DNA from: Rhodocyclaceae bacterium
GTDB taxonomy: Bacteria; Pseudomonadota; Gammaproteobacteria; Burkholderiales; Rhodocyclaceae
NCBI GenBank assembly: GCA_013791905.1
Contig: VMSX01000011.1
Coordinates: 372,001 to 436,000, forward strand
DNA length: 64,000 nt
Direction: 5' to 3'
The number at the start of each line of letters is the position of its first letter. Positions within the stretch are counted from its first letter, which is position 1. Positions 1 to 64,000 of the stretch are shown here, piece by piece. The translations under genes were made by a program, and so were the position numbers. The notes beneath the pieces are model-generated. The model saw nothing but the letters and a program-made list of their open reading frames with translations. It was not told the DNA's origin and did no database searches.

Positions 1-37
1 GAACAAGGCTCAAGTTGCAAGGTTCAAGGCTCAAGAT
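1..37. repeat. Short direct repeats at window edge
   Basis: Two imperfect copies of a unit of about 18 bp (CAAGGCTCAAG followed by a base and TGCAA) stand next to each other, separated by GGTT. They lie just downstream of the gmd stop codon and abut an R2 element at 41. No gene is seen here. The repeat may continue beyond the window edge. Confidence 0.6.
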
Positions 38-40
38 GCA

Positions 41-63
41 AAAGTCGGCGCTGGCGGGACGGC
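41..63 (+). repeat. R2 element (short form), gmd 3' flank
   Basis: A perfect copy of the R2 unit (AAAGTCGGCG then CTGGCGGGACGGC) ends two bases before the gmd stop codon on the opposite strand. Intergenic copies with the same sequence occur at 52372 and 62642. This copy is non-coding. Confidence 0.85.
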
Positions 64-65
64 AC

Positions 66-1202
66 TCACTCGTGATAATCCATGGCCTTGTAGCCATGTT
101 TCTTGATCAGTTCGTCGCGTTCGGCGGCTTTCAGGTCTTCGCGCACCATTTCGGCGACGAGTTCGTCGAAGCTGATCTTCGGCGTCCAGCCGAGCTTTTC
201 CTTGGCCTTGGTGGGGTCGCCGAGCAGGGTTTCGACTTCGGTGGGGCGGAAGTAGCGGGGGTCGACGGCAACGATGGGACATTCACCACCCCCTGGATTC
301 CGGCTTTCGCCGGAATGACGGTTTAACCAATAGCCCTTTTCATCGACGCCCTGACCTTCCCAGCGGATTTGCATGCCAAGTTCGGCGGCAGCGGCAGCGG
401 CAGCGACAAAGTCGCGCACGCTGTATTGCACGCCAGTAGCGATGACGAAGTCTTCAGGTTTATCTTGCTGCAGCATGAGCCATTGCATTTCGACATAGTC
501 TTTTGCATGCCCCCAGTCGCGCTTGGCATCGAGGTTGCCCAGATACACGCAGTCCTGCAGGCCGAGCTTGATTCTGGCCAGTGCGCGGGTGATCTTGCGG
601 GTGACGAAGGTCTCGCCGCGGACAGGGCTTTCGTGGTTGAAGAGGATGCCGTTGCAGGCATACATGCCGTAGGCTTCGCGGTAGTTCACGGTGATCCAGT
701 AGGCGTAGAGCTTGGCCACGGCGTAGGGACTACGTGGGTAGAAGGGGGTGGTTTCCTTCTGGGGGGTTTCCTGGACGAGGCCATATAGCTCTGAGGTGGA
801 TGCCTGATAGAAGCGAGTCTTCTTTTCCAAGCCGAGGATGCGTATGGCTTCAAGGACACGCAGGGCACCCAGCGCATCGGAGTTTGCGGTGTATTCGGGT
901 TCCTCGAAGCTCACCGCGACATGAGACTGGGCTGCGAGGTTGTAGATTTCGTCGGGCTGCACCTGCTGGATGATACGCACCAGGCTGGAACTATCGGTCA
1001 TATCGCCGTGGTGCAGGACGAAGCGGCGATCTTTCTCATGCGGGTCCTGGTAAAGATGGTCGATGCGGTCGGTGTTGAAAAGGCTGGTGCGACGCTTGAG
1101 GCCATGCACTTCATAGCCCTTGTTCAGCAGAAATTCGGCGAGGTAGGCGCCGTCCTGGCCGGTGATGCCGGTAATGAGTGCAACTTTGCTGGATTGGGTC
1201 AT
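66..1202 (-). CDS. gmd: GDP-mannose 4,6-dehydratase
   Basis: Converts GDP-D-mannose to GDP-4-keto-6-deoxy-D-mannose, the entry step to GDP-L-fucose and related deoxyhexoses of surface polysaccharide. An extended short-chain dehydrogenase fold is visible: the nucleotide-binding [12 protein letters not shown] at residues 12-23, catalytic Tyr160 and Lys164 in YAVAK, and the C-terminal [17 protein letters not shown] signature. At 378 aa it is slightly longer than usual for the family. The extra length is at residues about 294-306 ([13 protein letters not shown]), which are encoded by a palindromic repeat inserted in frame just before the DPRYFRP motif. The gene starts 4 nt after fcl stops, so the two are co-transcribed and act consecutively. 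Confidence 0.95.
290..326 (-). repeat. In-frame palindromic repeat inside gmd
   Basis: An 8-bp perfect inverted repeat, ATTCCGGC / GCCGGAAT with a TTTC loop (297-316), is flanked by CCCTGG and GACGG. It is read in frame by gmd as [11 protein letters not shown]. It resembles the widely scattered proteobacterial ATTCC...GGAAT type of small repeat, to which Neisseria dRS3 also belongs. It falls in a variable loop of Gmd, so the enzyme may tolerate it. Confidence 0.75.
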
Positions 1203-1206
1203 GGCT

Positions 1207-2136
1207 TCAATTCATTGATGATCTGAGGAAATCGGCATACGCTTGGGCGATGCCGTCACGCAACGATGTGTTCGCTCGCCAGCCGAGGTGCGACATGCGC
1301 GAGACATCGAGAAGCTTTCTCGGAGTACCGTCGGGCTTGCTACTGTCGAAGACGATATTGCACTTGAAATCGACGACGTCCATGATCGTTTCGGCTAGCT
1401 GCCGGATCGTGACGTCCTCACCCATGCCAACATTATATATGCCGTCTCCGATGTCCTGCTCCATTAAAAAGACGCAGGCATCAGCCATATCGTCGACATA
1501 AAGAAATTCGCGCATCGGCCGCCCTGTGCCCCAGACGACGAATTCGGCATCGCCGCGCTGTTTGGCCTCATGCGCCTTGCGGATCAGCGCGGGCAGGACA
1601 TGGCTGTTGGCAAGATCATAGTTGTCATTGGGACCGTAGAGATTGGTGGGCATGACGCTGACGAAGCGGGTGCCGTACTGGCGGTTCATGCTCTCGCACA
1701 ACTTGATGCCGGCGATCTTGGCGATGGCATAGGGCTCGTTGGTCTGCTCCAGCGGTCCGGTCAGCAGGTATTCCTCCCTGATGGGCTGCGGGCAGTCGCG
1801 CGGGTAGATGCAACTGGAGCCGAGAAAGCACAGATCCTTGACGCCGGCCTTGAAGGCGCCATGAATGATGTGGCTCTCGATGGAAAGATTTTCGTAGATG
1901 AAGTCGGCGCGCAGGGTGTTGTTGGCGTGGATGCCACCCACCTTGGCGGCGGCGAGAAAGATGTAGTCGGGCTTTTCATGAAGCAGGAAATCATGGACGG
2001 CGCGCTGGTCGAGCAGATCAAGTTCCTGCCGGGTGCGGGTGACGAGATTAGTATAACCACCCTGCTGCAGGCGGCGCACGATGGCGGAGCCGACCATGCC
2101 GCGATGGCCGGCGACGTAGATTTTCTTATTCGTCAT
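1207..2136 (-). CDS. fcl: GDP-L-fucose synthase
   Basis: NADPH-dependent epimerase/reductase that turns the Gmd product into GDP-L-fucose. It shows the family N-terminus [19 protein letters not shown], a YxxxK catalytic pair in YAIAKIAG, and the [14 protein letters not shown] active-site segment. The ATG at 2136 (MTNKKIYV) gives 309 aa, the usual length. An upstream in-frame ATG at 2169 would overlap the end of vapC and add 11 residues not typical of the family, so I prefer 2136, although neither start has a strong ribosome-binding site. The gene sits between vapBC and gmd on the same strand and may be read through from the vapBC promoter. Confidence 0.93.
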
Positions 2137-2161
2137 GGGTGAGGCGACTGGTGCAGTTAGG

Positions 2162-2563
2162 CTATGCATTTAGCCAATTCTCAGTGACCACACCGGGATA
2201 CTTGGCAAAATCCCGCGTATTGTTGGTCACCACAGTCACCTTGAGTGACACTGCATGAGCGGCAATCAACTTGTCGAGATGGTCTTTCTTGAGGTCGCGG
2301 GTCGCCCCTCGGATCGGGCCATAGGCAACCCCAGCAGCGCCATCGAACGGCGCCACGGGAATGTCTTCAATCAGGCTGGCCAAGTTGATGCGTTCACGCT
2401 CCGGGTCGGCGGACACGGCAACGCCATATTCCAGCTCAGCATACGTGATTGCGGACATCACCACATCGCCGACGTAGCACTGGGCAAAGCGTGTGGCGAC
2501 TTCTTCCGGCTGATTTTTCATCAGGTAGATGCACATGTTGGTGTCGAGCATGTAGCGGGGCAT
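2162..2563 (-). CDS. vapC: VapC-type PIN-domain ribonuclease toxin
   Basis: A 133-aa PIN-domain protein, expected to be a Mg-dependent endoribonuclease that cuts specific RNA when freed from its antitoxin. The first acidic residue is in [13 protein letters not shown] (Asp7). Further conserved acidic positions are in [20 protein letters not shown] and TNNTRDF. Its ATG shares one base with the vapB stop codon (TAATG), so translation is coupled. Function is assigned by family; the RNA target is unknown. Confidence 0.9.
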
Positions 2564-2799
2564 TAAATGGTATCCCGCTCTGCCTGTTCTTGATCGCCCC
2601 GACCTTCGGCCATGATGTCCGGCGAAAACTTGGCGAACTTGGTGAGCACGCCGGCCAGCGACCTGCGTGCCGGTCGAATGCGCAGCTCGTTTCCAACACG
2701 TTCAATTTCCAGCTCGATGTTGGTGCGTTCGAATGCCAGATCTGCCGGGATACGCACGGCTTGCGAATTTCCATTCTTGAATGCCCGGGTGGTGTGCAT
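2563..2799 (-). CDS. vapB: VapB-type antitoxin (AbrB/MazE fold)
   Basis: A 78-aa antitoxin. The N-terminal AbrB-like DNA-binding region is HTTRAFKNGNSQAVRIPADL, and the C-terminal tail, rich in charged residues, would bind VapC. I chose the ATG at 2799 because GGAG lies six bases upstream of it. A second ATG at 2811 overlaps that ribosome-binding site. It is predicted to repress its own promoter together with VapC through the repeated ACGGATGTAC sites just upstream. Confidence 0.88.
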   Translation of the reverse strand: MHTTRAFKNGNSQAVRIPADLAFERTNIELEIERVGNELRIRPARRSLAGVLTKFAKFSPDIMAEGRGDQEQAERDTI

Positions 2800-2812
2800 T
2801 TCTTTCTCCATC

Positions 2813-2875
2813 TACGGATGTACTTTATTAATATTTTAAAGGATCCCGAGAGATATGTAAATACACGGATGTACA
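2813..2875 (-). promoter_or_regulatory. vapBC promoter flanked by direct-repeat operators
   Basis: On the minus strand TTTACA (2861-2856), a 17-base spacer and TAAAAT (2838-2833) form a good sigma-70 promoter reading into vapB. Two copies of ACGGATGTAC (2814-2823 and 2865-2874) flank it. A third related copy, TACGGATGTTC, lies at 2929-2939 and forms part of the inverted repeat AACATC/GATGTT (2915-2938). This layout fits VapBC autoregulation, with the downstream box between the promoter and the start codon. The region is clearly more AT-rich than its surroundings. Confidence 0.6.
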
Positions 2876-3003
2876 GCCTAAACTAACGTAAAAACACACC
2901 CAGCCCGTCAATACAACATCGATGTAATTACGGATGTTCGTTACCGTAATTGCAAGGATATTCCTTGTTAGATACTGGCATCCAAAGAGATGTAATCACC
3001 GGA

Positions 3004-3843
3004 TCAAAACGCCTCGCGCACGCGCAGAAACCGGGCAAAGCGCGGAACCCCCTGGCGAGTCAATTCGCGATAACGGTAGGTTACCTGCGTGCCGAGCAGC
3101 GGCGGGTCACGTCGTTGCGCATCGGCAAATCCGCTGCCCAGCGCAAACCGGCGACCGTCGGGCATTTGGACCTGCAGTGCGCCGAGCATGCCGGCGTATT
3201 TGCCCTTGCCGGGCAGATGGGCGACGACACGCGCTTCGGCGTCTTGCCACGGGGTTAGCTTGAGCAAGGCGGTGGAGCGTCCCGTTTCGTAATAGGCGTC
3301 GGCACGATGCAGCATGAGGCCTTCGCCGCCACCCTTGACGACTTCGTCGAGCTTTCTTTTCAGCGCCTTGGCATCGGCGAGGCGGAATTGCTCGACCGGC
3401 TGGAGCCAGTGCGCACGGCCGGCAGTAAGCACTTGCAATTGTTTCATCCTTTCGCTGAAGCTGCCGGAGGCGTCGGGCAATTCGAACACCCGGTAGCGCA
3501 CCTGGCGCCATTCGGCATCGTCCGGGGTGTTGCGGCGCACGATGCCGGACAGTCGCTCGAAGCTGCCGCGCCCGAGCCAGAGTTCGCCGTCGAGGGGATG
3601 TGCCGGCAACGCGGCAAGGAACCACGCCGGCGCCGGGATGAGGTTGCCGCTGCGAAAGCGCAGTTGCCGGCCGTCCCAGTAGGCGCGCACGCCGTCGAGT
3701 TTTTCGCTGACCCAGTATTGCGAAACGTCGATGCCGCCCTGATAGCGTTCGGCCAGCAGCAGCGCTGGCGTGTCGGCCGCCCGGACGAGGTTCGACCACA
3801 AGAGTAAAAGGGCAGCGAATATGGCAAACCGGCGCAGCATCAT
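3004..3843 (-). CDS. Exported ATP-dependent DNA ligase (LigE-like)
   Basis: A minimal ATP-dependent DNA ligase of 279 aa. A signal peptide (residues 1-22, ending LVRAADTP) suggests that it works in the periplasm, like the LigE class known in Neisseria and other Gram-negatives. Ligase motif I is EKLDGVRA, whose Lys would be adenylated. Motif III/IIIa is LDGELWLGRGSFERLSG, motif IV is EGLMLHR and motif V is LLKLTP. A C-terminal OB-fold region runs from about residue 195. It lies 7 nt downstream of the epimerase gene on the same strand. Such ligases are suspected to act on incoming or extracellular DNA; the role here is inferred. Confidence 0.85.
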   Translation of the reverse strand: MMLRRFAIFAALLLLWSNLVRAADTPALLLAERYQGGIDVSQYWVSEKLDGVRAYWDGRQLRFRSGNLIPAPAWFLAALPAHPLDGELWLGRGSFERLSGIVRRNTPDDAEWRQVRYRVFELPDASGSFSERMKQLQVLTAGRAHWLQPVEQFRLADAKALKRKLDEVVKGGGEGLMLHRADAYYETGRSTALLKLTPWQDAEARVVAHLPGKGKYAGMLGALQVQMPDGRRFALGSGFADAQRRDPPLLGTQVTYRYRELTRQGVPRFARFLRVREAF

Positions 3844-3850
3844 GCCAATT

Positions 3851-4858
3851 TCAGACCTTGAAGTAGTCGCGATACCACGCGGCGAAGCGGCGCACGCCCT
3901 CTTCCACCGGCATCGCCGGGGCGAAGCCGGTGTGGGCGGAGAGTTCCGCGATATCGGCCGAGGTCGCCGGCACGTCGCCGGCCTGCATCGGCAGGAAGTT
4001 CTTTTGCGCTTCCTTGCCGAGCGCCTTTTCGAGCGCGGCGATGTAGTCCATCAGCCCGACGGGATCGTGGTTGCCGATGTTGAACACGCGGTAAGGCGCC
4101 CAGCTGGTGGCCGGGTCCGGCACATCGGCGACAAAGGACGGGCTCGGCGCGGCCGGCCGGTCGATGACGCGCACCGTGCCTTCGGCGATGTCGTCGATGT
4201 AGGTGAAGTCGCGGCGCATCTTGCCGTGGTTGAAGATGTCGATCGGGCGATCCTCGATGATGGCCTTGGTGAAGAGGAACAGCGCCATGTCAGGCCGGCC
4301 CCAGGGACCATACACGGTGAAGTAGCGCAGGCCGGTGGTCGGCAGATTGAACAGGTGGCTGTAGGTATGGGCCATCAGTTCGTTGGCTTTTTTGGTTGCG
4401 GCGTAGAGGCTGACCGGGTGATCGATGTTGTCGTGCTCGGAAAACGGCATTTTGGTGTTGCCGCCATAGACGCTGGAACTGCTGGCATAGACCAGGTGCT
4501 CGACGCCATTGTGGCGGCAGCCTTCCAGCACGTTGACGAAGCCGACGACGTTGCTGTCGACGTAGGCGTGCGGGTTTTCGAGTGAATAGCGCACCCCGGC
4601 CTGGGCGGCGAGGTTGAGGACACGATTGGGCTTTTCCTTTTCGAACAGCGCCGCCATGCCGGGGCGGTCGGCGATGTCGAGCAGCACGTGCTTGAAGCCA
4701 GGGTAGTTGGCAAGGCACGCCAGGCGGGCTTTCTTGAGATTGATGTCGTAATAGTCGTTGAGGTTGTCGATACCGACCACCTCGTCGCCGCGGGCCAGCA
4801 GGATCTGCGCGACGTGCATGCCAATAAAGCCGGCGGCTCCGGTGATGAGGACTTTCAT
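3851..4858 (-). CDS. NAD-dependent epimerase, UDP-glucuronate 4-epimerase type
   Basis: Probably interconverts UDP-glucuronate and UDP-galacturonate for surface polysaccharide. It is an extended SDR of 335 aa, with [14 protein letters not shown] at the N-terminus, catalytic YAATKKANE, and the sequence [20 protein letters not shown] that is characteristic of the glucuronate epimerase group. It belongs to the same minus-strand run as the ligase, and its sugar-nucleotide role matches gmd and fcl nearby. A related activity such as dTDP-glucose dehydratase is less likely because of the GRPDMALF signature. Confidence 0.85.
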
Positions 4859-4889
4859 TACTTGTGCCCTTGAAATGAATCGTTGCGAA

Positions 4890-7793
<2,904 letters not shown>

Positions 7794-7888
7794 GCGAGGG
7801 GCAGATGGTGTGAAAAGGCGACCTGATAATATACGCGACCCTTTGTGACAAAGACATTCCACGCGTGCTTTCCCCCGTAGCAGACCCC

Positions 7889-9076
7889 ATGACCTCCGCC
7901 GAACGGCGCACGGGCAGCGCGCTCGCCGCCATCTTCGGCCTGCGCATGCTCGGCCTGTTTCTGGTGCTGCCGGTGTTTTCCGTGCTGGCGGCGGAACTGC
8001 CGGGCGGCAACGACCTCATGCTGGTGGGACTGGCGCTGGGCGCCTACGGGCTGACGCAGGCGTTTTTCCAGATCCCCTTCGGGCTGGCGTCCGACCGCTG
8101 GGGGCGCAAGCCCGTCATCGTCGCCGGTCTGTTGCTGTTCGCCGCCGGCAGTTTCATCGCGGCGACGGCACCCGACATCTACTGGATGATCGCCGGCCGC
8201 GTGCTGCAGGGTGCCGGGGCGATCTCGGCAGCCGTATCGGCGCTGGCGGCCGACCTGACGCGCGAGCAGCATCGCACCAAGGTGATGGCGATGATCGGCG
8301 CCTCGATCGGCCTGGTGTTTGCGCTGTCGCTGGTGATCGCGCCGCCACTGGCGGCAGCCATCGGGCTGTCGGGTTTGTTCGTGCTGACTGGCGCACTGGC
8401 ACTCGGGGCGATCATTCTTCTGTTTACCGCCGTCCCGCCAGCACCGACTTTCAGTGCGCCGGCGCGGGGGTCTTTCCTGGCCGTGCTGCTCGACCCCAAG
8501 CTGGCGCGGCTGAATTTCGGCGTTTTCGCGCTGCACCTGATGCAGATGGCGCTCTGGATGGTCGTGCCGGCCACGCTGATCTCCAGTGGCGGCCTGCCGG
8601 GCGCGGAACACTGGAAGATCTATCTGCCTGCAGTGTTGTTGTCGCTGGCGCTCATGGTGCCGGCCATCATCGCTGCCGAGAAGCACGGCAAATTGCGCCC
8701 GATCTACGCTGGCGCTGTGGCACTGCTGGTATTGGTGCAGGTGGGATTCGCCTGGTTCGCCGGGGACAACTGGGGCCTGTGGGGCATCGGTCTGTGGCTG
8801 CTGCTGTTTTTTGTGGCCTTCAACATTCTCGAAGCCTTGCTGCCTTCGCTGATTTCGCGCCTGGCGCCACCGGCAGCGAAAGGTGCGGCTCTGGGGATTT
8901 ACAATACGACCCAATCACTCGGCCTGTTTCTCGGCGGCATACTGGGCGGCTGGCTGGTGAAAAATTTTGGTCCGACCGCCGTGCATCTGGTTTGCGCTGC
9001 AGTCGGCATTATCTGGCTTGGCCTGGCCGTGCGCGTAACGGCGCCGCCCCGGCCAGCAGAAAAGGTTTCATCCTAG
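7889..9076 (+). CDS. MFS transporter (multidrug/sugar efflux type)
   Basis: A major facilitator with about 12 hydrophobic segments. The motif-A loop between helices 2 and 3 reads [14 protein letters not shown], and [19 protein letters not shown] is the corresponding loop before helix 5. The substrate cannot be told. In betaproteobacteria this gene commonly sits between uvrA (divergent) and ssb, as here. ATG 7889 is chosen (395 aa); a GTG at 7865 is in frame. The central loop after helix 6 holds an R2 element read as [10 protein letters not shown], in the cytoplasmic linker between the two six-helix halves. Confidence 0.9.
8429..8451 (-). repeat. R2 element (short form) inside the MFS gene
   Basis: An inverse R2 unit (GCCGTCCCGCCAGC then ACCGACTTT) is read in frame by the transporter as AVPPAPTF. 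It lies in the hydrophilic linker between the N- and C-terminal halves, where an insertion would be tolerated. Confidence 0.8.
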
Positions 9077-9088
9077 GGAGACGGTGAC

Positions 9089-9559
9089 ATGGCTTCGGTT
9101 AACAAAGTGATTCTGGTGGGCCATCTGGGGAAAGACCCGGAGATGCGGTATATGCCGAATGGTGACGCGGTGTGCAACATTACTGTCGCCACCTCGGAAG
9201 CCTGGACGGACAAGGCTAGCGGCGAAAAGAAGGAAGCCACCGAGTGGCACCGCGTGGCGCTCTTCCGTCGGCTGGCCGAAATCTCCGGCCAGTACCTGAA
9301 AAAGGGCTCGCAGGTCTACATCGAGGGAGCTCTGAAAACGCGTAAATGGCAGGACAAGGACGGCCAAGACCGCTACACCACCGAGATCATCGCCGACGAG
9401 ATGAAAATGCTCGGTAAACGGGAAGGCATGGGTGACGCCCCGCCGCGTGAAAGCGGCGGTGGCCGACCCGCTGCACGCCCGGCCACGCAGAACGCACCAG
9501 CTTCAAATGGGAGTTCAGGCGGTGGGTTCGGCGACGTCGAGGACGACATCCCGTTTTAG
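9089..9559 (+). CDS. ssb: Single-stranded DNA-binding protein
   Basis: Binds single-stranded DNA as a tetramer during replication, recombination and repair. Residues 1-110 form the OB fold ([20 protein letters not shown], then [12 protein letters not shown]). A Gly/Pro-rich linker follows, and the conserved acidic tip DDIPF recruits partner proteins. The length, 156 aa, is usual. The ribosome-binding site GGGAG precedes ATG 9089, and the gene follows the MFS gene by 12 nt. A hairpin terminator follows. Confidence 0.97.
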
Positions 9560-9578
9560 CGCCCTGCCGGGCGCACCA

Positions 9579-9609
9579 AAAAAAACCCCGACCTCAGATC
9601 GGGGCTTTA
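9579..9609 (+). terminator. ssb terminator, possibly bidirectional
   Basis: A stem CCCCGA / TCGGGG (9586-9604) with a 7-nt loop is preceded by a run of eight A and followed by CTTTAA. This suits termination of ssb and, through the A-run read as U on the other strand, of minus-strand transcripts. A second hairpin, CGGTTCC/GGAACCG, follows at 9611-9629. Confidence 0.7.
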
Positions 9610-9679
9610 ACGGTTCCATTACGGAACCGGAGGAGGAGACTTACTGCTGCCTGAACAGACCTCGGGCAGCTTTCCTGGC

Positions 9680-9760
9680 TTAGGGTGCAGCGGCACCCAC
9701 GGCCTTTAGGGTTGCACTGGTGGTGGCGTAGCCGCTAACAACAGATCTCGCCAGGAATTC
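9680..9760 (-). pseudogene. Possible C-terminal remnant of a phasin gene
   Basis: On the minus strand a short open stretch ends with TTSATLKAVGAAAP and a stop at 9680. This looks like the alanine-rich tail of phasin-family granule proteins. No start or upstream phasin domain remains. Upstream there is only a GC hairpin (9764-9785, CGCGCGGC/GCCGCGCG). The assignment rests on a short, low-complexity tail and is weak. Confidence 0.25.
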
Positions 9761-9763
9761 CAC

Positions 9764-9785
9764 CGCGCGGCACAATAGCCGCGCG
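9764..9785. repeat. Perfect 8-bp GC hairpin
   Basis: CGCGCGGC and GCCGCGCG are separated by ACAATA. Neither side has a T-run, so it is not a standard terminator. It lies between the possible phasin remnant and the small minus-strand reading frame. Confidence 0.4.
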
Positions 9786-9800
9786 CTCAGGTCAAATGAA

Positions 9801-10034
9801 TTATGCAGCCCTGAAGTTACCGTGAGACCGGCGGGTGCTTTTCGCCCGCGGATTCCATGAAAAGAAAGGCCGGATCGCTTCGCTGATGGCAGTCAGCACA
9901 ATAAGCGTTATGCTGCAGAGTTGCTTGCACCCGCATCCCAGACGCTCGCAAACCATTCCATGAATACGCTGCATTTCTTCGGCGCGCAGTTGGTGGGCTC
10001 TTTCTTCGATTGAAATATAGTCTTGGTGTGTCAT
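9801..10034 (-). CDS. Small protein of unknown function
   Basis: A 77-aa reading frame with a good ribosome-binding site (GGAG, 7 nt before ATG 10034). The first 30 residues (MTHQDYISIEERAHQLRAEE then MQRIHG) look like a genuine small helical protein, resembling the IExxAxxLRAxE pattern of small proteobacterial proteins of unknown function. The later part (CGCKQLCSITLIVLTAISEA) looks less protein-like, so a frameshift or erosion near the middle is possible. The surrounding 9.6-10.2 kb is otherwise without genes. Confidence 0.4.
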   Translation of the reverse strand: MTHQDYISIEERAHQLRAEEMQRIHGMVCERLGCGCKQLCSITLIVLTAISEAIRPFFSWNPRAKSTRRSHGNFRAA

Positions 10035-10268
10035 GATTTTCTCCATCTGATGTTGCGGTGCTACATCGCACAACCCGAAGTCTAATTACACGTCGATCCG
10101 ATAACAATCCAGATTCCCAGAACAACATTTATGAATATTTGTCCGCAATCAGCCAGTGGATCATGCCTATCGGGATTCGGGATAAGATGAATATCCGGAA
10201 ACCGCCGTTCAGCAGCTGACCGTACTCCGGTAACCGGACAGCGCGTGAACTGACTCATATTGGCCATC

Positions 10269-11606
10269 ATGAAGCAACGCATATCCTTCCGACTGCGCGA
10301 ATATTCACCACGCGACCTACTGATTGTCGGCCTGCCCTTGCTGGTGCTGGTGTTTGCGGGTTTCTGGCTGGCCTCGCGCTTCATTCAACCGGCTCCGCCG
10401 GACACGCTGGTGCTGGCAACCGGCGGCGAAGGCGGGGCTTACCAAAGCATCGGCGCGGCTTACAAGGATGTGCTGGGGCGCTTCGGCATCCGCGTCGTCG
10501 AACGGCCTTCGGCAGGATCGACTGAAAACCTGGAATGGTTGCGCAACCCCGAGCAGGCTGTCGATGCTGGCTTTGTGCAGAGCGGCTCGGCAAGCGTGCA
10601 GGAGGGTGATACGCTGCTGTCGCTGGGCAGCCTGTACAACGAACCGCTGTGGATTTTCTATCGGGAAGAACTTGCCGGGGAAAATGGTGATCTTGACCGG
10701 ATTGCCCAACTCAAGGGCCGTCGCGTCGCCATTGGCGGCGCGGGCAGCGGCGCCCGCCACCTCGCCCAGGAACTGCTGGATGCCAACCAGATCGACGCCA
10801 GCAACACGAAACTGATCGAGCAGGGCGACCTCAGCCTGGTGCGGGCTTTTGCTGCGCGTAAAGTCGATGCGGCCTTCGTCGTCGGCCCGCCGCAGTCGGC
10901 CGTCGTCTGGACCCTGCTGCATACGCCAGGCATCAAGCTGATGAGTCTGGCCCACGCCGAGGCCTACACACGCCGTTTCCCCTATCTATCGAGCTTGGTG
11001 CTGCCTCGCGGCGCGATCAACATGGCTGCCGACTTTCCGCCACGCAACGTCCGATTGGTCGCCGCAACGGCAACCCTGGTGGTGCGCGAGGATATCCATC
11101 CGGCCCTGATTGGCATCCTGATGCAGGCGATGAGTGAAGTACACAGCGAGCCGGGCATTTTTCAGCGCCCGGGCGAGTTTCCCCGTGCGACCAGCGCCGA
11201 CTTCCCTCTGGCACCAGAGGCCGCGCGCTTTTATAAGTCGGGCAAGCCCTGGTTGCAGCGCTATCTGCCGTTCTGGGCGGCAACGCTCATCGATCGCATG
11301 GTGGTACTGCTGATCCCGCTGATCGCCGTGCTGATTCCGGTCACCCGGTTTGCGCCGGGGTTGTACAACTGGCGGGTCAAGTCGCGCATATACCGGCGCT
11401 ATGGCGAGCTCAAGTTCATCGAGGCCGAAGTCGAGGCCGACCCAGGCAAACTGACCCGCGCGGAGTGGCTGGAGCGAGTCGATGCCATCGAGCGCGACGT
11501 CAATCACATGTCCATTCCGCTCGCGTTCAGCGACATGATCTACACACTGCGGTTTCACATCGGGCTGGTGCGCAAGGTGATCGAAAAGTCGACTACAGAC
11601 GCCTGA
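10269..11606 (+). CDS. Membrane-anchored TAXI-family solute-binding protein
   Basis: A 445-aa protein with an N-terminal transmembrane anchor (residues about 19-40), a periplasmic TAXI-type ligand-binding domain ([19 protein letters not shown], a hallmark start, through [11 protein letters not shown]), a second transmembrane segment near residue 340 ([15 protein letters not shown]) and a cytoplasmic C-terminal part. TAXI proteins normally feed TRAP permeases, but no permease gene is nearby, and the two-helix layout suggests a sensor or accessory role instead. ATG 10269 is chosen; a TTG at 10260 is in frame. The 3' end overlaps the convergent rfaE2 by 14 nt. Confidence 0.85.
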
Positions 11607-12081
11607 TCTTTTCCAGCAGGGCGGTGGTCGAGCGTTGATGGATGAAGGGAATGGAGTGCACCTGCCCGCCCCAGCCAATCACCTCGGGTGCACCGACGAT
11701 GCTGTCCACCGGCCAGTCGCCACCCTTGACGAGAATGTCCGGCCGGCAGTCGAGAATGCGCTGCAGTGGCGTGTCTTCATCGAACCAGGTGACCAGCGCC
11801 ACACATTCCAGCGCGGCCAGCACGGCCATGCGGTCGTCGAGCACATTCACCGGTCGTTCGTCACCCTTGCCCAGACGCCTCACCGAAGCGTCCGAATTGG
11901 CGGCGACGATCAGGCTGGCACCCAGTGCGCGCGCCTGCGCCAGATACGTGACATGGCCGCGGTGCAGGATGTCGAAGCAGCCATTGGTAAAAACCAGCGG
12001 GCGCGGCAGAGACGCAATGCGCCCGGCCAGATCGGCCGGTGCGCAGAGCTTCGCCTCGAATGGCAGCGCCGCGTGGTTCAC
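11593..12081 (-). CDS. rfaE2: D-glycero-beta-D-manno-heptose 1-phosphate adenylyltransferase
   Basis: Makes ADP-heptose from heptose 1-phosphate for the lipopolysaccharide inner core. A 162-aa nucleotidyltransferase: [16 protein letters not shown] carries the HxGH motif and [11 protein letters not shown] the C-terminal motif. It is the separate C-terminal half of what is the bifunctional HldE in E. coli, a common split in betaproteobacteria. The start is GTG. It closes the minus-strand run yraN-HIRAN-SIS-dolP-rfaE2. Confidence 0.93.
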
Positions 12082-12089
12082 GGCGTTAT

Positions 12090-13318
<1,229 letters not shown>

Positions 13319-13684
13319 CTACAGCACCACAAACACGTCAATTCGCAGTCGGCGCCAAGGGTTCTTGTGCTTGTCGAGGGCCGCGATGCGGCCCTCGACG
13401 CGCTCGCCACGGTCCATGGCGGCGGCGACCGCCGCGTTTTCCACGCGTGGCAGATAGCCGAGTTGCCGGCCCTGCCACTCCACGCGGATGGCCCGCGCAT
13501 CATGGGGATTATCCGGCTCGCGCACCAGCGTCAGTCCGTCGCCAAGCTGCAGACTTTCCCAAAGTTCGGCTCCCGCGTGGTACTGGAAACCGGCCAGCGG
13601 CGAGCTCTGCACCAGCAATTTGATGCTCTGCGCCTGCACTGACAGGCTGAAGACCAACAGCAGGCTAATCCAGACGGAACGCAT
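13319..13684 (-). CDS. Exported HIRAN-domain protein
   Basis: A 121-aa protein with a signal peptide (MRSVWISLLLVFSLSVQAQS) followed by a single HIRAN domain: SSPLAGFQYHAGAELWESL, then LVREPDNPHDARAIRVEWQG and LGYLPRVENAAVAAAMDRG. HIRAN domains bind DNA 3' ends in eukaryotic HLTF/Rad5 and bacterial helicases. A stand-alone secreted version is widespread in proteobacteria but has no established role. It lies between yraN (20-nt overlap) and the SIS gene, in the place where E. coli has no homologue. Confidence 0.8.
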   Translation of the reverse strand: MRSVWISLLLVFSLSVQAQSIKLLVQSSPLAGFQYHAGAELWESLQLGDGLTLVREPDNPHDARAIRVEWQGRQLGYLPRVENAAVAAAMDRGERVEGRIAALDKHKNPWRRLRIDVFVVL

Positions 13685-14033
13685 CTTTCATCCACTCCAG
13701 GCGATCACCGTCGAACAGCACGCAATCGAAGCGGCATGCACAGTCGCCATGCTGCACCAGCCAGTGCCGCGCCGCGAGAATCAGGCGGCGCTGTTTGGTC
13801 AGGGTGATGCTGGCGGCGGCACCACCAAAGTCGGCGCTGGCGCGACGGCGCACTTCGACAAACACGGTCGTCGCCGCGTCACGGCAGATCAGGTCGATCT
13901 CGCCACCCTTGACGCGAAAATTTCGCGCGATCACCGTGAGGCCGCGCGCAGCAAGATATTGTGCTGCGGCTGCTTCGGCAACAGCACCAAGCGATTGGGA
14001 GGTATTCGTTGCAGGATTCATTTCAGCGCTCAT
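13665..14033 (-). CDS. yraN: YraN/UPF0102 family nuclease-like protein
   Basis: A 122-aa restriction-endonuclease-like fold protein of unknown role. Family motifs are AAAQYLAARGLTVIARNFR, GGEIDLICRDAATTVFVEVR (the putative E-D-ExK catalytic residues) and the RRRAS...FGGAAASI stretch. The start ATG 14033 (MSAEMNPATN) is a guess; ATG 14021 is also in frame. It is divergent from rsmI with only about 9 nt between the starts, as in many proteobacteria. Confidence 0.9.
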   Translation of the reverse strand: MSAEMNPATNTSQSLGAVAEAAAAQYLAARGLTVIARNFRVKGGEIDLICRDAATTVFVEVRRRASADFGGAAASITLTKQRRLILAARHWLVQHGDCACRFDCVLFDGDRLEWMKDAFRLD

Positions 14034-14042
14034 TACAGGATA

Positions 14043-14897
14043 ATGCCCGACATGACCCAACAGACCAAACCGGCATTGTCCATCGTCGCCACCCCGATCG
14101 GCAACCTCGGTGACATCACGCTGCGCGCCCTCGACACACTGCGCCAGTCTGACATCATTGCCTGCGAGGACACGCGCCATGCGCGCCGCCTGCTCGACCA
14201 CTATGACATCCGTGCGAAGCTGCTGGCCGTTCATGAACACAACGAGCAGGCGGCGGCAGCGAAACTGATCGCCCTGCTGGCAGAAGGCAAACGCGTGGCG
14301 CTGATCTCGGACGCTGGCACGCCCGGCATTTCCGACCCCGGCAGCCGTGCAGCGGCAGCGGTCAGAGCGGCCGGTTACCCTGTGACCCCCCTGCCCGGCC
14401 CGAATGCCGCCATCGCCGCGCTCTCCGCTGCCGGCCTCGACGCACCGGCTTTCCATTTCGTCGGTTTTCTGCCGGCAAAAGTCGGCGCTCGCAGGACGGC
14501 GCTCGAGAGCTTGAAACCCATTATCGCCACGCTGGTGTTCTACGAGGCCCCCCACCGCATCGAGGCAACAGTGGCTGATCTGGCGGCCCTGCTCGAACCG
14601 GAGCGCGAAATTGTCATTGCCCGCGAACTGACCAAGCTGTTCGAGGAAATTGTGCGCCTGCCATTGACCGCAGCGTCCGCCTGGCTGACGGCGGACGACA
14701 ATCACCGGCGCGGCGAATTCGTGCTGCTGGTTTCCGCCCCGCCGCCGCGGGAAGGGCTCGATGCCGCCAGCGAGCGCGTGCTGCGCATTCTGCTGGCTGA
14801 ATTGCCGGTCAAGCAGGCTGCCAAGCTGTCCAGCGAAATTACCGGTGTGGCAAAGAACGCGCTTTACCAGCGGGCGCTGGAACTGAAGGCCCTATAA
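14043..14897 (+). CDS. rsmI: 16S rRNA (cytidine(1402)-2'-O)-methyltransferase
   Basis: Methylates the ribose of C1402 in the ribosomal P site using S-adenosylmethionine. Tetrapyrrole-methylase fold: SIVATPIGNLGDITLRAL, ACEDTRHARRLL, SDAGTPGISDPG and a YEAPHR motif. 284 aa from ATG 14043; ATG 14052 is equally possible. The segment LPAKVGARRTALESL overlaps an R2-like stretch, but length and motif match the family, so this may not be an insertion. Confidence 0.95.
   Translation: MPDMTQQTKPALSIVATPIGNLGDITLRALDTLRQSDIIACEDTRHARRLLDHYDIRAKLLAVHEHNEQAAAAKLIALLAEGKRVALISDAGTPGISDPGSRAAAAVRAAGYPVTPLPGPNAAIAALSAAGLDAPAFHFVGFLPAKVGARRTALESLKPIIATLVFYEAPHRIEATVADLAALLEPEREIVIARELTKLFEEIVRLPLTAASAWLTADDNHRRGEFVLLVSAPPPREGLDAASERVLRILLAELPVKQAAKLSSEITGVAKNALYQRALELKAL
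14478..14501 (+). repeat. R2-like stretch inside rsmI
   Basis: It matches the R2 unit at about 22 of 24 positions and is read as KVGARRTA. Because RsmI proteins often have PAK-x-x-x-RR-x-x-L here, convergence or gene conversion is as likely as insertion. Confidence 0.4.
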
Positions 14898-14906
14898 TTT
14901 CCCGCC

Positions 14907-15941
14907 ATGCAAACACTGACCCTGACCCGCCCCGACGACTGGCACCTGCACCTGCGCGATGGCGCTGTGATGCAGGCGGTGCTCCCCGACACGGCACGGC
15001 GCTTTGCCCGCGCCATCGTCATGCCCAATCTCAGGCCGCCGGTCACGAGTGTGGCGCAGGCGGAAGCCTACCGCGACCGCATCATTGCCGCCATCCCGGC
15101 CGGGATGAGCTTCGCCCCGTTGATGACGCTGTATTTGACGGACAATCTGCCGGCTGACGAGATCGACCGCATCAAGGACAGCGGCTTCGTGCACGCCGTA
15201 AAGCTCTACCCGGCCGGCGCGACGACCAATTCCGATGCGGGCGTGACCGATCTGGCCAAGTGCCGCCCCACGCTGGCGCGCATGGAAAAGCTCGGGGTGC
15301 CGCTGCTCATGCATGGCGAGGTCACCGATCCGGCCATCGACATTTTTGACCGCGAGGCGGTCTTCATCGAGCGCATGCTCGCGCCGCTGCTGCGTGAGCT
15401 ACCGGCCCTCAAGGTGGTGCTGGAACACATCACGACCCGGGACGGCGCGGCTTTCGTGCGTGACAGCGGCACCAACGTCGCGGCAACGATCACCGCGCAT
15501 CATCTGCTGCTGAATCGCAATGCGCTCTTTGCTGGCGGCATCCGCCCGCATCATTACTGTCTGCCGGTGCTGAAGCGCGAAACCCATCGACAGGCGCTGA
15601 TTGACGCCGCCACATCCGGCAATCCCAAATTCTTTCTCGGCACCGATTCTGCGCCGCACGCGCAAAGTGCAAAAGAAGCCGCCTGCGGCTGCGCCGGCTG
15701 TTACACGGCGCACGCCGGCATTGAACTGTATGCCGAGGTCTTTGAAGCGGTCGGTGCGCTTGACCGGCTGGAAGCCTTTGCCAGCTTTCATGGCGCAGAT
15801 TTTTATGGCCTGCCGCGCAACCGCGACACGATCACCCTGCGGCGCGAAACCTGGAGCGTACCCGCCACCCTGCCGTATCCTGACGGTGAGGTGTTGATTC
15901 CCTTGCGGGCGGGCGAACCGGTTGCCTGGCGCCTGTCGTGA
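14907..15941 (+). CDS. pyrC: Dihydroorotase
   Basis: Cyclises N-carbamoyl-aspartate to dihydroorotate in pyrimidine synthesis. A type II zinc amidohydrolase of 344 aa: [10 protein letters not shown] holds the first metal histidines, [16 protein letters not shown] the carboxylated lysine, LLMHGEVTD and EHITTRD further ligands, and [13 protein letters not shown] the catalytic Asp. It begins 9 nt after rsmI. An R1 element starts within a few bases of its stop. Confidence 0.97.
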
Positions 15942-15945
15942 TCCC

Positions 15946-16022
15946 ACCCCGAAAACGCCGCTGCGCGTCGTTCTCCCCTCAAGGGGCCAAGAAACACTTG
16001 GGGCGGCCCGGCGTGTTTCTTG
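15946..16022 (+). repeat. R1 element, short type, after pyrC
   Basis: A hairpin CCCCT-CA-AGGGG (15976-15986) is followed by the constant core TTGGGGCGGCCCGGC (15998-16012) between arms CAAGAAACAC and GTGTTTCTTG, a perfect 10-bp stem. The arms differ from those of other copies but are complementary to each other. It lies in the same direction as pyrC and ends about 20 nt before the next start codon. Confidence 0.9.
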
Positions 16023-16041
16023 TGAGCTTGGAGAAATTGTG

Positions 16042-16458
16042 ATGAAACTGCGCTCTCTGTTGCTACCTTTGTTGGTCGCGCCGCTGCTGGCCGGCTGCGA
16101 GATCGAACCGGCGGCCTATCTGATCGACGGCGGCAACCATTCCTTGACCGTGGAGCGCAAAAAGGCCTATTTCTGGAGCACTGGCTGGGAACTTGACTTG
16201 GTTGTGACACGCTATCCCGACTGTCAACGCCGCTATCCCCTGAAAAAAGCCGGCGAAAAGGTGCGGGTCGATCTCTACCGGGTCGAACCCGGCGCGTTCA
16301 TCCTTAATCAGGGCAAACACTGGTACGTCGCGGAAACCCGGGATTGCCGTTTCCAGCAATTCAAGGAAGAGCCGGACGAGCCCGGTGAATACATTGGATC
16401 ATTCCGTCCCAAGGACGGCGAATTGACTTTCGTCCCCAGCAAGAACGACAAAGAGTAG
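16042..16458 (+). CDS. Small lipoprotein of unknown function
   Basis: A 138-aa predicted lipoprotein: signal peptide MKLRSLLLPLLVAPLLAGC with lipobox LAGC. The mature part has three cysteines (ligand Cys, YPDCQRRYP, ETRDCRFQQ) and an aromatic-rich beta-type sequence. I do not recognise a characterised family. GGAG stands 8 nt before the ATG. It sits between an R1 element and the rnpB promoter. Confidence 0.75.
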   Translation: MKLRSLLLPLLVAPLLAGCEIEPAAYLIDGGNHSLTVERKKAYFWSTGWELDLVVTRYPDCQRRYPLKKAGEKVRVDLYRVEPGAFILNQGKHWYVAETRDCRFQQFKEEPDEPGEYIGSFRPKDGELTFVPSKNDKE

Positions 16459-16469
16459 CCAAGAAATCG

Positions 16470-16498
16470 GTCGCTACCGCGGCGCAAACAACTACAAT
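16470..16498 (+). promoter_or_regulatory. Candidate rnpB promoter
   Basis: A TACAAT -10 box at 16493-16498 with a poor -35 region (GTCGCT, 16470-16475) would start transcription 6-8 nt later, at the expected 5' end of RNase P RNA. Confidence 0.45.
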
Positions 16499-16500
16499 CC

Positions 16501-16970
16501 GTAGCGGAAGTCCGCCAGGCAGCCGCGGCACGGCAACGTGTCGAGGAAAGTCCGGGCCCCATAGAGCAGGTTGCCGGCTAACGGCCGGGCGCCGTGAGGC
16601 GACAGACAGTGCAACAGAAAGATACCGCCGATGGCCGCCCCGACTTTGACGCCGCAAGGCGGCAAAGTCTCGCTCTTGAGTGAGCAGGGGCGGATCAGGC
16701 AAGGGTGAAATGGTGGCCCGCCGCAAGGCGGGCCGACGGTGCGCAAGCAGCGTCGGGGTAAGAGCCCACCGCGGACGTGGTAACACGGACGGCATGGCAA
16801 ACCTCATCCGGGGCAAGGCCAAATAGGGGAGCATTGACGTTGCTCGCGTCGCTCCCGGGTAGGCTGCTAATGACTATCGGCGACGATAGTCGACGAGGCC
16901 GTCAGCAATGGCGGCCCCAGAGGAATGGCTGCCCACGACAGAACCCGGCTTATCGGCGGACTTCCACCCT
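16501..16970 (+). ncRNA. rnpB: RNase P RNA (bacterial type A)
   Basis: Catalytic RNA that matures tRNA 5' ends. Universally conserved blocks are visible: GAGGAAAGTCCGGGC (P4/CR-I) near 16542, ACAGTGCAACAGAAAGATAC near 16604 and CGACAGAACCCGGCTTATCG near 16935. The 5' GGAAGTCCGCC pairs with 3' GGCGGACTTCC to close P1. At about 465 nt it is longer than the 377-nt E. coli RNA, with extra sequence in the P12 and P18/J15-18 regions. It is followed within 10 nt by an R1 element and then by the mraZ promoter region, a location common in betaproteobacteria. Confidence 0.95.
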
Positions 16971-16978
16971 ATTCAAGG

Positions 16979-17125
16979 CCCACCCTCCCCCAGCCCCTCC
17001 CTCTCGGGAGGGGTGACTGTTGCTCGCTTTGCTCGTTTGTTACGGGGAGCTCCCGTTCGTACTTGGGCGCGGATTGCGGCTGGCGCCGCGTGTCGTCTCG
17101 CCTTGGGGCGGCCCGGCGGCGAGAC
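16979..17125 (+). repeat. R1 element (full type) after rnpB
   Basis: All five R1 modules are visible in order. M1 is a pyrimidine-rich CCCACCCTCCCC lead and a CCCTC/GGGAGGGG hairpin. M2 is GGTGACTGTTGCTCGCTTTG. M3 is the palindrome ACGGGGAGCTCCCGT. M4 is GCGGATTGCGG with the self-complementary GGCGCC. M5 is the core TTGGGGCGGCCCGGC (17103-17117) between arms GTCTCGCC and GGCGAGAC. It starts about 9 nt after the mature 3' end of RNase P RNA. Confidence 0.92.
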
Positions 17126-17346
17126 TACTGCGGTGGGCTTATCTCCCCTTTCCCCTCACGGGAAAGTGGCGGGGGTGACACATCCCACTCTTTCCTGCCC
17201 CACCCTCTCTCGCTCAACGACAAACCTCATACATCACATTCGAAGTCGCTTTCCATCGGTTGATTTTTAAGGAAAACAATATAATGCACCTTATCCAAAG
17301 TCAGACCTAAGTCATTGTCTCGCCTCAAAAAATCTCATTTATTGCC
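17126..17346 (+). other. rnpB-mraZ spacer with candidate upstream promoter
   Basis: Downstream of the R1 core is another C-rich hairpin-like stretch (17145-17200, CCCCTCACGGGAAAG...), then AT-rich DNA. A consensus TATAAT at 17280-17285 lies behind a weak GGTTGA -35, giving a possible second mraZ promoter. No gene is seen in this part. Confidence 0.35.
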
Positions 17347-17375
17347 TTGACGTTGCCAATTTGGTGGATTAAAGT
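17347..17375 (+). promoter_or_regulatory. mraZ (dcw) promoter
   Basis: TTGACG (17347-17352), a 17-nt spacer and TAAAGT (17370-17375) form a good sigma-70 promoter. The -10 box touches the first MraZ operator box, so bound MraZ would block it. Confidence 0.7.
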
Positions 17376-17399
17376 GGGGACTAGTGGGAATTAGTGGGG
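17375..17399 (+). promoter_or_regulatory. MraZ operator: three TGGG boxes
   Basis: TGGG occurs at 17375, 17385 and 17395, exactly 10 bp apart, matching the known MraZ site of TGGG-type direct repeats spaced by one helical turn. This predicts autorepression of mraZ and of the whole dcw operon. Confidence 0.85.
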
Positions 17400-17442
17400 G
17401 AACTGCTTAATTCAGTGACCCCCTTAACGAGGCGGGAGCAAA

Positions 17443-17892
17443 ATGTTCCAAGGGGCGGCGCAACTCAATCTGGATGTGAAGGGTCGACTGGCGATCCCGG
17501 CACGGCATCGCGACGCGCTGGCCGCGGCGGGCGGTGGCCGGCTGGTGCTGACCGCCCATCCGCATCGCTGCCTGCTGCTCTATCCCGAGCCCGCTTGGGA
17601 ACCGATCCGCGACAAGATTCTGGCCGCGCCGAGTTTCGATCCCCGCTCCGCTGCCGCCAAGCGCGTACTGGTGGGCAATGCCCGCGCCGAAGAGACCGAC
17701 AGTGTCGGTCGCATTCTGATTGCACCCGAACTGCGCGATTACGCCGGCTTCGAAAAGCAGGTGTGGCTGGTCGGCATGGGCTCACATTTCGAAATATGGA
17801 GCGATGCCGGTTGGCGTCGTCAGCATGAAACCGCCTTCGATGCTCTGGCGAGCGATGTACCGCCGCCAGGGTTCGAGGGTATGTCTTTGTGA
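17443..17892 (+). CDS. mraZ: Transcriptional regulator MraZ
   Basis: First gene of the division/cell-wall cluster. It binds TGGG repeats upstream of itself. At 149 aa it has two tandem AbrB-like units: residues about 5-50 (FQGAAQLNLDVKGRLAIPAR) and about 75-125 (RVLVGNARAEETDSVGRILI). The ribosome-binding site GGGAG precedes the ATG. The rsmH start follows its stop codon directly. Confidence 0.96.
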   Translation: MFQGAAQLNLDVKGRLAIPARHRDALAAAGGGRLVLTAHPHRCLLLYPEPAWEPIRDKILAAPSFDPRSAAAKRVLVGNARAEETDSVGRILIAPELRDYAGFEKQVWLVGMGSHFEIWSDAGWRRQHETAFDALASDVPPPGFEGMSL

Positions 17893-18852
17893 TTGCGCGC
17901 TGTGAGCGCCACCTCTCCCGCAGCTCATCTGCCGGTGCTGCTCACCGAAGCCGTATCTGCGCTTGCAGTGAAGCCGTCCGGCATCTATGTGGATGCGACT
18001 TTCGGGCGCGGCGGCCACAGCCTGGCAATTCTGGAAAAACTGGATTCGGCCGGACGACTGCTCGCGCTGGATCGCGATCCAGCGGCAATTGCTGCCGGGA
18101 TGAACATCGCCGACACGCGTTTTACTTTGGTTCATGCCGCTTTCAGCCAACTGGACGAAGTGCTGACAGCGCAGGGCATCGCCCAGGTCGATGGAATTTT
18201 GCTGGACGTGGGCGTGTCGTCGCCGCAGTTGGACGACCCGTCACGGGGTATGAGTTTTCGTTTCGATGCGCCGCTCGACATGCGCATGGACACGACGCAA
18301 GGGGAAACCGCGGCGGACTGGTTGGCGCGGGCAGAACAACGTGAAATCGAGGAGGTGATACGTGACTATGGCGAAGAACGGTTTGCTCATGCGCTTGCAA
18401 AGGCGATTGTTGCTGCTCGGAGCGAGCAGCGTATTTCATCCACAGGACAGCTTGCCACGCTCGTGGCGGCGGTCGTCCGGACGCGCGAGCCAGGCCAGCA
18501 CCCGGCGACGCGCACCTTCCAGGCTCTACGGATTCACGTCAATCGGGAGCTTGAGGAGCTGTCGCTGACCCTGCCGCAGGCGCTCGGCCGCTTGCAGCCG
18601 GGCGGCCGGTTGGTCGTGATCAGTTTTCATTCCCTCGAAGATCGCATCGTCAAGCGTTTTATGCGTGATGCGGCCCAGCCGCCGCAACCGCCGAAAGGGG
18701 TGCCAATCCGTGCCGTCGATCTGCCCGCGCCGGTGATGCAACTGATCGGCAAGCCGGTCAAAGCCGGTGCCGCCGAGGTGGCGACCAACCCGCGCGCGCG
18801 CAGCGCGGTGCTGCGGGTGGCGGAGAAACTGGTACCGGCATGCTCAGATTGA
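17893..18852 (+). CDS. rsmH: 16S rRNA (cytosine(1402)-N4)-methyltransferase
   Basis: Methylates N4 of C1402, the same nucleotide that RsmI modifies. 319 aa: [10 protein letters not shown], the SAM motif [31 protein letters not shown] and the C-terminal [16 protein letters not shown]. The start is uncertain: TTG at 17893 abuts the mraZ stop, and GTG at 17902 ([11 protein letters not shown]) is in frame; both imply translational coupling. It overlaps ftsL by 13 nt. Confidence 0.95.
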
Positions 18853-19100
18853 ACCTCATCCTGCTGGCAGCCGTGTTGATCAGCGCACTTGCTGACGTCT
18901 CGATCAACCACCGCGCCCGCAAGCTCGTCACCTCATACGAGCGCGAACAGGAACGCATGCGGGCGCTGGAAGTCGAATGGGGACAACTACAGCTTGAACA
19001 AAGCACCTGGGCCACCCATGCGCGCATCGAAGAGATTGCGCGCCAGCGGCTCGGGATGCATACCCCGCGCACCAACCAAATCATTACGGCGAATCCATGA
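18840..19100 (+). CDS. ftsL: Cell division protein FtsL
   Basis: Small bitopic divisome protein that works with FtsB and FtsQ. 86 aa: transmembrane helix at residues about 2-20 ([20 protein letters not shown]), then a coiled coil ([20 protein letters not shown]). It starts inside the end of rsmH. An R1 element separates it from ftsI, whereas these genes usually lie close together. Confidence 0.92.
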
Positions 19101-19105
19101 GTATG

Positions 19106-19215
19106 GCCCCCCACGCTCGCAAAACAAGCTCGCTGCCCCCCATGAAATCACCCGAAGCGGTGACAGGGGGGCCTCATTTAGCAACTGAGTCGCCTTGGGG
19201 CGGCCCGGCGGCGGC
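19106..19215 (+). repeat. R1 element (second subtype) between ftsL and ftsI
   Basis: It begins with CCCCCCACGCTCGCAAAAC and GCTCGCTGCCCCCC, then a matching run of G (GGGGGG, 19165-19171). The core TTGGGGCGGCCCGGC at 19195-19209 ends six bases before the ftsI ATG. The arms (GTCGCC / GGCGGC) pair over six positions including one G-T. The same lead sequence recurs at the murE start. Confidence 0.88.
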
Positions 19216-20940
19216 ATGAAACTCAGCCGCAGCCCCCTGCTCGAAGAGCGCCTGCCGGCTTGGCGGGCGCATTTCGTCATGGGCTTGCTGTTGCTGGGCT
19301 TCGCGGCACTGCTGGCGCGCTCGTTCTACCTGCAGGGCGTCAACAAGGACTTCCTGATTGGCCAGGGTGAATCGCGCTATGAGCGGGTGCTTGAGATATC
19401 GGCGACACGCGGGCGCATTCTCGACCGGCATGGCGATGTGTTGGCCATGTCGACCCCGGTCAAGGCGGTCTGGGCCATCCCGGAAGATGCCAAGCTCACA
19501 CCCGCACAGGTGCGCCAGCTGGCCAGCCTGCTGGAAACCGACCCGCGCGAACTGTCCCGCAAACTGGCGGGGGAACGCGATTTCGTTTATCTCAAGCGTC
19601 AGATCGCCCCGGACGTGGCAGCGCAGATTGCCAATCTCAAGCTGCCTGGCGTGCATTTCAAGAATGAATTCCGCCGCTACTACCCCTCCGGCGAAGTCGC
19701 GGCCCACATGCTGGGCTTCACCGGCGTCGATGATGCCGGCCAGGAGGGCATCGAGCTGGCGATGAACAGCCAGCTGACCGGCAAGCCCGGCGGCCGGCGC
19801 GTCATCAAGGACCGGCGCGGGCAGATCGTCGAGGACGTCGAATCGATCAAGGCGCCGCAGGAAGGCAAGGACACCGTGCTCGCCCTCGACGCCAAGCTGC
19901 AGTATCTGGCGTACGTGCAGCTCAAGCAGGCGATCGCCCAGCACAAGGCCAAGGCTGGCGGCATTGTCATGCTCGATGCCAAGAGTGGCGAAGTGCTGGC
20001 GCTCGTCAATCTACCGACCTACAACCCGAACAACCGCACCCGCCTGTCGGGTGCGCAGCTCAGAAACCGTGCCTTCACCGACACCTTCGAACCCGGCTCG
20101 ACCTTCAAGTCGTTCACCGTCGCGCTGGCCTTGGACAAGGGCAACGTGCGCTTCGACACCCCGATCCAGACTGCGCCCGGCAGGCTCACCATCGGCTCGG
20201 CAACGATTTCCGACGCCCACCCGCATGGCATGTTGTCGGTCGCCCAAGTGATCCAGAAGTCCTCCAACGTCGGCGCCGCAAAGATGGCCCTGGCGATACC
20301 GGCCGAGGAAATGTGGCAGATGTTCGACAACTTGGGCTTCGGTCAGCCGCTCAAACTGGGCTTCCCGGGTGAAGCCGCCGGGCGCCTGCGTCCCCACAAG
20401 CGCTGGCGACCGATCGAGCAGGCGACCATGTCGTATGGCCATGGCATTTCGGTGACGCTGATCCAGCTGGCGCGCGCCTATCAGGCTTTTGCCCGCAACG
20501 GCGACCTGCTGCCGCTGTCGCTGACGCGCGTCGATGCGGCGCCGACCATGGGTATCCGCGTCTTCACCGAGCAGACGGCGCGCGAGATGCGCGCCATGCT
20601 CGAAATGGCCGTGATGCCGGGCGGCACGGCGCCCAAGGCACAAGTGCCGGGCTACCGCGTCGCCGGCAAGACCGGCACGGCCAACAAGCTGGAAGGCGGC
20701 AGCTACACCAACAAGTATGTTGCCTCGTTCGTCGGTTTCGCCCCCGTATCCGACCCGCGCCTGATCATCGCCGTGATGGTTGACGAGCCTTCGGCCGGCA
20801 AATATTACGGCGGCGAGGTGGCGGCACCGGTGTTTTCCGGCGTGATGTCCGGCGCCTTGCGCAGCCTTGGCGTCGCGCCCGATGCCCTCGAAAAACCGTT
20901 GCAGATGGCCACCATCCCGCCGGCCAAGGAGGAGATGTGA
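19216..20940 (+). CDS. ftsI: Peptidoglycan transpeptidase FtsI (PBP3)
   Basis: Septal class B penicillin-binding protein. 574 aa: N-terminal cytoplasmic stretch and one membrane helix (FVMGLLLLGFAALLARSFYL), a pedestal domain with SATRGRILDRHGDVLAMS, and a transpeptidase with SxxK as GSTFKSF, SxN as SSN and KTGTANK. The ATG at 19216 directly follows an R1 core, and no AGGAG-like site is visible apart from the G/C-rich repeat end. A TTG within the repeat (19195) is in frame and would add seven residues. Confidence 0.96.
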   Translation: MKLSRSPLLEERLPAWRAHFVMGLLLLGFAALLARSFYLQGVNKDFLIGQGESRYERVLEISATRGRILDRHGDVLAMSTPVKAVWAIPEDAKLTPAQVRQLASLLETDPRELSRKLAGERDFVYLKRQIAPDVAAQIANLKLPGVHFKNEFRRYYPSGEVAAHMLGFTGVDDAGQEGIELAMNSQLTGKPGGRRVIKDRRGQIVEDVESIKAPQEGKDTVLALDAKLQYLAYVQLKQAIAQHKAKAGGIVMLDAKSGEVLALVNLPTYNPNNRTRLSGAQLRNRAFTDTFEPGSTFKSFTVALALDKGNVRFDTPIQTAPGRLTIGSATISDAHPHGMLSVAQVIQKSSNVGAAKMALAIPAEEMWQMFDNLGFGQPLKLGFPGEAAGRLRPHKRWRPIEQATMSYGHGISVTLIQLARAYQAFARNGDLLPLSLTRVDAAPTMGIRVFTEQTAREMRAMLEMAVMPGGTAPKAQVPGYRVAGKTGTANKLEGGSYTNKYVASFVGFAPVSDPRLIIAVMVDEPSAGKYYGGEVAAPVFSGVMSGALRSLGVAPDALEKPLQMATIPPAKEEM

Positions 20941-20942
20941 GC

Positions 20943-22574
20943 ATGGCGGCGGCATGGATGCCCCCCCACGCTCGCAAAACCAGCTCGCTGCCCCCCACAG
21001 GGGGGCGCATGCCGCCTTGGGGCGGCCCGGCGGCGGCGCTCCTCGACACCCTGCGCCAGCATGGCGTGAATGTCACGCAACTCACGCTCGATTCACGTCG
21101 CGTGCAGCCAGGCGATGTGTTCCTCGCCCTGCCCGGCGCGCATGCCGACGGCCGTGCCTTTATCACCGACGCGGTGGCACGGGGCGCGGCAGCGGTGATT
21201 TACGAGAAGGCAGGAGTAGAAGTGGAGAAATGCGCCGTCCCGCCAGTGCCGACTATTGCGGTAGACAACTTGGTGACGCTAACCGGCGAAATCGCCCATC
21301 TCGTCTACGGCCGGCCATCCGAGCAACTCTGGAGCGTCGGCGTCACCGGCACCAATGGCAAGACCTCGGTTTCGCAGTGGATCGCGCAGGCCATGACCGC
21401 GCTTGAGCGCAAATGCGGCGTGATCGGCACGCTGGGCAATGGTTTTCCGCCGCATCTGGATGAAAGCCCCAATACCACTCCCGATGCAGTGAGCTTGCAC
21501 GCAGCGCTGGCGCGCTTTGTCGAGCAGGGCGCGGCGGCCTGCGCGATGGAAGTGTCATCGATCGGCCTCGATCAGGGGCGGGTGAACGGCGTGCATTTCG
21601 ATGTTGCGGTACTGACCAATCTCACACGCGACCACCTCGAATACCACGGCACGATGGCCGCTTATGGCGCCGCCAAGGCCCGGCTGTTCGAAATGCCGGG
21701 ACTCGGCGTTGCCGTGCTGAATCTCGACGATCCCTTCGGCGTCGAACTCGCCGCCCGGCTTAGGGGCCGCCTCCCCACCATCGGATACACGCTGCAGGGC
21801 GGCAACGGGACGGATCGCGTACTGCATGCTGTAGATCTGGTCGAAACGGCAACAGGCATTGCCTTCACGCTTGATGGCGTGTCATTCACCGCACCACTGG
21901 TCGGCCGCTTCAATGCCTCGAACCTGCTGGCCGTGACGGGTGCTTTGCTGACCCGCGGCGAAACCCTCGCTGCCATCGCCGCCGTACTGCCCAGGCTGAG
22001 TTCGCCACCCGGACGCATGCAGACGCTGGGCGGCAACGCGCAACCACTGGTGGTGGTCGACTACGCCCATACACCGGATGCGCTGGAAAAGGTCCTGACC
22101 ACCCTGCGCGGCACAACGCTGGCACGCGGCGGCAAGCTGGTCTGTGTCTTCGGCTGCGGCGGCAACCGCGATGCCGGCAAGCGGCCGCTGATGGGCGCGA
22201 TCGCCGAGCGGCTGGCCGACCAGGTCATATTGACCAGCGACAACCCGCGCGGCGAAAACCCACAAGCCATCATCGCCGCCATCCGCGCCGGCATGCAGGA
22301 GGATATGGCGAGCGAAGCAGATCGCGCCGTGGCGATTCACCAGGCAGTGACGCAGGCTGCGGCACGCGACGTCATCCTGTTGGCCGGCAAGGGGCACGAA
22401 CCGTATCAGGAAATCGCCGGCGTGCGCCTGCCGTTTTCGGATAGTGAAATAGCACAAAGTGCGCTCGCGGGTCGACGCGAGCGTTCGGCGCTGGCGGAAT
22501 GGAATGCCCCGCATGGGGTACGGCGAGCAGCGGACCAATCAGATGATGCATCCGGAGAACAAGCGCAATGCTGA
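20943..22574 (+). CDS. murE: UDP-MurNAc-tripeptide synthetase MurE
   Basis: Adds meso-diaminopimelate to UDP-MurNAc-L-Ala-D-Glu. 543 aa: ATP site GTNGKTSVSQWI, lysine-carbamate and central-domain motifs (VTNLTRDHLEYHGTM), and DNPR in TSDNPRGENP, which selects meso-DAP. AAGGAGGA lies 8 nt before ATG 20943; GTG 20937 is too close. Two repeat-derived parts make it longer than the usual 490-510 aa: the N-terminus MPPHARKTSSLPPTGGRMPP, encoded by an R1 element, and CAVPPVPTIAV, encoded by R2. The last codons overlap murF. Confidence 0.95.
   Translation: MAAAWMPPHARKTSSLPPTGGRMPPWGGPAAALLDTLRQHGVNVTQLTLDSRRVQPGDVFLALPGAHADGRAFITDAVARGAAAVIYEKAGVEVEKCAVPPVPTIAVDNLVTLTGEIAHLVYGRPSEQLWSVGVTGTNGKTSVSQWIAQAMTALERKCGVIGTLGNGFPPHLDESPNTTPDAVSLHAALARFVEQGAAACAMEVSSIGLDQGRVNGVHFDVAVLTNLTRDHLEYHGTMAAYGAAKARLFEMPGLGVAVLNLDDPFGVELAARLRGRLPTIGYTLQGGNGTDRVLHAVDLVETATGIAFTLDGVSFTAPLVGRFNASNLLAVTGALLTRGETLAAIAAVLPRLSSPPGRMQTLGGNAQPLVVVDYAHTPDALEKVLTTLRGTTLARGGKLVCVFGCGGNRDAGKRPLMGAIAERLADQVILTSDNPRGENPQAIIAAIRAGMQEDMASEADRAVAIHQAVTQAAARDVILLAGKGHEPYQEIAGVRLPFSDSEIAQSALAGRRERSALAEWNAPHGVRRAADQSDDASGEQAQC
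20955..21038 (+). repeat. R1 element (second subtype) forming the murE N-terminus
   Basis: CCCCCCCACGCTCGCAAAAC, GCTCGCTGCCCCCC, ACA and GGGGGG form a C6/G6 hairpin. The core TTGGGGCGGCCCGGC (21017-21031) follows between arms GCCGCC and GGCGGC. murE translates it in frame as MPPHARKTSSLPPTGG, then RMPPWGGPAAA. It closely matches the copy before ftsI. Confidence 0.88.
21234..21257 (-). repeat. R2 element inside murE
   Basis: An inverse R2 unit (GCCGTCCCGCCAGT then GCCGACTATT) is read as AVPPVPTIA, immediately before the conserved AVDNLVTLTGEIAH segment of the MurE N-terminal domain. It occupies a position where relatives have a short loop. Confidence 0.7.
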
Positions 22575-23971
22575 CACTTTCAGAAACAGCACAAATTCTC
22601 GCTGGCCAGTACCATGCCTCGCACTACGGCCACGACACCGAGTTCACCAGCGTCGGCAGCGACTCGCGCGCGATCATTCCGGGCATGCTGTTCGTAGCTT
22701 TGCAGGGCGAGCACTTCGACGGCCACGACTATGTGCGCGAAGTGCTGGCGCAGGGGGCCGCCGGCGCGCTGGTCACCGAGGCCTGGGCTGTCGCCAATCC
22801 AGGCTTGCCGCTGGTCGGCGTCGTGGATACGCGCCTGGCGCTCGGGCAACTGGCCGCACATTGGCGTTCCCGCTTTCACCTGCCCCTGCTCGGCATCACC
22901 GGCAGCAACGGCAAGACCACCGTGAAGGAAATGTGCGCCGCGATCGTGCGCGCCCATTGCGGCCAGCACGCGGTGCTGGCGACGACGGGCAACCTCAATA
23001 ACGACATCGGCCTGCCGCTCACCCTGCTGAAATTGCGCAGCACGCACCACGCCGCGGTGATCGAGATGGGCATGAACCATGCTGGCGAGATTGCCTATCT
23101 CACCCGCCTCGCGCGGCCGACGATTGCGCTGGTGAACAACGCCCAGCGTGCTCACCTTGCGGGTTTGGGCTCGGTCGCCGCCATCGCACGCGCCAAGGGC
23201 GAAATCTTCGAGGGCCTGACCGAGGACGGCATCGCGGTGATCAACGCCGACGACCCGCATGCAGACATGTGGCGCGAAATAAACCTCGGGCGGCGGATAT
23301 CGACCTTCGGGTTCACCGCAGCGGCCGATGTACGCGGGACCTGGCAACCCAGCCACGAAAACCGGGGTTTCGGCAGCATCCTGACGCTCGAGACGCCGCG
23401 CGGCAAAGCGACACTCGACCTGCCGCTCCCCGGCATGCACAACGCGTATAACGCACTCGCCGCCGCCGCCACCTGTATCGCCGCTGGAGTACCACTGGCA
23501 CCGGTCGTTCGTGGCCTAACCAGTTATGACGGCACCCAGGGTCGCCTGCAACAAAAGCTCGGGTTCAATGGCGCCGTGGTGATCGACGACAGCTACAACG
23601 CCAACCCCGACTCGATGCGCGCCGCCATCGACGTGCTGGCGACACTCCCCGGCCGGCGGATTCTGGTCATGGGCGACATGGGCGAAGTGGGCGAGACGGC
23701 CGGCCAGATGCATGACGAGATCGGTGGCTACGCCAAGAGCCAGGGCATCGACCAGCTTCTCGCGCTGGGCGAGAAAAGCGTCGCTGCCGTACATAATTTT
23801 GACGGCGGCGGCCGTCACTTCACCAGCGTCGAAGCACTGGTCGCTGCCCTGAAGCCGCTCATGGACAAGGACGCGACGGTGCTCGTCAAAGGCTCGCGTT
23901 TCATGCGCATGGAACGGGTAGTCGACGCGCTTGTGGATGCCAGGAAAGCAGGGGGCCAGAATGCTGCTTGA
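22568..23971 (+). CDS. murF: UDP-MurNAc-pentapeptide synthetase MurF
   Basis: Adds D-Ala-D-Ala to the UDP-MurNAc-tripeptide. 467 aa: N-terminal substrate domain ([20 protein letters not shown]), ATP loop [17 protein letters not shown]/substrate motif [20 protein letters not shown] and C-terminal [16 protein letters not shown]. It overlaps murE by 7 nt and mraY by 11 nt, so the run is translationally coupled. Confidence 0.97.
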
Positions 23972-25130
23972 ACTCTTTCTGTGGCTGGCGCAGGATATCC
24001 GCGCCTTCAACGTTTTCGGCTACCTCACGCTGCGCGCGGTACTGGCAACGATGACGGCGCTGACGATCTCCTTCATCCTCGGCCCGGCGGTCATCCGCTG
24101 GCTGACGGCGAAACGGATCGGCCAGGCGGTGCGTGACGATGGCCCGCAGACACACCTCGTCAAAGCCGGCACGCCGACCATGGGTGGCGCGCTGATCCTG
24201 CTGTCACTGGGCATCTCCACCCTGTTGTGGGCCGATCTCACCAATCGCTTCGTCTGGATCGTCCTGATCGTCACCTTCGGCTTCGGCGCGGTCGGCTGGG
24301 TGGATGACTGGCGCAAGGTCGTCGAACGCAATCCCAAGGGACTGTCGGCCCGGACGAAATTTTTCTGGCAGTCGGTGATCGGCCTCGTCGCGGCCATCTA
24401 CATCGCCTTTTCAATCTCGGCGCCGAACAACGAGAAGACGATCGAACTCTTTCTGCAGTGGGTCGGCAGCGGTTTCACGCTCGCCATGCCGACCAAGACC
24501 GACCTGATCGTGCCCTTCTTCAAGAGCGTCTCCTATCCGCTGGGCATTTTCGGCTTCATCATCCTCACCTATCTGGTGATCGTCGGCTGCAGCAACGCGG
24601 TCAACCTCACCGACGGTCTCGACGGGCTGGCCATCATGCCGACCGTCATGGTCGGTGCGGCACTGGGCATCTTCGCCTATGTCGCCGGTCATGCCGGCTT
24701 CTCGAAATATCTGCTGCTGCCCTACGTTCCCGGCGCGGGTGAACTGGTGGTGTTCTGCGGCGCGCTGGCCGGTGCCGGGCTGGGCTTCCTCTGGTTCAAC
24801 GCTTATCCGGCCGAAGTCTTCATGGGCGACGTCGGCGCGCTGGCGCTGGGTGCGGCGCTGGGTGCAGTGGCGGTCGTCGCGCGGCAGGAAATCGTGCTGT
24901 TCATCATGGGCGGCGTGTTCGTCGCCGAAACGCTCTCTGTGATGCTGCAGGTCAGCTGGTTCAAGTACACCAAGCTGCGCTACGGCGAGGGGCGACGTAT
25001 CTTGCGCATGGCGCCGCTGCATCACCACTTCGAGCAATCGGGCTGGAAGGAAACGCAGGTCGTGGTGCGTTTCTGGATCATCACGATTCTGCTGGTGCTG
25101 TTCGGCCTCTCCACTTTAAAAATCCGCTGA
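23961..25130 (+). CDS. mraY: Phospho-MurNAc-pentapeptide translocase MraY
   Basis: Transfers phospho-MurNAc-pentapeptide to undecaprenyl phosphate to make lipid I in the inner membrane. 389 aa with ten hydrophobic segments. Motifs: [21 protein letters not shown] (catalytic aspartates), [15 protein letters not shown] and MAPLHHHFE. The start [11 protein letters not shown] at 23961 lies inside the murF end. The stop shares a base with the murD ATG. Confidence 0.97.
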
Positions 25131-26554
25131 TGAACCTGACCGGCAAACACGTCCTGGTACTCGGCCTCGGTGAATCGGGGCTGGCGATGGCGCAATGGTG
25201 TACGCGCCATGGGGCCAGCGTGCGGGTTGCCGACACACGCGCCGCGCCGCCGTATCTGGATGAGTTGCGCCGTACCACCAGTCCCACGGGGATTCCCTCT
25301 GGTCACGCCGAATTCATTGGTGGCGAATTTGATAAAGGTCTGCTTGTCGGCATCGACCTGCTCGCCATTTCACCCGGCCTGTCGCCCGGCCTGCTGGTGG
25401 TGATTCATGCCCGCGCGCAGGGCATCCCGGTCGTCGGCGAAATCGAACTGTTCGCGCAGGGCCTGCGCGCACTCAAGCAGAATGTGCCGGTGCTGGCGAT
25501 TACCGGCACCAACGGCAAGACCACTACCACGGCGCTGACCGGCCATCTGCTCGCGTCGACCGGTCGCAGCGTTGGCGTGGCCGGCAACATCTCGCCCGCC
25601 GCGCTCACCGCCCTGATGGATTTCCAGGATCGCGGTGCGCTGCCACAGGCCTGGGTGCTGGAGCTGTCGAGTTTCCAGCTCGAGACACTGGAGACCCTGA
25701 ATGCGGCAGCGGCCACAGTACTTAACATCTCCGACGACCATCTCGACCGCTACATTGATTTGAACGACTACGCCAGCGCCAAGGCGCGCATCTTCCTGGC
25801 CAGTGCAGGCAACGAAGGCGTGCAGGTACTCAACCGCCAGGATGCGCGCGTGAAAAGCATGGCCCTGCCCGGGCGGCGGATCATCAGCTTTGGCCTCGAT
25901 GCACCGGGCACAGTCGACGCTTTCGGCCTGCGCGAAAATCGCGGTGAAGCCTGGCTGGTGCAAGGCGACCGCTTCCTGTTGCCGGTGAGCGCACTACCAG
26001 CGGCCGGGTTGGCCGGCCTGCACAATGCCGCCAATGCCCTTGCCGCACTGGCCCTGTGCGCCGCCATCGGCATTGATGCGGTGACGCTGCTGCCGGCGCT
26101 GCGCAGCTTTCACGGACTCCCGCACCGCGTCGAGAAGGTCGCCGAAATTGGCGGCGTGACGTATTACGACGATTCGAAAGGTACCAACGTCGGTGCCACG
26201 GTCGCCGCACTGTCGGGGTTGGGCTGCAAGTCGGTGGTCATTCTCGGGGGGGAAGGCAAGGGCCAGGATTTTTCGCCGCTCAAGGCGGCTGTCGAGAACC
26301 ACGCGCGCGGCGTGGTGCTGATCGGCCGGGACGGACCGCTGATTCGCGCCGCCCTTGACGGTTGTGGCGTCCCGCAGTTGAACGCCGCCAGCATGGACGA
26401 AGCCGTCCGTGCCGCTGCCGCCCGCGCCAGCGCCGGTGATGCCGTGCTGCTCTCGCCGGCCTGCGCCAGCTTCGACATGTTCCGCAATTACGAGCATCGC
26501 GCCGCAGCCTTCAAGTCGGCCGTGCAAGCACTCGCGCAAGGTGGGCCGCAATGA
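25130..26554 (+). CDS. murD: UDP-MurNAc-L-alanine:D-glutamate ligase MurD
   Basis: Adds D-glutamate to UDP-MurNAc-L-Ala. 474 aa: N-terminal Rossmann [22 protein letters not shown] loop [28 protein letters not shown] and C-terminal [13 protein letters not shown]. Residues about 47-60 ([14 protein letters not shown]) come from a degenerate long-form R2 element in frame, in the first-domain loop before the conserved GGEFD. Start and end overlap mraY and ftsW. Confidence 0.97.
25271..25315 (-). repeat. R2 element (long form, degenerate) inside murD
   Basis: CCAGTCCCACGGGGATTCCC then TCTGGTCACGCCGAATTC matches the long-form insert seen at 4929 and 36021, with a few substitutions. It is read in frame as [12 protein letters not shown]. 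Confidence 0.75.
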
Positions 26555-27726
26555 TCTCGGTCAGCATGCCACGGCGTTTCGAAAACGTCTCGCGCCCCCC
26601 CGCCGAACTCGACCCTTTGCTGCTCTGGCCGGCAGTGGCATTGCTGCTGACCGGGCTGGTGATGGTCTACTCCGCCTCCATCGCCACCGCCGAGGGCAGC
26701 GCATTCACCGGCCACCAGTCGACCTATTTCCTGGTCCGCCATGCCGTTTATCTGCTCATCGGACTAATGGTTGGTCTGGTCGCCTTCCAGATTCCCTTGC
26801 GCTTCTGGCAACAACTGGCGCCCTGGCTATTTCTCGCGGGCGTGATCCTGTTGGTCGTGGTGCTGATTCCGGGCATCGGCCGCACGGTGAATGGGGCGCA
26901 ACGCTGGATCGGCTTCGGCCCACTCACCCTGCAACCCTCCGAATTCATGAAACTCTGCGCCGTGCTCTACGCCGCCGACTACACGGCGCGCAAGCTGACC
27001 GACATGAGCAGCTTCCGCCGCGGCTTCGTGCCGATCGCGCTGGTGATGACCCTGGTCGGCGGACTGCTGTTGCGCGAGCCCGACTTCGGCGCCTTCGTCG
27101 TCATCGTCGTCATTGCCATGGGCATCCTGTTCCTCGGCGGTATGAATGGACGGCTGTTCACCTTCCTGATCGGCGCCATGGCGGTGGCGTTCGCCGTCCT
27201 GATCTATTCCTCGCCTTATCGCTGGGAGCGCATCACGAGTTACATGGACCCGTGGCAACACGCGCTGGGCAAGGGTTACCAACTCTCGCATTCGCTGATC
27301 GCCTTCGGCCGCGGCGAGTGGTTCGGGGTGGGGCTGGGCGCAAGTGTCGAAAAACTATTCTATCTGCCCGAGGCGCATACCGACTTTCTGCTGGCGGTGA
27401 CCGCCGAGGAACTCGGCTTCGTCGGCGTCGTCGCCGTGGTCGGCCTGTTCGCCCTGCTGGTGCAGCGCTGCTTCGTCGTCGGCCGCCAGGCGCTGCTGCT
27501 GGAACGCGTCTTCGCCGGCCTGACGGCACAGGGCATCGGCATCTGGATCGGCTGGCAGGCCTTCATCAACATGGGCGTGAACATGGGCCTGCTGCCGACC
27601 AAGGGCCTCACCCTGCCGCTGATGAGCTTCGGCGGCTCGGGCATCGTCGCCAACTGCCTGGCGATTGCGGTATTGCTGAGAGTGGATTACGAGAACAGAC
27701 GCCTGATGCGGGGACTCCCCGCATGA
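26551..27726 (+). CDS. ftsW: Septal peptidoglycan glycosyltransferase FtsW
   Basis: SEDS-family polymerase acting with FtsI on lipid II at the septum. 391 aa with about ten membrane helices. Conserved motifs: [40 protein letters not shown], the [23 protein letters not shown] loop with the family Asp/Glu nearby, and [10 protein letters not shown]. Start and stop overlap murD and murG by 4 nt each. Confidence 0.97.
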
Positions 27727-28778
27727 AAACCATCGTCATCATGGCGGGCGGCACGGGCGGGCACATCATGCCCGGACTCGCCGTGGCCGACGAACTGCAC
27801 CGCCATGGCTGGAAAGTGTTCTGGATGGGCAATCCGGATGGTATGGAAGCGCGGCTGGTGCCCGAGCGCGGCTACACGATGGCCTGGGTGCGTTTCGGCG
27901 CACTGCGCGGCAAGGGGTTGTTGCGCAAGTTGCTGCTACCGCTCAGCCTGCTCTCCGGCTTTGTGCAGGCGTGGCGGCAGTTCTCCCGCATTCGGCCGGA
28001 TGTCGTGCTCGGTATGGGCGGCTTCATCAGCTTCCCCGGCGGCATGATGGCCGCGTTGCGCGGCATTCCGCTGGTGCTGCACGAACAGAATTCCATCGCC
28101 GGCCTGGCCAACCGCGTGCTGGCGAGCGTCGCGGATCGCGTGCTGACCGGGTTTCCTGACGTATTCAAGAAAGGCCAATGGATTGGCAATCCGGTGCGGC
28201 ATGCGGTCGCCGTCCTGCCAGCGCCGACTTTGCGCTATGGCGAACGCAGCGGAAAACTTAACCTGCTGGTGCTGGGCGGCAGCCTCGGCGCACAGGTGCT
28301 CAACGAAACCCTGCCCCAGGCGCTGGCCCTGCTGTCCGCGGAGGAGCGGCCGGCGGTGGTCCATCAAGCCGGCGCAAAGCACATCGAGGCGCTCGCCGCC
28401 GCTTATGCCGCTGCCGGCGTTGAAGCGCACACGACCGCCTTCATCGACGACATGGCGGGCGCCTATGCCTGGGCCGATCTGGTGATCTGCCGCGCCGGCG
28501 CGCTGACCATCGCCGAACTCGCCGCCGCCGGTGTGGCAAGCATCCTCGTGCCGTTCCCGCATGCCGTGGATGATCACCAGACCGCGAATGCACGCCTGCT
28601 GGTCCATGCCGGTGCGGCCATGCTGCTACCGCAAAAGGAATTGACGGCGGAACGCCTGGCGCTGATCCGCAACCTGACGCGCGCCCAGTTGCTCGAAATG
28701 GCCGAAAAGGCGCACGCACTGGCGCTTCCAGAGGCGACCGAGGCCGTCGCGCAGGCTTGCCGGGAGATCAGCAAATGA
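27723..28778 (+). CDS. murG: Lipid II synthase MurG
   Basis: Transfers GlcNAc from UDP-GlcNAc to lipid I at the cytoplasmic membrane face. GT28 fold, 351 aa: [47 protein letters not shown] and a donor-site [18 protein letters not shown]. The linker between domains includes [11 protein letters not shown] over an R2-like stretch. An R1 element begins 3-5 nt after the stop and separates it from murC, which normally overlaps or abuts murG. Confidence 0.97.
28209..28231 (-). repeat. R2-like stretch inside murG
   Basis: GCCGTCCTGCCAGC then GCCGACTTT differs from the R2 unit at one position and is read AVLPAPTL. Many MurG proteins have a proline-rich LPxP here, so acquisition versus chance cannot be separated without an alignment. 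Confidence 0.5.
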
Positions 28779-28780
28779 GT

Positions 28781-28929
28781 AGGCCCGCCCTCCCCCAACC
28801 CCTCCCTCACGGGAGAGGTGACTGTTGCTCGCTGCGCTCGAATGTCACGGGGTGCTTCGTGGGGGCTTCGGTGCAGGTTGCGCCTGGCGGCGCGTGTCGC
28901 TTTTCCTTGGGGCGGCCCGGCGGAAAAGC
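28781..28929 (+). repeat. R1 element (full type) between murG and murC
   Basis: Starts GGCCCGCCCTCCCCC 3-5 nt after the murG stop, then CCCTCACGGGAGAGG, GGTGACTGTTGCTCGCTGCG and TTGCGCCTGGCGGCGC. The core TTGGGGCGGCCCGGC is at 28907-28921 between arms GCTTTTCC and GGAAAAGC (8 bp, perfect). The arms share no stem sequence with the rnpB copy, yet pair fully. It lies inside the dcw operon. Confidence 0.92.
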
Positions 28930-28968
28930 TGCCGTATTTGAAGTTGGTGACATCGGAGGCCCTGGGGC

Positions 28969-30365
<1,397 letters not shown>

Positions 30366-30366
<1 letters not shown>

Positions 30367-31241
30367 TGGAAATCCGCAGCAACGAACCCATGGCGAAACA
30401 TGTCACCTGGCGTGCCGGCGGCGCGGTTGCCTGTGCCTGCTTCCCGCAGGACCTGGCCGATCTGGCCGCCTTCATGGGCACGCTGCGCCATGACGAGCCA
30501 GTGCTGATGGTGGGCCTGGGCTCCAATCTGCTGATCCGCGATGGCGGCTTCGATGGCACGGCGATTTTCACCCATGGCGCGCTCGATAAGTTGCAGCTTG
30601 AGCCGGATGGCACGATCTACGCCGAGGCCGGCGTGCCCTCGCCCAAGCTGGCGCGCTTTGCCGCGCAGCACGACCGCGCCGGTGCCGAATTCCTCGCCGG
30701 CATTCCGGGCACTCTCGGCGGGGCGCTGGCGCTGAATGCCGGCTGCCATGGCGGCGAGACCTGGTCGTTCGTCGAGCGCGTGCAGATGTTGAACCGGCAA
30801 GGCGAACTGATCGTGCGCACGCCGGCGGATTTTGCCATCGGCTATCGGCACGCCGGCCTCAAAGCAAGCACCGACGAAATATTCGTTGCCGCCTGGCTGC
30901 GCTTCCCGGCGGGCGATGGCGCCACGGCGCGGGCGCGTATCAAGGAACTGCTCGAAAAGCGCAGTGCTACCCAACCCCTGCAATTGCCGAACGCTGGGTC
31001 GGTGTTCCGCAATCCGCCGGGGGACTATGCCGCACGCCTCATCGAGGCGGCCGGTCTGAAGGGCGTCGCCGAAGGCGGCGCACGGGTGTCTGAAAAGCAT
31101 GCGAATTTCATCGTTAATCCGGACGGCAAAGCGACGGCTGCCGCGATAGAAAGCTTAATCGGCCGAATTCAGGTCGCGGTGCGGGAACAATTTGGCGTGG
31201 AACTGGTGCGCGAAGTGCGCATCCTCGGAGTAAAGAATTGA
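30366..31241 (+). CDS. murB: UDP-N-acetylenolpyruvoylglucosamine reductase
   Basis: Reduces UDP-GlcNAc-enolpyruvate to UDP-MurNAc using NADPH and FAD. 291 aa, type II-like: VGLGSNLLIRDGGFDG (FAD site), GIPGTLGGALALNAGCHGGE, and the catalytic region NAGSVFRNPPGDYAARLIE with a distal Glu in VSEKHANFIVN. It is translationally coupled to murC and to ddl. Confidence 0.96.
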
Positions 31242-32167
31242 AAGCAAAAGATTTTGGACGTGTGGCGGTGCTGATGGGCGGGTCTTCCGCCGAGCGCGAG
31301 ATTTCGCTGATTTCCGGCGCTGCCGTGCTAACGGCGCTCAAGGAATCCGGCGTTGATGCCTTTGCCTTCGATCCGGCCGAGCAGCCGATCTGGAAACTGG
31401 CCGGGATGGGCGTCGACTGCGTGTTCTGCATTCTGCATGGCGGCGCCGGTGAAGATGGCACGGTGCAGGGCGCGCTCGACCTGCTGCAGATTCCCTACAC
31501 CGGCAGCGGCGTGCTGGCCTCGGCGCTGGCAATGGACAAGATCCGCACCAAGTGGGTCTGGCAGGCCGCGGGCGTGCCGACGCCGCGTTCGTGTCGCGTG
31601 GCAGCGGCTGACGCAGGGGCCGCAGTGGTCGCCGAATATGGCCTGCCGCTGATCGTCAAGCCGGTGCGCGAAGGTTCGTCAATTGGCGTCACCAAGGTGG
31701 CACGGCTGGAGGAGTTTGCTGCTGCCTTTGCGCAAGCGCAGACCCTTCCCGATTGCCGCCAGGAAGAAGTGATGGCCGAGGAATTCGTTGCCGGCATCGA
31801 GCTAACCGCAGCCGTGCTGGGGCGCGAGGTGTTGCCACTGGTGCGCATCGAAGCACCGGAAGGTCGTTACGATTACCAGAACAAGTATTTCACCGACGTT
31901 GTGCAATACCACTGCCCGGCCGGGCTACCCGCAGACGTCGAGACCGCCATCGGCAAAACAGTATTGGCGGCATTCGATGCCCTTGACTGTCGTGGCTGGG
32001 GCCGCGCCGACCTGATACTCGCAGCCGACGGCAGCTACAGCCTGCTCGAGATGAATACCGCACCGGGCATGACCGGCCACTCGCTGGTGCCGATGGCCGC
32101 CCGCGCCGCCGGCATTTCGTTTGAAACCCTGGTGCTGAAGATTCTTGCGGAGGCGCGCTGTGGCTAG
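31238..32167 (+). CDS. ddl: D-alanine-D-alanine ligase
   Basis: Makes D-Ala-D-Ala for MurF. ATP-grasp enzyme of 309 aa: VLMGGSSAEREISLISG, KPVREGSSIGVTKV, EEFVAGIELTAAVLG and the metal/omega loop EMNTAPGMTGHSLVPMAA. The start codon is TTG at 31238, overlapping the murB stop, with GGAG 7 nt upstream. The stop overlaps ftsQ. Confidence 0.96.
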   Translation: MKAKDFGRVAVLMGGSSAEREISLISGAAVLTALKESGVDAFAFDPAEQPIWKLAGMGVDCVFCILHGGAGEDGTVQGALDLLQIPYTGSGVLASALAMDKIRTKWVWQAAGVPTPRSCRVAAADAGAAVVAEYGLPLIVKPVREGSSIGVTKVARLEEFAAAFAQAQTLPDCRQEEVMAEEFVAGIELTAAVLGREVLPLVRIEAPEGRYDYQNKYFTDVVQYHCPAGLPADVETAIGKTVLAAFDALDCRGWGRADLILAADGSYSLLEMNTAPGMTGHSLVPMAARAAGISFETLVLKILAEARCG

Positions 32168-32981
32168 GCAAAAGGCGCATACCCGCAACTCGCCAGCAAC
32201 AGCGCCGGCCGGACTGTGGCACCAGCCGGCACTGATGAATCTGCTCGCGGACGTGTTAGTCGTACTGGCAGTGGCCGGTCTGGCCTGGGCGTCACTGACC
32301 GCCCTGCAGCGACTGCCGGTATTTCCCCTGCGCGAACTGGTGCTGACCGCTTCACCCCATCATGTGAGCGCGCAACAACTGGAGCATGCGGCGCGCGGCA
32401 TCATGGTCGGCAATTTTTTCACTGTGGACCTCGAAGCAGCGCGGATCGCCTTCGAGAAATTGCCCTGGGTGCGCAAGGCCGCCGTAAGCCGGCAATGGCC
32501 GGATGGCCTGGAGTTGACGCTGGAAGAGCACGAACCGGTGGCACGCTGGCGACATTTGAATGGCGAGCATGGACTGGTCAATCGTCAGGGTGAGATATTT
32601 GTCGCCGAGCTACCCGCCGGTGCTTTGCAACTGCCACAGCTCTCCGGCCCCGAGGGCAGTGCGCGCGAATTGCTGGCGCGTTATGCGGAGTTCAGCAACG
32701 TACTGGCCGGCATTGGCAGAAGCATCGACACCATCGCACTGTCACCGCGCCACGCCTGGCAGCTCAAGCTGGATGACGGCATGGCCGTCGAACTGGGACG
32801 CGATCAGACGCGCCACCCGCTCGGCGAGCGGCTTGATCGCTTCGCCGCGCATTACGTTGATCTGCGCCAGCGGGTCGGCGCCATGCGCGTGGCCGACATG
32901 CGTTATCCAAATGGCTTTGTGTTACGTGGTCTGGAAAACACCTCACCCACGCGGACAGAATCTGCAGGACGGAAGTCATGA
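32160..32981 (+). CDS. ftsQ: Cell division protein FtsQ
   Basis: Bitopic divisome protein linking early and late division proteins. 273 aa from GTG 32160, which has GGAGG nearby and lies inside the ddl end. Membrane helix at residues about 30-50 (LADVLVVLAVAGLAWASL), POTRA domain (FPLRELVLTASPHHVSAQQL ... MVGNFFTVDLEAARIAFEKL, PWVRKAAVSRQWPDGLELTL) and a beta domain ending MRYPNGFVL. It overlaps ftsA by 4 nt. Confidence 0.95.
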   Translation: MARQKAHTRNSPATAPAGLWHQPALMNLLADVLVVLAVAGLAWASLTALQRLPVFPLRELVLTASPHHVSAQQLEHAARGIMVGNFFTVDLEAARIAFEKLPWVRKAAVSRQWPDGLELTLEEHEPVARWRHLNGEHGLVNRQGEIFVAELPAGALQLPQLSGPEGSARELLARYAEFSNVLAGIGRSIDTIALSPRHAWQLKLDDGMAVELGRDQTRHPLGERLDRFAAHYVDLRQRVGAMRVADMRYPNGFVLRGLENTSPTRTESAGRKS

Positions 32982-34219
32982 GCAATGAAAAACACCGCGA
33001 CCTGATCGTCGGCCTGGATATCGGCACGTCGAAGATCGTCGCCATCGTCGCCGAACTGAATCAGGAAGGGCAACTCGCCATTCTCGGCATCGGCACGCAG
33101 GGCACCCAGGACACGCGCGGCCTGAAAAAAGGCGTGGTGGTCAATATCGAGGCCACCGTCAGCAGCATCTCGAAGGCCATCGCCGAGGTGGAAATGATGG
33201 CCGGCTGCAAGGTCCGCGAAGTCTATACCGGCATCGCCGGCGGCCACATCAAGAGCAAGGATTCCAACGGCATGGCCGTGGTGCGCGACAAGGAGGTCAC
33301 CCAGTACGATGTTGCGCGCGCCATCGAGGCCGCCAATGCCACGCCGATTTCGGCCGACGACCAGATCCTCCACACCCTGGTGCAGGAATTCATCGTCGAT
33401 GGCCAGGACGGCGTGAAAGAGCCGATCGGCATGGATGCCAAACGGCTGGAGGTGAAAGTGCATCTGGTCACCGGTGCCGTCACCGCCGTGCAGAACATTG
33501 TCAAATGCGTGCGTCGCTGCGGTCTGGAGGTGGTCGATCTGGTGCTGCAACCGCTTGCCTCAGGCAATGCGGTGCTGACCGACGACGAGAAGGACGTCGG
33601 CGTCTGCCTGGTCGACATCGGCGGCGGCACCACCGATATTGCCGTCTTCAGCCAAGGCGCCATCCGCCATACATCGGTCATCTCGATTGCCGGCGACCAG
33701 ATCACTGCCGACATCGGCATTGCATTGCGTACCTCGACGCAGGATGCCGAGGAAATCAAGCTGCGCTACGGGGTTGCCCTGCAACAACTGGCCGATCCGG
33801 AGGAGATGCTCGAAGTGCCAGGCGTCGGCGAGCGGCCGGCCTCCAGCCTGTCGCGCCAGACGCTGGCGGGCTTCATCCAGCCGCGCGTCGAAGAGATTTT
33901 TCAGAAGGTGCAGGACGAACTGGTCAGAAGCGGCTATGCGCGACTGTTGCGCGCCGGCATCGTACTGACCGGCGGCACTGCACAAATGCCGGGCATGACC
34001 CAGCTTGGCGAAGAGATTTTTCACAACACGGTCAAGGTCGGCACACCGCATTACTCAGGCAACCTGCGCGACTTCGTGAAAAACCCCCGCTACGCGTCGG
34101 CGATGGGCTTGTTGATGGAAGGTGTGGCACAGAAACAGCGCGGGCTCAAGGACCAGGGCCCGATGACGATGGGACAGGCCGTGACGCGCATGCGCGCCTG
34201 GTTTGCACGGAATCTTTAA
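32978..34219 (+). CDS. ftsA: Cell division protein FtsA
   Basis: Actin-like ATPase that tethers FtsZ to the membrane. 413 aa: LIVGLDIGTSKIVAIVAE (phosphate 1), CLVDIGGGTTDIAVF (phosphate 2), GIVLTGGTAQMPGM (adenosine) and an amphipathic C-terminal helix (VTRMRAWFARNL). A 134-nt spacer follows before ftsZ. Confidence 0.97.
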   Translation: MSNEKHRDLIVGLDIGTSKIVAIVAELNQEGQLAILGIGTQGTQDTRGLKKGVVVNIEATVSSISKAIAEVEMMAGCKVREVYTGIAGGHIKSKDSNGMAVVRDKEVTQYDVARAIEAANATPISADDQILHTLVQEFIVDGQDGVKEPIGMDAKRLEVKVHLVTGAVTAVQNIVKCVRRCGLEVVDLVLQPLASGNAVLTDDEKDVGVCLVDIGGGTTDIAVFSQGAIRHTSVISIAGDQITADIGIALRTSTQDAEEIKLRYGVALQQLADPEEMLEVPGVGERPASSLSRQTLAGFIQPRVEEIFQKVQDELVRSGYARLLRAGIVLTGGTAQMPGMTQLGEEIFHNTVKVGTPHYSGNLRDFVKNPRYASAMGLLMEGVAQKQRGLKDQGPMTMGQAVTRMRAWFARNL

Positions 34220-34220
34220 C

Positions 34221-34283
34221 GTGAAAGCCATGGCTTTCCCATTAAAGATCAAGAGTACGAACAAGGGGAGACTTCCCCTTGTT
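34221..34283 (+). promoter_or_regulatory. Hairpins in the ftsA-ftsZ spacer
   Basis: A perfect palindrome GAAAGCCATGGCTTTC (34221-34236) is followed by ACAAGGGGAG-ACTTCCCCTTGT (34260-34281, stem of about 9 bp). Either could attenuate readthrough or set separate ftsZ expression. No strong promoter is obvious. ftsZ has its own strong ribosome-binding site AGGAGAGG. Confidence 0.45.
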
Positions 34284-34353
34284 TATCCCCCGTAAAACGG
34301 TGCCATGAATTGAATTTGTCCGATTTATTTTTAGCAACAAAAGGAGAGGCGAA

Positions 34354-35544
34354 ATGTTTGAAATCATAGATAGAGACCCTAACGCCACCATTATTAAGGT
34401 GATCGGTGTCGGTGGCGCCGGCGGCAATGCCGTCGAACACATGATCCGCGAAGGCGTAGGCGGCGTGGAATTCATCTGCTGCAATACCGACGCCCAGGCA
34501 CTCAAGAACTCCTCGGCCGGCACCAAACTGCAGCTCGGCCCCGGCTTGGGTGCGGGCGGCAAGCCGGAGCGCGCGCGCGAACACGCACAGAACGAACGCG
34601 AGAAGATCGCCGAGGCGCTCGCCGGCGCGCACATGGCCTTCATCACCGCCGGAATGGGCGGCGGCACCGGCACCGGTGCCGCGCCGGTCATCGCCGAAGT
34701 GGCGCGCGAACTGGGCATTCTCACGGTAGCCGTCGTCACCAAACCCTTCGAGTTCGAGGGGCGCCGCAATAAACTTGCCGAAGAAGGACTGGCCGAACTC
34801 GGCCTGCATGTCGATTCGCTGATCGTCGTCCTCAACGAAAAACTGATGGAAGTGCTCGGCGAGGAAGTCAGCATGCTCGACGCCTTCAAGTCGGCCGACA
34901 ACGTGCTGAAGAATGCCGTTGGCGGCATTGCCGAGATCATCAACGTGCCGGGTCTGGTGAACGTGGACTTTGAAGACGTGCGCACCGTGATGGGCGAGAT
35001 GGGCAAGGCCATGATGGGTTCGGCCGCCGCAGCGGGCGTCGATCGCGCCCGCCTGGCCGCCGAGTCCGCCGTTGCCAGCCCGTTGCTGGAAGGCATCGAA
35101 CTCTCCGGCGCACGCGGCGTGCTGGTGAATATCACCGCCAGCGGCTCACTCGGCCTCAAGGAATACAAGGAAGTGATGGCCACCATCCGCAACTACACCG
35201 CGCCCGACGCCACCGTAATTTGCGGCGCAGTGTTCGACGATGCGATGGAGGACCAGTTGCGCGTAACGGTCGTCGCGACGGGTCTCGGCTCGGCTGCGCT
35301 GGCACGGCGCAAACCGGAACTGAAAGCCTATGTCACCGAGGGGATCGGCCTGCGCACCGGTACCGACAACCTGCCGCTCGGCACCGGCATGTCGGCAGCC
35401 ACCGTTGGTACCTCGGGTAGCCTCGACCTGGAAGGCATGTTCGTCAGCAATCGCGGCAGCCGCGACAATCGTGCGCAAGCCATGTCCGATACCGGCATGG
35501 ACAAGTACGATATCCCCGCCTTTCTGCGTAAGCAGGCGGACTAA
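34354..35544 (+). CDS. ftsZ: Cell division GTPase FtsZ
   Basis: Tubulin homologue that forms the Z-ring. 396 aa: IKVIGVGGAGGNAVEHM, the tubulin signature GGGTGTGAAPVIAE, T7 loop NVDFEDVRTVM, a linker, and the C-terminal peptide DKYDIPAFLRKQAD that binds FtsA and ZipA. It is the last gene of the cluster. The usual lpxC does not follow; instead an R1 element and the convergent rsmA do. Confidence 0.98.
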   Translation: MFEIIDRDPNATIIKVIGVGGAGGNAVEHMIREGVGGVEFICCNTDAQALKNSSAGTKLQLGPGLGAGGKPERAREHAQNEREKIAEALAGAHMAFITAGMGGGTGTGAAPVIAEVARELGILTVAVVTKPFEFEGRRNKLAEEGLAELGLHVDSLIVVLNEKLMEVLGEEVSMLDAFKSADNVLKNAVGGIAEIINVPGLVNVDFEDVRTVMGEMGKAMMGSAAAAGVDRARLAAESAVASPLLEGIELSGARGVLVNITASGSLGLKEYKEVMATIRNYTAPDATVICGAVFDDAMEDQLRVTVVATGLGSAALARRKPELKAYVTEGIGLRTGTDNLPLGTGMSAATVGTSGSLDLEGMFVSNRGSRDNRAQAMSDTGMDKYDIPAFLRKQAD

Positions 35545-35582
35545 CTTTCATGATGCGCAGGCTACGCCCCCGATCATGAAAA

Positions 35583-35726
35583 ACGCCCGCCCCCCTTCGC
35601 CCCCCTCGCGGGTGGTTCCAAATGGCTCGCTGGCGCTCGCCTATCACGGGGCGCTCTTTCCAGTGCGGGTGCGGATTGCGGCTGCGCCGCGTGCCGCGTT
35701 TGCTTGGGGCGGCCCGGCGCAAACGC
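35583..35726 (+). repeat. R1 element (full type) after ftsZ
   Basis: GCCCGCCCCCCTTCGCC with CCCCTCGCGGG, TGGCTCGCTGGCGCTCGCC, GCGGATTGCGGCTGCGCCGC, then the core TTGGGGCGGCCCGGC (35704-35718) between arms GCGTTTGC and GCAAACGC, 8 bp perfect. It lies in the ftsZ direction, 39 nt after its stop, in a convergent intergenic region. Confidence 0.92.
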
Positions 35727-35784
35727 TGTGCTTTTAACGCCAAGCATCTCGAAATAATCTCCGGGGAATCGCTTCCCCCGGGGA

Positions 35785-36627
35785 TTATTTCGTTTGGGTT
35801 TGTTGCGCGGCCAGCACATTCGCCAGCCGCACAAAGTCAGCAACCGCCAGCGTCTCGGCGCGCGCCGTCGGTGCAAAACCCTGCGCCTCCAGCAAGGCCT
35901 CGCCACCAAATTCTTTTAGCGTATTTCGCAACATTTTGCGCCGCTGGGAAAAGGCTGCCTTCACCAGGCGTGCAAACAGTTCCGGATCGGCCGCCGTACC
36001 CGCTGCGGGGCATTTCATCTCACCAGTCCCATGGGGATTTCCTTCGGTCACGCCGACTTTTAACGGGATCATGCGCACCACTGCCGAATCGACTTTCGGC
36101 GCCGGGTTGAATGAACCCGGCGGCACGATGAACAGTCGCTCCATGCTGTAGCGATATTGCAGCATCACCGACAGCCGACCATAGTCGCCACCGCCCGGTG
36201 CGGCCACCATGCGGTCAACCACTTCCTTTTGCAGCATGAAGTGCATCTCGCTCACCACCGCGGCGTATTCGGCCAGATGGAACAAGAGGGGGCTGGAGAT
36301 GTTGTAAGGCAGGTTGCCGACAATCTTGAGCAGGCCACTGGACGACAGGGCGCCAAAATCGAATTCCAGCGCATCGCCGGCATGGATGGTGAGCCGTTCG
36401 GGAGGAAAACGCTGGCGCAGGCGCTCGATCAGGTCGCGGTCGATTTCGACCACATGCAGATGTTCGAGCCGATCGAGCAAGGGTTCCGTCAATGCGCCCA
36501 GCCCCGGCCCGATCTCCACCACGGTATCGCCCGCGCGTGGGGCAACCGCATCGACAATTTTGCGGATGATGCCCGGCGAAACGAGAAAGTTTTGTCCAAA
36601 GCGCTTGCGCGGCTGATGTCCCTTCAT
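35785..36627 (-). CDS. rsmA: 16S rRNA (A1518/A1519-N6)-dimethyltransferase
   Basis: Dimethylates two adenines in helix 45 of 16S rRNA late in assembly. 280 aa: [35 protein letters not shown] (SAM), GDALEFDF and the catalytic [21 protein letters not shown] precedes ATG 36627. Between VRMIPL and [12 protein letters not shown] lies [20 protein letters not shown], encoded by a long-form R2 element, making the protein some 20 aa longer than relatives in a C-terminal loop. It is co-directional with pdxA, surA and lptD. Confidence 0.96.
36021..36061 (-). repeat. R2 element (long form) inside rsmA
   Basis: CACCAGTCCCATGGGGATTT then CCTTCGGTCACGCCGACTTTT, the inverse of the long-form sequence in uvrA. 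It is read in frame as [13 protein letters not shown]. The distal half seems altered (GCCGTACCCGCTGCGG, about 35993-36008). Confidence 0.85.
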
Positions 36628-36647
36628 GCCCCCTCCGCATGGAATGT

Positions 36648-36795
36648 GGCAATGGCGCAAGCCCGGCGCCGGGCCGTCACGCGCCGGAGGCGCAATCCGT
36701 AGCGCAGACAACCCGGTGCCGCCCATGGTATTCGAGCGCAGCGAGCAAACATCACCCCCTTTCCCCGGGAAGGGGGGTGGGGGGGAGGGGGACCA
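36648..36795 (-). repeat. Degenerate R1 element between pdxA and rsmA
   Basis: In minus orientation one sees CCCCCACCCCCCTTCCCGGG (M1), TGCTCGCTGCGCTCG (M2), GCGGATTGCGCCTCCGGCGCG (M4) and a worn core with CGGCCCGGCGCCGGG. The pdxA reading frame runs into M1 and stops at the element's own TGA (36752-36754). Confidence 0.7.
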
Positions 36796-37711
36796 GACGA
36801 CTCATATCGATCGCCGCCGCGACTGCGGCAAACAGGCTGGTTGACGACGCCTTGCCGGTGCCGGCCAGGTCGAGCGCCGTACCGTGGTCGACCGAAGTGC
36901 GAATGATCGGCAGGCCCAGCGTGACGTTGTAGCCTTCGTCAAAGGCCGCGTACTTCAGCACCCCCAGACCTTGGTCGTGATACATCGCCAGTTGGGCATG
37001 CGAGTCGGCCAGCACCTTTTTGGTGAACAGGGTGTCGGCCGGCAGCGGGCCGATCAGGTTCATGCCCTCCGCGCGCAATTTCTCCAGCACCGGGACGATC
37101 ACCTCGATCTCCTCGTGCCCCATGTGGCCGCCCTCGCCGGCATGCGGATTGAGGCCGGCCACGAGAATGCGCGGCTTTTCAAAACCAAACTTGCTGCGCA
37201 GCTCGGCGTGCAGGATGCGGATCGTCGTTTCCAATTCGGACGGCGTAATGGCGGCGGCGACATCCTTCAGCGGCAAGTGCGTGGTCGCCAGCGCCACATG
37301 CAAACCGGCGCCGGCCAGCATCATTACCACGCGCGGCGTGCCGGTTTTTTCCGCCAGATACTCGGTATGACCGGTGAAGGGTATGCCGGCGTCGTTGATG
37401 ATGCCCTTGTGCACCGGCGCGGTAACCATGGCGGCGAACTCACCCGAGCGGCAGCCCGCCAGCGCACGATCAAGGAGTGCCAGCACATAGGACGCGTTCG
37501 CCATGTCCGGGAAGCCCGGCTGGCTGGGTACAGCCAGCGGCACATGCAGAATGTCGAGGCGCTCCAGACTCAGTCCGAGCTGGCGTGCCCGGGTGGCCAT
37601 CAGGGTTTCGTCGCCCAGCACGACAATGCGCGCCGGGAGATTGCAGTCGGCCAGCGCGAGGCAGATTTCCGGACCAATGCCGGCCGGTTCGCCAGAAGTA
37701 ACGGCAATCAC
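36752..37711 (-). CDS. pdxA: 4-hydroxythreonine-4-phosphate dehydrogenase
   Basis: Oxidises 4-phosphohydroxy-L-threonine in pyridoxal phosphate synthesis. 319 aa from GTG 37711, which has GGAGG 7 nt upstream (an in-frame TTG at 37831 lacks such a site). Motifs: [40 protein letters not shown] (metal His), [15 protein letters not shown] and [13 protein letters not shown] with [16 protein letters not shown]. The last residues, [12 protein letters not shown] and stop, are supplied by an R1 element. Part of the conserved lptD-surA-pdxA-rsmA run. Confidence 0.95.
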
Positions 37712-37817
37712 CGGCTCGCCTCCACCCAGCCTACCCCACACCGGGAATGGCTCGGCCTGCGCGCCATGTTGTGGCGTGGCCGGTTGCGGGTTTAGCGCAC
37801 CGATTGGCGCCAGGCGA

Positions 37818-39122
37818 TCAGCGCTCTTCAAGTCGAAACTCTACATGGGCGCGGTCACGTAATTGCCGCAACCAGTCTTCGTAAGCCTCGTCGGACTTGC
37901 GCTCGCGCAGGGCCTGCTTGGCCACCAGGCGCTTTCGCTCATCACCGGCCTCGGCGTTCTTGCGCTCCAGTACCTGGATCAGGTGCCAACCGAACGGCGA
38001 CTGCACCGGGGCGCTGGTCTCGCCTGGCTTCATGGCATCCATCGCCCGCTCGAATTCCGGTACGGTATCGCCCTGATACAGCCAGCCCAGATCGCCGCCC
38101 TTGGCCGCCGACAGATCGTTCGAGTGCAGGCGCGCAAGTTCGGCGAAATCGGCACCGTTGTCCAGGCGCTCTTTGAGTCCGGCCAGTTTGTGGCGCGCCT
38201 CTTCGGACGATATCAGCTCATTCACCTTGAGCAGGATATGCCGGGCACGCGTCTGGCGAATGGTGCTGCCGACCATGCTGCCGCCGCGCCGCTCGAACAG
38301 CTTGACGATATGGAAGCCGGCCGGACTGCGCAGGATGCCGCTCGTCTCGCCCGGCTTCAGCTTGGCAATGGCATCGGCGTACAGGGTAGGCAGCCGGTCG
38401 GCCGGACGCGGCTCCAGCATGCCGCCGGACATGGCGTCGGCCGCCTCGGAATAGCTGGCGGCAACCTGGGCAAAATCCTGGCCACCCTTGATGCGCGCCA
38501 GGGCCTCCTCGGCGCGCGCGCGCAACTGGGCCAACTTGATTGGGTTGGCCTGCTCCGGCACGCGTACGATGATATGGCCGAGCGCGACCAGCGCAGCCTG
38601 ATCGGCCTGCTCGGGGTGGGCAAGATAATTGTCGATTTCGCCATCGGACACAACGATGCGATTTTCGACTTCGCGCTCGCGCAAGCGGGAAATGATCATC
38701 TCGTCGCGTATTTCTTCACGAAAACGCCGCCAATCAATACCGTCCCGTTCAAGGGCTGCCCGAAAATCGGCAAGCGCCATGCGGTTGTTTTCGGCGATGC
38801 GGCGCAAGGCGACATCGAGCTCGGCATCCGGGATCCGCAGGCCCGTTTCATTGGCGAACTGCTTTTGCAAGCGATCGACGATCAACCGTTCCAGCAACTG
38901 CTTTTCCAGCACCTCGCGCGGCGGCGGCGGCGTGCCGCGCTGCCGCAACTGGCGCTCGACATTGGCCAGTCGGTCGCGCAATTCATTCTGGGTAATTACC
39001 TCGTCATTGACGACGACGATGACCCGATCGATGGCAATCGGCACAACCGGCTTGCGGGCTTGCGCGGAGGCCAGGGACGGCAACAGGGTCAGGCACATCA
39101 GGAATATGGGCAGAAGTCTCAT
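37818..39122 (-). CDS. surA: Periplasmic chaperone/peptidyl-prolyl isomerase SurA
   Basis: Escorts outer-membrane proteins, including LptD, through the periplasm. 434 aa: signal peptide (MRLLPIFLMCLTLLPSLASA), N-terminal chaperone region (DRVIVVVNDEVITQNELRDR), parvulin domain 1 (ALGHIIVRVPEQ ... SPAGFHIVKLFERRG), parvulin domain 2 (RARHILLKVNEL ... SPFGWHLIQVLERKN) and a C-terminal helix. It lies 15 nt downstream of lptD, its main client. Confidence 0.96.
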   Translation of the reverse strand: MRLLPIFLMCLTLLPSLASAQARKPVVPIAIDRVIVVVNDEVITQNELRDRLANVERQLRQRGTPPPPREVLEKQLLERLIVDRLQKQFANETGLRIPDAELDVALRRIAENNRMALADFRAALERDGIDWRRFREEIRDEMIISRLREREVENRIVVSDGEIDNYLAHPEQADQAALVALGHIIVRVPEQANPIKLAQLRARAEEALARIKGGQDFAQVAASYSEAADAMSGGMLEPRPADRLPTLYADAIAKLKPGETSGILRSPAGFHIVKLFERRGGSMVGSTIRQTRARHILLKVNELISSEEARHKLAGLKERLDNGADFAELARLHSNDLSAAKGGDLGWLYQGDTVPEFERAMDAMKPGETSAPVQSPFGWHLIQVLERKNAEAGDERKRLVAKQALRERKSDEAYEDWLRQLRDRAHVEFRLEER

Positions 39123-39137
39123 TGACAGTCAGTCTGG

Positions 39138-42071
39138 TTATTGGGCAGCAAATACAGGATCGGCAGTGGGTTGATTGATGATGCCATAGCCGGGAATGTT
39201 GCGCCGGAGCAGCTCCAGCGGGTTGGAACCGATGCGCGAAAAATCATTCAGCTCCAACTGGAAAAACGTCGCGGTTGTTGGCTTGTCGGCGATCGTGGCC
39301 AGTCGCTGAACGACAAAGCGGCCAACCCAGCAGCCCGCGTTGTATTCGATGCCACCAATGGTTTCGATGACGCGGCTTTCCTTCGTCGAATAATTGTAGC
39401 GACCCACGGCATGCCAGCCACCGCCCAGCGGCAACTGTGCCGACACATCGATCTGGCCAAGCAGTTCGCGAGCATAGCGGTAGCCAGCGTTGAATATCTG
39501 GCCCGGGGCCGGGTGGTAGCGACCGCCGACCGTAAGCCGTTCGGTCAGTTTGTCGCGTGGGTTGTACTGCCAGCCAAAATCGGCATAGGTTTTAGGCAGA
39601 ACCTGACCGGAAAGTGCTGCCAGAATATCTGCCGAGCGGCCGGTGCGTGCCGTTTCTCCGGGCAAGGTCACCTCCTGGAGCGTGAAATAATGCAACTGAC
39701 CGAGGGTGGCACGCAGCATTTCGGCACCGGTGGTCGGATCAAGCAGACGCGAAGTCACTGCCAGGGTGACTTGGTTGGCGTTGGCAATGCGGTCACCGCC
39801 CGCGTAGCGATTTTCAGCGAACATCTGGGCATGGCTGAAGCTGGCTATGCCAGTGTCAAAGACGGGCAACTTGCTCTGATCGCGGGTTGGCACATACAAG
39901 TAGTAGGCGCGCGGTTCGAGTGTCTGCTGCAGCGAGCGACCGAACCAGTTGGTGTCGCGTTCCATGACAAAACCACCATCGACGCTGAAGATCGGCAGCG
40001 CACGATTCTGTTGGTCCGGCACATTTTTCCGGTAATCCGTTGCCGCCAGACGCTCCTGCCCGCTCAACTGGTAGTGAGTGGAGTGGAAACCGACTTTTGG
40101 TGTCAGCCAGAATGCCGAGGTAGCATACGGCAGCGATAGTTGCGGGTAGAGCGTGGTGCGCTTGCCGAGCAATTCCGTCGGATGATCAAAATTCACGTAC
40201 TCCGCATTCATGTTGAATGCCATTCCAAGCGGAAGATCGTAGCGATTGGCTGCACCCGTCAACTGCGGCAGGCGACGGTAGGGGGACGGCAGATCCTGCA
40301 GGGTCTGATACGTTTGCACATTCAAGGCTGCGCTATACCAGGGCCCGCCGTAGCTCAAGACACCCTGGCGCAGCAGGTTGCCTTGCGATACAGCCGCCAC
40401 ACGTGTCGACAGGTCGCTGAAATAATTGTCGTCGGAAACGCCATTGAGGTTCAGTGCTGCCGAGAAACCATGGCCCAGCGTCTGATTGTGGAGAAGCGCA
40501 TAGCCATAACGATCGCGATTGGCCAGTTTGTCGTCAGGCAGGTATTCGACACGCGCCTGACCGCTGTGAGTGTAATCAAGGTAACGGAATTCGGTATTCA
40601 GTTGCAGGCCTCGGCGCGACATCAGGCGTGGCGCAATCGTCGCATCCATGTTGGGCGCAATATTCCAGTACCAGGGCATCGTCACCTCGAGGCCGCTCTT
40701 GCTGGTAGTCCCGATCGTCGGCGTCAGCAGGCCGCTCTTTCTGTCGTTGTTGAGCGGGAAGCTGAGCCATGGTGTGTACAGGAATGGCACATCCTTGAAG
40801 CGAACCGTGGCATGACGAGCTACGCCGGTCGCAGTGGTGTAATCGAGATCGAGTTCATCAACAACCATCTCCCAGTCGCGCTGGGACGACTGGCAGGTAC
40901 TGTAGGTCGCTTTCTTCAGGTGGTACAGATCCTCGCCACGAAACTCAAGGCGTTCGGCGCTGCCGCTCGCCGTCACGACTGAGCGGGGCAACATTTTTCC
41001 GGTCGTCGCGAACACCTTCCCATCAGGGCCGACTGCTGGCAACCCGCCCATGGTCAACGCTGGTTCTGGTACGTCCTTGGGCTGACTTCTGATGGTGTAG
41101 GCGGGCGACTCGAATTCGCCGGTGCTGCCTGCCATACGCATGCGCAGACGTGGGCCGGTGATGACGGAATCCGGACTGGTCAGGCGCACGTCACCAATCG
41201 CCTCCACTTCATCCTCAGCCTGGCGGTAAATAATGCGATCGGCCCGCAAGGTGTCGTCTGCGCGTTGCAACTCGGCCTCGCCGGCGGCGACTATTTCGAC
41301 CTCATTGATGCCGCTGATATTGCGCGCCCTCACCAGGGTCGGCGCGGATTTCTTGTCGATAGGTGTTGACGACTTGGTGGCAAAGTCGGGAATAACGCCA
41401 GCGGCGACATGTGCGGAATACAGGGGAGCCAATGCAGAACGTTCTGCCACTTCGGGCGGACGCTCCGCTAACTTTGGAGATTGCACTGCGGCGCCCAACA
41501 GGCCCGGATCCACACGTAGCGATGTCAAATTTTGCGGACCTTTGACTGCCGTATTAGCCACTGGAGCCGCAGCCAGAACTGGCGCAGATACGGCGGCCGG
41601 GCGTGGCGTGGGGGACACCGGCTTGGCTGGGGTCGACACTTGTGCAGGCGCTGCCGCTGGCACCTGCTGTGGTCGTACATCTGCAGCGACAGACAGATCT
41701 TGCGGTGCGGACGGCGGCATCACCCGGCTCACCTCAACGTCACCGCTTTTCGGGGCGACCGGTTTGACCACGCCCGTGGCGGCAGCCTGCCCCGCAACCC
41801 GACCTGCCTGACTAACGATCCTGTCTGATTCAGCCTTTTCTGCTGGCTGCGCCGGCACTGCAGTTTGGGCCGGCTGTTGCTGAACAGACGGTGCGGATGG
41901 CGCTGGCGACGGCTTGATCGGGGCGCCTCCCAGCAGGGCAGGATCAACGCGCAGGGTTGGCAGATTTTCGCCGGCTGCAGCAAAGCCGCTGATCGCAATG
42001 ACGCCACTGGCGCTGGCGAACGCCAGCCAGCCCAATGTTTTCACCGCCCGCCGAAGCCATGCCAATAACAT
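39138..42071 (-). CDS. lptD: LPS-assembly protein LptD
   Basis: Outer-membrane barrel that, with LptE, inserts lipopolysaccharide. 977 aa, against about 750-800 in relatives. The excess is a Pro/Ala-rich N-terminal region (residues about 35-235) that contains two related motifs, LRVDPALLGGAP and LRVDPGLLGAAV. An LptA-like domain (ARNISGINEVEIVAAGEAEL ... TGPRLRMRM) and the barrel follow. Only two cysteines are evident in the mature part (YSTCQSS and NAGCWVG), suggesting one interdomain disulfide where E. coli uses two. Confidence 0.95.
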   Translation of the reverse strand: MLLAWLRRAVKTLGWLAFASASGVIAISGFAAAGENLPTLRVDPALLGGAPIKPSPAPSAPSVQQQPAQTAVPAQPAEKAESDRIVSQAGRVAGQAAATGVVKPVAPKSGDVEVSRVMPPSAPQDLSVAADVRPQQVPAAAPAQVSTPAKPVSPTPRPAAVSAPVLAAAPVANTAVKGPQNLTSLRVDPGLLGAAVQSPKLAERPPEVAERSALAPLYSAHVAAGVIPDFATKSSTPIDKKSAPTLVRARNISGINEVEIVAAGEAELQRADDTLRADRIIYRQAEDEVEAIGDVRLTSPDSVITGPRLRMRMAGSTGEFESPAYTIRSQPKDVPEPALTMGGLPAVGPDGKVFATTGKMLPRSVVTASGSAERLEFRGEDLYHLKKATYSTCQSSQRDWEMVVDELDLDYTTATGVARHATVRFKDVPFLYTPWLSFPLNNDRKSGLLTPTIGTTSKSGLEVTMPWYWNIAPNMDATIAPRLMSRRGLQLNTEFRYLDYTHSGQARVEYLPDDKLANRDRYGYALLHNQTLGHGFSAALNLNGVSDDNYFSDLSTRVAAVSQGNLLRQGVLSYGGPWYSAALNVQTYQTLQDLPSPYRRLPQLTGAANRYDLPLGMAFNMNAEYVNFDHPTELLGKRTTLYPQLSLPYATSAFWLTPKVGFHSTHYQLSGQERLAATDYRKNVPDQQNRALPIFSVDGGFVMERDTNWFGRSLQQTLEPRAYYLYVPTRDQSKLPVFDTGIASFSHAQMFAENRYAGGDRIANANQVTLAVTSRLLDPTTGAEMLRATLGQLHYFTLQEVTLPGETARTGRSADILAALSGQVLPKTYADFGWQYNPRDKLTERLTVGGRYHPAPGQIFNAGYRYARELLGQIDVSAQLPLGGGWHAVGRYNYSTKESRVIETIGGIEYNAGCWVGRFVVQRLATIADKPTTATFFQLELNDFSRIGSNPLELLRRNIPGYGIINQPTADPVFAAQ

Positions 42072-42146
42072 CGTTGCCGTATTTTTATCCGTGCTGAGCG
42101 CCGGGGTGCCCGGGCGCCCACGCCCTGGTGCCAGCTAAGCCAATGG

Positions 42147-42163
42147 TAGAATTTGCGATTCTA
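42147..42163. promoter_or_regulatory. Palindrome in the lptD-amgK divergent region
   Basis: TAGAAT-TTGCG-ATTCTA lies between the two divergent start codons, and each arm resembles a -10 hexamer. It could be a bidirectional promoter element or an operator shared by lptD and amgK. No clear -35 boxes are visible. Confidence 0.4.
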
Positions 42164-42185
42164 TCATTTGAGCGGAATTCCTTGC

Positions 42186-43184
42186 GTGGAGCGGATCAAG
42201 CAAATTCAGGACTGGCTGGCGGCACAATTCCCTGAACGACTGTTTACCCTGGCGCCCGCCTCCAATGACGCCAGTTTCCGTAGCTATCTGCGCGTCACGT
42301 TCGCCGACGGCGAAACACTGATTGTCATGGACGCGCCGCCGGCCCACGAAGACGTGCGCCCCTGGCTGCATGTACAGCAATTGTTCAGCAGTGCCGGCGC
42401 CAACGTGCCGGCAGTACTGGCGCAGGATCTGGCACGGGGATTTCTGTTGATTTCAGACCTTGGATCGACCACCTATCTGGCTGCGCTGACCGCCGCCAGT
42501 GACCCCGACGCACTGTACCGCGCCGCCATCGACACGTTGATCGTCATTCAGCACGCCAGCCGGCCCGACGCGTTGCCCGCCTACGACCGGACGCTGCTCA
42601 AGCGTGAACTCGATCTGTTCCCCGACTGGTACATCGGCAAGCATGTGCCGATCAATTTCGGCAACGAACAGCGCAACGCATTGGCGGCCGTGTTTGACAA
42701 AATCGTCGCCGTAAATCTGGCCGAGCCGCAGGTCTCTGTACACCGTGACTATCACTCGCGCAACCTGATGGACACCGGGGCGGCACCAGGCGTGATCGAT
42801 TTTCAGGACGCCGTCTACGGCCCGATCAGCTACGACCTCGTTTCACTGCTGAAGGATGCCTACATCGAGTGGGACGAGGAACGTACGCTCGACTGGCTGG
42901 TGCGCTACTGGGAAAAGGCCAGAAAGGCCGGCCTGCCGGTGCGCGCCGACTTTGGCGAATTCTTCCGCGATTACGAGTGGATGGGCGTGCAACGGCACGT
43001 CAAGGTGCTGGGCATCTTCGCCCGCCTGTGCCACCGCGATGGCAAGGACGGCTACCTCAAGGACATGCCGCTGGTGGCGAAGTACCTGCGCACGGCCTGC
43101 TCGCGTTACGCTGAGCTGTTTCCGCTGCTGCGCCTGCTGGATCAGCTTGAAAACCGTCAGGTCCAGGTCGGCTACACCTTCTGA
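42186..43184 (+). CDS. amgK: N-acetylmuramate/N-acetylglucosamine 1-kinase
   Basis: Phosphorylates the anomeric hydroxyl of MurNAc (and GlcNAc) in cell-wall recycling. Aminoglycoside phosphotransferase fold, 332 aa from GTG 42186: FRSYLRVTFADGETLIVMDA, the catalytic loop VHRDYHSRNLM and metal motif VIDFQDAVYGPISYDL. It is followed by murU and sits beside lptD/surA, exactly as amgK-murU do in Pseudomonas, which supports the assignment over an antibiotic-resistance kinase. Confidence 0.9.
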   Translation: MERIKQIQDWLAAQFPERLFTLAPASNDASFRSYLRVTFADGETLIVMDAPPAHEDVRPWLHVQQLFSSAGANVPAVLAQDLARGFLLISDLGSTTYLAALTAASDPDALYRAAIDTLIVIQHASRPDALPAYDRTLLKRELDLFPDWYIGKHVPINFGNEQRNALAAVFDKIVAVNLAEPQVSVHRDYHSRNLMDTGAAPGVIDFQDAVYGPISYDLVSLLKDAYIEWDEERTLDWLVRYWEKARKAGLPVRADFGEFFRDYEWMGVQRHVKVLGIFARLCHRDGKDGYLKDMPLVAKYLRTACSRYAELFPLLRLLDQLENRQVQVGYTF

Positions 43185-43943
<759 letters not shown>

Positions 43944-43953
43944 GATCAAATTC

Positions 43954-45273
43954 ATGAACATCACGCCGTTCCACCAGCGCCGACTTTCGCTGCTTGAGCA
44001 CATGCAAGCAGGCGTGGCAGTCATCCCCACCGCGCCGGAACATTTGCGCAATCGCGACACCAGTTTCCCGTATCGCGCCGACAGCTATTTTCATTACCTG
44101 ACCGGCTTCCCCGAGCCCGAAGCCGTGCTGGTGCTGGTTGCCGGCAGCCAGCCGCAATCGATCCTGTTCTGCCGTGACAAGGACATCGACAAGGAAATCT
44201 GGGATGGCTTTCGTTACGGGCCGGACGCGGCGCGCGAAACCTTCGGTTGTGACGCTGCATTTTCGATCAAGGAATTCGACAGCAAGCTCGCGGAACTGCT
44301 GGCCGACCAGCCCGCGCTGTGGTTCTCGATCGGTCATGACGCCGGCTGGGATGCACGGATCGCTGCCGCCCTGAATACCGTGCGTGCCCAGACGCGCGCC
44401 GGCAAAACCGCGCCGGCCGTGATCCACGACGTACGCGCCCGCCTCGACGAGATGCGCCTCGTCAAGGACGAATATGAAATCGCCCTGATGCAAAAGGCCG
44501 CCACCATCGCCTGCACCGCCCATCGGCGCGCCATGCGGTTTACCGCAGCCGGAAAATTCGAATACGAAGTCGAGGCCGAGTTCCTGCACGAATTCCGGCG
44601 CCACGGCAGCCAGTACCCGGCCTATTCGCCGATTGTCGCTGGCGGTGCCAATGCCTGCATCCTGCATTATGTGGAAAACAACCAACCCCTCAAGGCAGGT
44701 GAACTGCTGCTGATCGATGCCGGCTGCGAAATCGACGGCTATGCCAGCGACATCACGCGGACCTTTCCGGTCAGCGGCCGCTTTTCCGGACCGCAGGCCG
44801 ACGTGTATCAAATGGTGCTTGCCGCGCAAGCGGCAGCCATTGCGGCGATCCGTCCCGGCGCGACATTTCTCGATCCGCACACCGCTGCGGTGCGGGTGCT
44901 GGCGCAGGGCATGCTCGACCTGAAACTGCTCGATGGCAATCTCGACGGCGTGATCGAAATGGAGGCCTACAAGCGCTTCTACATGCACCGCACCGGCCAC
45001 TGGCTGGGCATGGACGTGCATGACGCCGGTACCTACCGTTCCGGCCCAAGTGACAACGACTGGCGCGTGCTGGCGCCCGGCATGCTGCTCACCGTCGAAC
45101 CGGGGTGCTACATCCGTCCCGCCGACGATGTGCCTGAAGCCTTCTGGAACATCGGCGTGCGCATTGAGGACGATGCGCTGGTAACACAAAGCGGTTGCGA
45201 AATCATCACCGCCGCTGCGCCGAAGACCATCGCCGACATCGAAGCATTGATGCGCGATGCCATACATGCCTGA
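43954..45273 (+). CDS. pepP: Xaa-Pro aminopeptidase
   Basis: Removes N-terminal residues that precede proline. M24B metallopeptidase, 439 aa: N-terminal creatinase-type domain (FPYRADSYFHYLTGFPEPEA), metal ligands in LLIDAGCEIDGYASDITRTF (Asp/Asp), HRTGHWLGMDVHD (His), LTVEPGCY (Glu) and GVRIEDDALV (Glu). It starts 10 nt after murU and precedes ubiH, as in E. coli. Confidence 0.95.
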   Translation: MNITPFHQRRLSLLEHMQAGVAVIPTAPEHLRNRDTSFPYRADSYFHYLTGFPEPEAVLVLVAGSQPQSILFCRDKDIDKEIWDGFRYGPDAARETFGCDAAFSIKEFDSKLAELLADQPALWFSIGHDAGWDARIAAALNTVRAQTRAGKTAPAVIHDVRARLDEMRLVKDEYEIALMQKAATIACTAHRRAMRFTAAGKFEYEVEAEFLHEFRRHGSQYPAYSPIVAGGANACILHYVENNQPLKAGELLLIDAGCEIDGYASDITRTFPVSGRFSGPQADVYQMVLAAQAAAIAAIRPGATFLDPHTAAVRVLAQGMLDLKLLDGNLDGVIEMEAYKRFYMHRTGHWLGMDVHDAGTYRSGPSDNDWRVLAPGMLLTVEPGCYIRPADDVPEAFWNIGVRIEDDALVTQSGCEIITAAAPKTIADIEALMRDAIHA

Positions 45274-46465
45274 TGCGAGCGCAGCGAGCCTGAGCAGTCG
45301 CCCTCTTCCCCAAGAAGGGGGACGGAGGGATGGGGGCCTGGAAATCGGCAACACCGATGATGGCAACCGCAAGGTTGCCATCATCGGCGGCGGGCCAGCG
45401 GGAATGGCCTTGGCACTGGCGTTGCACCAACAGGGTATCAACAGCGATATTTTCGACGCCCGCACGCGCGGCGCGGCAAAGAACGACAAACGTATTCTCG
45501 CGCTCTCCTACGGTACGCGCCAGATCCTCGAACGCCTCGGCGTCTGGAACGGCATCCCCGCTACCGCCATCGACGCCATCCACATCTCGCAACGCGGGCG
45601 ACTGGGGCGCACCCGGCTGACGGCGCGCGCTGAAGGCGTGCCGGCACTGGGCTACGTGCTTAATGCCGGCGACCTTGCCGCAGCCTTGGACACGGCGGTC
45701 GCCCAAGCAGGCATCCCCTACCAGGAGAAGAGAAAAGTCGGCGTTGGCGATACGGCGCAGTACGCGCTCACCGCCTGGGCCGAAGGTGTCGTGGCAGACG
45801 ACGCTGCCACGGTGCGCGACTATGATCAGCTTGCCGTGCTGTGCACGGCCACCACCCATGAGCCGCACCACCACACCGCATGGGAGCGCTTTACCCCGGA
45901 CGGGCCGCTGGCGCTGTTGCCCTATGGAATAGACAAAGGCAATCAGTATGCCGTCGTCTTTACCTGCAGTACCGCAGATGCCACGCAACTCGCCGCACAG
46001 GGCGATGCCGACTTTCTGGCGCGGCTGCAAAACCAGTTCGGCACGCGCCTCACATTTACCGCCGTCGGCCCGCGCATCAGTTACGCGCTCGGCCTGCGCT
46101 ACCGTGAAAATATCGTCGCCGAGCGTCAGGTCTGGATCGGCAATGCCGCCCAGACCCTGCATCCGGTTGCCGGCCAAGGCTTCAACTTGGCCCTGCGCGA
46201 CATCTGGGACCTTGCCCAGGCACTGGGTGATCCAGCTTGCGCCGGCGATCCGGGCAACGCTACTGCACTGGCAAATTACGTCGCCTGCCGCCGCCTCGAT
46301 CGCCACGCAACGATCCGCTTCACCGACGGCCTGACCCGCCTCTTTTCCAACGACTTCCCGCCGCTCGCCCATGCCCGCGGTGCTGCCTTGCTGGCGCTCG
46401 ACCTGCTGCCGCCGCTACGCTCATTTGTCGCCCGGCGCATGATGTTCGGCGCGCGCGCCTGGTAG
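45257..46465 (+). CDS. ubiH: UbiH-type FAD monooxygenase with repeat-derived N-terminus
   Basis: Ubiquinone-pathway hydroxylase by family and by its place after pepP. The FAD motif VAIIGGGPAGMALALALHQQ begins only at residue about 39, and UbiH-specific GNAAQTLHPVAGQGFNLALR is near the C-terminus. Starts at ATG 45257 or 45266 overlap pepP, and residues about 5-32 (ASAASLSSRPLPQEGGRRDG) are encoded by an R1 fragment. Between AGIPYQ and RDYDQLAVL the protein is much shorter than relatives and carries the R2 peptide KVGVGDTAQ. The usual ADG motif reads VVADDAATV, so activity may be altered. Confidence 0.85.
   Translation: MPYMPDASAASLSSRPLPQEGGRRDGGLEIGNTDDGNRKVAIIGGGPAGMALALALHQQGINSDIFDARTRGAAKNDKRILALSYGTRQILERLGVWNGIPATAIDAIHISQRGRLGRTRLTARAEGVPALGYVLNAGDLAAALDTAVAQAGIPYQEKRKVGVGDTAQYALTAWAEGVVADDAATVRDYDQLAVLCTATTHEPHHHTAWERFTPDGPLALLPYGIDKGNQYAVVFTCSTADATQLAAQGDADFLARLQNQFGTRLTFTAVGPRISYALGLRYRENIVAERQVWIGNAAQTLHPVAGQGFNLALRDIWDLAQALGDPACAGDPGNATALANYVACRRLDRHATIRFTDGLTRLFSNDFPPLAHARGAALLALDLLPPLRSFVARRMMFGARAW
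45274..45337 (-). repeat. Partial R1 element at the ubiH 5' end
   Basis: CGAGCGCAGCGAGCC (inverse M2) is followed by CCCTCTTCCCCAAGAAGGGG (M1-type hairpin) and ACGGAGGGATGGGGGCC. The M5 core is missing. It starts at the pepP stop and is translated as the ubiH N-terminus. Confidence 0.75.
45734..45757 (+). repeat. R2 element inside ubiH
   Basis: AAAGTCGGCG then TTGGCGATACGGCG differs from the R2 unit at about three positions and is read in the standard frame as KVGVGDTA. It marks the place where UbiH is shorter than its relatives. Confidence 0.55.
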
Positions 46466-46489
46466 CGTGCGAGTCACCCACCATTCCAG

Positions 46490-46545
46490 AACCTTGCCGC
46501 CGGGCCGCCCCAAGGCAAGATGAAACGCGGTGCAGCCGCAACCGG
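46490..46545 (-). repeat. R1 element (partial) between ubiH and dusB
   Basis: The inverse core GCCGGGCCGCCCCAA (46498-46512) lies between arms CTTGCC and GGCAAG, followed by GCGGTGCAGCCGCAACCGGG (M4). M1-M3 are not recognisable. This is the clearest copy lying against the direction of its upstream gene. Confidence 0.8.
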
Positions 46546-46684
46546 GTCATCGTTGCGACAGGACAAGGGCAGCGACTGACGATTAAGCATCGGGCTACTA
46601 CGGCGGCAGACCGTTGCTGCACATTTTCAAGCGACAGTAGTAAAATTCCCATTCTCGCTGCCCGGCCACTCTTTCACAACCGCA

Positions 46685-47683
46685 ATGGACTATCTCGGCT
46701 TCACGCTGCGCAATAATTTGTTCGTCGCACCGATGGCCGGGGTGACGGATCGACCGTTTCGCCAGTTGTGCAAAAAACTCGGCGCCGGCCTGGCCGTATC
46801 GGAGATGGTCACCTCCAACTCATTACTCTACGGCAGCGCCAAGACGCGGCGGCGCGCCGACCACACCGGCGAGGTCGATCCGATCGTCGTGCAGATCGCC
46901 GGCGCCGACCCCGCAATGCTGGCGCTGGCCGCGCGCTACAACGTCGAGCGCGGCGCGCAGATCGTCGACATCAACATGGGTTGCCCGGCCAAGAAGATCT
47001 GCAACGTCATGGCCGGTTCGGCACTGATGCAGAACGAACCGCTGGTGGCGCAGATTCTCGACGCCGTGGTGGCCGCCGTGCCGGACACGCCGGTAACCCT
47101 GAAATTTCGCACCGGCTGGAACAGCACCAACAAGAACGCGCCGAACATCGCGCGCATTGCCGAGGATTGTGGCGTGCGCGCCATCGCCATCCATGGCCGC
47201 ACCCGTGCCGACCAGTATCAGGGCGCCGCCGAATACGACACCATCGCGCTGGTGAAGTCGCAGGTGAAGATTCCGGTCATCGCCAACGGTGACATCACCT
47301 GCCCGCAGAAAGCCCGGGAAGTCCTCGACTACACCCGCGCCGATGGCGTCATGATCGGCCGCGCGGCGCAGGGTCGGCCCTGGTTGTTCCGCGAGATCGA
47401 ACATTTCCTCGCCACCGGCGCCGTCCTGCCAGCACCGACTTTTGTCGAGATTCACACCATCTTGCGCGCCCATCTCGCCGACCTGTATGCGTTTTACGGC
47501 GAGGAGACCGGGGTCCGGATTGCCCGCAAGCACATCAGTTGGTACACCAAGGGCATCGTCGGTGCGGCACACTTCCGCCATGCGATGAACCAGCTGGACA
47601 ACGTCGCTGCGCAACTGGATGCTGCGGATGAATTCTTTCTTGGCGCCGCCAATGACCAGCTAACGTATATGGATGCCGCATGA
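46685..47683 (+). CDS. dusB: tRNA-dihydrouridine synthase B
   Basis: Reduces specific uridines in tRNA D-loops with FMN and NADPH. 332 aa: FVAPMAGVTDRPFRQLCKKL, INMGCPAKKICNVMAGSALM (catalytic Cys), TLKFRTGW, AIHGRTRADQYQGAAEYDTI and DGVMIGRAAQGRPWLF. The tail region carries AVLPAPTFVEIH over an R2-like stretch. It overlaps fis by 4 nt, the classical dusB-fis operon. Confidence 0.96.
   Translation: MDYLGFTLRNNLFVAPMAGVTDRPFRQLCKKLGAGLAVSEMVTSNSLLYGSAKTRRRADHTGEVDPIVVQIAGADPAMLALAARYNVERGAQIVDINMGCPAKKICNVMAGSALMQNEPLVAQILDAVVAAVPDTPVTLKFRTGWNSTNKNAPNIARIAEDCGVRAIAIHGRTRADQYQGAAEYDTIALVKSQVKIPVIANGDITCPQKAREVLDYTRADGVMIGRAAQGRPWLFREIEHFLATGAVLPAPTFVEIHTILRAHLADLYAFYGEETGVRIARKHISWYTKGIVGAAHFRHAMNQLDNVAAQLDAADEFFLGAANDQLTYMDAA
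47418..47443 (-). repeat. R2-like stretch inside dusB
   Basis: GCGCCGTCCTGCCAGC then ACCGACTTTT is one base away from the R2 unit and is read AVLPAPTF. DusB proteins often have LPPP-type residues after ATG here, so insertion is uncertain. Confidence 0.5.
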
Positions 47684-47919
47684 GCAATGAACTAGCCGAT
47701 TGCATTCGTCGCAATCTCAACCGTTATTTCCGCGACCTCGATGGCGAATCGCCGCACGCCATTTACGACATGGTGATCGCCAGCGTCGAACCGCCCATGC
47801 TTGAGGTCGTCATGAAGCAGGCCAAGGGCAACCAGACCACCGCTGCCGAAATGCTCGGCATCAGCCGCAGCACCCTGCGCCGCAAACTCGCCCAATACAA
47901 CTTGGACAACCCCTCCTGA
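47680..47919 (+). CDS. fis: DNA-binding protein Fis
   Basis: Nucleoid-associated regulator. 79 aa: the conserved C-terminal helix-turn-helix KQAKGNQTTAAEMLGISRST then LRRKLAQYNL, preceded by the dimerisation helices. It is coupled to dusB by an ATGA overlap and followed 12 nt later by purH. Confidence 0.95.
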   Translation: MSNELADCIRRNLNRYFRDLDGESPHAIYDMVIASVEPPMLEVVMKQAKGNQTTAAEMLGISRSTLRRKLAQYNLDNPS

Positions 47920-47931
47920 ACAGGTGAACAC

Positions 47932-49515
47932 ATGAAAGTAACCCAAGCCCTCCTCAGTGTTTCCGACAAACACGGCGCAGTCGACTTTGCGCGCGAACTC
48001 GCCGCGCTCGGCATCAAGCTGCTGTCTACCGGCGGCACCGCCAAGCTGTTGCGCGATGCCGGCCTCGATGTCACCGACGTTTCCGACTACACCGGTTTTC
48101 CCGAAATGCTCGACGGTCGCGTCAAGACCCTGCATCCGAAAGTGCACGGCGGCATCCTCGGCATCCGCGGCAACGCGGAGCATGCGGCGACAATGGCCAA
48201 GCACAACATCCCGAACATCGACCTGGTCGTGGTGAATCTCTATCCGTTCCAGCAGGCGATTGCGAAGAAGGACTGCACGCTGACCGACGCCATCGAAAAC
48301 ATCGACATCGGCGGCCCGACCATGGTGCGCGCCGCGGCGAAAAACCACGGCAACGAGCAGGGCGGCTGCGCTGTCGTGACCGAGCCGGCCGACTACGCCG
48401 GCATCGTCGAGGAACTGAAGGCGAACCAGGGCAAAATCTCTTACACCACACGCTTTGCGCTGGCCAAGAAAGCCTTTGTGCACACCGCGCGCTACGATGG
48501 CGCCATCGCCAATTGGCTCACCAGCCTCGATGCCGACAACAAACCGACCACCTTCCCCGCGCGTTTGCAACTGGCCTTCGACAAGGCCGACACCATGCGC
48601 TACGGCGAGAACCCGCACCAGCAGGCCGCGTTTTATCGCGAACCGACAACGGTACTGGGCAGCATCGCCAGCTACCAGCAATTGCAGGGCAAGGAGCTTT
48701 CCTACAACAACATCGGCGACGCCGATGCGGCCTGGGAAGCGGTCAAGGCATTCGGTAAGGATGACGCGGCGGCAACCTGCGTCATCGTCAAGCATGCCAA
48801 CCCCTGCGGCGTGGCGCTCGCCGCCACCGCCGAGGAAGCCTACCGGCGCGCCTTCTCGACCGACCCGACCTCGGCGTTTGGCGGCATCATCGCCTTCAAC
48901 TGCGCCATCGACAAAGCCACGGCCGAAGCGGTCGCCGGCCAGTTCGCCGAAGTCATCATCGCGCCGGAAATCACCACCGAGGCGCGCCAGGTCTTCGGCG
49001 CCAAGCAAAACCTGCGCGTCCTGGTCGTGCCGATGGGCAGCAGTACTGGCGCCTTCGACTTCAAGCGTGTCGGCGGCGGCCTGTTGGTGCAGACGGCCGA
49101 CGAAGGGCGCATCGTCCAGAGTGATGTCAAGATCGTCACCAAGCGCGTGCCGACCGAACAGGAAATGCGCGACATGCTGTTCGCCTGGCGCGTCGCCAAG
49201 TATGTCAAGTCCAACGCCATTGTTTACTGCCGTGACGGCATGACGGTCGGCGTCGGTGCCGGCCAGATGAGCCGCGTCGACTCAGCGCGCATCGCCGCGC
49301 TCAAGGCCGAGAACAACAAGATGACGGTCAAGGGCTCGGTGGTGGCATCGGATGCCTTCTTCCCCTTCCGCGACGGCCTCGACGTGCTGGCCCAAGCCGG
49401 CGCCACGGCGGTGATCCAGCCCGGCGGTTCGGTGCGTGACGCCGAAGTGATCGCTGCCGCCGACGAGCAGAACATCGCCATGGTGTTCACCGGCTTCCGC
49501 CACTTCCGCCACTAA
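47932..49515 (+). CDS. purH: Bifunctional AICAR formyltransferase/IMP cyclohydrolase
   Basis: Performs the last two steps of IMP synthesis. 527 aa: N-terminal MGS-like cyclohydrolase ([49 protein letters not shown]) and C-terminal formyltransferase ([59 protein letters not shown]). It is followed 3 nt later by purD. Confidence 0.97.
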
Positions 49516-49518
49516 GCC

Positions 49519-50790
49519 ATGAAATTACTCGTCATCGGTTCCGGCGGTCGCGAACATGCGCTGGCCTGGCGGCTGGCGCAGTCAGAAAAAATTCAGAAAG
49601 TCTATGTCGCGCCCGGCAATGCCGGCACGGCGCGTGAAGACGGCCTGGAAAACCTGGCGATCACCGCCATCCCCGATCTCATCGCCTTTGCGCGCGACAA
49701 TGGCATCCACGCCACCGTGGTCGGGCCGGAGGCACCGCTTGCCGCTGGCGTGGTCGACGCATTCCGCCTTGCCGGCCTGCGCATCTTCGGCCCGACGCAA
49801 GCCGCCGCGCAACTCGAAAGCTCGAAAGACTTCGCCAAGCAGTTCATGCACCGCCATGGCATTGCCACGGCAAAATTCCGCACCTTCACCGACGCTGCCG
49901 AGGCGCACGCCTATCTCGACGCCGAAGGCGCACCCATCGTCATCAAGGCCGACGGTCTGGCGGCCGGCAAGGGCGTGGTCGTCGCCATGGACATCGCTAC
50001 TGCGCACCGCGCCATTGACGACATGCTGGCCGGCAACAAGCTGGGCGCGGCGGGCAGCCGGGTTGTCATCGAGGAGTTTCTCGACGGCGAAGAGGCCAGT
50101 TTCATCGTCATGGCCGACGGCCACCATGTGCTGGCGCTCGCCACCAGCCAGGATCACAAGCGGCTGAAGGACAACGATGAAGGGCCCAACACGGGTGGCA
50201 TGGGCGCCTATTCGCCTGCCCCTGTGGTCACCCCCGAGATCCACGCCCGCGTCATGCGCGAGGTGATCATGCCGACCATCCATGGCATGGAGAAGGACGG
50301 CATCCTGTTCACCGGCTTCCTTTACGCCGGCCTGATGATCAAGCCCGACGGCAGTCTGAAGGTGCTCGAATTCAACTGCCGCATGGGTGACCCCGAAACG
50401 CAGCCGATCATGCTGCGCCTGAAAAGCGACCTCGTGGCGCTCATCGATGCCGCCATCGACGGCCGGCTGGACAAGGTCGAGGCCGATTGGGATCGGCGCG
50501 TCGCGCTTGGCATCGTGCTGGCCGCGCACAACTATCCCGACACCCCGCGCAGCGGCGATGTCATTCACGGCCTCGGAAAAACAGATGCCGACAGCCATGT
50601 CTTTCACGCCGGCACCACGCTCAGTGGCAATGGTGAAGTCGTCACTGCCGGCGGTCGCGTCCTGTGCATCACCACCCTCGGCGACACGGTCCGTTCAGCA
50701 CAAAAACGCGCCCACGAAATTGCCGACAATATCCGCTTTGATGGCATGCAGTTCCGCCGCGACATCGGATTCCGCGCCATCAAGCGTTGA
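49519..50790 (+). CDS. purD: Phosphoribosylamine-glycine ligase
   Basis: Makes glycinamide ribonucleotide. ATP-grasp enzyme, 423 aa: MKLLVIGSGGREHALAWRL, VVGPEAPLAAGVVDAF, IVIKADGLAAGKGVVVAMD, SQDHKRLKDNDEGPNTGGMG and KVLEFNCRMGDPETQPIMLR. It lies directly downstream of purH. Confidence 0.97.
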   Translation: MKLLVIGSGGREHALAWRLAQSEKIQKVYVAPGNAGTAREDGLENLAITAIPDLIAFARDNGIHATVVGPEAPLAAGVVDAFRLAGLRIFGPTQAAAQLESSKDFAKQFMHRHGIATAKFRTFTDAAEAHAYLDAEGAPIVIKADGLAAGKGVVVAMDIATAHRAIDDMLAGNKLGAAGSRVVIEEFLDGEEASFIVMADGHHVLALATSQDHKRLKDNDEGPNTGGMGAYSPAPVVTPEIHARVMREVIMPTIHGMEKDGILFTGFLYAGLMIKPDGSLKVLEFNCRMGDPETQPIMLRLKSDLVALIDAAIDGRLDKVEADWDRRVALGIVLAAHNYPDTPRSGDVIHGLGKTDADSHVFHAGTTLSGNGEVVTAGGRVLCITTLGDTVRSAQKRAHEIADNIRFDGMQFRRDIGFRAIKR

Positions 50791-50805
50791 GGGGCCAACG
50801 GGGCG

Positions 50806-51261
50806 ATGCGCCTGTGGACGCTGCATCCCAAATATCTCGACGCGCGCGGCCTCGTTGCGCTCTGGCGTGAAGCACTGCTGGCCCAGGCCGTGCTGGGCGG
50901 AAAGACCCGTGGTTACACCCGGCATCCCCAGCTGATGCGCTTCCGCAATGCGCCATCGGCCATGGCCGCCATCGCGGCCTATCTGCAGGCCATCCATGCC
51001 GAAGCAACGCGGCGGGCTTATCGCTTCGACCAGACAAAGATTGTTTGCTGCGACCCCGCCGTACCCATCATGGCCACGCAAGGGCAACTGCACTACGAAT
51101 GGAGCCACCTCACGGCAAAGCTGCAAGTCCGTGACCCGGCTTGGTTGACCAGCCTGGCAGCCCTGGCCAGTCCAGAAACTCACCCGCTGTTTCATCTGGT
51201 GCCAGGACCGGTGGCAGAATGGGAGGTCTTATCTCAACTGCGTCCCGCAAGCTCAACCTAA
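50806..51261 (+). CDS. Pyrimidine-dimer DNA glycosylase-like protein
   Basis: A 151-aa member of the family related to T4 endonuclease V, which cuts at UV-induced pyrimidine dimers. Family start [20 protein letters not shown], then [20 protein letters not shown], a [12 protein letters not shown] stretch, and [15 protein letters not shown] near the end. Direct activity is not proved for bacterial homologues of this subgroup. It lies 15 nt after purD. Confidence 0.8.
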
Positions 51262-51274
51262 CCGAGGAACGACC

Positions 51275-52201
51275 ATGGACACCACTACCATTCGCGCCTA
51301 CTTAACCGAACTTCAGGAACGCATCGTTACGGAACTGGAAACTTTCGACGGCATGCCGTTTCGTCGCGATGAGTGGGCGCGTCCCCAAGGTGGTGGTGGC
51401 ATTTCCAGGCTGATCGAAGGCGGCAACTTCTTTGAACGTGGCGGCGTGAATTTCTCGCACGTCACCGGCGATGCCCTGCCCGCCAGCGCTACCGCGCACC
51501 GCCCCGAACTGGCCGGCCGACACTGGGAAGCGCTGGGCGTTTCACTGGTGCTGCACCCGCAGAACCCGTACTGTCCGACCACGCACCTGAATGTGCGCAG
51601 CTTCGTTGCCACCCGCGCTGGCGAGGAACCGGTCTGGTGGTTTGGCGGCGGCATGGACCTCACGCCATATTATGGAGTCATCGAAGATGCGGTGCATTTC
51701 CACCAGACCTGCAAGGACGCCCTGGCGCCTTTCGGTACCGACACCCACGCCCGCTACAAGCAATGGTGCGACGAATATTTCTTCCTCAAGCACCGCAATG
51801 AACCGCGTGGCATCGGCGGCATTTTTTTCGATGATCTGAACCAAGGCGGCCCGGGCGGCGATGCTTCCACTCCCTGGTCATTTGACCGGTGTTTCGCCCT
51901 GACGCAAAGCGTCGGCGATCATTTCACGGCGGCCTACCTGCCGATCTGCGCGCGCCGCCGTGGCATCCCCTACGGCGAACGCGAACGCGACTTCCAGGCC
52001 TACCGGCGCGGCCGTTATGTAGAATTCAACCTGGTGTGGGATCGCGGCACGCTCTTCGGCCTGCAATCCGGCGGGCGCACCGAAGCGATCCTCATGTCGC
52101 TGCCGCCCATCGTCAAATGGCGCTACGACTGGCACCCGGAACCCGACAGCGCCGAAGACCGCCTCTACACCGACTTCCTGCCACCACGCACCTGGGTGTA
52201 G
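51275..52201 (+). CDS. hemF: Oxygen-dependent coproporphyrinogen III oxidase
   Basis: Decarboxylates coproporphyrinogen III to protoporphyrinogen IX using O2. 308 aa: [67 protein letters not shown] and [25 protein letters not shown] precedes the ATG. An R1 element begins 2-4 nt after the stop. Confidence 0.97.
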
Positions 52202-52202
52202 A

Positions 52203-52347
52203 TCACCCGCCCCCCTTCGCCCCCCTCACGGGGGGTTCTCAACTGCTCGCTACGCTCGTCTATTACGGGGCGCATTATTTTTACTGAGGAGCGGGTTGCG
52301 GCTTTCGCCGCGTGCCGTCTCGCCTTGGGGCGGCCCGGCGGCGAGAC
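52203..52347 (+). repeat. R1 element (full type) after hemF
   Basis: CCCGCCCCCCTTCGCCCCCC, TCACGGGGGG, CTGCTCGCTACGCTCG, GCGGGTTGCGGCTTTCGCCG, then the core TTGGGGCGGCCCGGC (52325-52339) between GTCTCGCC and GGCGAGAC (8 bp). It lies in the hemF direction and faces an inverted copy at 52416. Confidence 0.92.
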
Positions 52348-52371
52348 TGCTGGGGTAGGATTGCGGATTTG

Positions 52372-52395
52372 AAAGTCGGCGCTGGCGGGACGGCG
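52372..52395 (+). repeat. R2 element (short form) between two R1 copies
   Basis: A perfect R2 unit, AAAGTCGGCG followed by CTGGCGGGACGGCG, stands in the 68-bp gap between the two inverted R1 elements. It is non-coding. Confidence 0.9.
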
Positions 52396-52415
52396 TTAAA
52401 TCCACATCTGTCGCA

Positions 52416-52562
52416 GCGTTTGCGCCGGGCCGCCCCAATCAAACGCGGCACGCGGCGAAAGCCGCAACCCGCACCCAAGCTTGAACGGGGGCGCCCCGTT
52501 ACTGACGAGCGCAGCGAGCCACAGTCACCTCCCCGAGAGGGGAGGATGGGAGGGGTGGGCCT
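52416..52562 (-). repeat. R1 element (full type) after hemY
   Basis: Minus-strand copy: inverse core GCCGGGCCGCCCCAA (52424-52438) between arms GCGTTTGC and TCAAACGC (7 of 8 pairs), then CGGCGAAAGCCGCAACCCGC, GGGGGCGCCCC, CGAGCGCAGCGAGCC and CTCCCCGAGAGGGGAGG. hemY stops at the TGA within this element (52525-52527), so its last residues come from M1. Confidence 0.9.
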
Positions 52563-53754
52563 GGCTAGGGGCCAAACAGTCCGCAGCGGCACGATAGTGC
52601 CGATTAGCCTCGTCGGGCCGCTCAAGCTGGTCACACAAGCGCGCCAGTTCGATATGCACGGCACAGTTTGCCGCGACGGCCAGCGAAGCCTCGAGGTAGC
52701 TTTGCGCCTTGCCCCAGAGTTGCTGGCGCGCGCATAAGCGGCCCAGCGCCAGAAGCAAGGCGGCGTCATTGGCGTGCTCATGCAGCCACTTCTCGCAATG
52801 CGCGATCCGCCCAAGCACATCGCCACCCGCGCAATCGACATAATCCTCCAGCAACACCGATTCCCACTGGTCATCGAGGTAATCCTCGATCAGGCGCGCG
52901 CTTTCGGCGCAGGCGCCGGCGTTGTTGAGCGCCCGCGCCGCACGTTGTGCCAGCGGCAGGTCGAGCCGCTCCGCAGCCGGCACACCCTTCCAGTAACGCA
53001 CCAGTTGTGCCGGCTCGTCCTGCAAGCCGTCGAGCATGCCGCGCTGCGCACGCAAGCGCAGCGGCAGTGCCTGGGCGGCAGTCAGCGCCTTGTGCTTTTC
53101 GAGCAGGCGCGTGATGCGCAGCATCTCGGCCCAGTCGCTGCGCCCCTGGGCCAAGCGCAGGTCAAGACGCAGGGCGGAAATCTGCCGGCGCTCCTTGGGC
53201 GTTAACTCATTCAGGGCCGTTTGCGCGAGATCGAAGGCCCGCGTTTCCAGTGCCAAGTCAGCCTCGATCATCAACCGCGCGGTACGCCAATCACTTTTGT
53301 CCGATGCAGTGGCGCGGGCGCGCACCAGCCATTCGGCGATGCGCTCGGGGTCATGCAGGGCGTGGGCCGCCTTCAGGCCGACCAATGATGCCAGCACGGC
53401 ACTTGACGCCGTCCCACCGGCGCCGACTTTCCCGGCGCTCTTCAAGGCGTGGCCGTAACGGCCCTCCCAGAGCAGGCGCAGGGCTTCGGCAGCGGCCCGC
53501 TCGTCGCGCAGGCGTGCCCGCCGGGCGCGGTATTCGCCGACCACGCGCGGCAGATTCAGCGTCTTGTTGATCGCCCGCAGCAGCAGATACGCCACTGCCA
53601 GCGCCAGCAGCTGCGCGAGAACGAACAGGTTGAGTGAAAGTTCGACACGCCAAGGGGGAATTACCCAGAGCACATAGCCGTCCGAAATACGGCCGAGCAG
53701 CGCCAGGCCGATGGCCAGCGCGGTGAGGGTCAGCAACCAGAATAGGGCGCGCAT
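52525..53754 (-). CDS. hemY: HemY-like TPR membrane protein
   Basis: Heme-operon protein of unknown biochemical role; it is not the Bacillus protoporphyrinogen oxidase also called HemY. 409 aa: two membrane helices (residues 1-22 and about 40-62), then tetratricopeptide-like helices (AEALRLLWEGRYGHALKSA onward). An R2 element adds [11 protein letters not shown] after the first repeat pair. The C-terminal HPSHPPLSGR and stop derive from an R1 element. It lies 6 nt downstream of hemX. Confidence 0.9.
   Translation of the reverse strand: MRALFWLLTLTALAIGLALLGRISDGYVLWVIPPWRVELSLNLFVLAQLLALAVAYLLLRAINKTLNLPRVVGEYRARRARLRDERAAAEALRLLWEGRYGHALKSAGKVGAGGTASSAVLASLVGLKAAHALHDPERIAEWLVRARATASDKSDWRTARLMIEADLALETRAFDLAQTALNELTPKERRQISALRLDLRLAQGRSDWAEMLRITRLLEKHKALTAAQALPLRLRAQRGMLDGLQDEPAQLVRYWKGVPAAERLDLPLAQRAARALNNAGACAESARLIEDYLDDQWESVLLEDYVDCAGGDVLGRIAHCEKWLHEHANDAALLLALGRLCARQQLWGKAQSYLEASLAVAANCAVHIELARLCDQLERPDEANRHYRAAADCLAPSQAHPSHPPLSGR
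53408..53430 (-). repeat. R2 element inside hemY
   Basis: GCCGTCCCACCGGC then GCCGACTTT, two differences from the unit. hemY reads the forward sense, KVGAGGTA, between two TPR-like helices. Confidence 0.8.
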
Positions 53755-53760
53755 GATGGC

Positions 53761-55041
53761 TTACCGGCTGGTGCCGCGATCGCCACGGTCACGACTGAGC
53801 TTGAAGTTGCGGAGCGCCGCCAGGGTTTCGTTGAGTTCGATCGGCTTGCGCATGACGTCCTGTTTGGCCAAGTTCTTCAGGGTGGCCTGCGCTTCCACGA
53901 CGGCGGGTGCACGGTTGTCGAAATAACGCTCCAGCCATTCGTCCGCCTGCTTGAGGTCGCTCTGGAAACTGCTGCCGTCACGCGCCAGCAAACCCAGTCG
54001 CGCCGACAGCAGCCGCAATCGCAGGTTTTCACGCAGGAACAGGCTTTCGCGTGGCGACAGCAGACCCGGATCCGGGCGATCGATACGCTCGATGCGCACC
54101 AGCTGGCGCACTTCTCCCCACAACTCGGCCAGCCAGGCCTTGCCCATGGCCTGCCAGTCGAATGTCTTGATCTGCTCCACGACAGACGCGGTGGCTTCGG
54201 GTGTGGCGGGAGGCGTGGTTGTTGCCGGCGGCTTGGCAGATTTAGCCGTAGCGGGTGGTGGAGGTGATGTCGGCGATTTTGCTGCTGTTGCCGGTTTTTC
54301 CGGTTCTGCCGCCGCGGGCCGCTGCTCATAGGCGAGCGGCAGATTCGGCACGGCCTCGATAATCTCGTTGAGCTTGAGGGCGATGCCCGGCACGTCGGCA
54401 CCCGGCAAGGCTTTCAAGCGCTCGATGTCGCGGTTGAGCAATTTCCTGAGCGGCAGGAATTGCGCCTGGGCACTTTTCGCCAGGCGCGCCTCGGCACCTT
54501 GCAGCGCGATCAATGCCGCTTCGACATTGCCGGCCAACTGCAACTGTTGCGCGGCAATCGCCACTTCCTGTTCGATTTCGGCGAGCAACCGATCCTCGCG
54601 CACCCTTGAGAACTCCTGATACATCGTTTCGAGCGCCAGTTGCTGGCTCTGCATTTCCGCGGCACGCGCATCCAGCGCACCTACCTTGGCCTGCAGCGCA
54701 TCAAGCGCGGCGCGATCCTGCTTCGTGCCGGCGGTTGCTTCACGTTGCACGGCATCAGTGTCGGCGAGGCGACGCGACAATTCCTGCCGCGTTGCTTCGA
54801 GGCGCTGGTTACCCTGCCAGGCCAGCCAGCCTAGCCCCGACGACGCCAGCAAGGCGAACACGGCCAGCCCGATGGCCAGCTTGGCGGCCGGCTGACGCGG
54901 GCTGCCAGCGGCGCTCGTCGGATTCGTCTCATCGGGTTGCTGCGGCTCAGGTTGCTCCGATGGCTGCGACGGCTTTGGCGCTTGTTGCGATAGCAGAGCA
55001 GCAGTTTCAGCGGCGTTTTTTTCAGAATCGGCCATGGTCAT
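53761..55041 (-). CDS. hemX: HemX membrane protein
   Basis: Heme-operon protein annotated by family as uroporphyrin-III C-methyltransferase-like, but it lacks a methyltransferase fold and its role is unproved. 426 aa: Pro/Gln-rich cytoplasmic start, one membrane helix (LAIGLAVFALLASSGLGWLA), a long coiled coil (LEATRQELSRRLADTDAVQR...), a Pro/Ala/Thr-rich linker at residues about 245-285 and a helical C-terminus. ATG 55041 is chosen because GAGG precedes it. Confidence 0.88.
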   Translation of the reverse strand: MTMADSEKNAAETAALLSQQAPKPSQPSEQPEPQQPDETNPTSAAGSPRQPAAKLAIGLAVFALLASSGLGWLAWQGNQRLEATRQELSRRLADTDAVQREATAGTKQDRAALDALQAKVGALDARAAEMQSQQLALETMYQEFSRVREDRLLAEIEQEVAIAAQQLQLAGNVEAALIALQGAEARLAKSAQAQFLPLRKLLNRDIERLKALPGADVPGIALKLNEIIEAVPNLPLAYEQRPAAAEPEKPATAAKSPTSPPPPATAKSAKPPATTTPPATPEATASVVEQIKTFDWQAMGKAWLAELWGEVRQLVRIERIDRPDPGLLSPRESLFLRENLRLRLLSARLGLLARDGSSFQSDLKQADEWLERYFDNRAPAVVEAQATLKNLAKQDVMRKPIELNETLAALRNFKLSRDRGDRGTSR

Positions 55042-55048
55042 CAATGCC

Positions 55049-55837
55049 TCAGGAAAAATGTTCGATCAGCCCGGCCAGCAAGCCGGCATCGGCCGGCCCG
55101 GTCAGGATGACTTGCGTCAGGCCAAGTACACGCGCCTGCTCGGCAATGCGTGCATGCGGCACAAAGGTTGGCGTCTTCTTGAGCCAGCTCTGGCCCAGTT
55201 TGCCGACCATTTCATACAAGTTGCGCAATCCCTCGCTGCTGGTTACGGTCAGCGCATCCAGCTGCCCGTCGCCCCATAACTTTAGCAGCGGGGCCGGATC
55301 GAGTGCCGGCTTGGCACGCCGATAGCATACGACATAGTCAACCACGGCACCGCGCGCCTTCAATGTATCGCCGAACAGGTCACGGCCGCCATCGCCACGG
55401 AAGATGATCACGCGCTGGCTGGTCATGTCTGCAAACGGCGGCAGTTCAAGCAAGGCCTCGGAGTCAAAGCGCTCCTGTGGCGCAACCACCTCGCCGATGC
55501 CGTGGCGGGCCAGTGCCTGCTCGCTGCTGTGGCCGACCGTCGCCACCCGCACGCCGTCCGGCCAGCGCCGATGGGCCAGCACCACGGCCAGCGCCCGCTC
55601 AACGGCGTTCGGGCTGACAAACACCGCCCAGTCATACTGTTCAAGGCGGATTGCCGCATCCTGCAACGGCGCAGTATCCTCAATTTCCTCAATGGCCAGC
55701 ACCGGAAACAGTACCGGATGGGCGCCACGTTCAATCAAGGCTTCGGCCAGATGCGTCGCCTGCCCTGCCGGCCGCGTCACCACAATGTTTTTCCCGGCGA
55801 GGGTTCCGGCCACAACGGTGGACGCTGCCGCATCCAT
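55049..55837 (-). CDS. hemD: Uroporphyrinogen-III synthase
   Basis: Cyclises hydroxymethylbilane with inversion of ring D. 262 aa, a poorly conserved two-lobed fold. Recognisable segments are IVVTRPAGQATHLAEALIER, WAVFVSPNAVERAL, VATVGHSSEQALARHG and DALTVTSSEGLRNLYEMVG. The short gap between its start and the hemC stop indicates co-transcription in a hemC-hemD-hemX-hemY operon. Confidence 0.93.
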   Translation of the reverse strand: MDAAASTVVAGTLAGKNIVVTRPAGQATHLAEALIERGAHPVLFPVLAIEEIEDTAPLQDAAIRLEQYDWAVFVSPNAVERALAVVLAHRRWPDGVRVATVGHSSEQALARHGIGEVVAPQERFDSEALLELPPFADMTSQRVIIFRGDGGRDLFGDTLKARGAVVDYVVCYRRAKPALDPAPLLKLWGDGQLDALTVTSSEGLRNLYEMVGKLGQSWLKKTPTFVPHARIAEQARVLGLTQVILTGPADAGLLAGLIEHFS

Positions 55838-56770
55838 TCAACTTCCCAGCGCAGCGAGGATTTCGTTCGCGCCCTGTGCGCGCAAATCGGCGACCAGCGC
55901 CAGTCCCAGCGCTTCGGGATCGGCAGCCGGCCCGGCATGTTCGGCACGCGCAATACGGGTGCCGTCGGGAGTGGCCACCAGTCCGCGCAACCGCAGCTGC
56001 CCGGCAGAAAATTCCGCGTAAGCGCCCAGCGGCACTTCGCAGCTGCCGCCCAGCGCCCTTGATACGGCCCGTTCGGCGCGCACGCAGGCCGCTGTAGCGG
56101 CATCGTTCAAAGGCTGCATCCAGGCAGCTACCTCGGGCCGGTCGGCCAAAGCCTCGATACCCAGCGCGCCCTGACCGGCGGACGGCAACGAAGCCTCGGC
56201 AGACAGCACCGCGCGGATGCGCTCACCGAGGCCGAGGCGGGTCAGGCCGGCCGCCGCCAGAATGATGGCGTCGTACTGACCTTCATCCAGCTTGCGCAGC
56301 CGCGTATCCAGATTGCCGCGCAGGCTCGTCACGGCCAGATAGGGGTAATTGGCATGCAGTTGCGCCTCGCGGCGCAGGCTGGAGGTGCCGACCACCGCGC
56401 CCGGTGGCAGGTCTTCGAGGCAGGCATACTTGTTCGAGACAAAGGCATCGAGCGGCACTTCACGCGGGCCGATGGCCACCAGCGCGAACTCTGGCGCCAG
56501 TTGCATCGGCACGTCTTTCATCGAGTGCACGGCGATGTCGGCGCTCTTGTCGAACAGTGCCGTTTCCAGTTCCTTGACGAACAAACCCTTGCCGCCAACC
56601 TTCGCCAGCGGGCGGTCGAGAATCTGGTCGCCGCGCGTCGTCATGCCCAGCAGTTCGACGCGGCACGCTGGGTATAATCCTTGCAAAAGACCACGTACAT
56701 GTTCCGCCTGCCAGAGGGCAAGACGCGATTCACGGGTGGCGATAACGATACGCTCGGGATGTGGAATCAC
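55838..56770 (-). CDS. hemC: Hydroxymethylbilane synthase
   Basis: Polymerises four porphobilinogens. 310 aa if started at GTG 56770 ([20 protein letters not shown]); an in-frame TTG at 56818 would overlap ppc and seems unlikely. Motifs: [42 protein letters not shown] and [11 protein letters not shown]. The dipyrromethane-cofactor Cys is in [14 protein letters not shown]. Divergent from ppc with only about 30 nt between starts. The KVGGKGLF is a family motif, not an R2 element. Confidence 0.95.
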
Positions 56771-56799
56771 TGGGCAATCAACCGAAATGAGAGGCAAAC

Positions 56800-59661
56800 A
56801 TGAAGAAGAAGGCCGCAACTGCTGCTGACTCAGCCGCAGCGGCTAACGCACGGCAACCCGCTCCGCCAGCCGCGCGTACCGTCACCACGGATTCTAACAT
56901 CCAGGACAGCATCGCCAGCGACAAGGATCTGCCGCTGCTTGATGACATTCGCCTGCTCGGGCGCCTGCTCGGCGATGTCATTCGCGATCAGGAAGGCGAG
57001 GCCGTCTTTGCTGTCGTCGAACGTATCCGCCTGCTGTCGATCCGCTTCCATCGCGACGACGACACGGCGGCGCGCGACGAGCTGACCGACCTGTTGAACA
57101 ACCTGTCGCGCGAACAAACCAATCTGGTGGTACGCGCCTTCAGCTATTTCTCGCATCTCGCCAACATCGCCGAGGACCAGCACCACCTCCGGCGCGCCCG
57201 CGCGCATGCGCTGGCCGGCGCGCAGCCACGACCGGGCACCTTCGCCCATGCGGTGGCACGCGCCGACGAACTGGGGATCGATCGCCAGGCCATCGCCGAC
57301 TTCTTCAAGCACGCCAAGATCAATCCGGTACTGACTGCACACCCCACCGAGGTGCAAAGAAAGAGCATCCTTGATCGCCAGTGGCAGATCGCGCGCCTGC
57401 TCGATGCACGTGACCGCAGTCCCCTGACGCCAGACGAACAGGCCGTGAATGAAGAGTCCCTGCGCCGCGCCGTGCTGACCCTCTGGCAGACCAGAATGCT
57501 GCGCACGCTGAAGCTTTCGGTGATGGACGAGGTGAAGAATGCCCTCTCCTACTACGACACCACGTTCCTGCGTGAATTGCCGCGCCTGCACAACAGCATC
57601 GAAGACGCCGTTGCCAACCTGACCACGCCAGATGCGCAACTGCCGGCCATTCTCCATCCGGGTTCCTGGATCGGCGGTGACCGCGACGGCAATCCATTCG
57701 TCACCGCCGACATCCTCAGGACTGCGCTGAACGCCCAAAGCCGCAAAGCCTTCAGCTTTTACCTCGACCAGGCCCACCGCCTGGGCAGCGAGTTGTCCGC
57801 TTCCGAATTGCTGGTGCGCATCTCGGACGAAATGCGCGAATTGGCGGCAAGCTCACCGGATCGAAATCCGCACCGCGACGACGAACCCTATCGCCGCGCC
57901 ATCGCCGGCATCTATGCACGGCTGGCGGCCACCGCACGCGAACTCGATCACATGGAGGCCCTGCGCCATGCCGTGGCCGAAGCGCCGCCCTATGCCGACA
58001 GCGCGGCCTTCGCCGCCGACCTCGACATCCTCGACAATTCTCTGAAGAGCAATGGCACGGCGCTGCTGGCCCGCGGCCGGCTGCGCCGCTTGCGCCGCGC
58101 CGTCGAACTGTTCGGCTTCCACCTCGCGGCGCTCGACCTGCGGCAGAACTCTGAAGTGCATGAACGCACGGTGCATGAACTCTTCGAGACTGCTCGCCCG
58201 GGCACGGAATACCTACAGCGCAACGAGGCAGGCCGCATCGCCCTGCTGCTCGCCGAACTCGCCACGCCACGCCTGCTCGCCTCGCCGTATTGCACTTATT
58301 CCGAGGAAACCACCGCCGAGCTGGACATCTTCCATGCCGCGCGTGACATGCACGCCCTGTACGGCAAGGCGGTGATCCAGAACGTCATCATCTCGATGAA
58401 CAAGAGCGTTTCCGACATCCTCGAAGTGGCGCTGCTGCTCAAGGAAGCCGGCCTGCTACGGCCGCGCGCAGGAGAGCTTGACGTCAACATCGTGCCGCTG
58501 TTCGAAACCATCGGCGACCTCACCAGTTGTGGCGCAATCATGCAGCAACTGTTCAGCCTGCCGGCCTATCGGCGTCTACTCGATAGCCGCGGCGACATGC
58601 AGGAAGTCATGCTCGGCTATTCCGACAGCAACAAGGATGGCGGTTTCTTGATGTCGAGCTGGTCGCTGTATCGCGCCGAAGTCGAGCTGGTGGAGGTTTT
58701 CAAACAGCACGGCCTGCGGCTGCGCCTGTTCCATGGTCGCGGCGGCACCGTCGGGCGCGGCGGCGGCCCCAGTTATCAGGCCATCCTGGCGCAACCCGCC
58801 GGTGCGGTGCAAGGCGCCATCCGCATCACCGAACAGGGCGAAGTCATCGCCTCGAAATACGCCAACCCGGAACTCGGCCGGCGCAACCTCGAAGTACTGC
58901 TGGCAGCCACATTGGAGGCCACCCTGCTGCCGCACGCCCATGATGACCCGCAGCCAGACTGCCTCACCGCTATGGCCGAGCTGGCCGAGCATTCCTTCCG
59001 TGCCTATCGCAATCTGGTTTACGAAACACCGGAATTTGAGCGCTATTTCTGGGAATCAACCGTCATCAGCGAGATTGCCCGCCTCAATATCGGCAGCCGC
59101 CCCGCTTCGCGCAAGAAGACCACCGCCATCGAAGACCTGCGCGCGATTCCCTGGGTGTTCTCGTGGTCGCAGTGCCGCCTGATGCTGCCCGGCTGGTATG
59201 GCTTCGGCTCTGCTTATCAGGCCTTCATGGCAGAGCGCGGCCCGGCGGGCCTTGTGCTCCTGCAACGCATGTACAGCGACTGGGGGTTCTTCCGCACCCT
59301 GCTGTCGAACATGGACATGGTGCTGGCCAAGACCGACATTGCGCTGGCCAAGCGCTATGCCGGACTGGTGAAAGACCCGGCGCTGCGCGACGCGATCTTT
59401 CCGCGCCTCAAGGCGGAATGGCGCGCCACCATCGATGCGCTGCTGGCCATCACCGGCCAGACCGAACTACTCGAAGGCAATCCGCTGCTGCAACGTTCGA
59501 TGCGCAATCGCTATCCCTACCTCGATCCGCTCAACCACCTGCAGATCGAGCTGCTGCGCCGTCATCGTTCCGGTCCGCCCTGGAGCGACGACGAACGCGT
59601 GCAAAGCGGCATCCACCTGACCATCAACGGGGTATCGGCGGGGTTGCGCAACAGCGGCTGA
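56800..59661 (+). CDS. ppc: Phosphoenolpyruvate carboxylase
   Basis: Carboxylates PEP to oxaloacetate to replenish the TCA cycle. 953 aa: [18 protein letters not shown] (catalytic His), [50 protein letters not shown] and C-terminal [18 protein letters not shown], ending in NSG where many homologues end NTG. A purine-rich site (GAGAGG) precedes the ATG. R1 begins within 3 nt of the stop. Confidence 0.97.
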
Positions 59662-59663
59662 GT

Positions 59664-59812
59664 GGCCCGCCCCCTCCCAGCCTCCCCCTCGCGGGGGAGG
59701 TGACTGTGGCTCGCTTTGCTCGTTTGTTATGGGGCGCCCCCGTTCAAGCTTGAGTGCGGTTTGCGGCTTGCGCCGCGTGCCGTCTCGCCTTGGGGCGGCC
59801 CGGCGGCGAGAC
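59664..59812 (+). repeat. R1 element (full type) after ppc
   Basis: GGCCCGCCCCCTCCCAGCC, CCCCCTCGCGGGGG, GGTGACTGTGGCTCGCTTTG, GGGGCGCCCCC, TTGCGGCTTGCGCCGCG, core TTGGGGCGGCCCGGC (59790-59804) between GTCTCGCC and GGCGAGAC. It starts within 3 nt of the ppc stop. A further hairpin-rich stretch (TCTCCCCTCGCCCCTTGCGG, 59829-59865) follows. Confidence 0.93.
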
Positions 59813-59877
59813 TGCTGGGGTTGCCTTTCTCCCCTCGCCCCTTGCGGGAGAAGGGCCGGGGGCAAGGCTGTGTAGTG

Positions 59878-59901
59878 AAAGTCGGCGCTGGTGGAACGGC
59901 G
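59878..59901 (+). repeat. R2 element (short form) after ppc
   Basis: AAAGTCGGCG then CTGGTGGAACGGCG, two changes from the unit, non-coding. It follows an R1 copy by about 65 bp, the same pairing of families as at 52.3 kb. Confidence 0.85.
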
Positions 59902-60035
59902 TCTGCCTTGTCACAACTGCAAGACTTTGTAACTACTGCGGTTTACTGTATGTCGGCCATTCGGGACTTGCGTTACTTGTGCTGACGACGTTTCATCTGA
60001 CACAAATCCCATTCCCCAATTGAAAGGACTGCGCC

Positions 60036-60830
60036 GTGAAGGGCAAACTATTACTGACTGCACTGGCTGCCGCCTCGGTACTGCTGGGCGCCTGCACGAC
60101 CTATCCGGTACAGGATCCCTATTACGACCAACCCGTCGTGCGCGTGGGGCCACCGCCACCGCAATACGAATATTACGGATCGCCGCCAAGCGTCGGCTAT
60201 GTCTGGATTTCCGGTTACTGGAACTGGGGCGGCGTGCGCTACATCTGGGTACCGGGCCGCTGGGATGCACCACGTCCGGGCCATTACTGGGTACCGCATA
60301 GATGGGAACGTCAGGGCGACCATTGGCGGCAACATGGCGGCCGCTGGGAGCAGGATTCGCGGAGCCGGCAGGAATACCGCCCCGCCCCGCCGGTCGTTCG
60401 CCCGCCAGTGCATAGCCACCCCCAAGGCCAGATCATCCAGCGCTCCGAACCTGTGATAATTCAGCGCGTCGATCCACCCGGTCCAGGCATCCACCGCCCG
60501 GAACCGGCTGGCCGGGATTATCGTCGCCATGAGTCCGGCCCGACCATGCAACGCCCCGAACCCGGCCCGGCTTACCAGCCGCCACAGCAGCGCCCCCCGG
60601 CACAGGAACGCAGTGTTGCGCCCAGCCCCGGAAATGAACGCGAAAGCCGGCGGCCCCCAGCCGAAGGTAGCGAAGTGCGCTCTGAGCGCAGAAGCGAACC
60701 GCGCATCGAACGCGACTCACGCCCCCCACCAGTGCGAAATGACGGCCCACGCTCGGAACGCGATGATCGGCAACGCTCGAAGAAGGATGGCAACGACGGC
60801 CAGCGCCGGCGCGGCCCCGACGATGAATAG
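60036..60830 (+). CDS. YXWGXW-repeat lipoprotein
   Basis: A 264-aa predicted lipoprotein (lipobox LLGAC). Repeated YVWISGYWNWGG, YIWVPGRWDAP and YWVPHRWERQGDHWRQHGG units are typical of the YXWGXW family, whose function is unknown. The C-terminal half is low-complexity, rich in Pro, Arg, Glu and Ser (RPPAEGSEVRSERRSEPRIE). GTG start with AAGGA 8 nt upstream. Confidence 0.85.
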   Translation: MKGKLLLTALAAASVLLGACTTYPVQDPYYDQPVVRVGPPPPQYEYYGSPPSVGYVWISGYWNWGGVRYIWVPGRWDAPRPGHYWVPHRWERQGDHWRQHGGRWEQDSRSRQEYRPAPPVVRPPVHSHPQGQIIQRSEPVIIQRVDPPGPGIHRPEPAGRDYRRHESGPTMQRPEPGPAYQPPQQRPPAQERSVAPSPGNERESRRPPAEGSEVRSERRSEPRIERDSRPPPVRNDGPRSERDDRQRSKKDGNDGQRRRGPDDE

Positions 60831-60874
60831 CCTGGCGCCTTGATCCAATTCAGGCCAAGCCGCCGGCCGGGGTG

Positions 60875-60896
60875 TTGCTAACCCCGGCTGCGCGGA
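60875..60896 (+). other. GC hairpin between lipoprotein and DsrC-like gene
   Basis: CCGGGGT and ACCCCGG are separated by about 7 nt, with no T-run after it. It may terminate weakly or stabilise the upstream message. Confidence 0.35.
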
Positions 60897-60909
60897 TGGT
60901 TAAGTCGAC

Positions 60910-60937
60910 TTGATTACTCGGGTATTTCTGCTATCAA
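60910..60937 (+). promoter_or_regulatory. Candidate promoter of the DsrC-like gene
   Basis: TTGATT (60910-60915), a 16-nt spacer and TATCAA (60932-60937), ending 30 nt before the start codon. Confidence 0.35.
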
Positions 60938-60967
60938 TGGAACATGCACCCGATAGAGGAGAAAATC

Positions 60968-61333
60968 ATGCTCGACATCAATAAATATGTGGACAACCAA
61001 CGACTGGCAGAAGTCGACCCTGACGGCAATCTGTTCGAACTTGAACATTGGTCTCCGCTAGTGGCCGCACGACTGGCCAAGGCGGAGGGTCTGGTTCTCG
61101 AAGATGAACATTGGCTGGTGATTTTCCATTTGCGCCATCACTTCCGCGACGTGGGCAATGCCGCGAACGCGCGGGAGTTGCTGCGCGAACTGGAGCACAA
61201 ATTGTTCGGTCATGTCGATCGGCGTCGCCTGTACGAACTGTTTCCACATGGTCCGATCGCGCAGGCCAGTCGTATCGCCGGCTTGCCACTGCCGCCGGGA
61301 ACGCTCGATCCTTCCTTCGGTAGCAGTCATTAG
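60968..61333 (+). CDS. DsrC/TusE-family protein lacking cysteine
   Basis: A 121-aa protein of the DsrC/TusE fold: GNLFELEHWSPLVAARLAKA, LEDEHWLVIFHLRHHFRD and the C-terminal PHGPIAQASRIAGLPLPPGT. In DsrC and TusE this arm carries a conserved Cys (GLPKPTGC-type). Here it continues TLDPSFGSSH and the whole protein has no Cys, so it cannot carry a persulfide. It fits the Cys-free regulatory-type subgroup of the family. ATG 60968 has AGGAG 7 nt upstream. R1 begins at the base after its stop. Confidence 0.85.
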   Translation: MLDINKYVDNQRLAEVDPDGNLFELEHWSPLVAARLAKAEGLVLEDEHWLVIFHLRHHFRDVGNAANARELLRELEHKLFGHVDRRRLYELFPHGPIAQASRIAGLPLPPGTLDPSFGSSH

Positions 61334-61482
61334 GGCCCGCCCCTCCCTGCCTTCCCCCTCGCGGGGGAGGTGACTGTTGCTCGCTGTGCTCGTCTGTTAC
61401 GGGGATCCCCCGTTCGGGATTGGGCGCGGTTTGCGGCTGGCGCCGTGTGCCACCTTGCCTTGGGGCGGCCCGGCGGCAAGGC
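61334..61482 (+). repeat. R1 element (full type) after the DsrC-like gene
   Basis: GGGCCCGCCCCTCCCTGCC, CCCCCTCGCGGGGG, GGTGACTGTTGCTCGCTGTG, ACGGGGATCCCCCGT, TTGCGGCTGGCGCCG, core TTGGGGCGGCCCGGC (61460-61474) between ACCTTGCC and GGCAAGGC (7 of 8 pairs). It begins immediately after the stop codon. Confidence 0.93.
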
Positions 61483-61584
61483 TGCTGCGCGATTACTTAG
61501 ACCGCTGTTTCCGGATATTCGACGGCTACTCACACGCGTCACCGGTAGAATCTGCGACGATATCAACTAGTGGAGGACTATCCC

Positions 61585-62622
61585 GTGACTGCCGGTACCC
61601 CTATTCGCGCCACGCTGATTCCCGGCGATGGCATTGGCCCGGAAATCACCGAGGCCACTCTTGCAGCGCTCGCTGCCCTCGACGCCCCCTTCGACTGGGA
61701 CCGGCAGACTGCGGGTCTGGGCGGCGTCACCAGCTGCGGCGACCCCCTGCCGCCGGCCTGCATCGAAAGCATTCGCAGCACCCGCCTGGCCTTGAAAGGC
61801 CCGCTGGAAACGCCGATCGGCGGCGGCTACCGCTCGTCGAACGTGCGCCTGCGCGAGGAATTCAAGCTCTACGCCAACCTGCGGCCGGGCAAGACCATCG
61901 TGCCCGGCGGCCGTTACGACAACATTGATCTGGTGCTGGTGCGCGAGAACAACGAAGGCCTCTACATGGGCTACGAACATTTCATCCCGGTGGACGGCGA
62001 TCCGCATGCGATCGGCATGTCCACTGGCGTCAATACCCGCCAGGGCTGCCGGCGCATCTGCCGCTTCGCCTTCGACTATGCCGTCAAGCATGGCCGCAAG
62101 AAGGTGACGGTGGTGCACAAGGCCAACATCATGAAGGCACTGACCGGCATCTTCCTCGAAACCGCGCGCCAGATCCATGCTGCCGAGTATCAGGACAAGG
62201 TCGTCATGGAAGAGATCATTGTCGACGCCTGCGCCATGAAGCTGGTGATGAACCCGTGGCAGTTCGACGTGCTGGTGACCACCAACCTGTTCGGCGACAT
62301 CCTCTCAGACGAAATCGCCGGACTGGTGGGTGGACTGGGCATGGCGCCAGGCGCCAACATCGGCGAGGATGCGGCGATCTTCGAAGCCGTGCATGGCTCG
62401 GCGCCAGACATCGCCGGCCAGGGCATCGCCAACCCCATCGCCCTGATGCTGGCGGCGGCGATGATGCTCGACCATGTCGGGCTGGGCGACAAGGCCACCC
62501 GCCTGCGGCGCGACATCGACCTCACCCTCAACGTCGACCATGTGCGCACCGGCGACCTTGGCGGCAATGCCAGCACCGAGGAATTCACCGCAGCGCTGGT
62601 GACCCGCTTGCGCGCCGGCTGA
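61585..62622 (+). CDS. NAD-type isocitrate dehydrogenase
   Basis: Beta-decarboxylating dehydrogenase, 345 aa. TLIPGDGIGPEITEATLAAL, the substrate-phosphate loop ETPIGGGYRSSNVRLREEF, RENNEGLYMGYEHF, KANIMKALTGIFLE, NLFGDILSDEIAGLVGGLGM and the NAD-selecting segment AVHGSAPDIAGQGIANP. The length and the SSNVRLR loop point to NAD-dependent isocitrate dehydrogenase rather than isopropylmalate dehydrogenase (no leu genes nearby). GGAGGA lies 7 nt before GTG 61585. Confidence 0.88.
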   Translation: MTAGTPIRATLIPGDGIGPEITEATLAALAALDAPFDWDRQTAGLGGVTSCGDPLPPACIESIRSTRLALKGPLETPIGGGYRSSNVRLREEFKLYANLRPGKTIVPGGRYDNIDLVLVRENNEGLYMGYEHFIPVDGDPHAIGMSTGVNTRQGCRRICRFAFDYAVKHGRKKVTVVHKANIMKALTGIFLETARQIHAAEYQDKVVMEEIIVDACAMKLVMNPWQFDVLVTTNLFGDILSDEIAGLVGGLGMAPGANIGEDAAIFEAVHGSAPDIAGQGIANPIALMLAAAMMLDHVGLGDKATRLRRDIDLTLNVDHVRTGDLGGNASTEEFTAALVTRLRAG

Positions 62623-62641
62623 TCGCCGCAGCCTGATCCAT

Positions 62642-62665
62642 AAAGTCGGCGCTGGCGGGACGGCG
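62642..62665 (+). repeat. R2 element (short form) after the isocitrate dehydrogenase gene
   Basis: A perfect unit, AAAGTCGGCG followed by CTGGCGGGACGGCG, about 20 nt after the stop codon. It is non-coding. Confidence 0.9.
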
Positions 62666-62940
62666 CCGATTTATTGCATAAGTATCAGGAAAGCTCAACC
62701 AGCAGAGCCTTCGCGGTAACGCTCTCGCCGGGGCAGACGTGAATGGCGTGCGCGGCGCTAGCGCGCTAGTCCACTGCCACCAGACCGCTTGATAATCAGG
62801 CTCACCTCGCTCAATATAAATGCCTGTAATATGGTCATTGATTGGCTTGGGGGTAGCGAATGCGGGCCTTCAGTCTTCTTTGCAATGGCAGCCATGCTCG
62901 ATTAATGACCGGGTAAAGCACAACAAAGGGGTTACACCAC
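62666..62940. other. Intergenic stretch without a gene
   Basis: No reading frame of note. There is a palindrome GCGCTAGCGC near 62755, and AT-richer DNA around 62810-62840 (CAATATAAATGCCTGTAATA) that may hold the promoter of the following gene. AAGGGG lies about 12 nt before its GTG. Confidence 0.4.
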
Positions 62941-64000
62941 GTGAATACGCTAAGGTTTATCGCGAAACACCGCGTTAGCTATTTGCGCTTCACCTTCCTG
63001 GGGATCGGGTTGGTGCTGACGTTCGCGACAATCCAGATAACGCTGCTGTACCCGAATCCGACGCCCCGGCACCTCATCGTGCCGCTACTGCTGGGCACCA
63101 CGGTCGGCCTGCTGCTATCCACCCTGATTGCCCTGCGCCGGGAGGTGCTGGATGGCCAACGCATGTTTCGTGCGGTGGCCGACCTAGCTCAGGAGTTCAT
63201 CTATCTTCGCCGCGTCGATGGCAGCTACGAGTATGTCTCGCCGTCCTGCGAGCAGTTGACCGGCTACTCGACGGCGGATTTTTACGCTCAGCCGAGTTTC
63301 ATGAGCAAACTCGTTCATCCCGAAGATCGCCAGGCGTGGGACCGGCATGTGCATCAAATGGATCAGCTCGGTCAGCCGGAGAAACTGGTAATCCGCATAC
63401 ACACGCGCAACGGCGAGATGCGTTGGATCGAGCACCTATGCACCGATGTGCGTGACGCGCAGGGAAACATCTTTGGCGTACGCTCCACCAATCTGGATAT
63501 CAGTGGCCGCGTCGATCATGAGCGGGAAATGGCCATCGCCGCCGTGGCCTTCGAGACCCACGAAGCCATTCTCATCACCGACCGCGATTCCCGCATTTTG
63601 CGGGTTAACCGTGCGTTCTGCGACATCACCGGCTATGCGGCCGACGAGGTCATCGGCCAGACGCCCGCGCTGTTCCGGTCGGGACGCCACGATGCACAGT
63701 TCTATGCGGAGATGTGGACAACCTTGCGTACCCAAGGGCGCTGGGCTGGCGAAACGTGGGATCGCCGCAAGAACGGCGAGATCTACCCGAAATACCTGAG
63801 CATCACGGCGGTGCCTGACCAGTCCGGCGAAGTAGCCTATTACGTCGGCACCTTCAGCGACATCACGGTACGCAAGGACGCCGAGGCGGAGATCAATCGC
63901 CTGGCTTATTACGACCCGCTCACCCACCTGCCCAACCGCCGCCTGCTGCTCGACCGCCTCGCACACACCATGGCGGCCAGCCAACGCCATGGCCGCCATG
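62941..64000 (+). CDS. PAS-PAS-GGDEF membrane signalling protein (3' truncated by window)
   Basis: Probable c-di-GMP enzyme. From GTG 62941 the frame stays open to the window end (353 codons). Two N-terminal membrane helices (FTFLGIGLVLTFATIQITLL and LIVPLLLGTTVGLLLSTLIA) are followed by PAS 1 (AQEFIYLRRVDGSYEYVSPS, with its PAC part WIEHLCTDVRDAQGN), PAS 2 (ILITDRDSRILRVNRAFCDI ... YYVGTFSDIT) and the start of a GGDEF domain (LAYYDPLTHLPNRRLLLDRL). The active-site motif and any EAL domain lie beyond the window. Confidence 0.92.
   Translation, partial: MNTLRFIAKHRVSYLRFTFLGIGLVLTFATIQITLLYPNPTPRHLIVPLLLGTTVGLLLSTLIALRREVLDGQRMFRAVADLAQEFIYLRRVDGSYEYVSPSCEQLTGYSTADFYAQPSFMSKLVHPEDRQAWDRHVHQMDQLGQPEKLVIRIHTRNGEMRWIEHLCTDVRDAQGNIFGVRSTNLDISGRVDHEREMAIAAVAFETHEAILITDRDSRILRVNRAFCDITGYAADEVIGQTPALFRSGRHDAQFYAEMWTTLRTQGRWAGETWDRRKNGEIYPKYLSITAVPDQSGEVAYYVGTFSDITVRKDAEAEINRLAYYDPLTHLPNRRLLLDRLAHTMAASQRHGRH

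Follow-up and report, generated by a model that had tools for sequence, protein, structure and literature searches.

A single 15-nt loop closes differing small mobile elements across the Burkholderiales, on stems in which pairing is kept while the sequence varies. In the 64,000-nucleotide stretch of a Rhodocyclaceae genome analyzed here (contig VMSX01000011.1, positions 372,001–436,000; the window), a sequence-only reading had pointed out a dispersed hairpin with a constant core, an observation that is confirmed and is larger than that reading stated. The elements differ in presence between sister species, carry several bodies on one common tail, and are frequently docked directly behind stop codons, in the sense orientation. 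We favor, as slightly better than an even bet, a model in which they belong to a REP-like, non-autonomous type of mobile element, act in sense RNA at gene ends, and have a loop that a putative factor recognizes.

Results

A Dispersed Core in the Window and in Related Genomes

The core, TTGGGGCGGCCCGGC, is exact at all 11 positions at which it had been reported, nine on the forward strand and two on the reverse (Table 1); only one inverted copy, placed at 46498, needed shifting by a base. The chance expectation for the core in the window, with up to two mismatches allowed, is 0.76. The 3.64-Mb genome holds 175 exact copies and none of the reversed pattern. The two sister species carry 175 and 185 copies, two further species 78 and 103 (in genomes 85% and 83% complete, respectively), and 15 other members of the genus that were searched 0–14 each, while the core was found in 150 of 297 sampled genomes of the family. 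Matches to the core outside the betaproteobacteria numbered eight, all of them without arms. The core loop itself folds, with some bases left unpaired, into a small TGGG/CCCG hairpin.

Table 1. Elements carrying the core in the window (stem lengths count G–T pairs)
Element	Strand	Class	Core	Arms	Stem (bp)	Context	Sister species or empty site
15943–16022	+	C; C-rich left end	15998–16012	CAAGAAACAC/GTGTTTCTTG	10	starts 1 nt past the TGA closing ORF 14907–15941	missing in partner species
16979–17125	+	A	17103–17117	GTCTCGCC/GGCGAGAC	8	starts 10 nt past RNase P RNA gene (16507–16968)	decayed copy
19101–19215	+	B	19195–19209	GTCGCC/GGCGGC	6	between ftsL and ftsI; ATGA on either side	site empty in, e.g., L104 and L106
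20961–21038	+	B; true left end uncertain	21017–21031	TGCCGCC/GGCGGCG	7	in frame, within start of Mur ligase ORF 20937–22574 (murE by gene order)	
28784–28929	+	A	28907–28921	GCTTTTCC/GGAAAAGC	8	5 nt past ORF stopping at 28778	
35586–35726	+	A	35704–35718	GCGTTTGC/GCAAACGC	8	41 nt 3′ of ftsZ (34354–35544)	different sequence at this site
46491–46521	−	diverged class A-like hairpin; left end not recognizable	46499–46513	ATCTTGCC/GGCAAGGT	8		
52206–52347	+	A	52325–52339		8	4 nt past coproporphyrinogen oxidase ORF 51275–52201	without it
52416–52559	−	A, inverted	52424–52438	mismatch beside core	0 counted outward from core (adjoining mismatch), yet pairs further out	co-oriented ORF enters element and stops at the element's TGA	absent
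59666–59812	+	A	59790–59804		8	4 nt past PEP carboxylase ORF 56800–59661	
61336–61482	+	A	61460–61474	CCTTGCC/GGCAAGG	7	2 nt past DsrC-like ORF 60944–61333	

Differing Bodies End in One Hairpin

The ordered palindromic modules previously noticed upstream of full copies are real, but they split into at least four different bodies (A–D, distinguished by eye) that share one terminal hairpin and do not form a single family. Classes were assigned by simple patterns, under which 78 of 346 copies remained unclassed and were excluded from the class tests; statistics for genome G298 rest on 82 copies. Tandem units occur among the elements. Terminal inverted repeats were not seen by eye, the C-run at the left being unlike the core at the right.

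As had been described, the arms differ between copies and yet pair with each other, with GTCTCGCC/GGCGAGAC present in three copies of the window. Class A arms form subfamilies that have been passed on (among 93 copies, GTCTCGCC accounts for 26, GCGTTTGC for 18, and GCCTTGCC for 15). The covariation proposed from the window withstood a formal comparison: among 164 distinct arm pairs, 110 have a body class, assigned from the body and not from the arms, and in these 87.4% of 880 cells are paired vs. 51.9% after shuffling (score 0.854 vs. 0.195; 0 of 500 shuffles), and sliding the partner along yields at most 62.4%. Two of the five covariation measures, the number of pairs with two-sided changes (57/500) and the number of further pair types (487/500), did not exceed the shuffles, since the types at every pair had already reached saturation. 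In class A of the two sister species, the 8-bp stem attributed to full copies is borne out: 54 of 81 distinct arm contexts pair over exactly 8 bp, and none over more. A length of 10 bp is found in 14 of 29 class C stems, and one of 8–9 bp in 11 of 22 class B stems and in only 6 of 23 class D stems. Pairing has a sharp limit, which lies at 8 bp for class A and at 10 bp for class C.

Because G–U pairs were not clearly enriched among imperfect arm pairs, a result that weighs against simple selection on an RNA stem, such selection is not the sole reading of this pattern; the tRNA control for this comparison, with 3 G–U pairs and 1 mismatch in 27 stems, is too limited to give a firm answer. Two whole elements, folded locally as RNA, did no better than shuffled sequences (z = −1.49 and −0.60), and folding the 31-nt hairpin as DNA gave a better result than its shuffles (z = −2.46; 4 of 200 shuffles). 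Insertion of the core into older palindromes was rejected, since none of 33 perfect arm palindromes was seen core-free in the stretches examined. Between orthologous copies, 3 of 240 core positions and 131 of 1366 body positions have changed. The conservation of the core is partly a matter of ascertainment, as badly mutated cores escape recognition, and gene conversion could be a source of it. At 16 pairs of orthologous loci, 4 of which were placed by one flank only, the arms show 14 two-sided and 5 one-sided changes, which may reflect replacement by another copy.

The Elements Are Mobile

The copies differ between relatives, a check that the sequence-only reading had proposed. When copies of the two sister species were placed by both flanks (28 in our genome and 29 in its sister), 13 and 15, respectively, had no exact core in the partner. 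Six of these 28 partner sites hold a decayed copy, one differs by a tandem unit, and 21 look absent, some of the apparent absences being sites at which the partner sequence is too divergent for the junction to be placed. Empty sites are readable at ftsL/ftsI, L323:9984, L335:16426, L324:9898, L099:1753, L352:4291, L346:10206, and L322:11439. The elements are thus mobile, and the earlier view that the pattern is "not of simple copying" was too strong: presence and absence between sisters, tandem units, and inherited arm subfamilies all reflect copying. Direct repeats of at least 5 nt past the 3′ arm were found in 24 of 89 class B copies vs. 13.9 expected from permutation (3 of 500). Such repeats were not above permutation in class C (3/36 vs. 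4.1) or class D (8/27 vs. 7.2), so that target duplications in these classes rest on single sites.

Docking at Gene Ends

A finding beyond the earlier reading is that the elements frequently dock at stop codons. Within the 20 nt upstream of the left end, the stop codon of a co-oriented ORF of at least 100 codons was found in class A at 56 of 79 copies, in class B at 47 of 85, in class D at 14 of 27, and in class C, which fits the rule poorly, at 10 of 41; 235 of the 268 classed copies had enough flank or a recognizable left end for this test. In two control windows further upstream, the corresponding counts were 1 and 3 of 79 for class A, 6 and 3 of 85 for class B, 4 and 1 of 27 for class D, and 0 and 1 of 41 for class C. 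The same arrangement was seen at 335 of 4000 random intergenic points (8.4%) and, for another dispersed repeat, in 14 of 183 and 30 of 184 cases. At the right end of class A, a convergent stop was present in 10 of 79 copies. Within co-directional gaps, class A lies in the sense orientation 19 times and in antisense 6 times, and it occupies convergent over divergent gaps by 20 to 3, against a background of 127 to 128. Gene calls were made with a simple ORF heuristic, of which the stop-codon test is independent. Many class B and D copies (25/85 and 10/27, respectively) lie within operons before start codons.

Discussion

The occurrence of a common loop on unrelated bodies, together with the frequent position at stop codons, suggests that one shared, undescribed recognition factor moves or uses these elements. 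In the model that we favor, the elements would be non-autonomous, REP-like mobile units of about 65–150 nt, each body opening with a C-rich strand able to pair with a later G-rich strand and each ending in the common hairpin, in which the stem, restricted in length but not in sequence, would present the constant loop. The loop would be the recognition site of a putative trans-acting factor, which may read RNA or folded single-stranded DNA, and the stem would need only to pair. Copies lie in the sense orientation at gene ends: class A typically sits 0–17 nt past a stop codon, and many B and D copies occupy the space from a stop to the start codon that follows, where some sites have short direct repeats, ATGA among them. 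Transcribed at gene ends, the hairpin would probably affect translation termination or mRNA 3′ ends and, through these, the host gene. Two of the three roles originally suggested, a 3′-UTR hairpin and a small non-autonomous mobile element, both fit the model and are compatible with each other, while the third, an attC-like recombination site, gained no positive support.

One alternative concerns the origin of the arms, and we regard it as unlikely. It holds that class B elements take their 3′ arm from the target and that the 5′ arm is an inverted copy of it or the complement of a guide, so that complementarity is made at insertion and not selected. In keeping with this, the class B 3′ arm recurs over at least 6 nt in the left flank of 13 of 89 non-tandem copies vs. 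4.5 permuted (0 of 500), in a permutation that pooled many species of the GTDB set; the direct repeat at L317 spans 13 nt including the 3′ arm; the one at L352:4291 spans 15 nt; the target GCCGACTTTG at L346:10206 is native to the empty site; the arms at L322:11439 correspond to a local variant, GGTGGC, that no other copy in the samples of the two sister species has; and 94 class B copies have 64 distinct 5′ arms. However, the empty sites at ftsI, L335:16426, L324:9898, and L099:1753 lack the 3′ arm, which was therefore brought in by the element; class A and C arms are inherited subfamilies; recurrence in the left flank shows no excess in class C (0/36) and hardly any in class D (2/27 vs. 1.4); and Shine–Dalgarno-like arms may resemble native ribosome sites through function. 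Equally doubtful, in our view, is a broader form, in which the target is written or read by the element family itself: the strand preceding the loop would complement the insertion site, and docking would be directed, perhaps on RNA, to gene ends, both translation stops and overlaps of a stop with a start. If it were true, every insertion would close an element–target hairpin around the loop, and the covarying stem would record the target and would not have arisen by slow compensatory evolution. Complementary arms could also be maintained by template switching during replication (quasipalindrome correction), with no selection on the hairpin; the two-sided arm changes at orthologous loci and the scarcity of G–U pairs accord with this, but it leaves the pairing limit (8 bp in A, 10 bp in C), the constant loop, and the position rule unexplained, and we think it quite improbable.

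The remaining alternatives assign the elements to known systems, and a search for a mobilizing enzyme among three candidate families (Y1_Tnp, RVT_1, and IntI) found none, no family following copy number. SINE and LINE pairs have a common 3′ tail stem-loop, and bacterial retroelements of this kind, with differing bodies whose tail hairpin is read by one reverse transcriptase, would account for the 3′ tail common to the bodies, their unlike ends, variable direct repeats at single sites, and the sense orientation at gene ends; yet 7 of the 17 high-copy genomes have no RVT_1 and 4 of the 8 low-copy ones do have it, which makes this explanation improbable. A REP/REPIN family moved by a RAYT (Y1 HUH) transposase would likewise produce high-copy, dispersed extragenic hairpins with inverted neighbors, such as those at 52325 and 52424, and two Y1 loci of G298 are flanked by a core with one mismatch (L366) or two (L376). 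Against it, Y1_Tnp has no match in 5 of 16 genomes with 13–185 copies, with one more below the cut-off, and is present in 4 of 8 genomes with 0–5; the exact core occurs neither at any of 23 Y1 loci nor near the single Y1 gene of our genome (L101); nor was a constant GT(A/G)G head seen by eye before the arms or palindrome, and we consider such a family very unlikely. Integron attC-like sites share the hairpin form, with unpaired bases and arms that vary, and 14 of the 17 high-copy genomes have an IntI-type integrase scoring above the cut-off, but so do 7 of the 8 low-copy genomes, and three high-copy ones do not (21/25 overall), so that copy number goes untracked; moreover, the copies are dispersed, and it is the loop that is conserved, with outer arm bases that vary and no boundary boxes, rendering this assignment highly unlikely. 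Least credible are ordinary intrinsic terminators, which the position at gene 3′ ends would fit: the sequence-only reading had asked whether all copies might be U-run terminators, but only 10 of 101 copies of our genome and 6 of 82 of its sister have a stem followed by a T4 run, and many B and D copies lie inside operons before start codons.

Comparison with described repeats places the favored REP-like model in context. In E. coli, REPs that lie about 15 nt or less from a stop codon reportedly stall ribosomes, a finding said to be that of Liang, Rudd and Deutscher in 2015; those REPs present the same sense hairpin directly past the stop, and the likeness to our elements is one of position alone. 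REPs combine a palindrome with a GT(A/G)G head, and RAYT genes are flanked by REPs (PMC2817692). REP and BIME sequences resemble our elements in being short, high-copy extragenic hairpins that differ between relatives, but the present elements have a constant loop, a free stem, several bodies sharing a hairpin, and no linked RAYT. Integron attC sites act as a folded single strand with poor stem conservation and extrahelical bases, similarity residing in the R′/R″ boundary boxes (PMC2727003); folded strand, variable stem, and extrahelical bases are common to both, whereas here the loop is conserved and the copies are dispersed. Correia and RUP (PMC2817692) and BOX (PMC3049150) are bacterial small repeats or MITEs, and share with our elements the short, non-autonomous, dispersed character but differ in that ours have no terminal inverted repeats (by eye) and unlike ends. 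With SINE/LINE pairs the likeness is that of differing bodies with one 3′ hairpin, and the difference is that RVT_1 does not track the copies.

At the gathering score, Rfam returned only RNase P in the window, and 59600–59850 gave four weak matches (E 3.3–6.3). Within the library searched, the literature gave no match for the core word, only unrelated matches for a 12-nt part of it, and, for the class B word, matches that, among those listed, are unrelated by title; in searches on dispersed repeats, REP/RAYT, attC, start-codon MITEs, and REP with trans-translation, the element is undescribed among the matches listed. Some genomes offer a hundred or more natural replicates for the effects of a hairpin at a stop codon on gene output, and the elements permit the movement of small elements to be studied apart from the three enzyme families tested. 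Sequences related to one class B copy also occur on plasmids, with six partial matches in Burkholderia, Azoarcus, Acidovorax, and Rhodoferax.

A mobile set of elements with a shared hairpin

The dispersed copies form a mobile, REP-like set of elements that share a terminal hairpin joining a constant loop to a free stem. In each, a body is followed by two pairing arms on either side of an invariant 15-nt core. The 11 core positions listed in the sequence-only reading are all exact (0.76 expected with up to two mismatches), and the full genome (G000) has 175 copies, with zero matches to the reversed pattern. Near-cores with paired arms in the G000 stretches numbered 29 with one mismatch and 7 with two, versus 101 exact. 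The core occurs in 150 of 297 sampled genomes of the family, where the reversed control gave 0–2 matches per genome; a search of 11 genomes that belong to the order's other families gave none. Within the genus, a few species carry it in abundance, with 185 copies in the sister species G298 and 78 and 103 in the incomplete genomes G299 and G303; 15 other members searched carry 0–14 each. The named collection holds at least 119 stretches with the core, mostly from Comamonadaceae, Rhodocyclaceae, and other Burkholderiales among the 80 titles listed. In eight core hits from organisms that their titles place outside the betaproteobacteria, the arms pair at only 1–4 of 8 positions, as expected of chance hits; 63 of the 70 remaining scorable listed loci pair at five or more arm positions.

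Constraint on arms and core

The proposed covariation of the stems was upheld. Across the 110 of 164 distinct hairpins that have a body class, 87.4% of 880 arm cells are paired, with a score of 0.854 against 0.195 in shuffles (0/500 shuffles). Changes are two-sided in 339 of these cells, shifting the partner by 1–3 columns lowers pairing to 62.4% or less, and the covariation holds separately in G000, in G298, and in the other genomes. Pairing declines beyond position 8. The 8-bp stem ascribed to full copies describes class A in the two sister species, where 54 of 81 distinct arm contexts have exactly 8 and none is longer. In class C, 10 positions pair in 14 of 29 contexts, and 8–9 are reached in 11 of 22 contexts of class B and 6 of 23 of class D. 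Beyond the two sister species, class B pairing is less uniform, in part owing to shifted variants such as TTGC-core-GCGGC. When the 31-nt hairpin is folded as DNA, the loop has a small stem of its own in which TGGG pairs with CCCG and the two sides carry one and two unpaired bases.

Between 16 orthologous pairs, chosen for bodies more than 80% alike (12 anchored by both flanks), the core changed at 3 of 240 positions under a search design that misses elements with heavily damaged cores, bodies changed at 131 of 1366, with 14 two-sided and 5 one-sided changes in the arms. A hand tally of the 12 both-flank pairs gives 2 of 180 for the core; in their arms, 6 changes are two-sided and 4 one-sided. 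The same conservation of the core would result if copies underwent gene conversion.

Diversity of bodies

Ordered modules do lie upstream of the hairpin, but they belong to at least four bodies (classes A–D, separated by eye and simple patterns; Table) rather than to one family. All four start with a C-run that a G-run further along can pair with, and arm-core-arm closes each of them. In other genera most classed copies are of class B (60 of 80 in the GTDB set), and Comamonadaceae carry additional body types. In Comamonadaceae and related organisms, one extra body resembling CCTCCGCGCTTCGCGCTGCGGT precedes the hairpin at L140, L150, L174, L188, L197, L226, and L246; GCTCAT often lies beside it and on the opposite strand reads as a start codon context. 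Head-to-tail tandem units occur at L083, L084, and L089. The class A elements at L086:9257(-) and L096:12163(-) are interrupted by another palindromic repeat, TGTGCGGCAAAGCCGCATTCCGC..CTGCGGCCT, which separates the 5' arm from the core.

Position at gene ends

The position of the elements at gene ends is unusually exact. With each stop checked for at least 100 open codons upstream, a co-oriented ORF ends no more than 20 nt ahead of the left end in 56 of the 79 class A copies from the sister species pair (36/53 and 20/26). The figure is 1 of 3 for class A copies elsewhere, 47/85 for class B across all groups, 14/27 for class D, and 10/41 for class C. In equal control zones further upstream, such stops number 1 and 3 among the 79 class A copies, 6 and 3 among the 85 of class B, 4 and 1 among the 27 of class D, and 0 and 1 among the 41 of class C; the test is positive at 335 of 4000 random intergenic points in random orientation and, by strand, at 14 of 183 and 30 of 184 copies of another dispersed repeat of the own genome. 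The gap from stop to left end in own class A copies is 0–17 nt (mode 3). At the right end, a convergent stop lies within 22 nt in 10/79 A, 11/85 B, 4/27 D, and 5/41 C, and the ATG of a long frame lies just beyond the hairpin in 25/85 B (control 9), 10/27 D (control 3), and 10/41 C (control 3). Class A prefers convergent to divergent gaps (20 versus 3; background 127 versus 128) and, in co-directional gaps, sense to antisense (19 versus 6, p = 0.015).

Seven further class A copies of G000, such as 52416–52559(-) in the window, seem to supply the stop codon of the upstream ORF, since that ORF runs into the element and ends there, six times at the TGA of a GGTGAC-like context and once at TAA. The adjacency concerns gene ends generally, not stop codons alone, because one copy adjoins the RNase P RNA gene; this copy may influence how the 3' end of that RNA forms. 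The class B element at 20961–21038, which has a counterpart at the same place in G298, appears from its reading frame to be translated.

Table. Bodies, window copies, and sister-species differences. L-numbers are fetched loci; the number after the colon is the core position in the orientation read.
Feature	Position or locus	Detail
Class A body	upstream of hairpin	CCCGCCCC..GGGGAGGTGAC..TTGCGGCTGGCGCCGC
Class B body	upstream of hairpin	CCCCCCACGCTCGC..GCTCGCTGCCCCCCACAGGGGGGC
Class C body	upstream of hairpin	CCCCCCCGAAAACGCCGC..CCCCCCAGGGGGC
Class D body	upstream of hairpin	CCCCCCAGCCCCCTTC..GAAGGGGGTGAC..
Window copy		between ftsL and ftsI
Window copy, class B	20961-21038	in frame inside start of Mur ligase ORF 20937-22574 (murE by order)
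Window copy		41 nt behind ftsZ
Window copies		2-5 nt behind ORFs for coproporphyrinogen oxidase, PEP carboxylase, DsrC-like protein, and ORF ending 28778
Window copy, class A	16507-17125 (gene + element)	begins 10 nt behind RNase P RNA gene
Direct repeat	ftsL/ftsI	(C)ATGA
Direct repeat	L323:9984	GGCATGAA
Direct repeat	L335:16426 and L099:1753	ATGA
Direct repeat	L324:9898	ATGAA
Direct repeat	L352:4291	15 nt
Decayed or partly deleted copies	17103, L100:1439, L318:3771, L321:15382, L350:9673, L335:10229
Tandem-unit difference	L322:16038

Mobility and empty sites

Mobility, one of the roles envisaged earlier, is borne out by comparison with G298, whose DNA is ~90% identical to that of G000. Both flanks placed 28 of 101 own copies in those G298 stretches compared, and 13 of the 28 have no exact core there; reciprocally, 29 of 89 sister copies were placed in G000, 15 of them at sites without an exact core. 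Among the 28 core-less partner sites, 6 are decayed or partly deleted, 1 is a tandem-unit difference, and 21 look absent, some of these with partner sequence too divergent for placing the junction. Readable empty sites reveal short direct repeats (Table); the genes behind L323:9984, L335:16426, and L099:1753 read, by eye, like murG, purD, and an amidase subunit. TATGAG flanks the class C copy L329:14465 on either side. In non-tandem copies, direct repeats of at least 5 nt behind the 3' arm occur in 24 of 89 class B elements versus 13.9 permuted (3/500), and are no better than permutation in C (3/36 versus 4.1) and D (8/27 versus 7.2), the within-class permutation being conservative, since many flanks share start-codon words such as ATGA.

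Candidate movers

Copy number is followed by none of three candidate movers. Of 16 genomes with 13–185 copies, 5 lack the RAYT-type transposase domain Y1_Tnp and 1 has it below cut-off; of 8 with 0–5 copies, 4 have it. The 23 Y1 loci examined contain no exact core, and two have near-cores. Seven of 17 high-copy genomes lack the reverse transcriptase RVT_1, which 4 of 8 low-copy genomes possess, and the integron integrase IntI exceeds the model cut-off in 14 of 17 and 7 of 8. The mover may be another transposase class or a host enzyme, or may have been lost. The sole Y1 transposase gene found in the genome (L101, G000:C25) is flanked by a short repeat of its own, GGGGTCAGACCACGGTTTTC, that bears no relation to the core.

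Level of action and origin of arm complementarity

The sense orientation of the copies and their placement directly at gene ends favor a role at the RNA level, and we infer both a factor that recognizes the hairpin and an effect of the element on its host gene. The G-U share of imperfect cells, 26% in the two sister species and 13% elsewhere (shuffles 19% in each), with a tRNA control too small for the comparison, speaks against a plain RNA stem. A process setting both arms at once would explain this pattern: hairpins could be copied whole, templates could be switched, or the arms could be written from the target. The last would have the insertion target dictate the arm sequence, and the class B 3' arm does recur over at least 6 nt in the left flank in 13 of 89 copies versus 4.5 permuted (0/500); however, it does so in 0 of 36 class C and 2 of 27 class D copies (1.4 permuted), and such writing cannot be the general rule because the 3' arm is foreign to several readable empty sites.

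Near many elements there is a second dispersed repeat, which contains CCAGCGCCGACTTT (often AAAGTCGGCGCTGGCGGGACGGCG); it occurs at 7 places in the window, for example between 52347 and 52416, and at 191 across 1.64 Mb of genome sequence. Variants of this repeat are the sites of three class B copies (L075:4729, L261, and L326:11103), whose arms match it.
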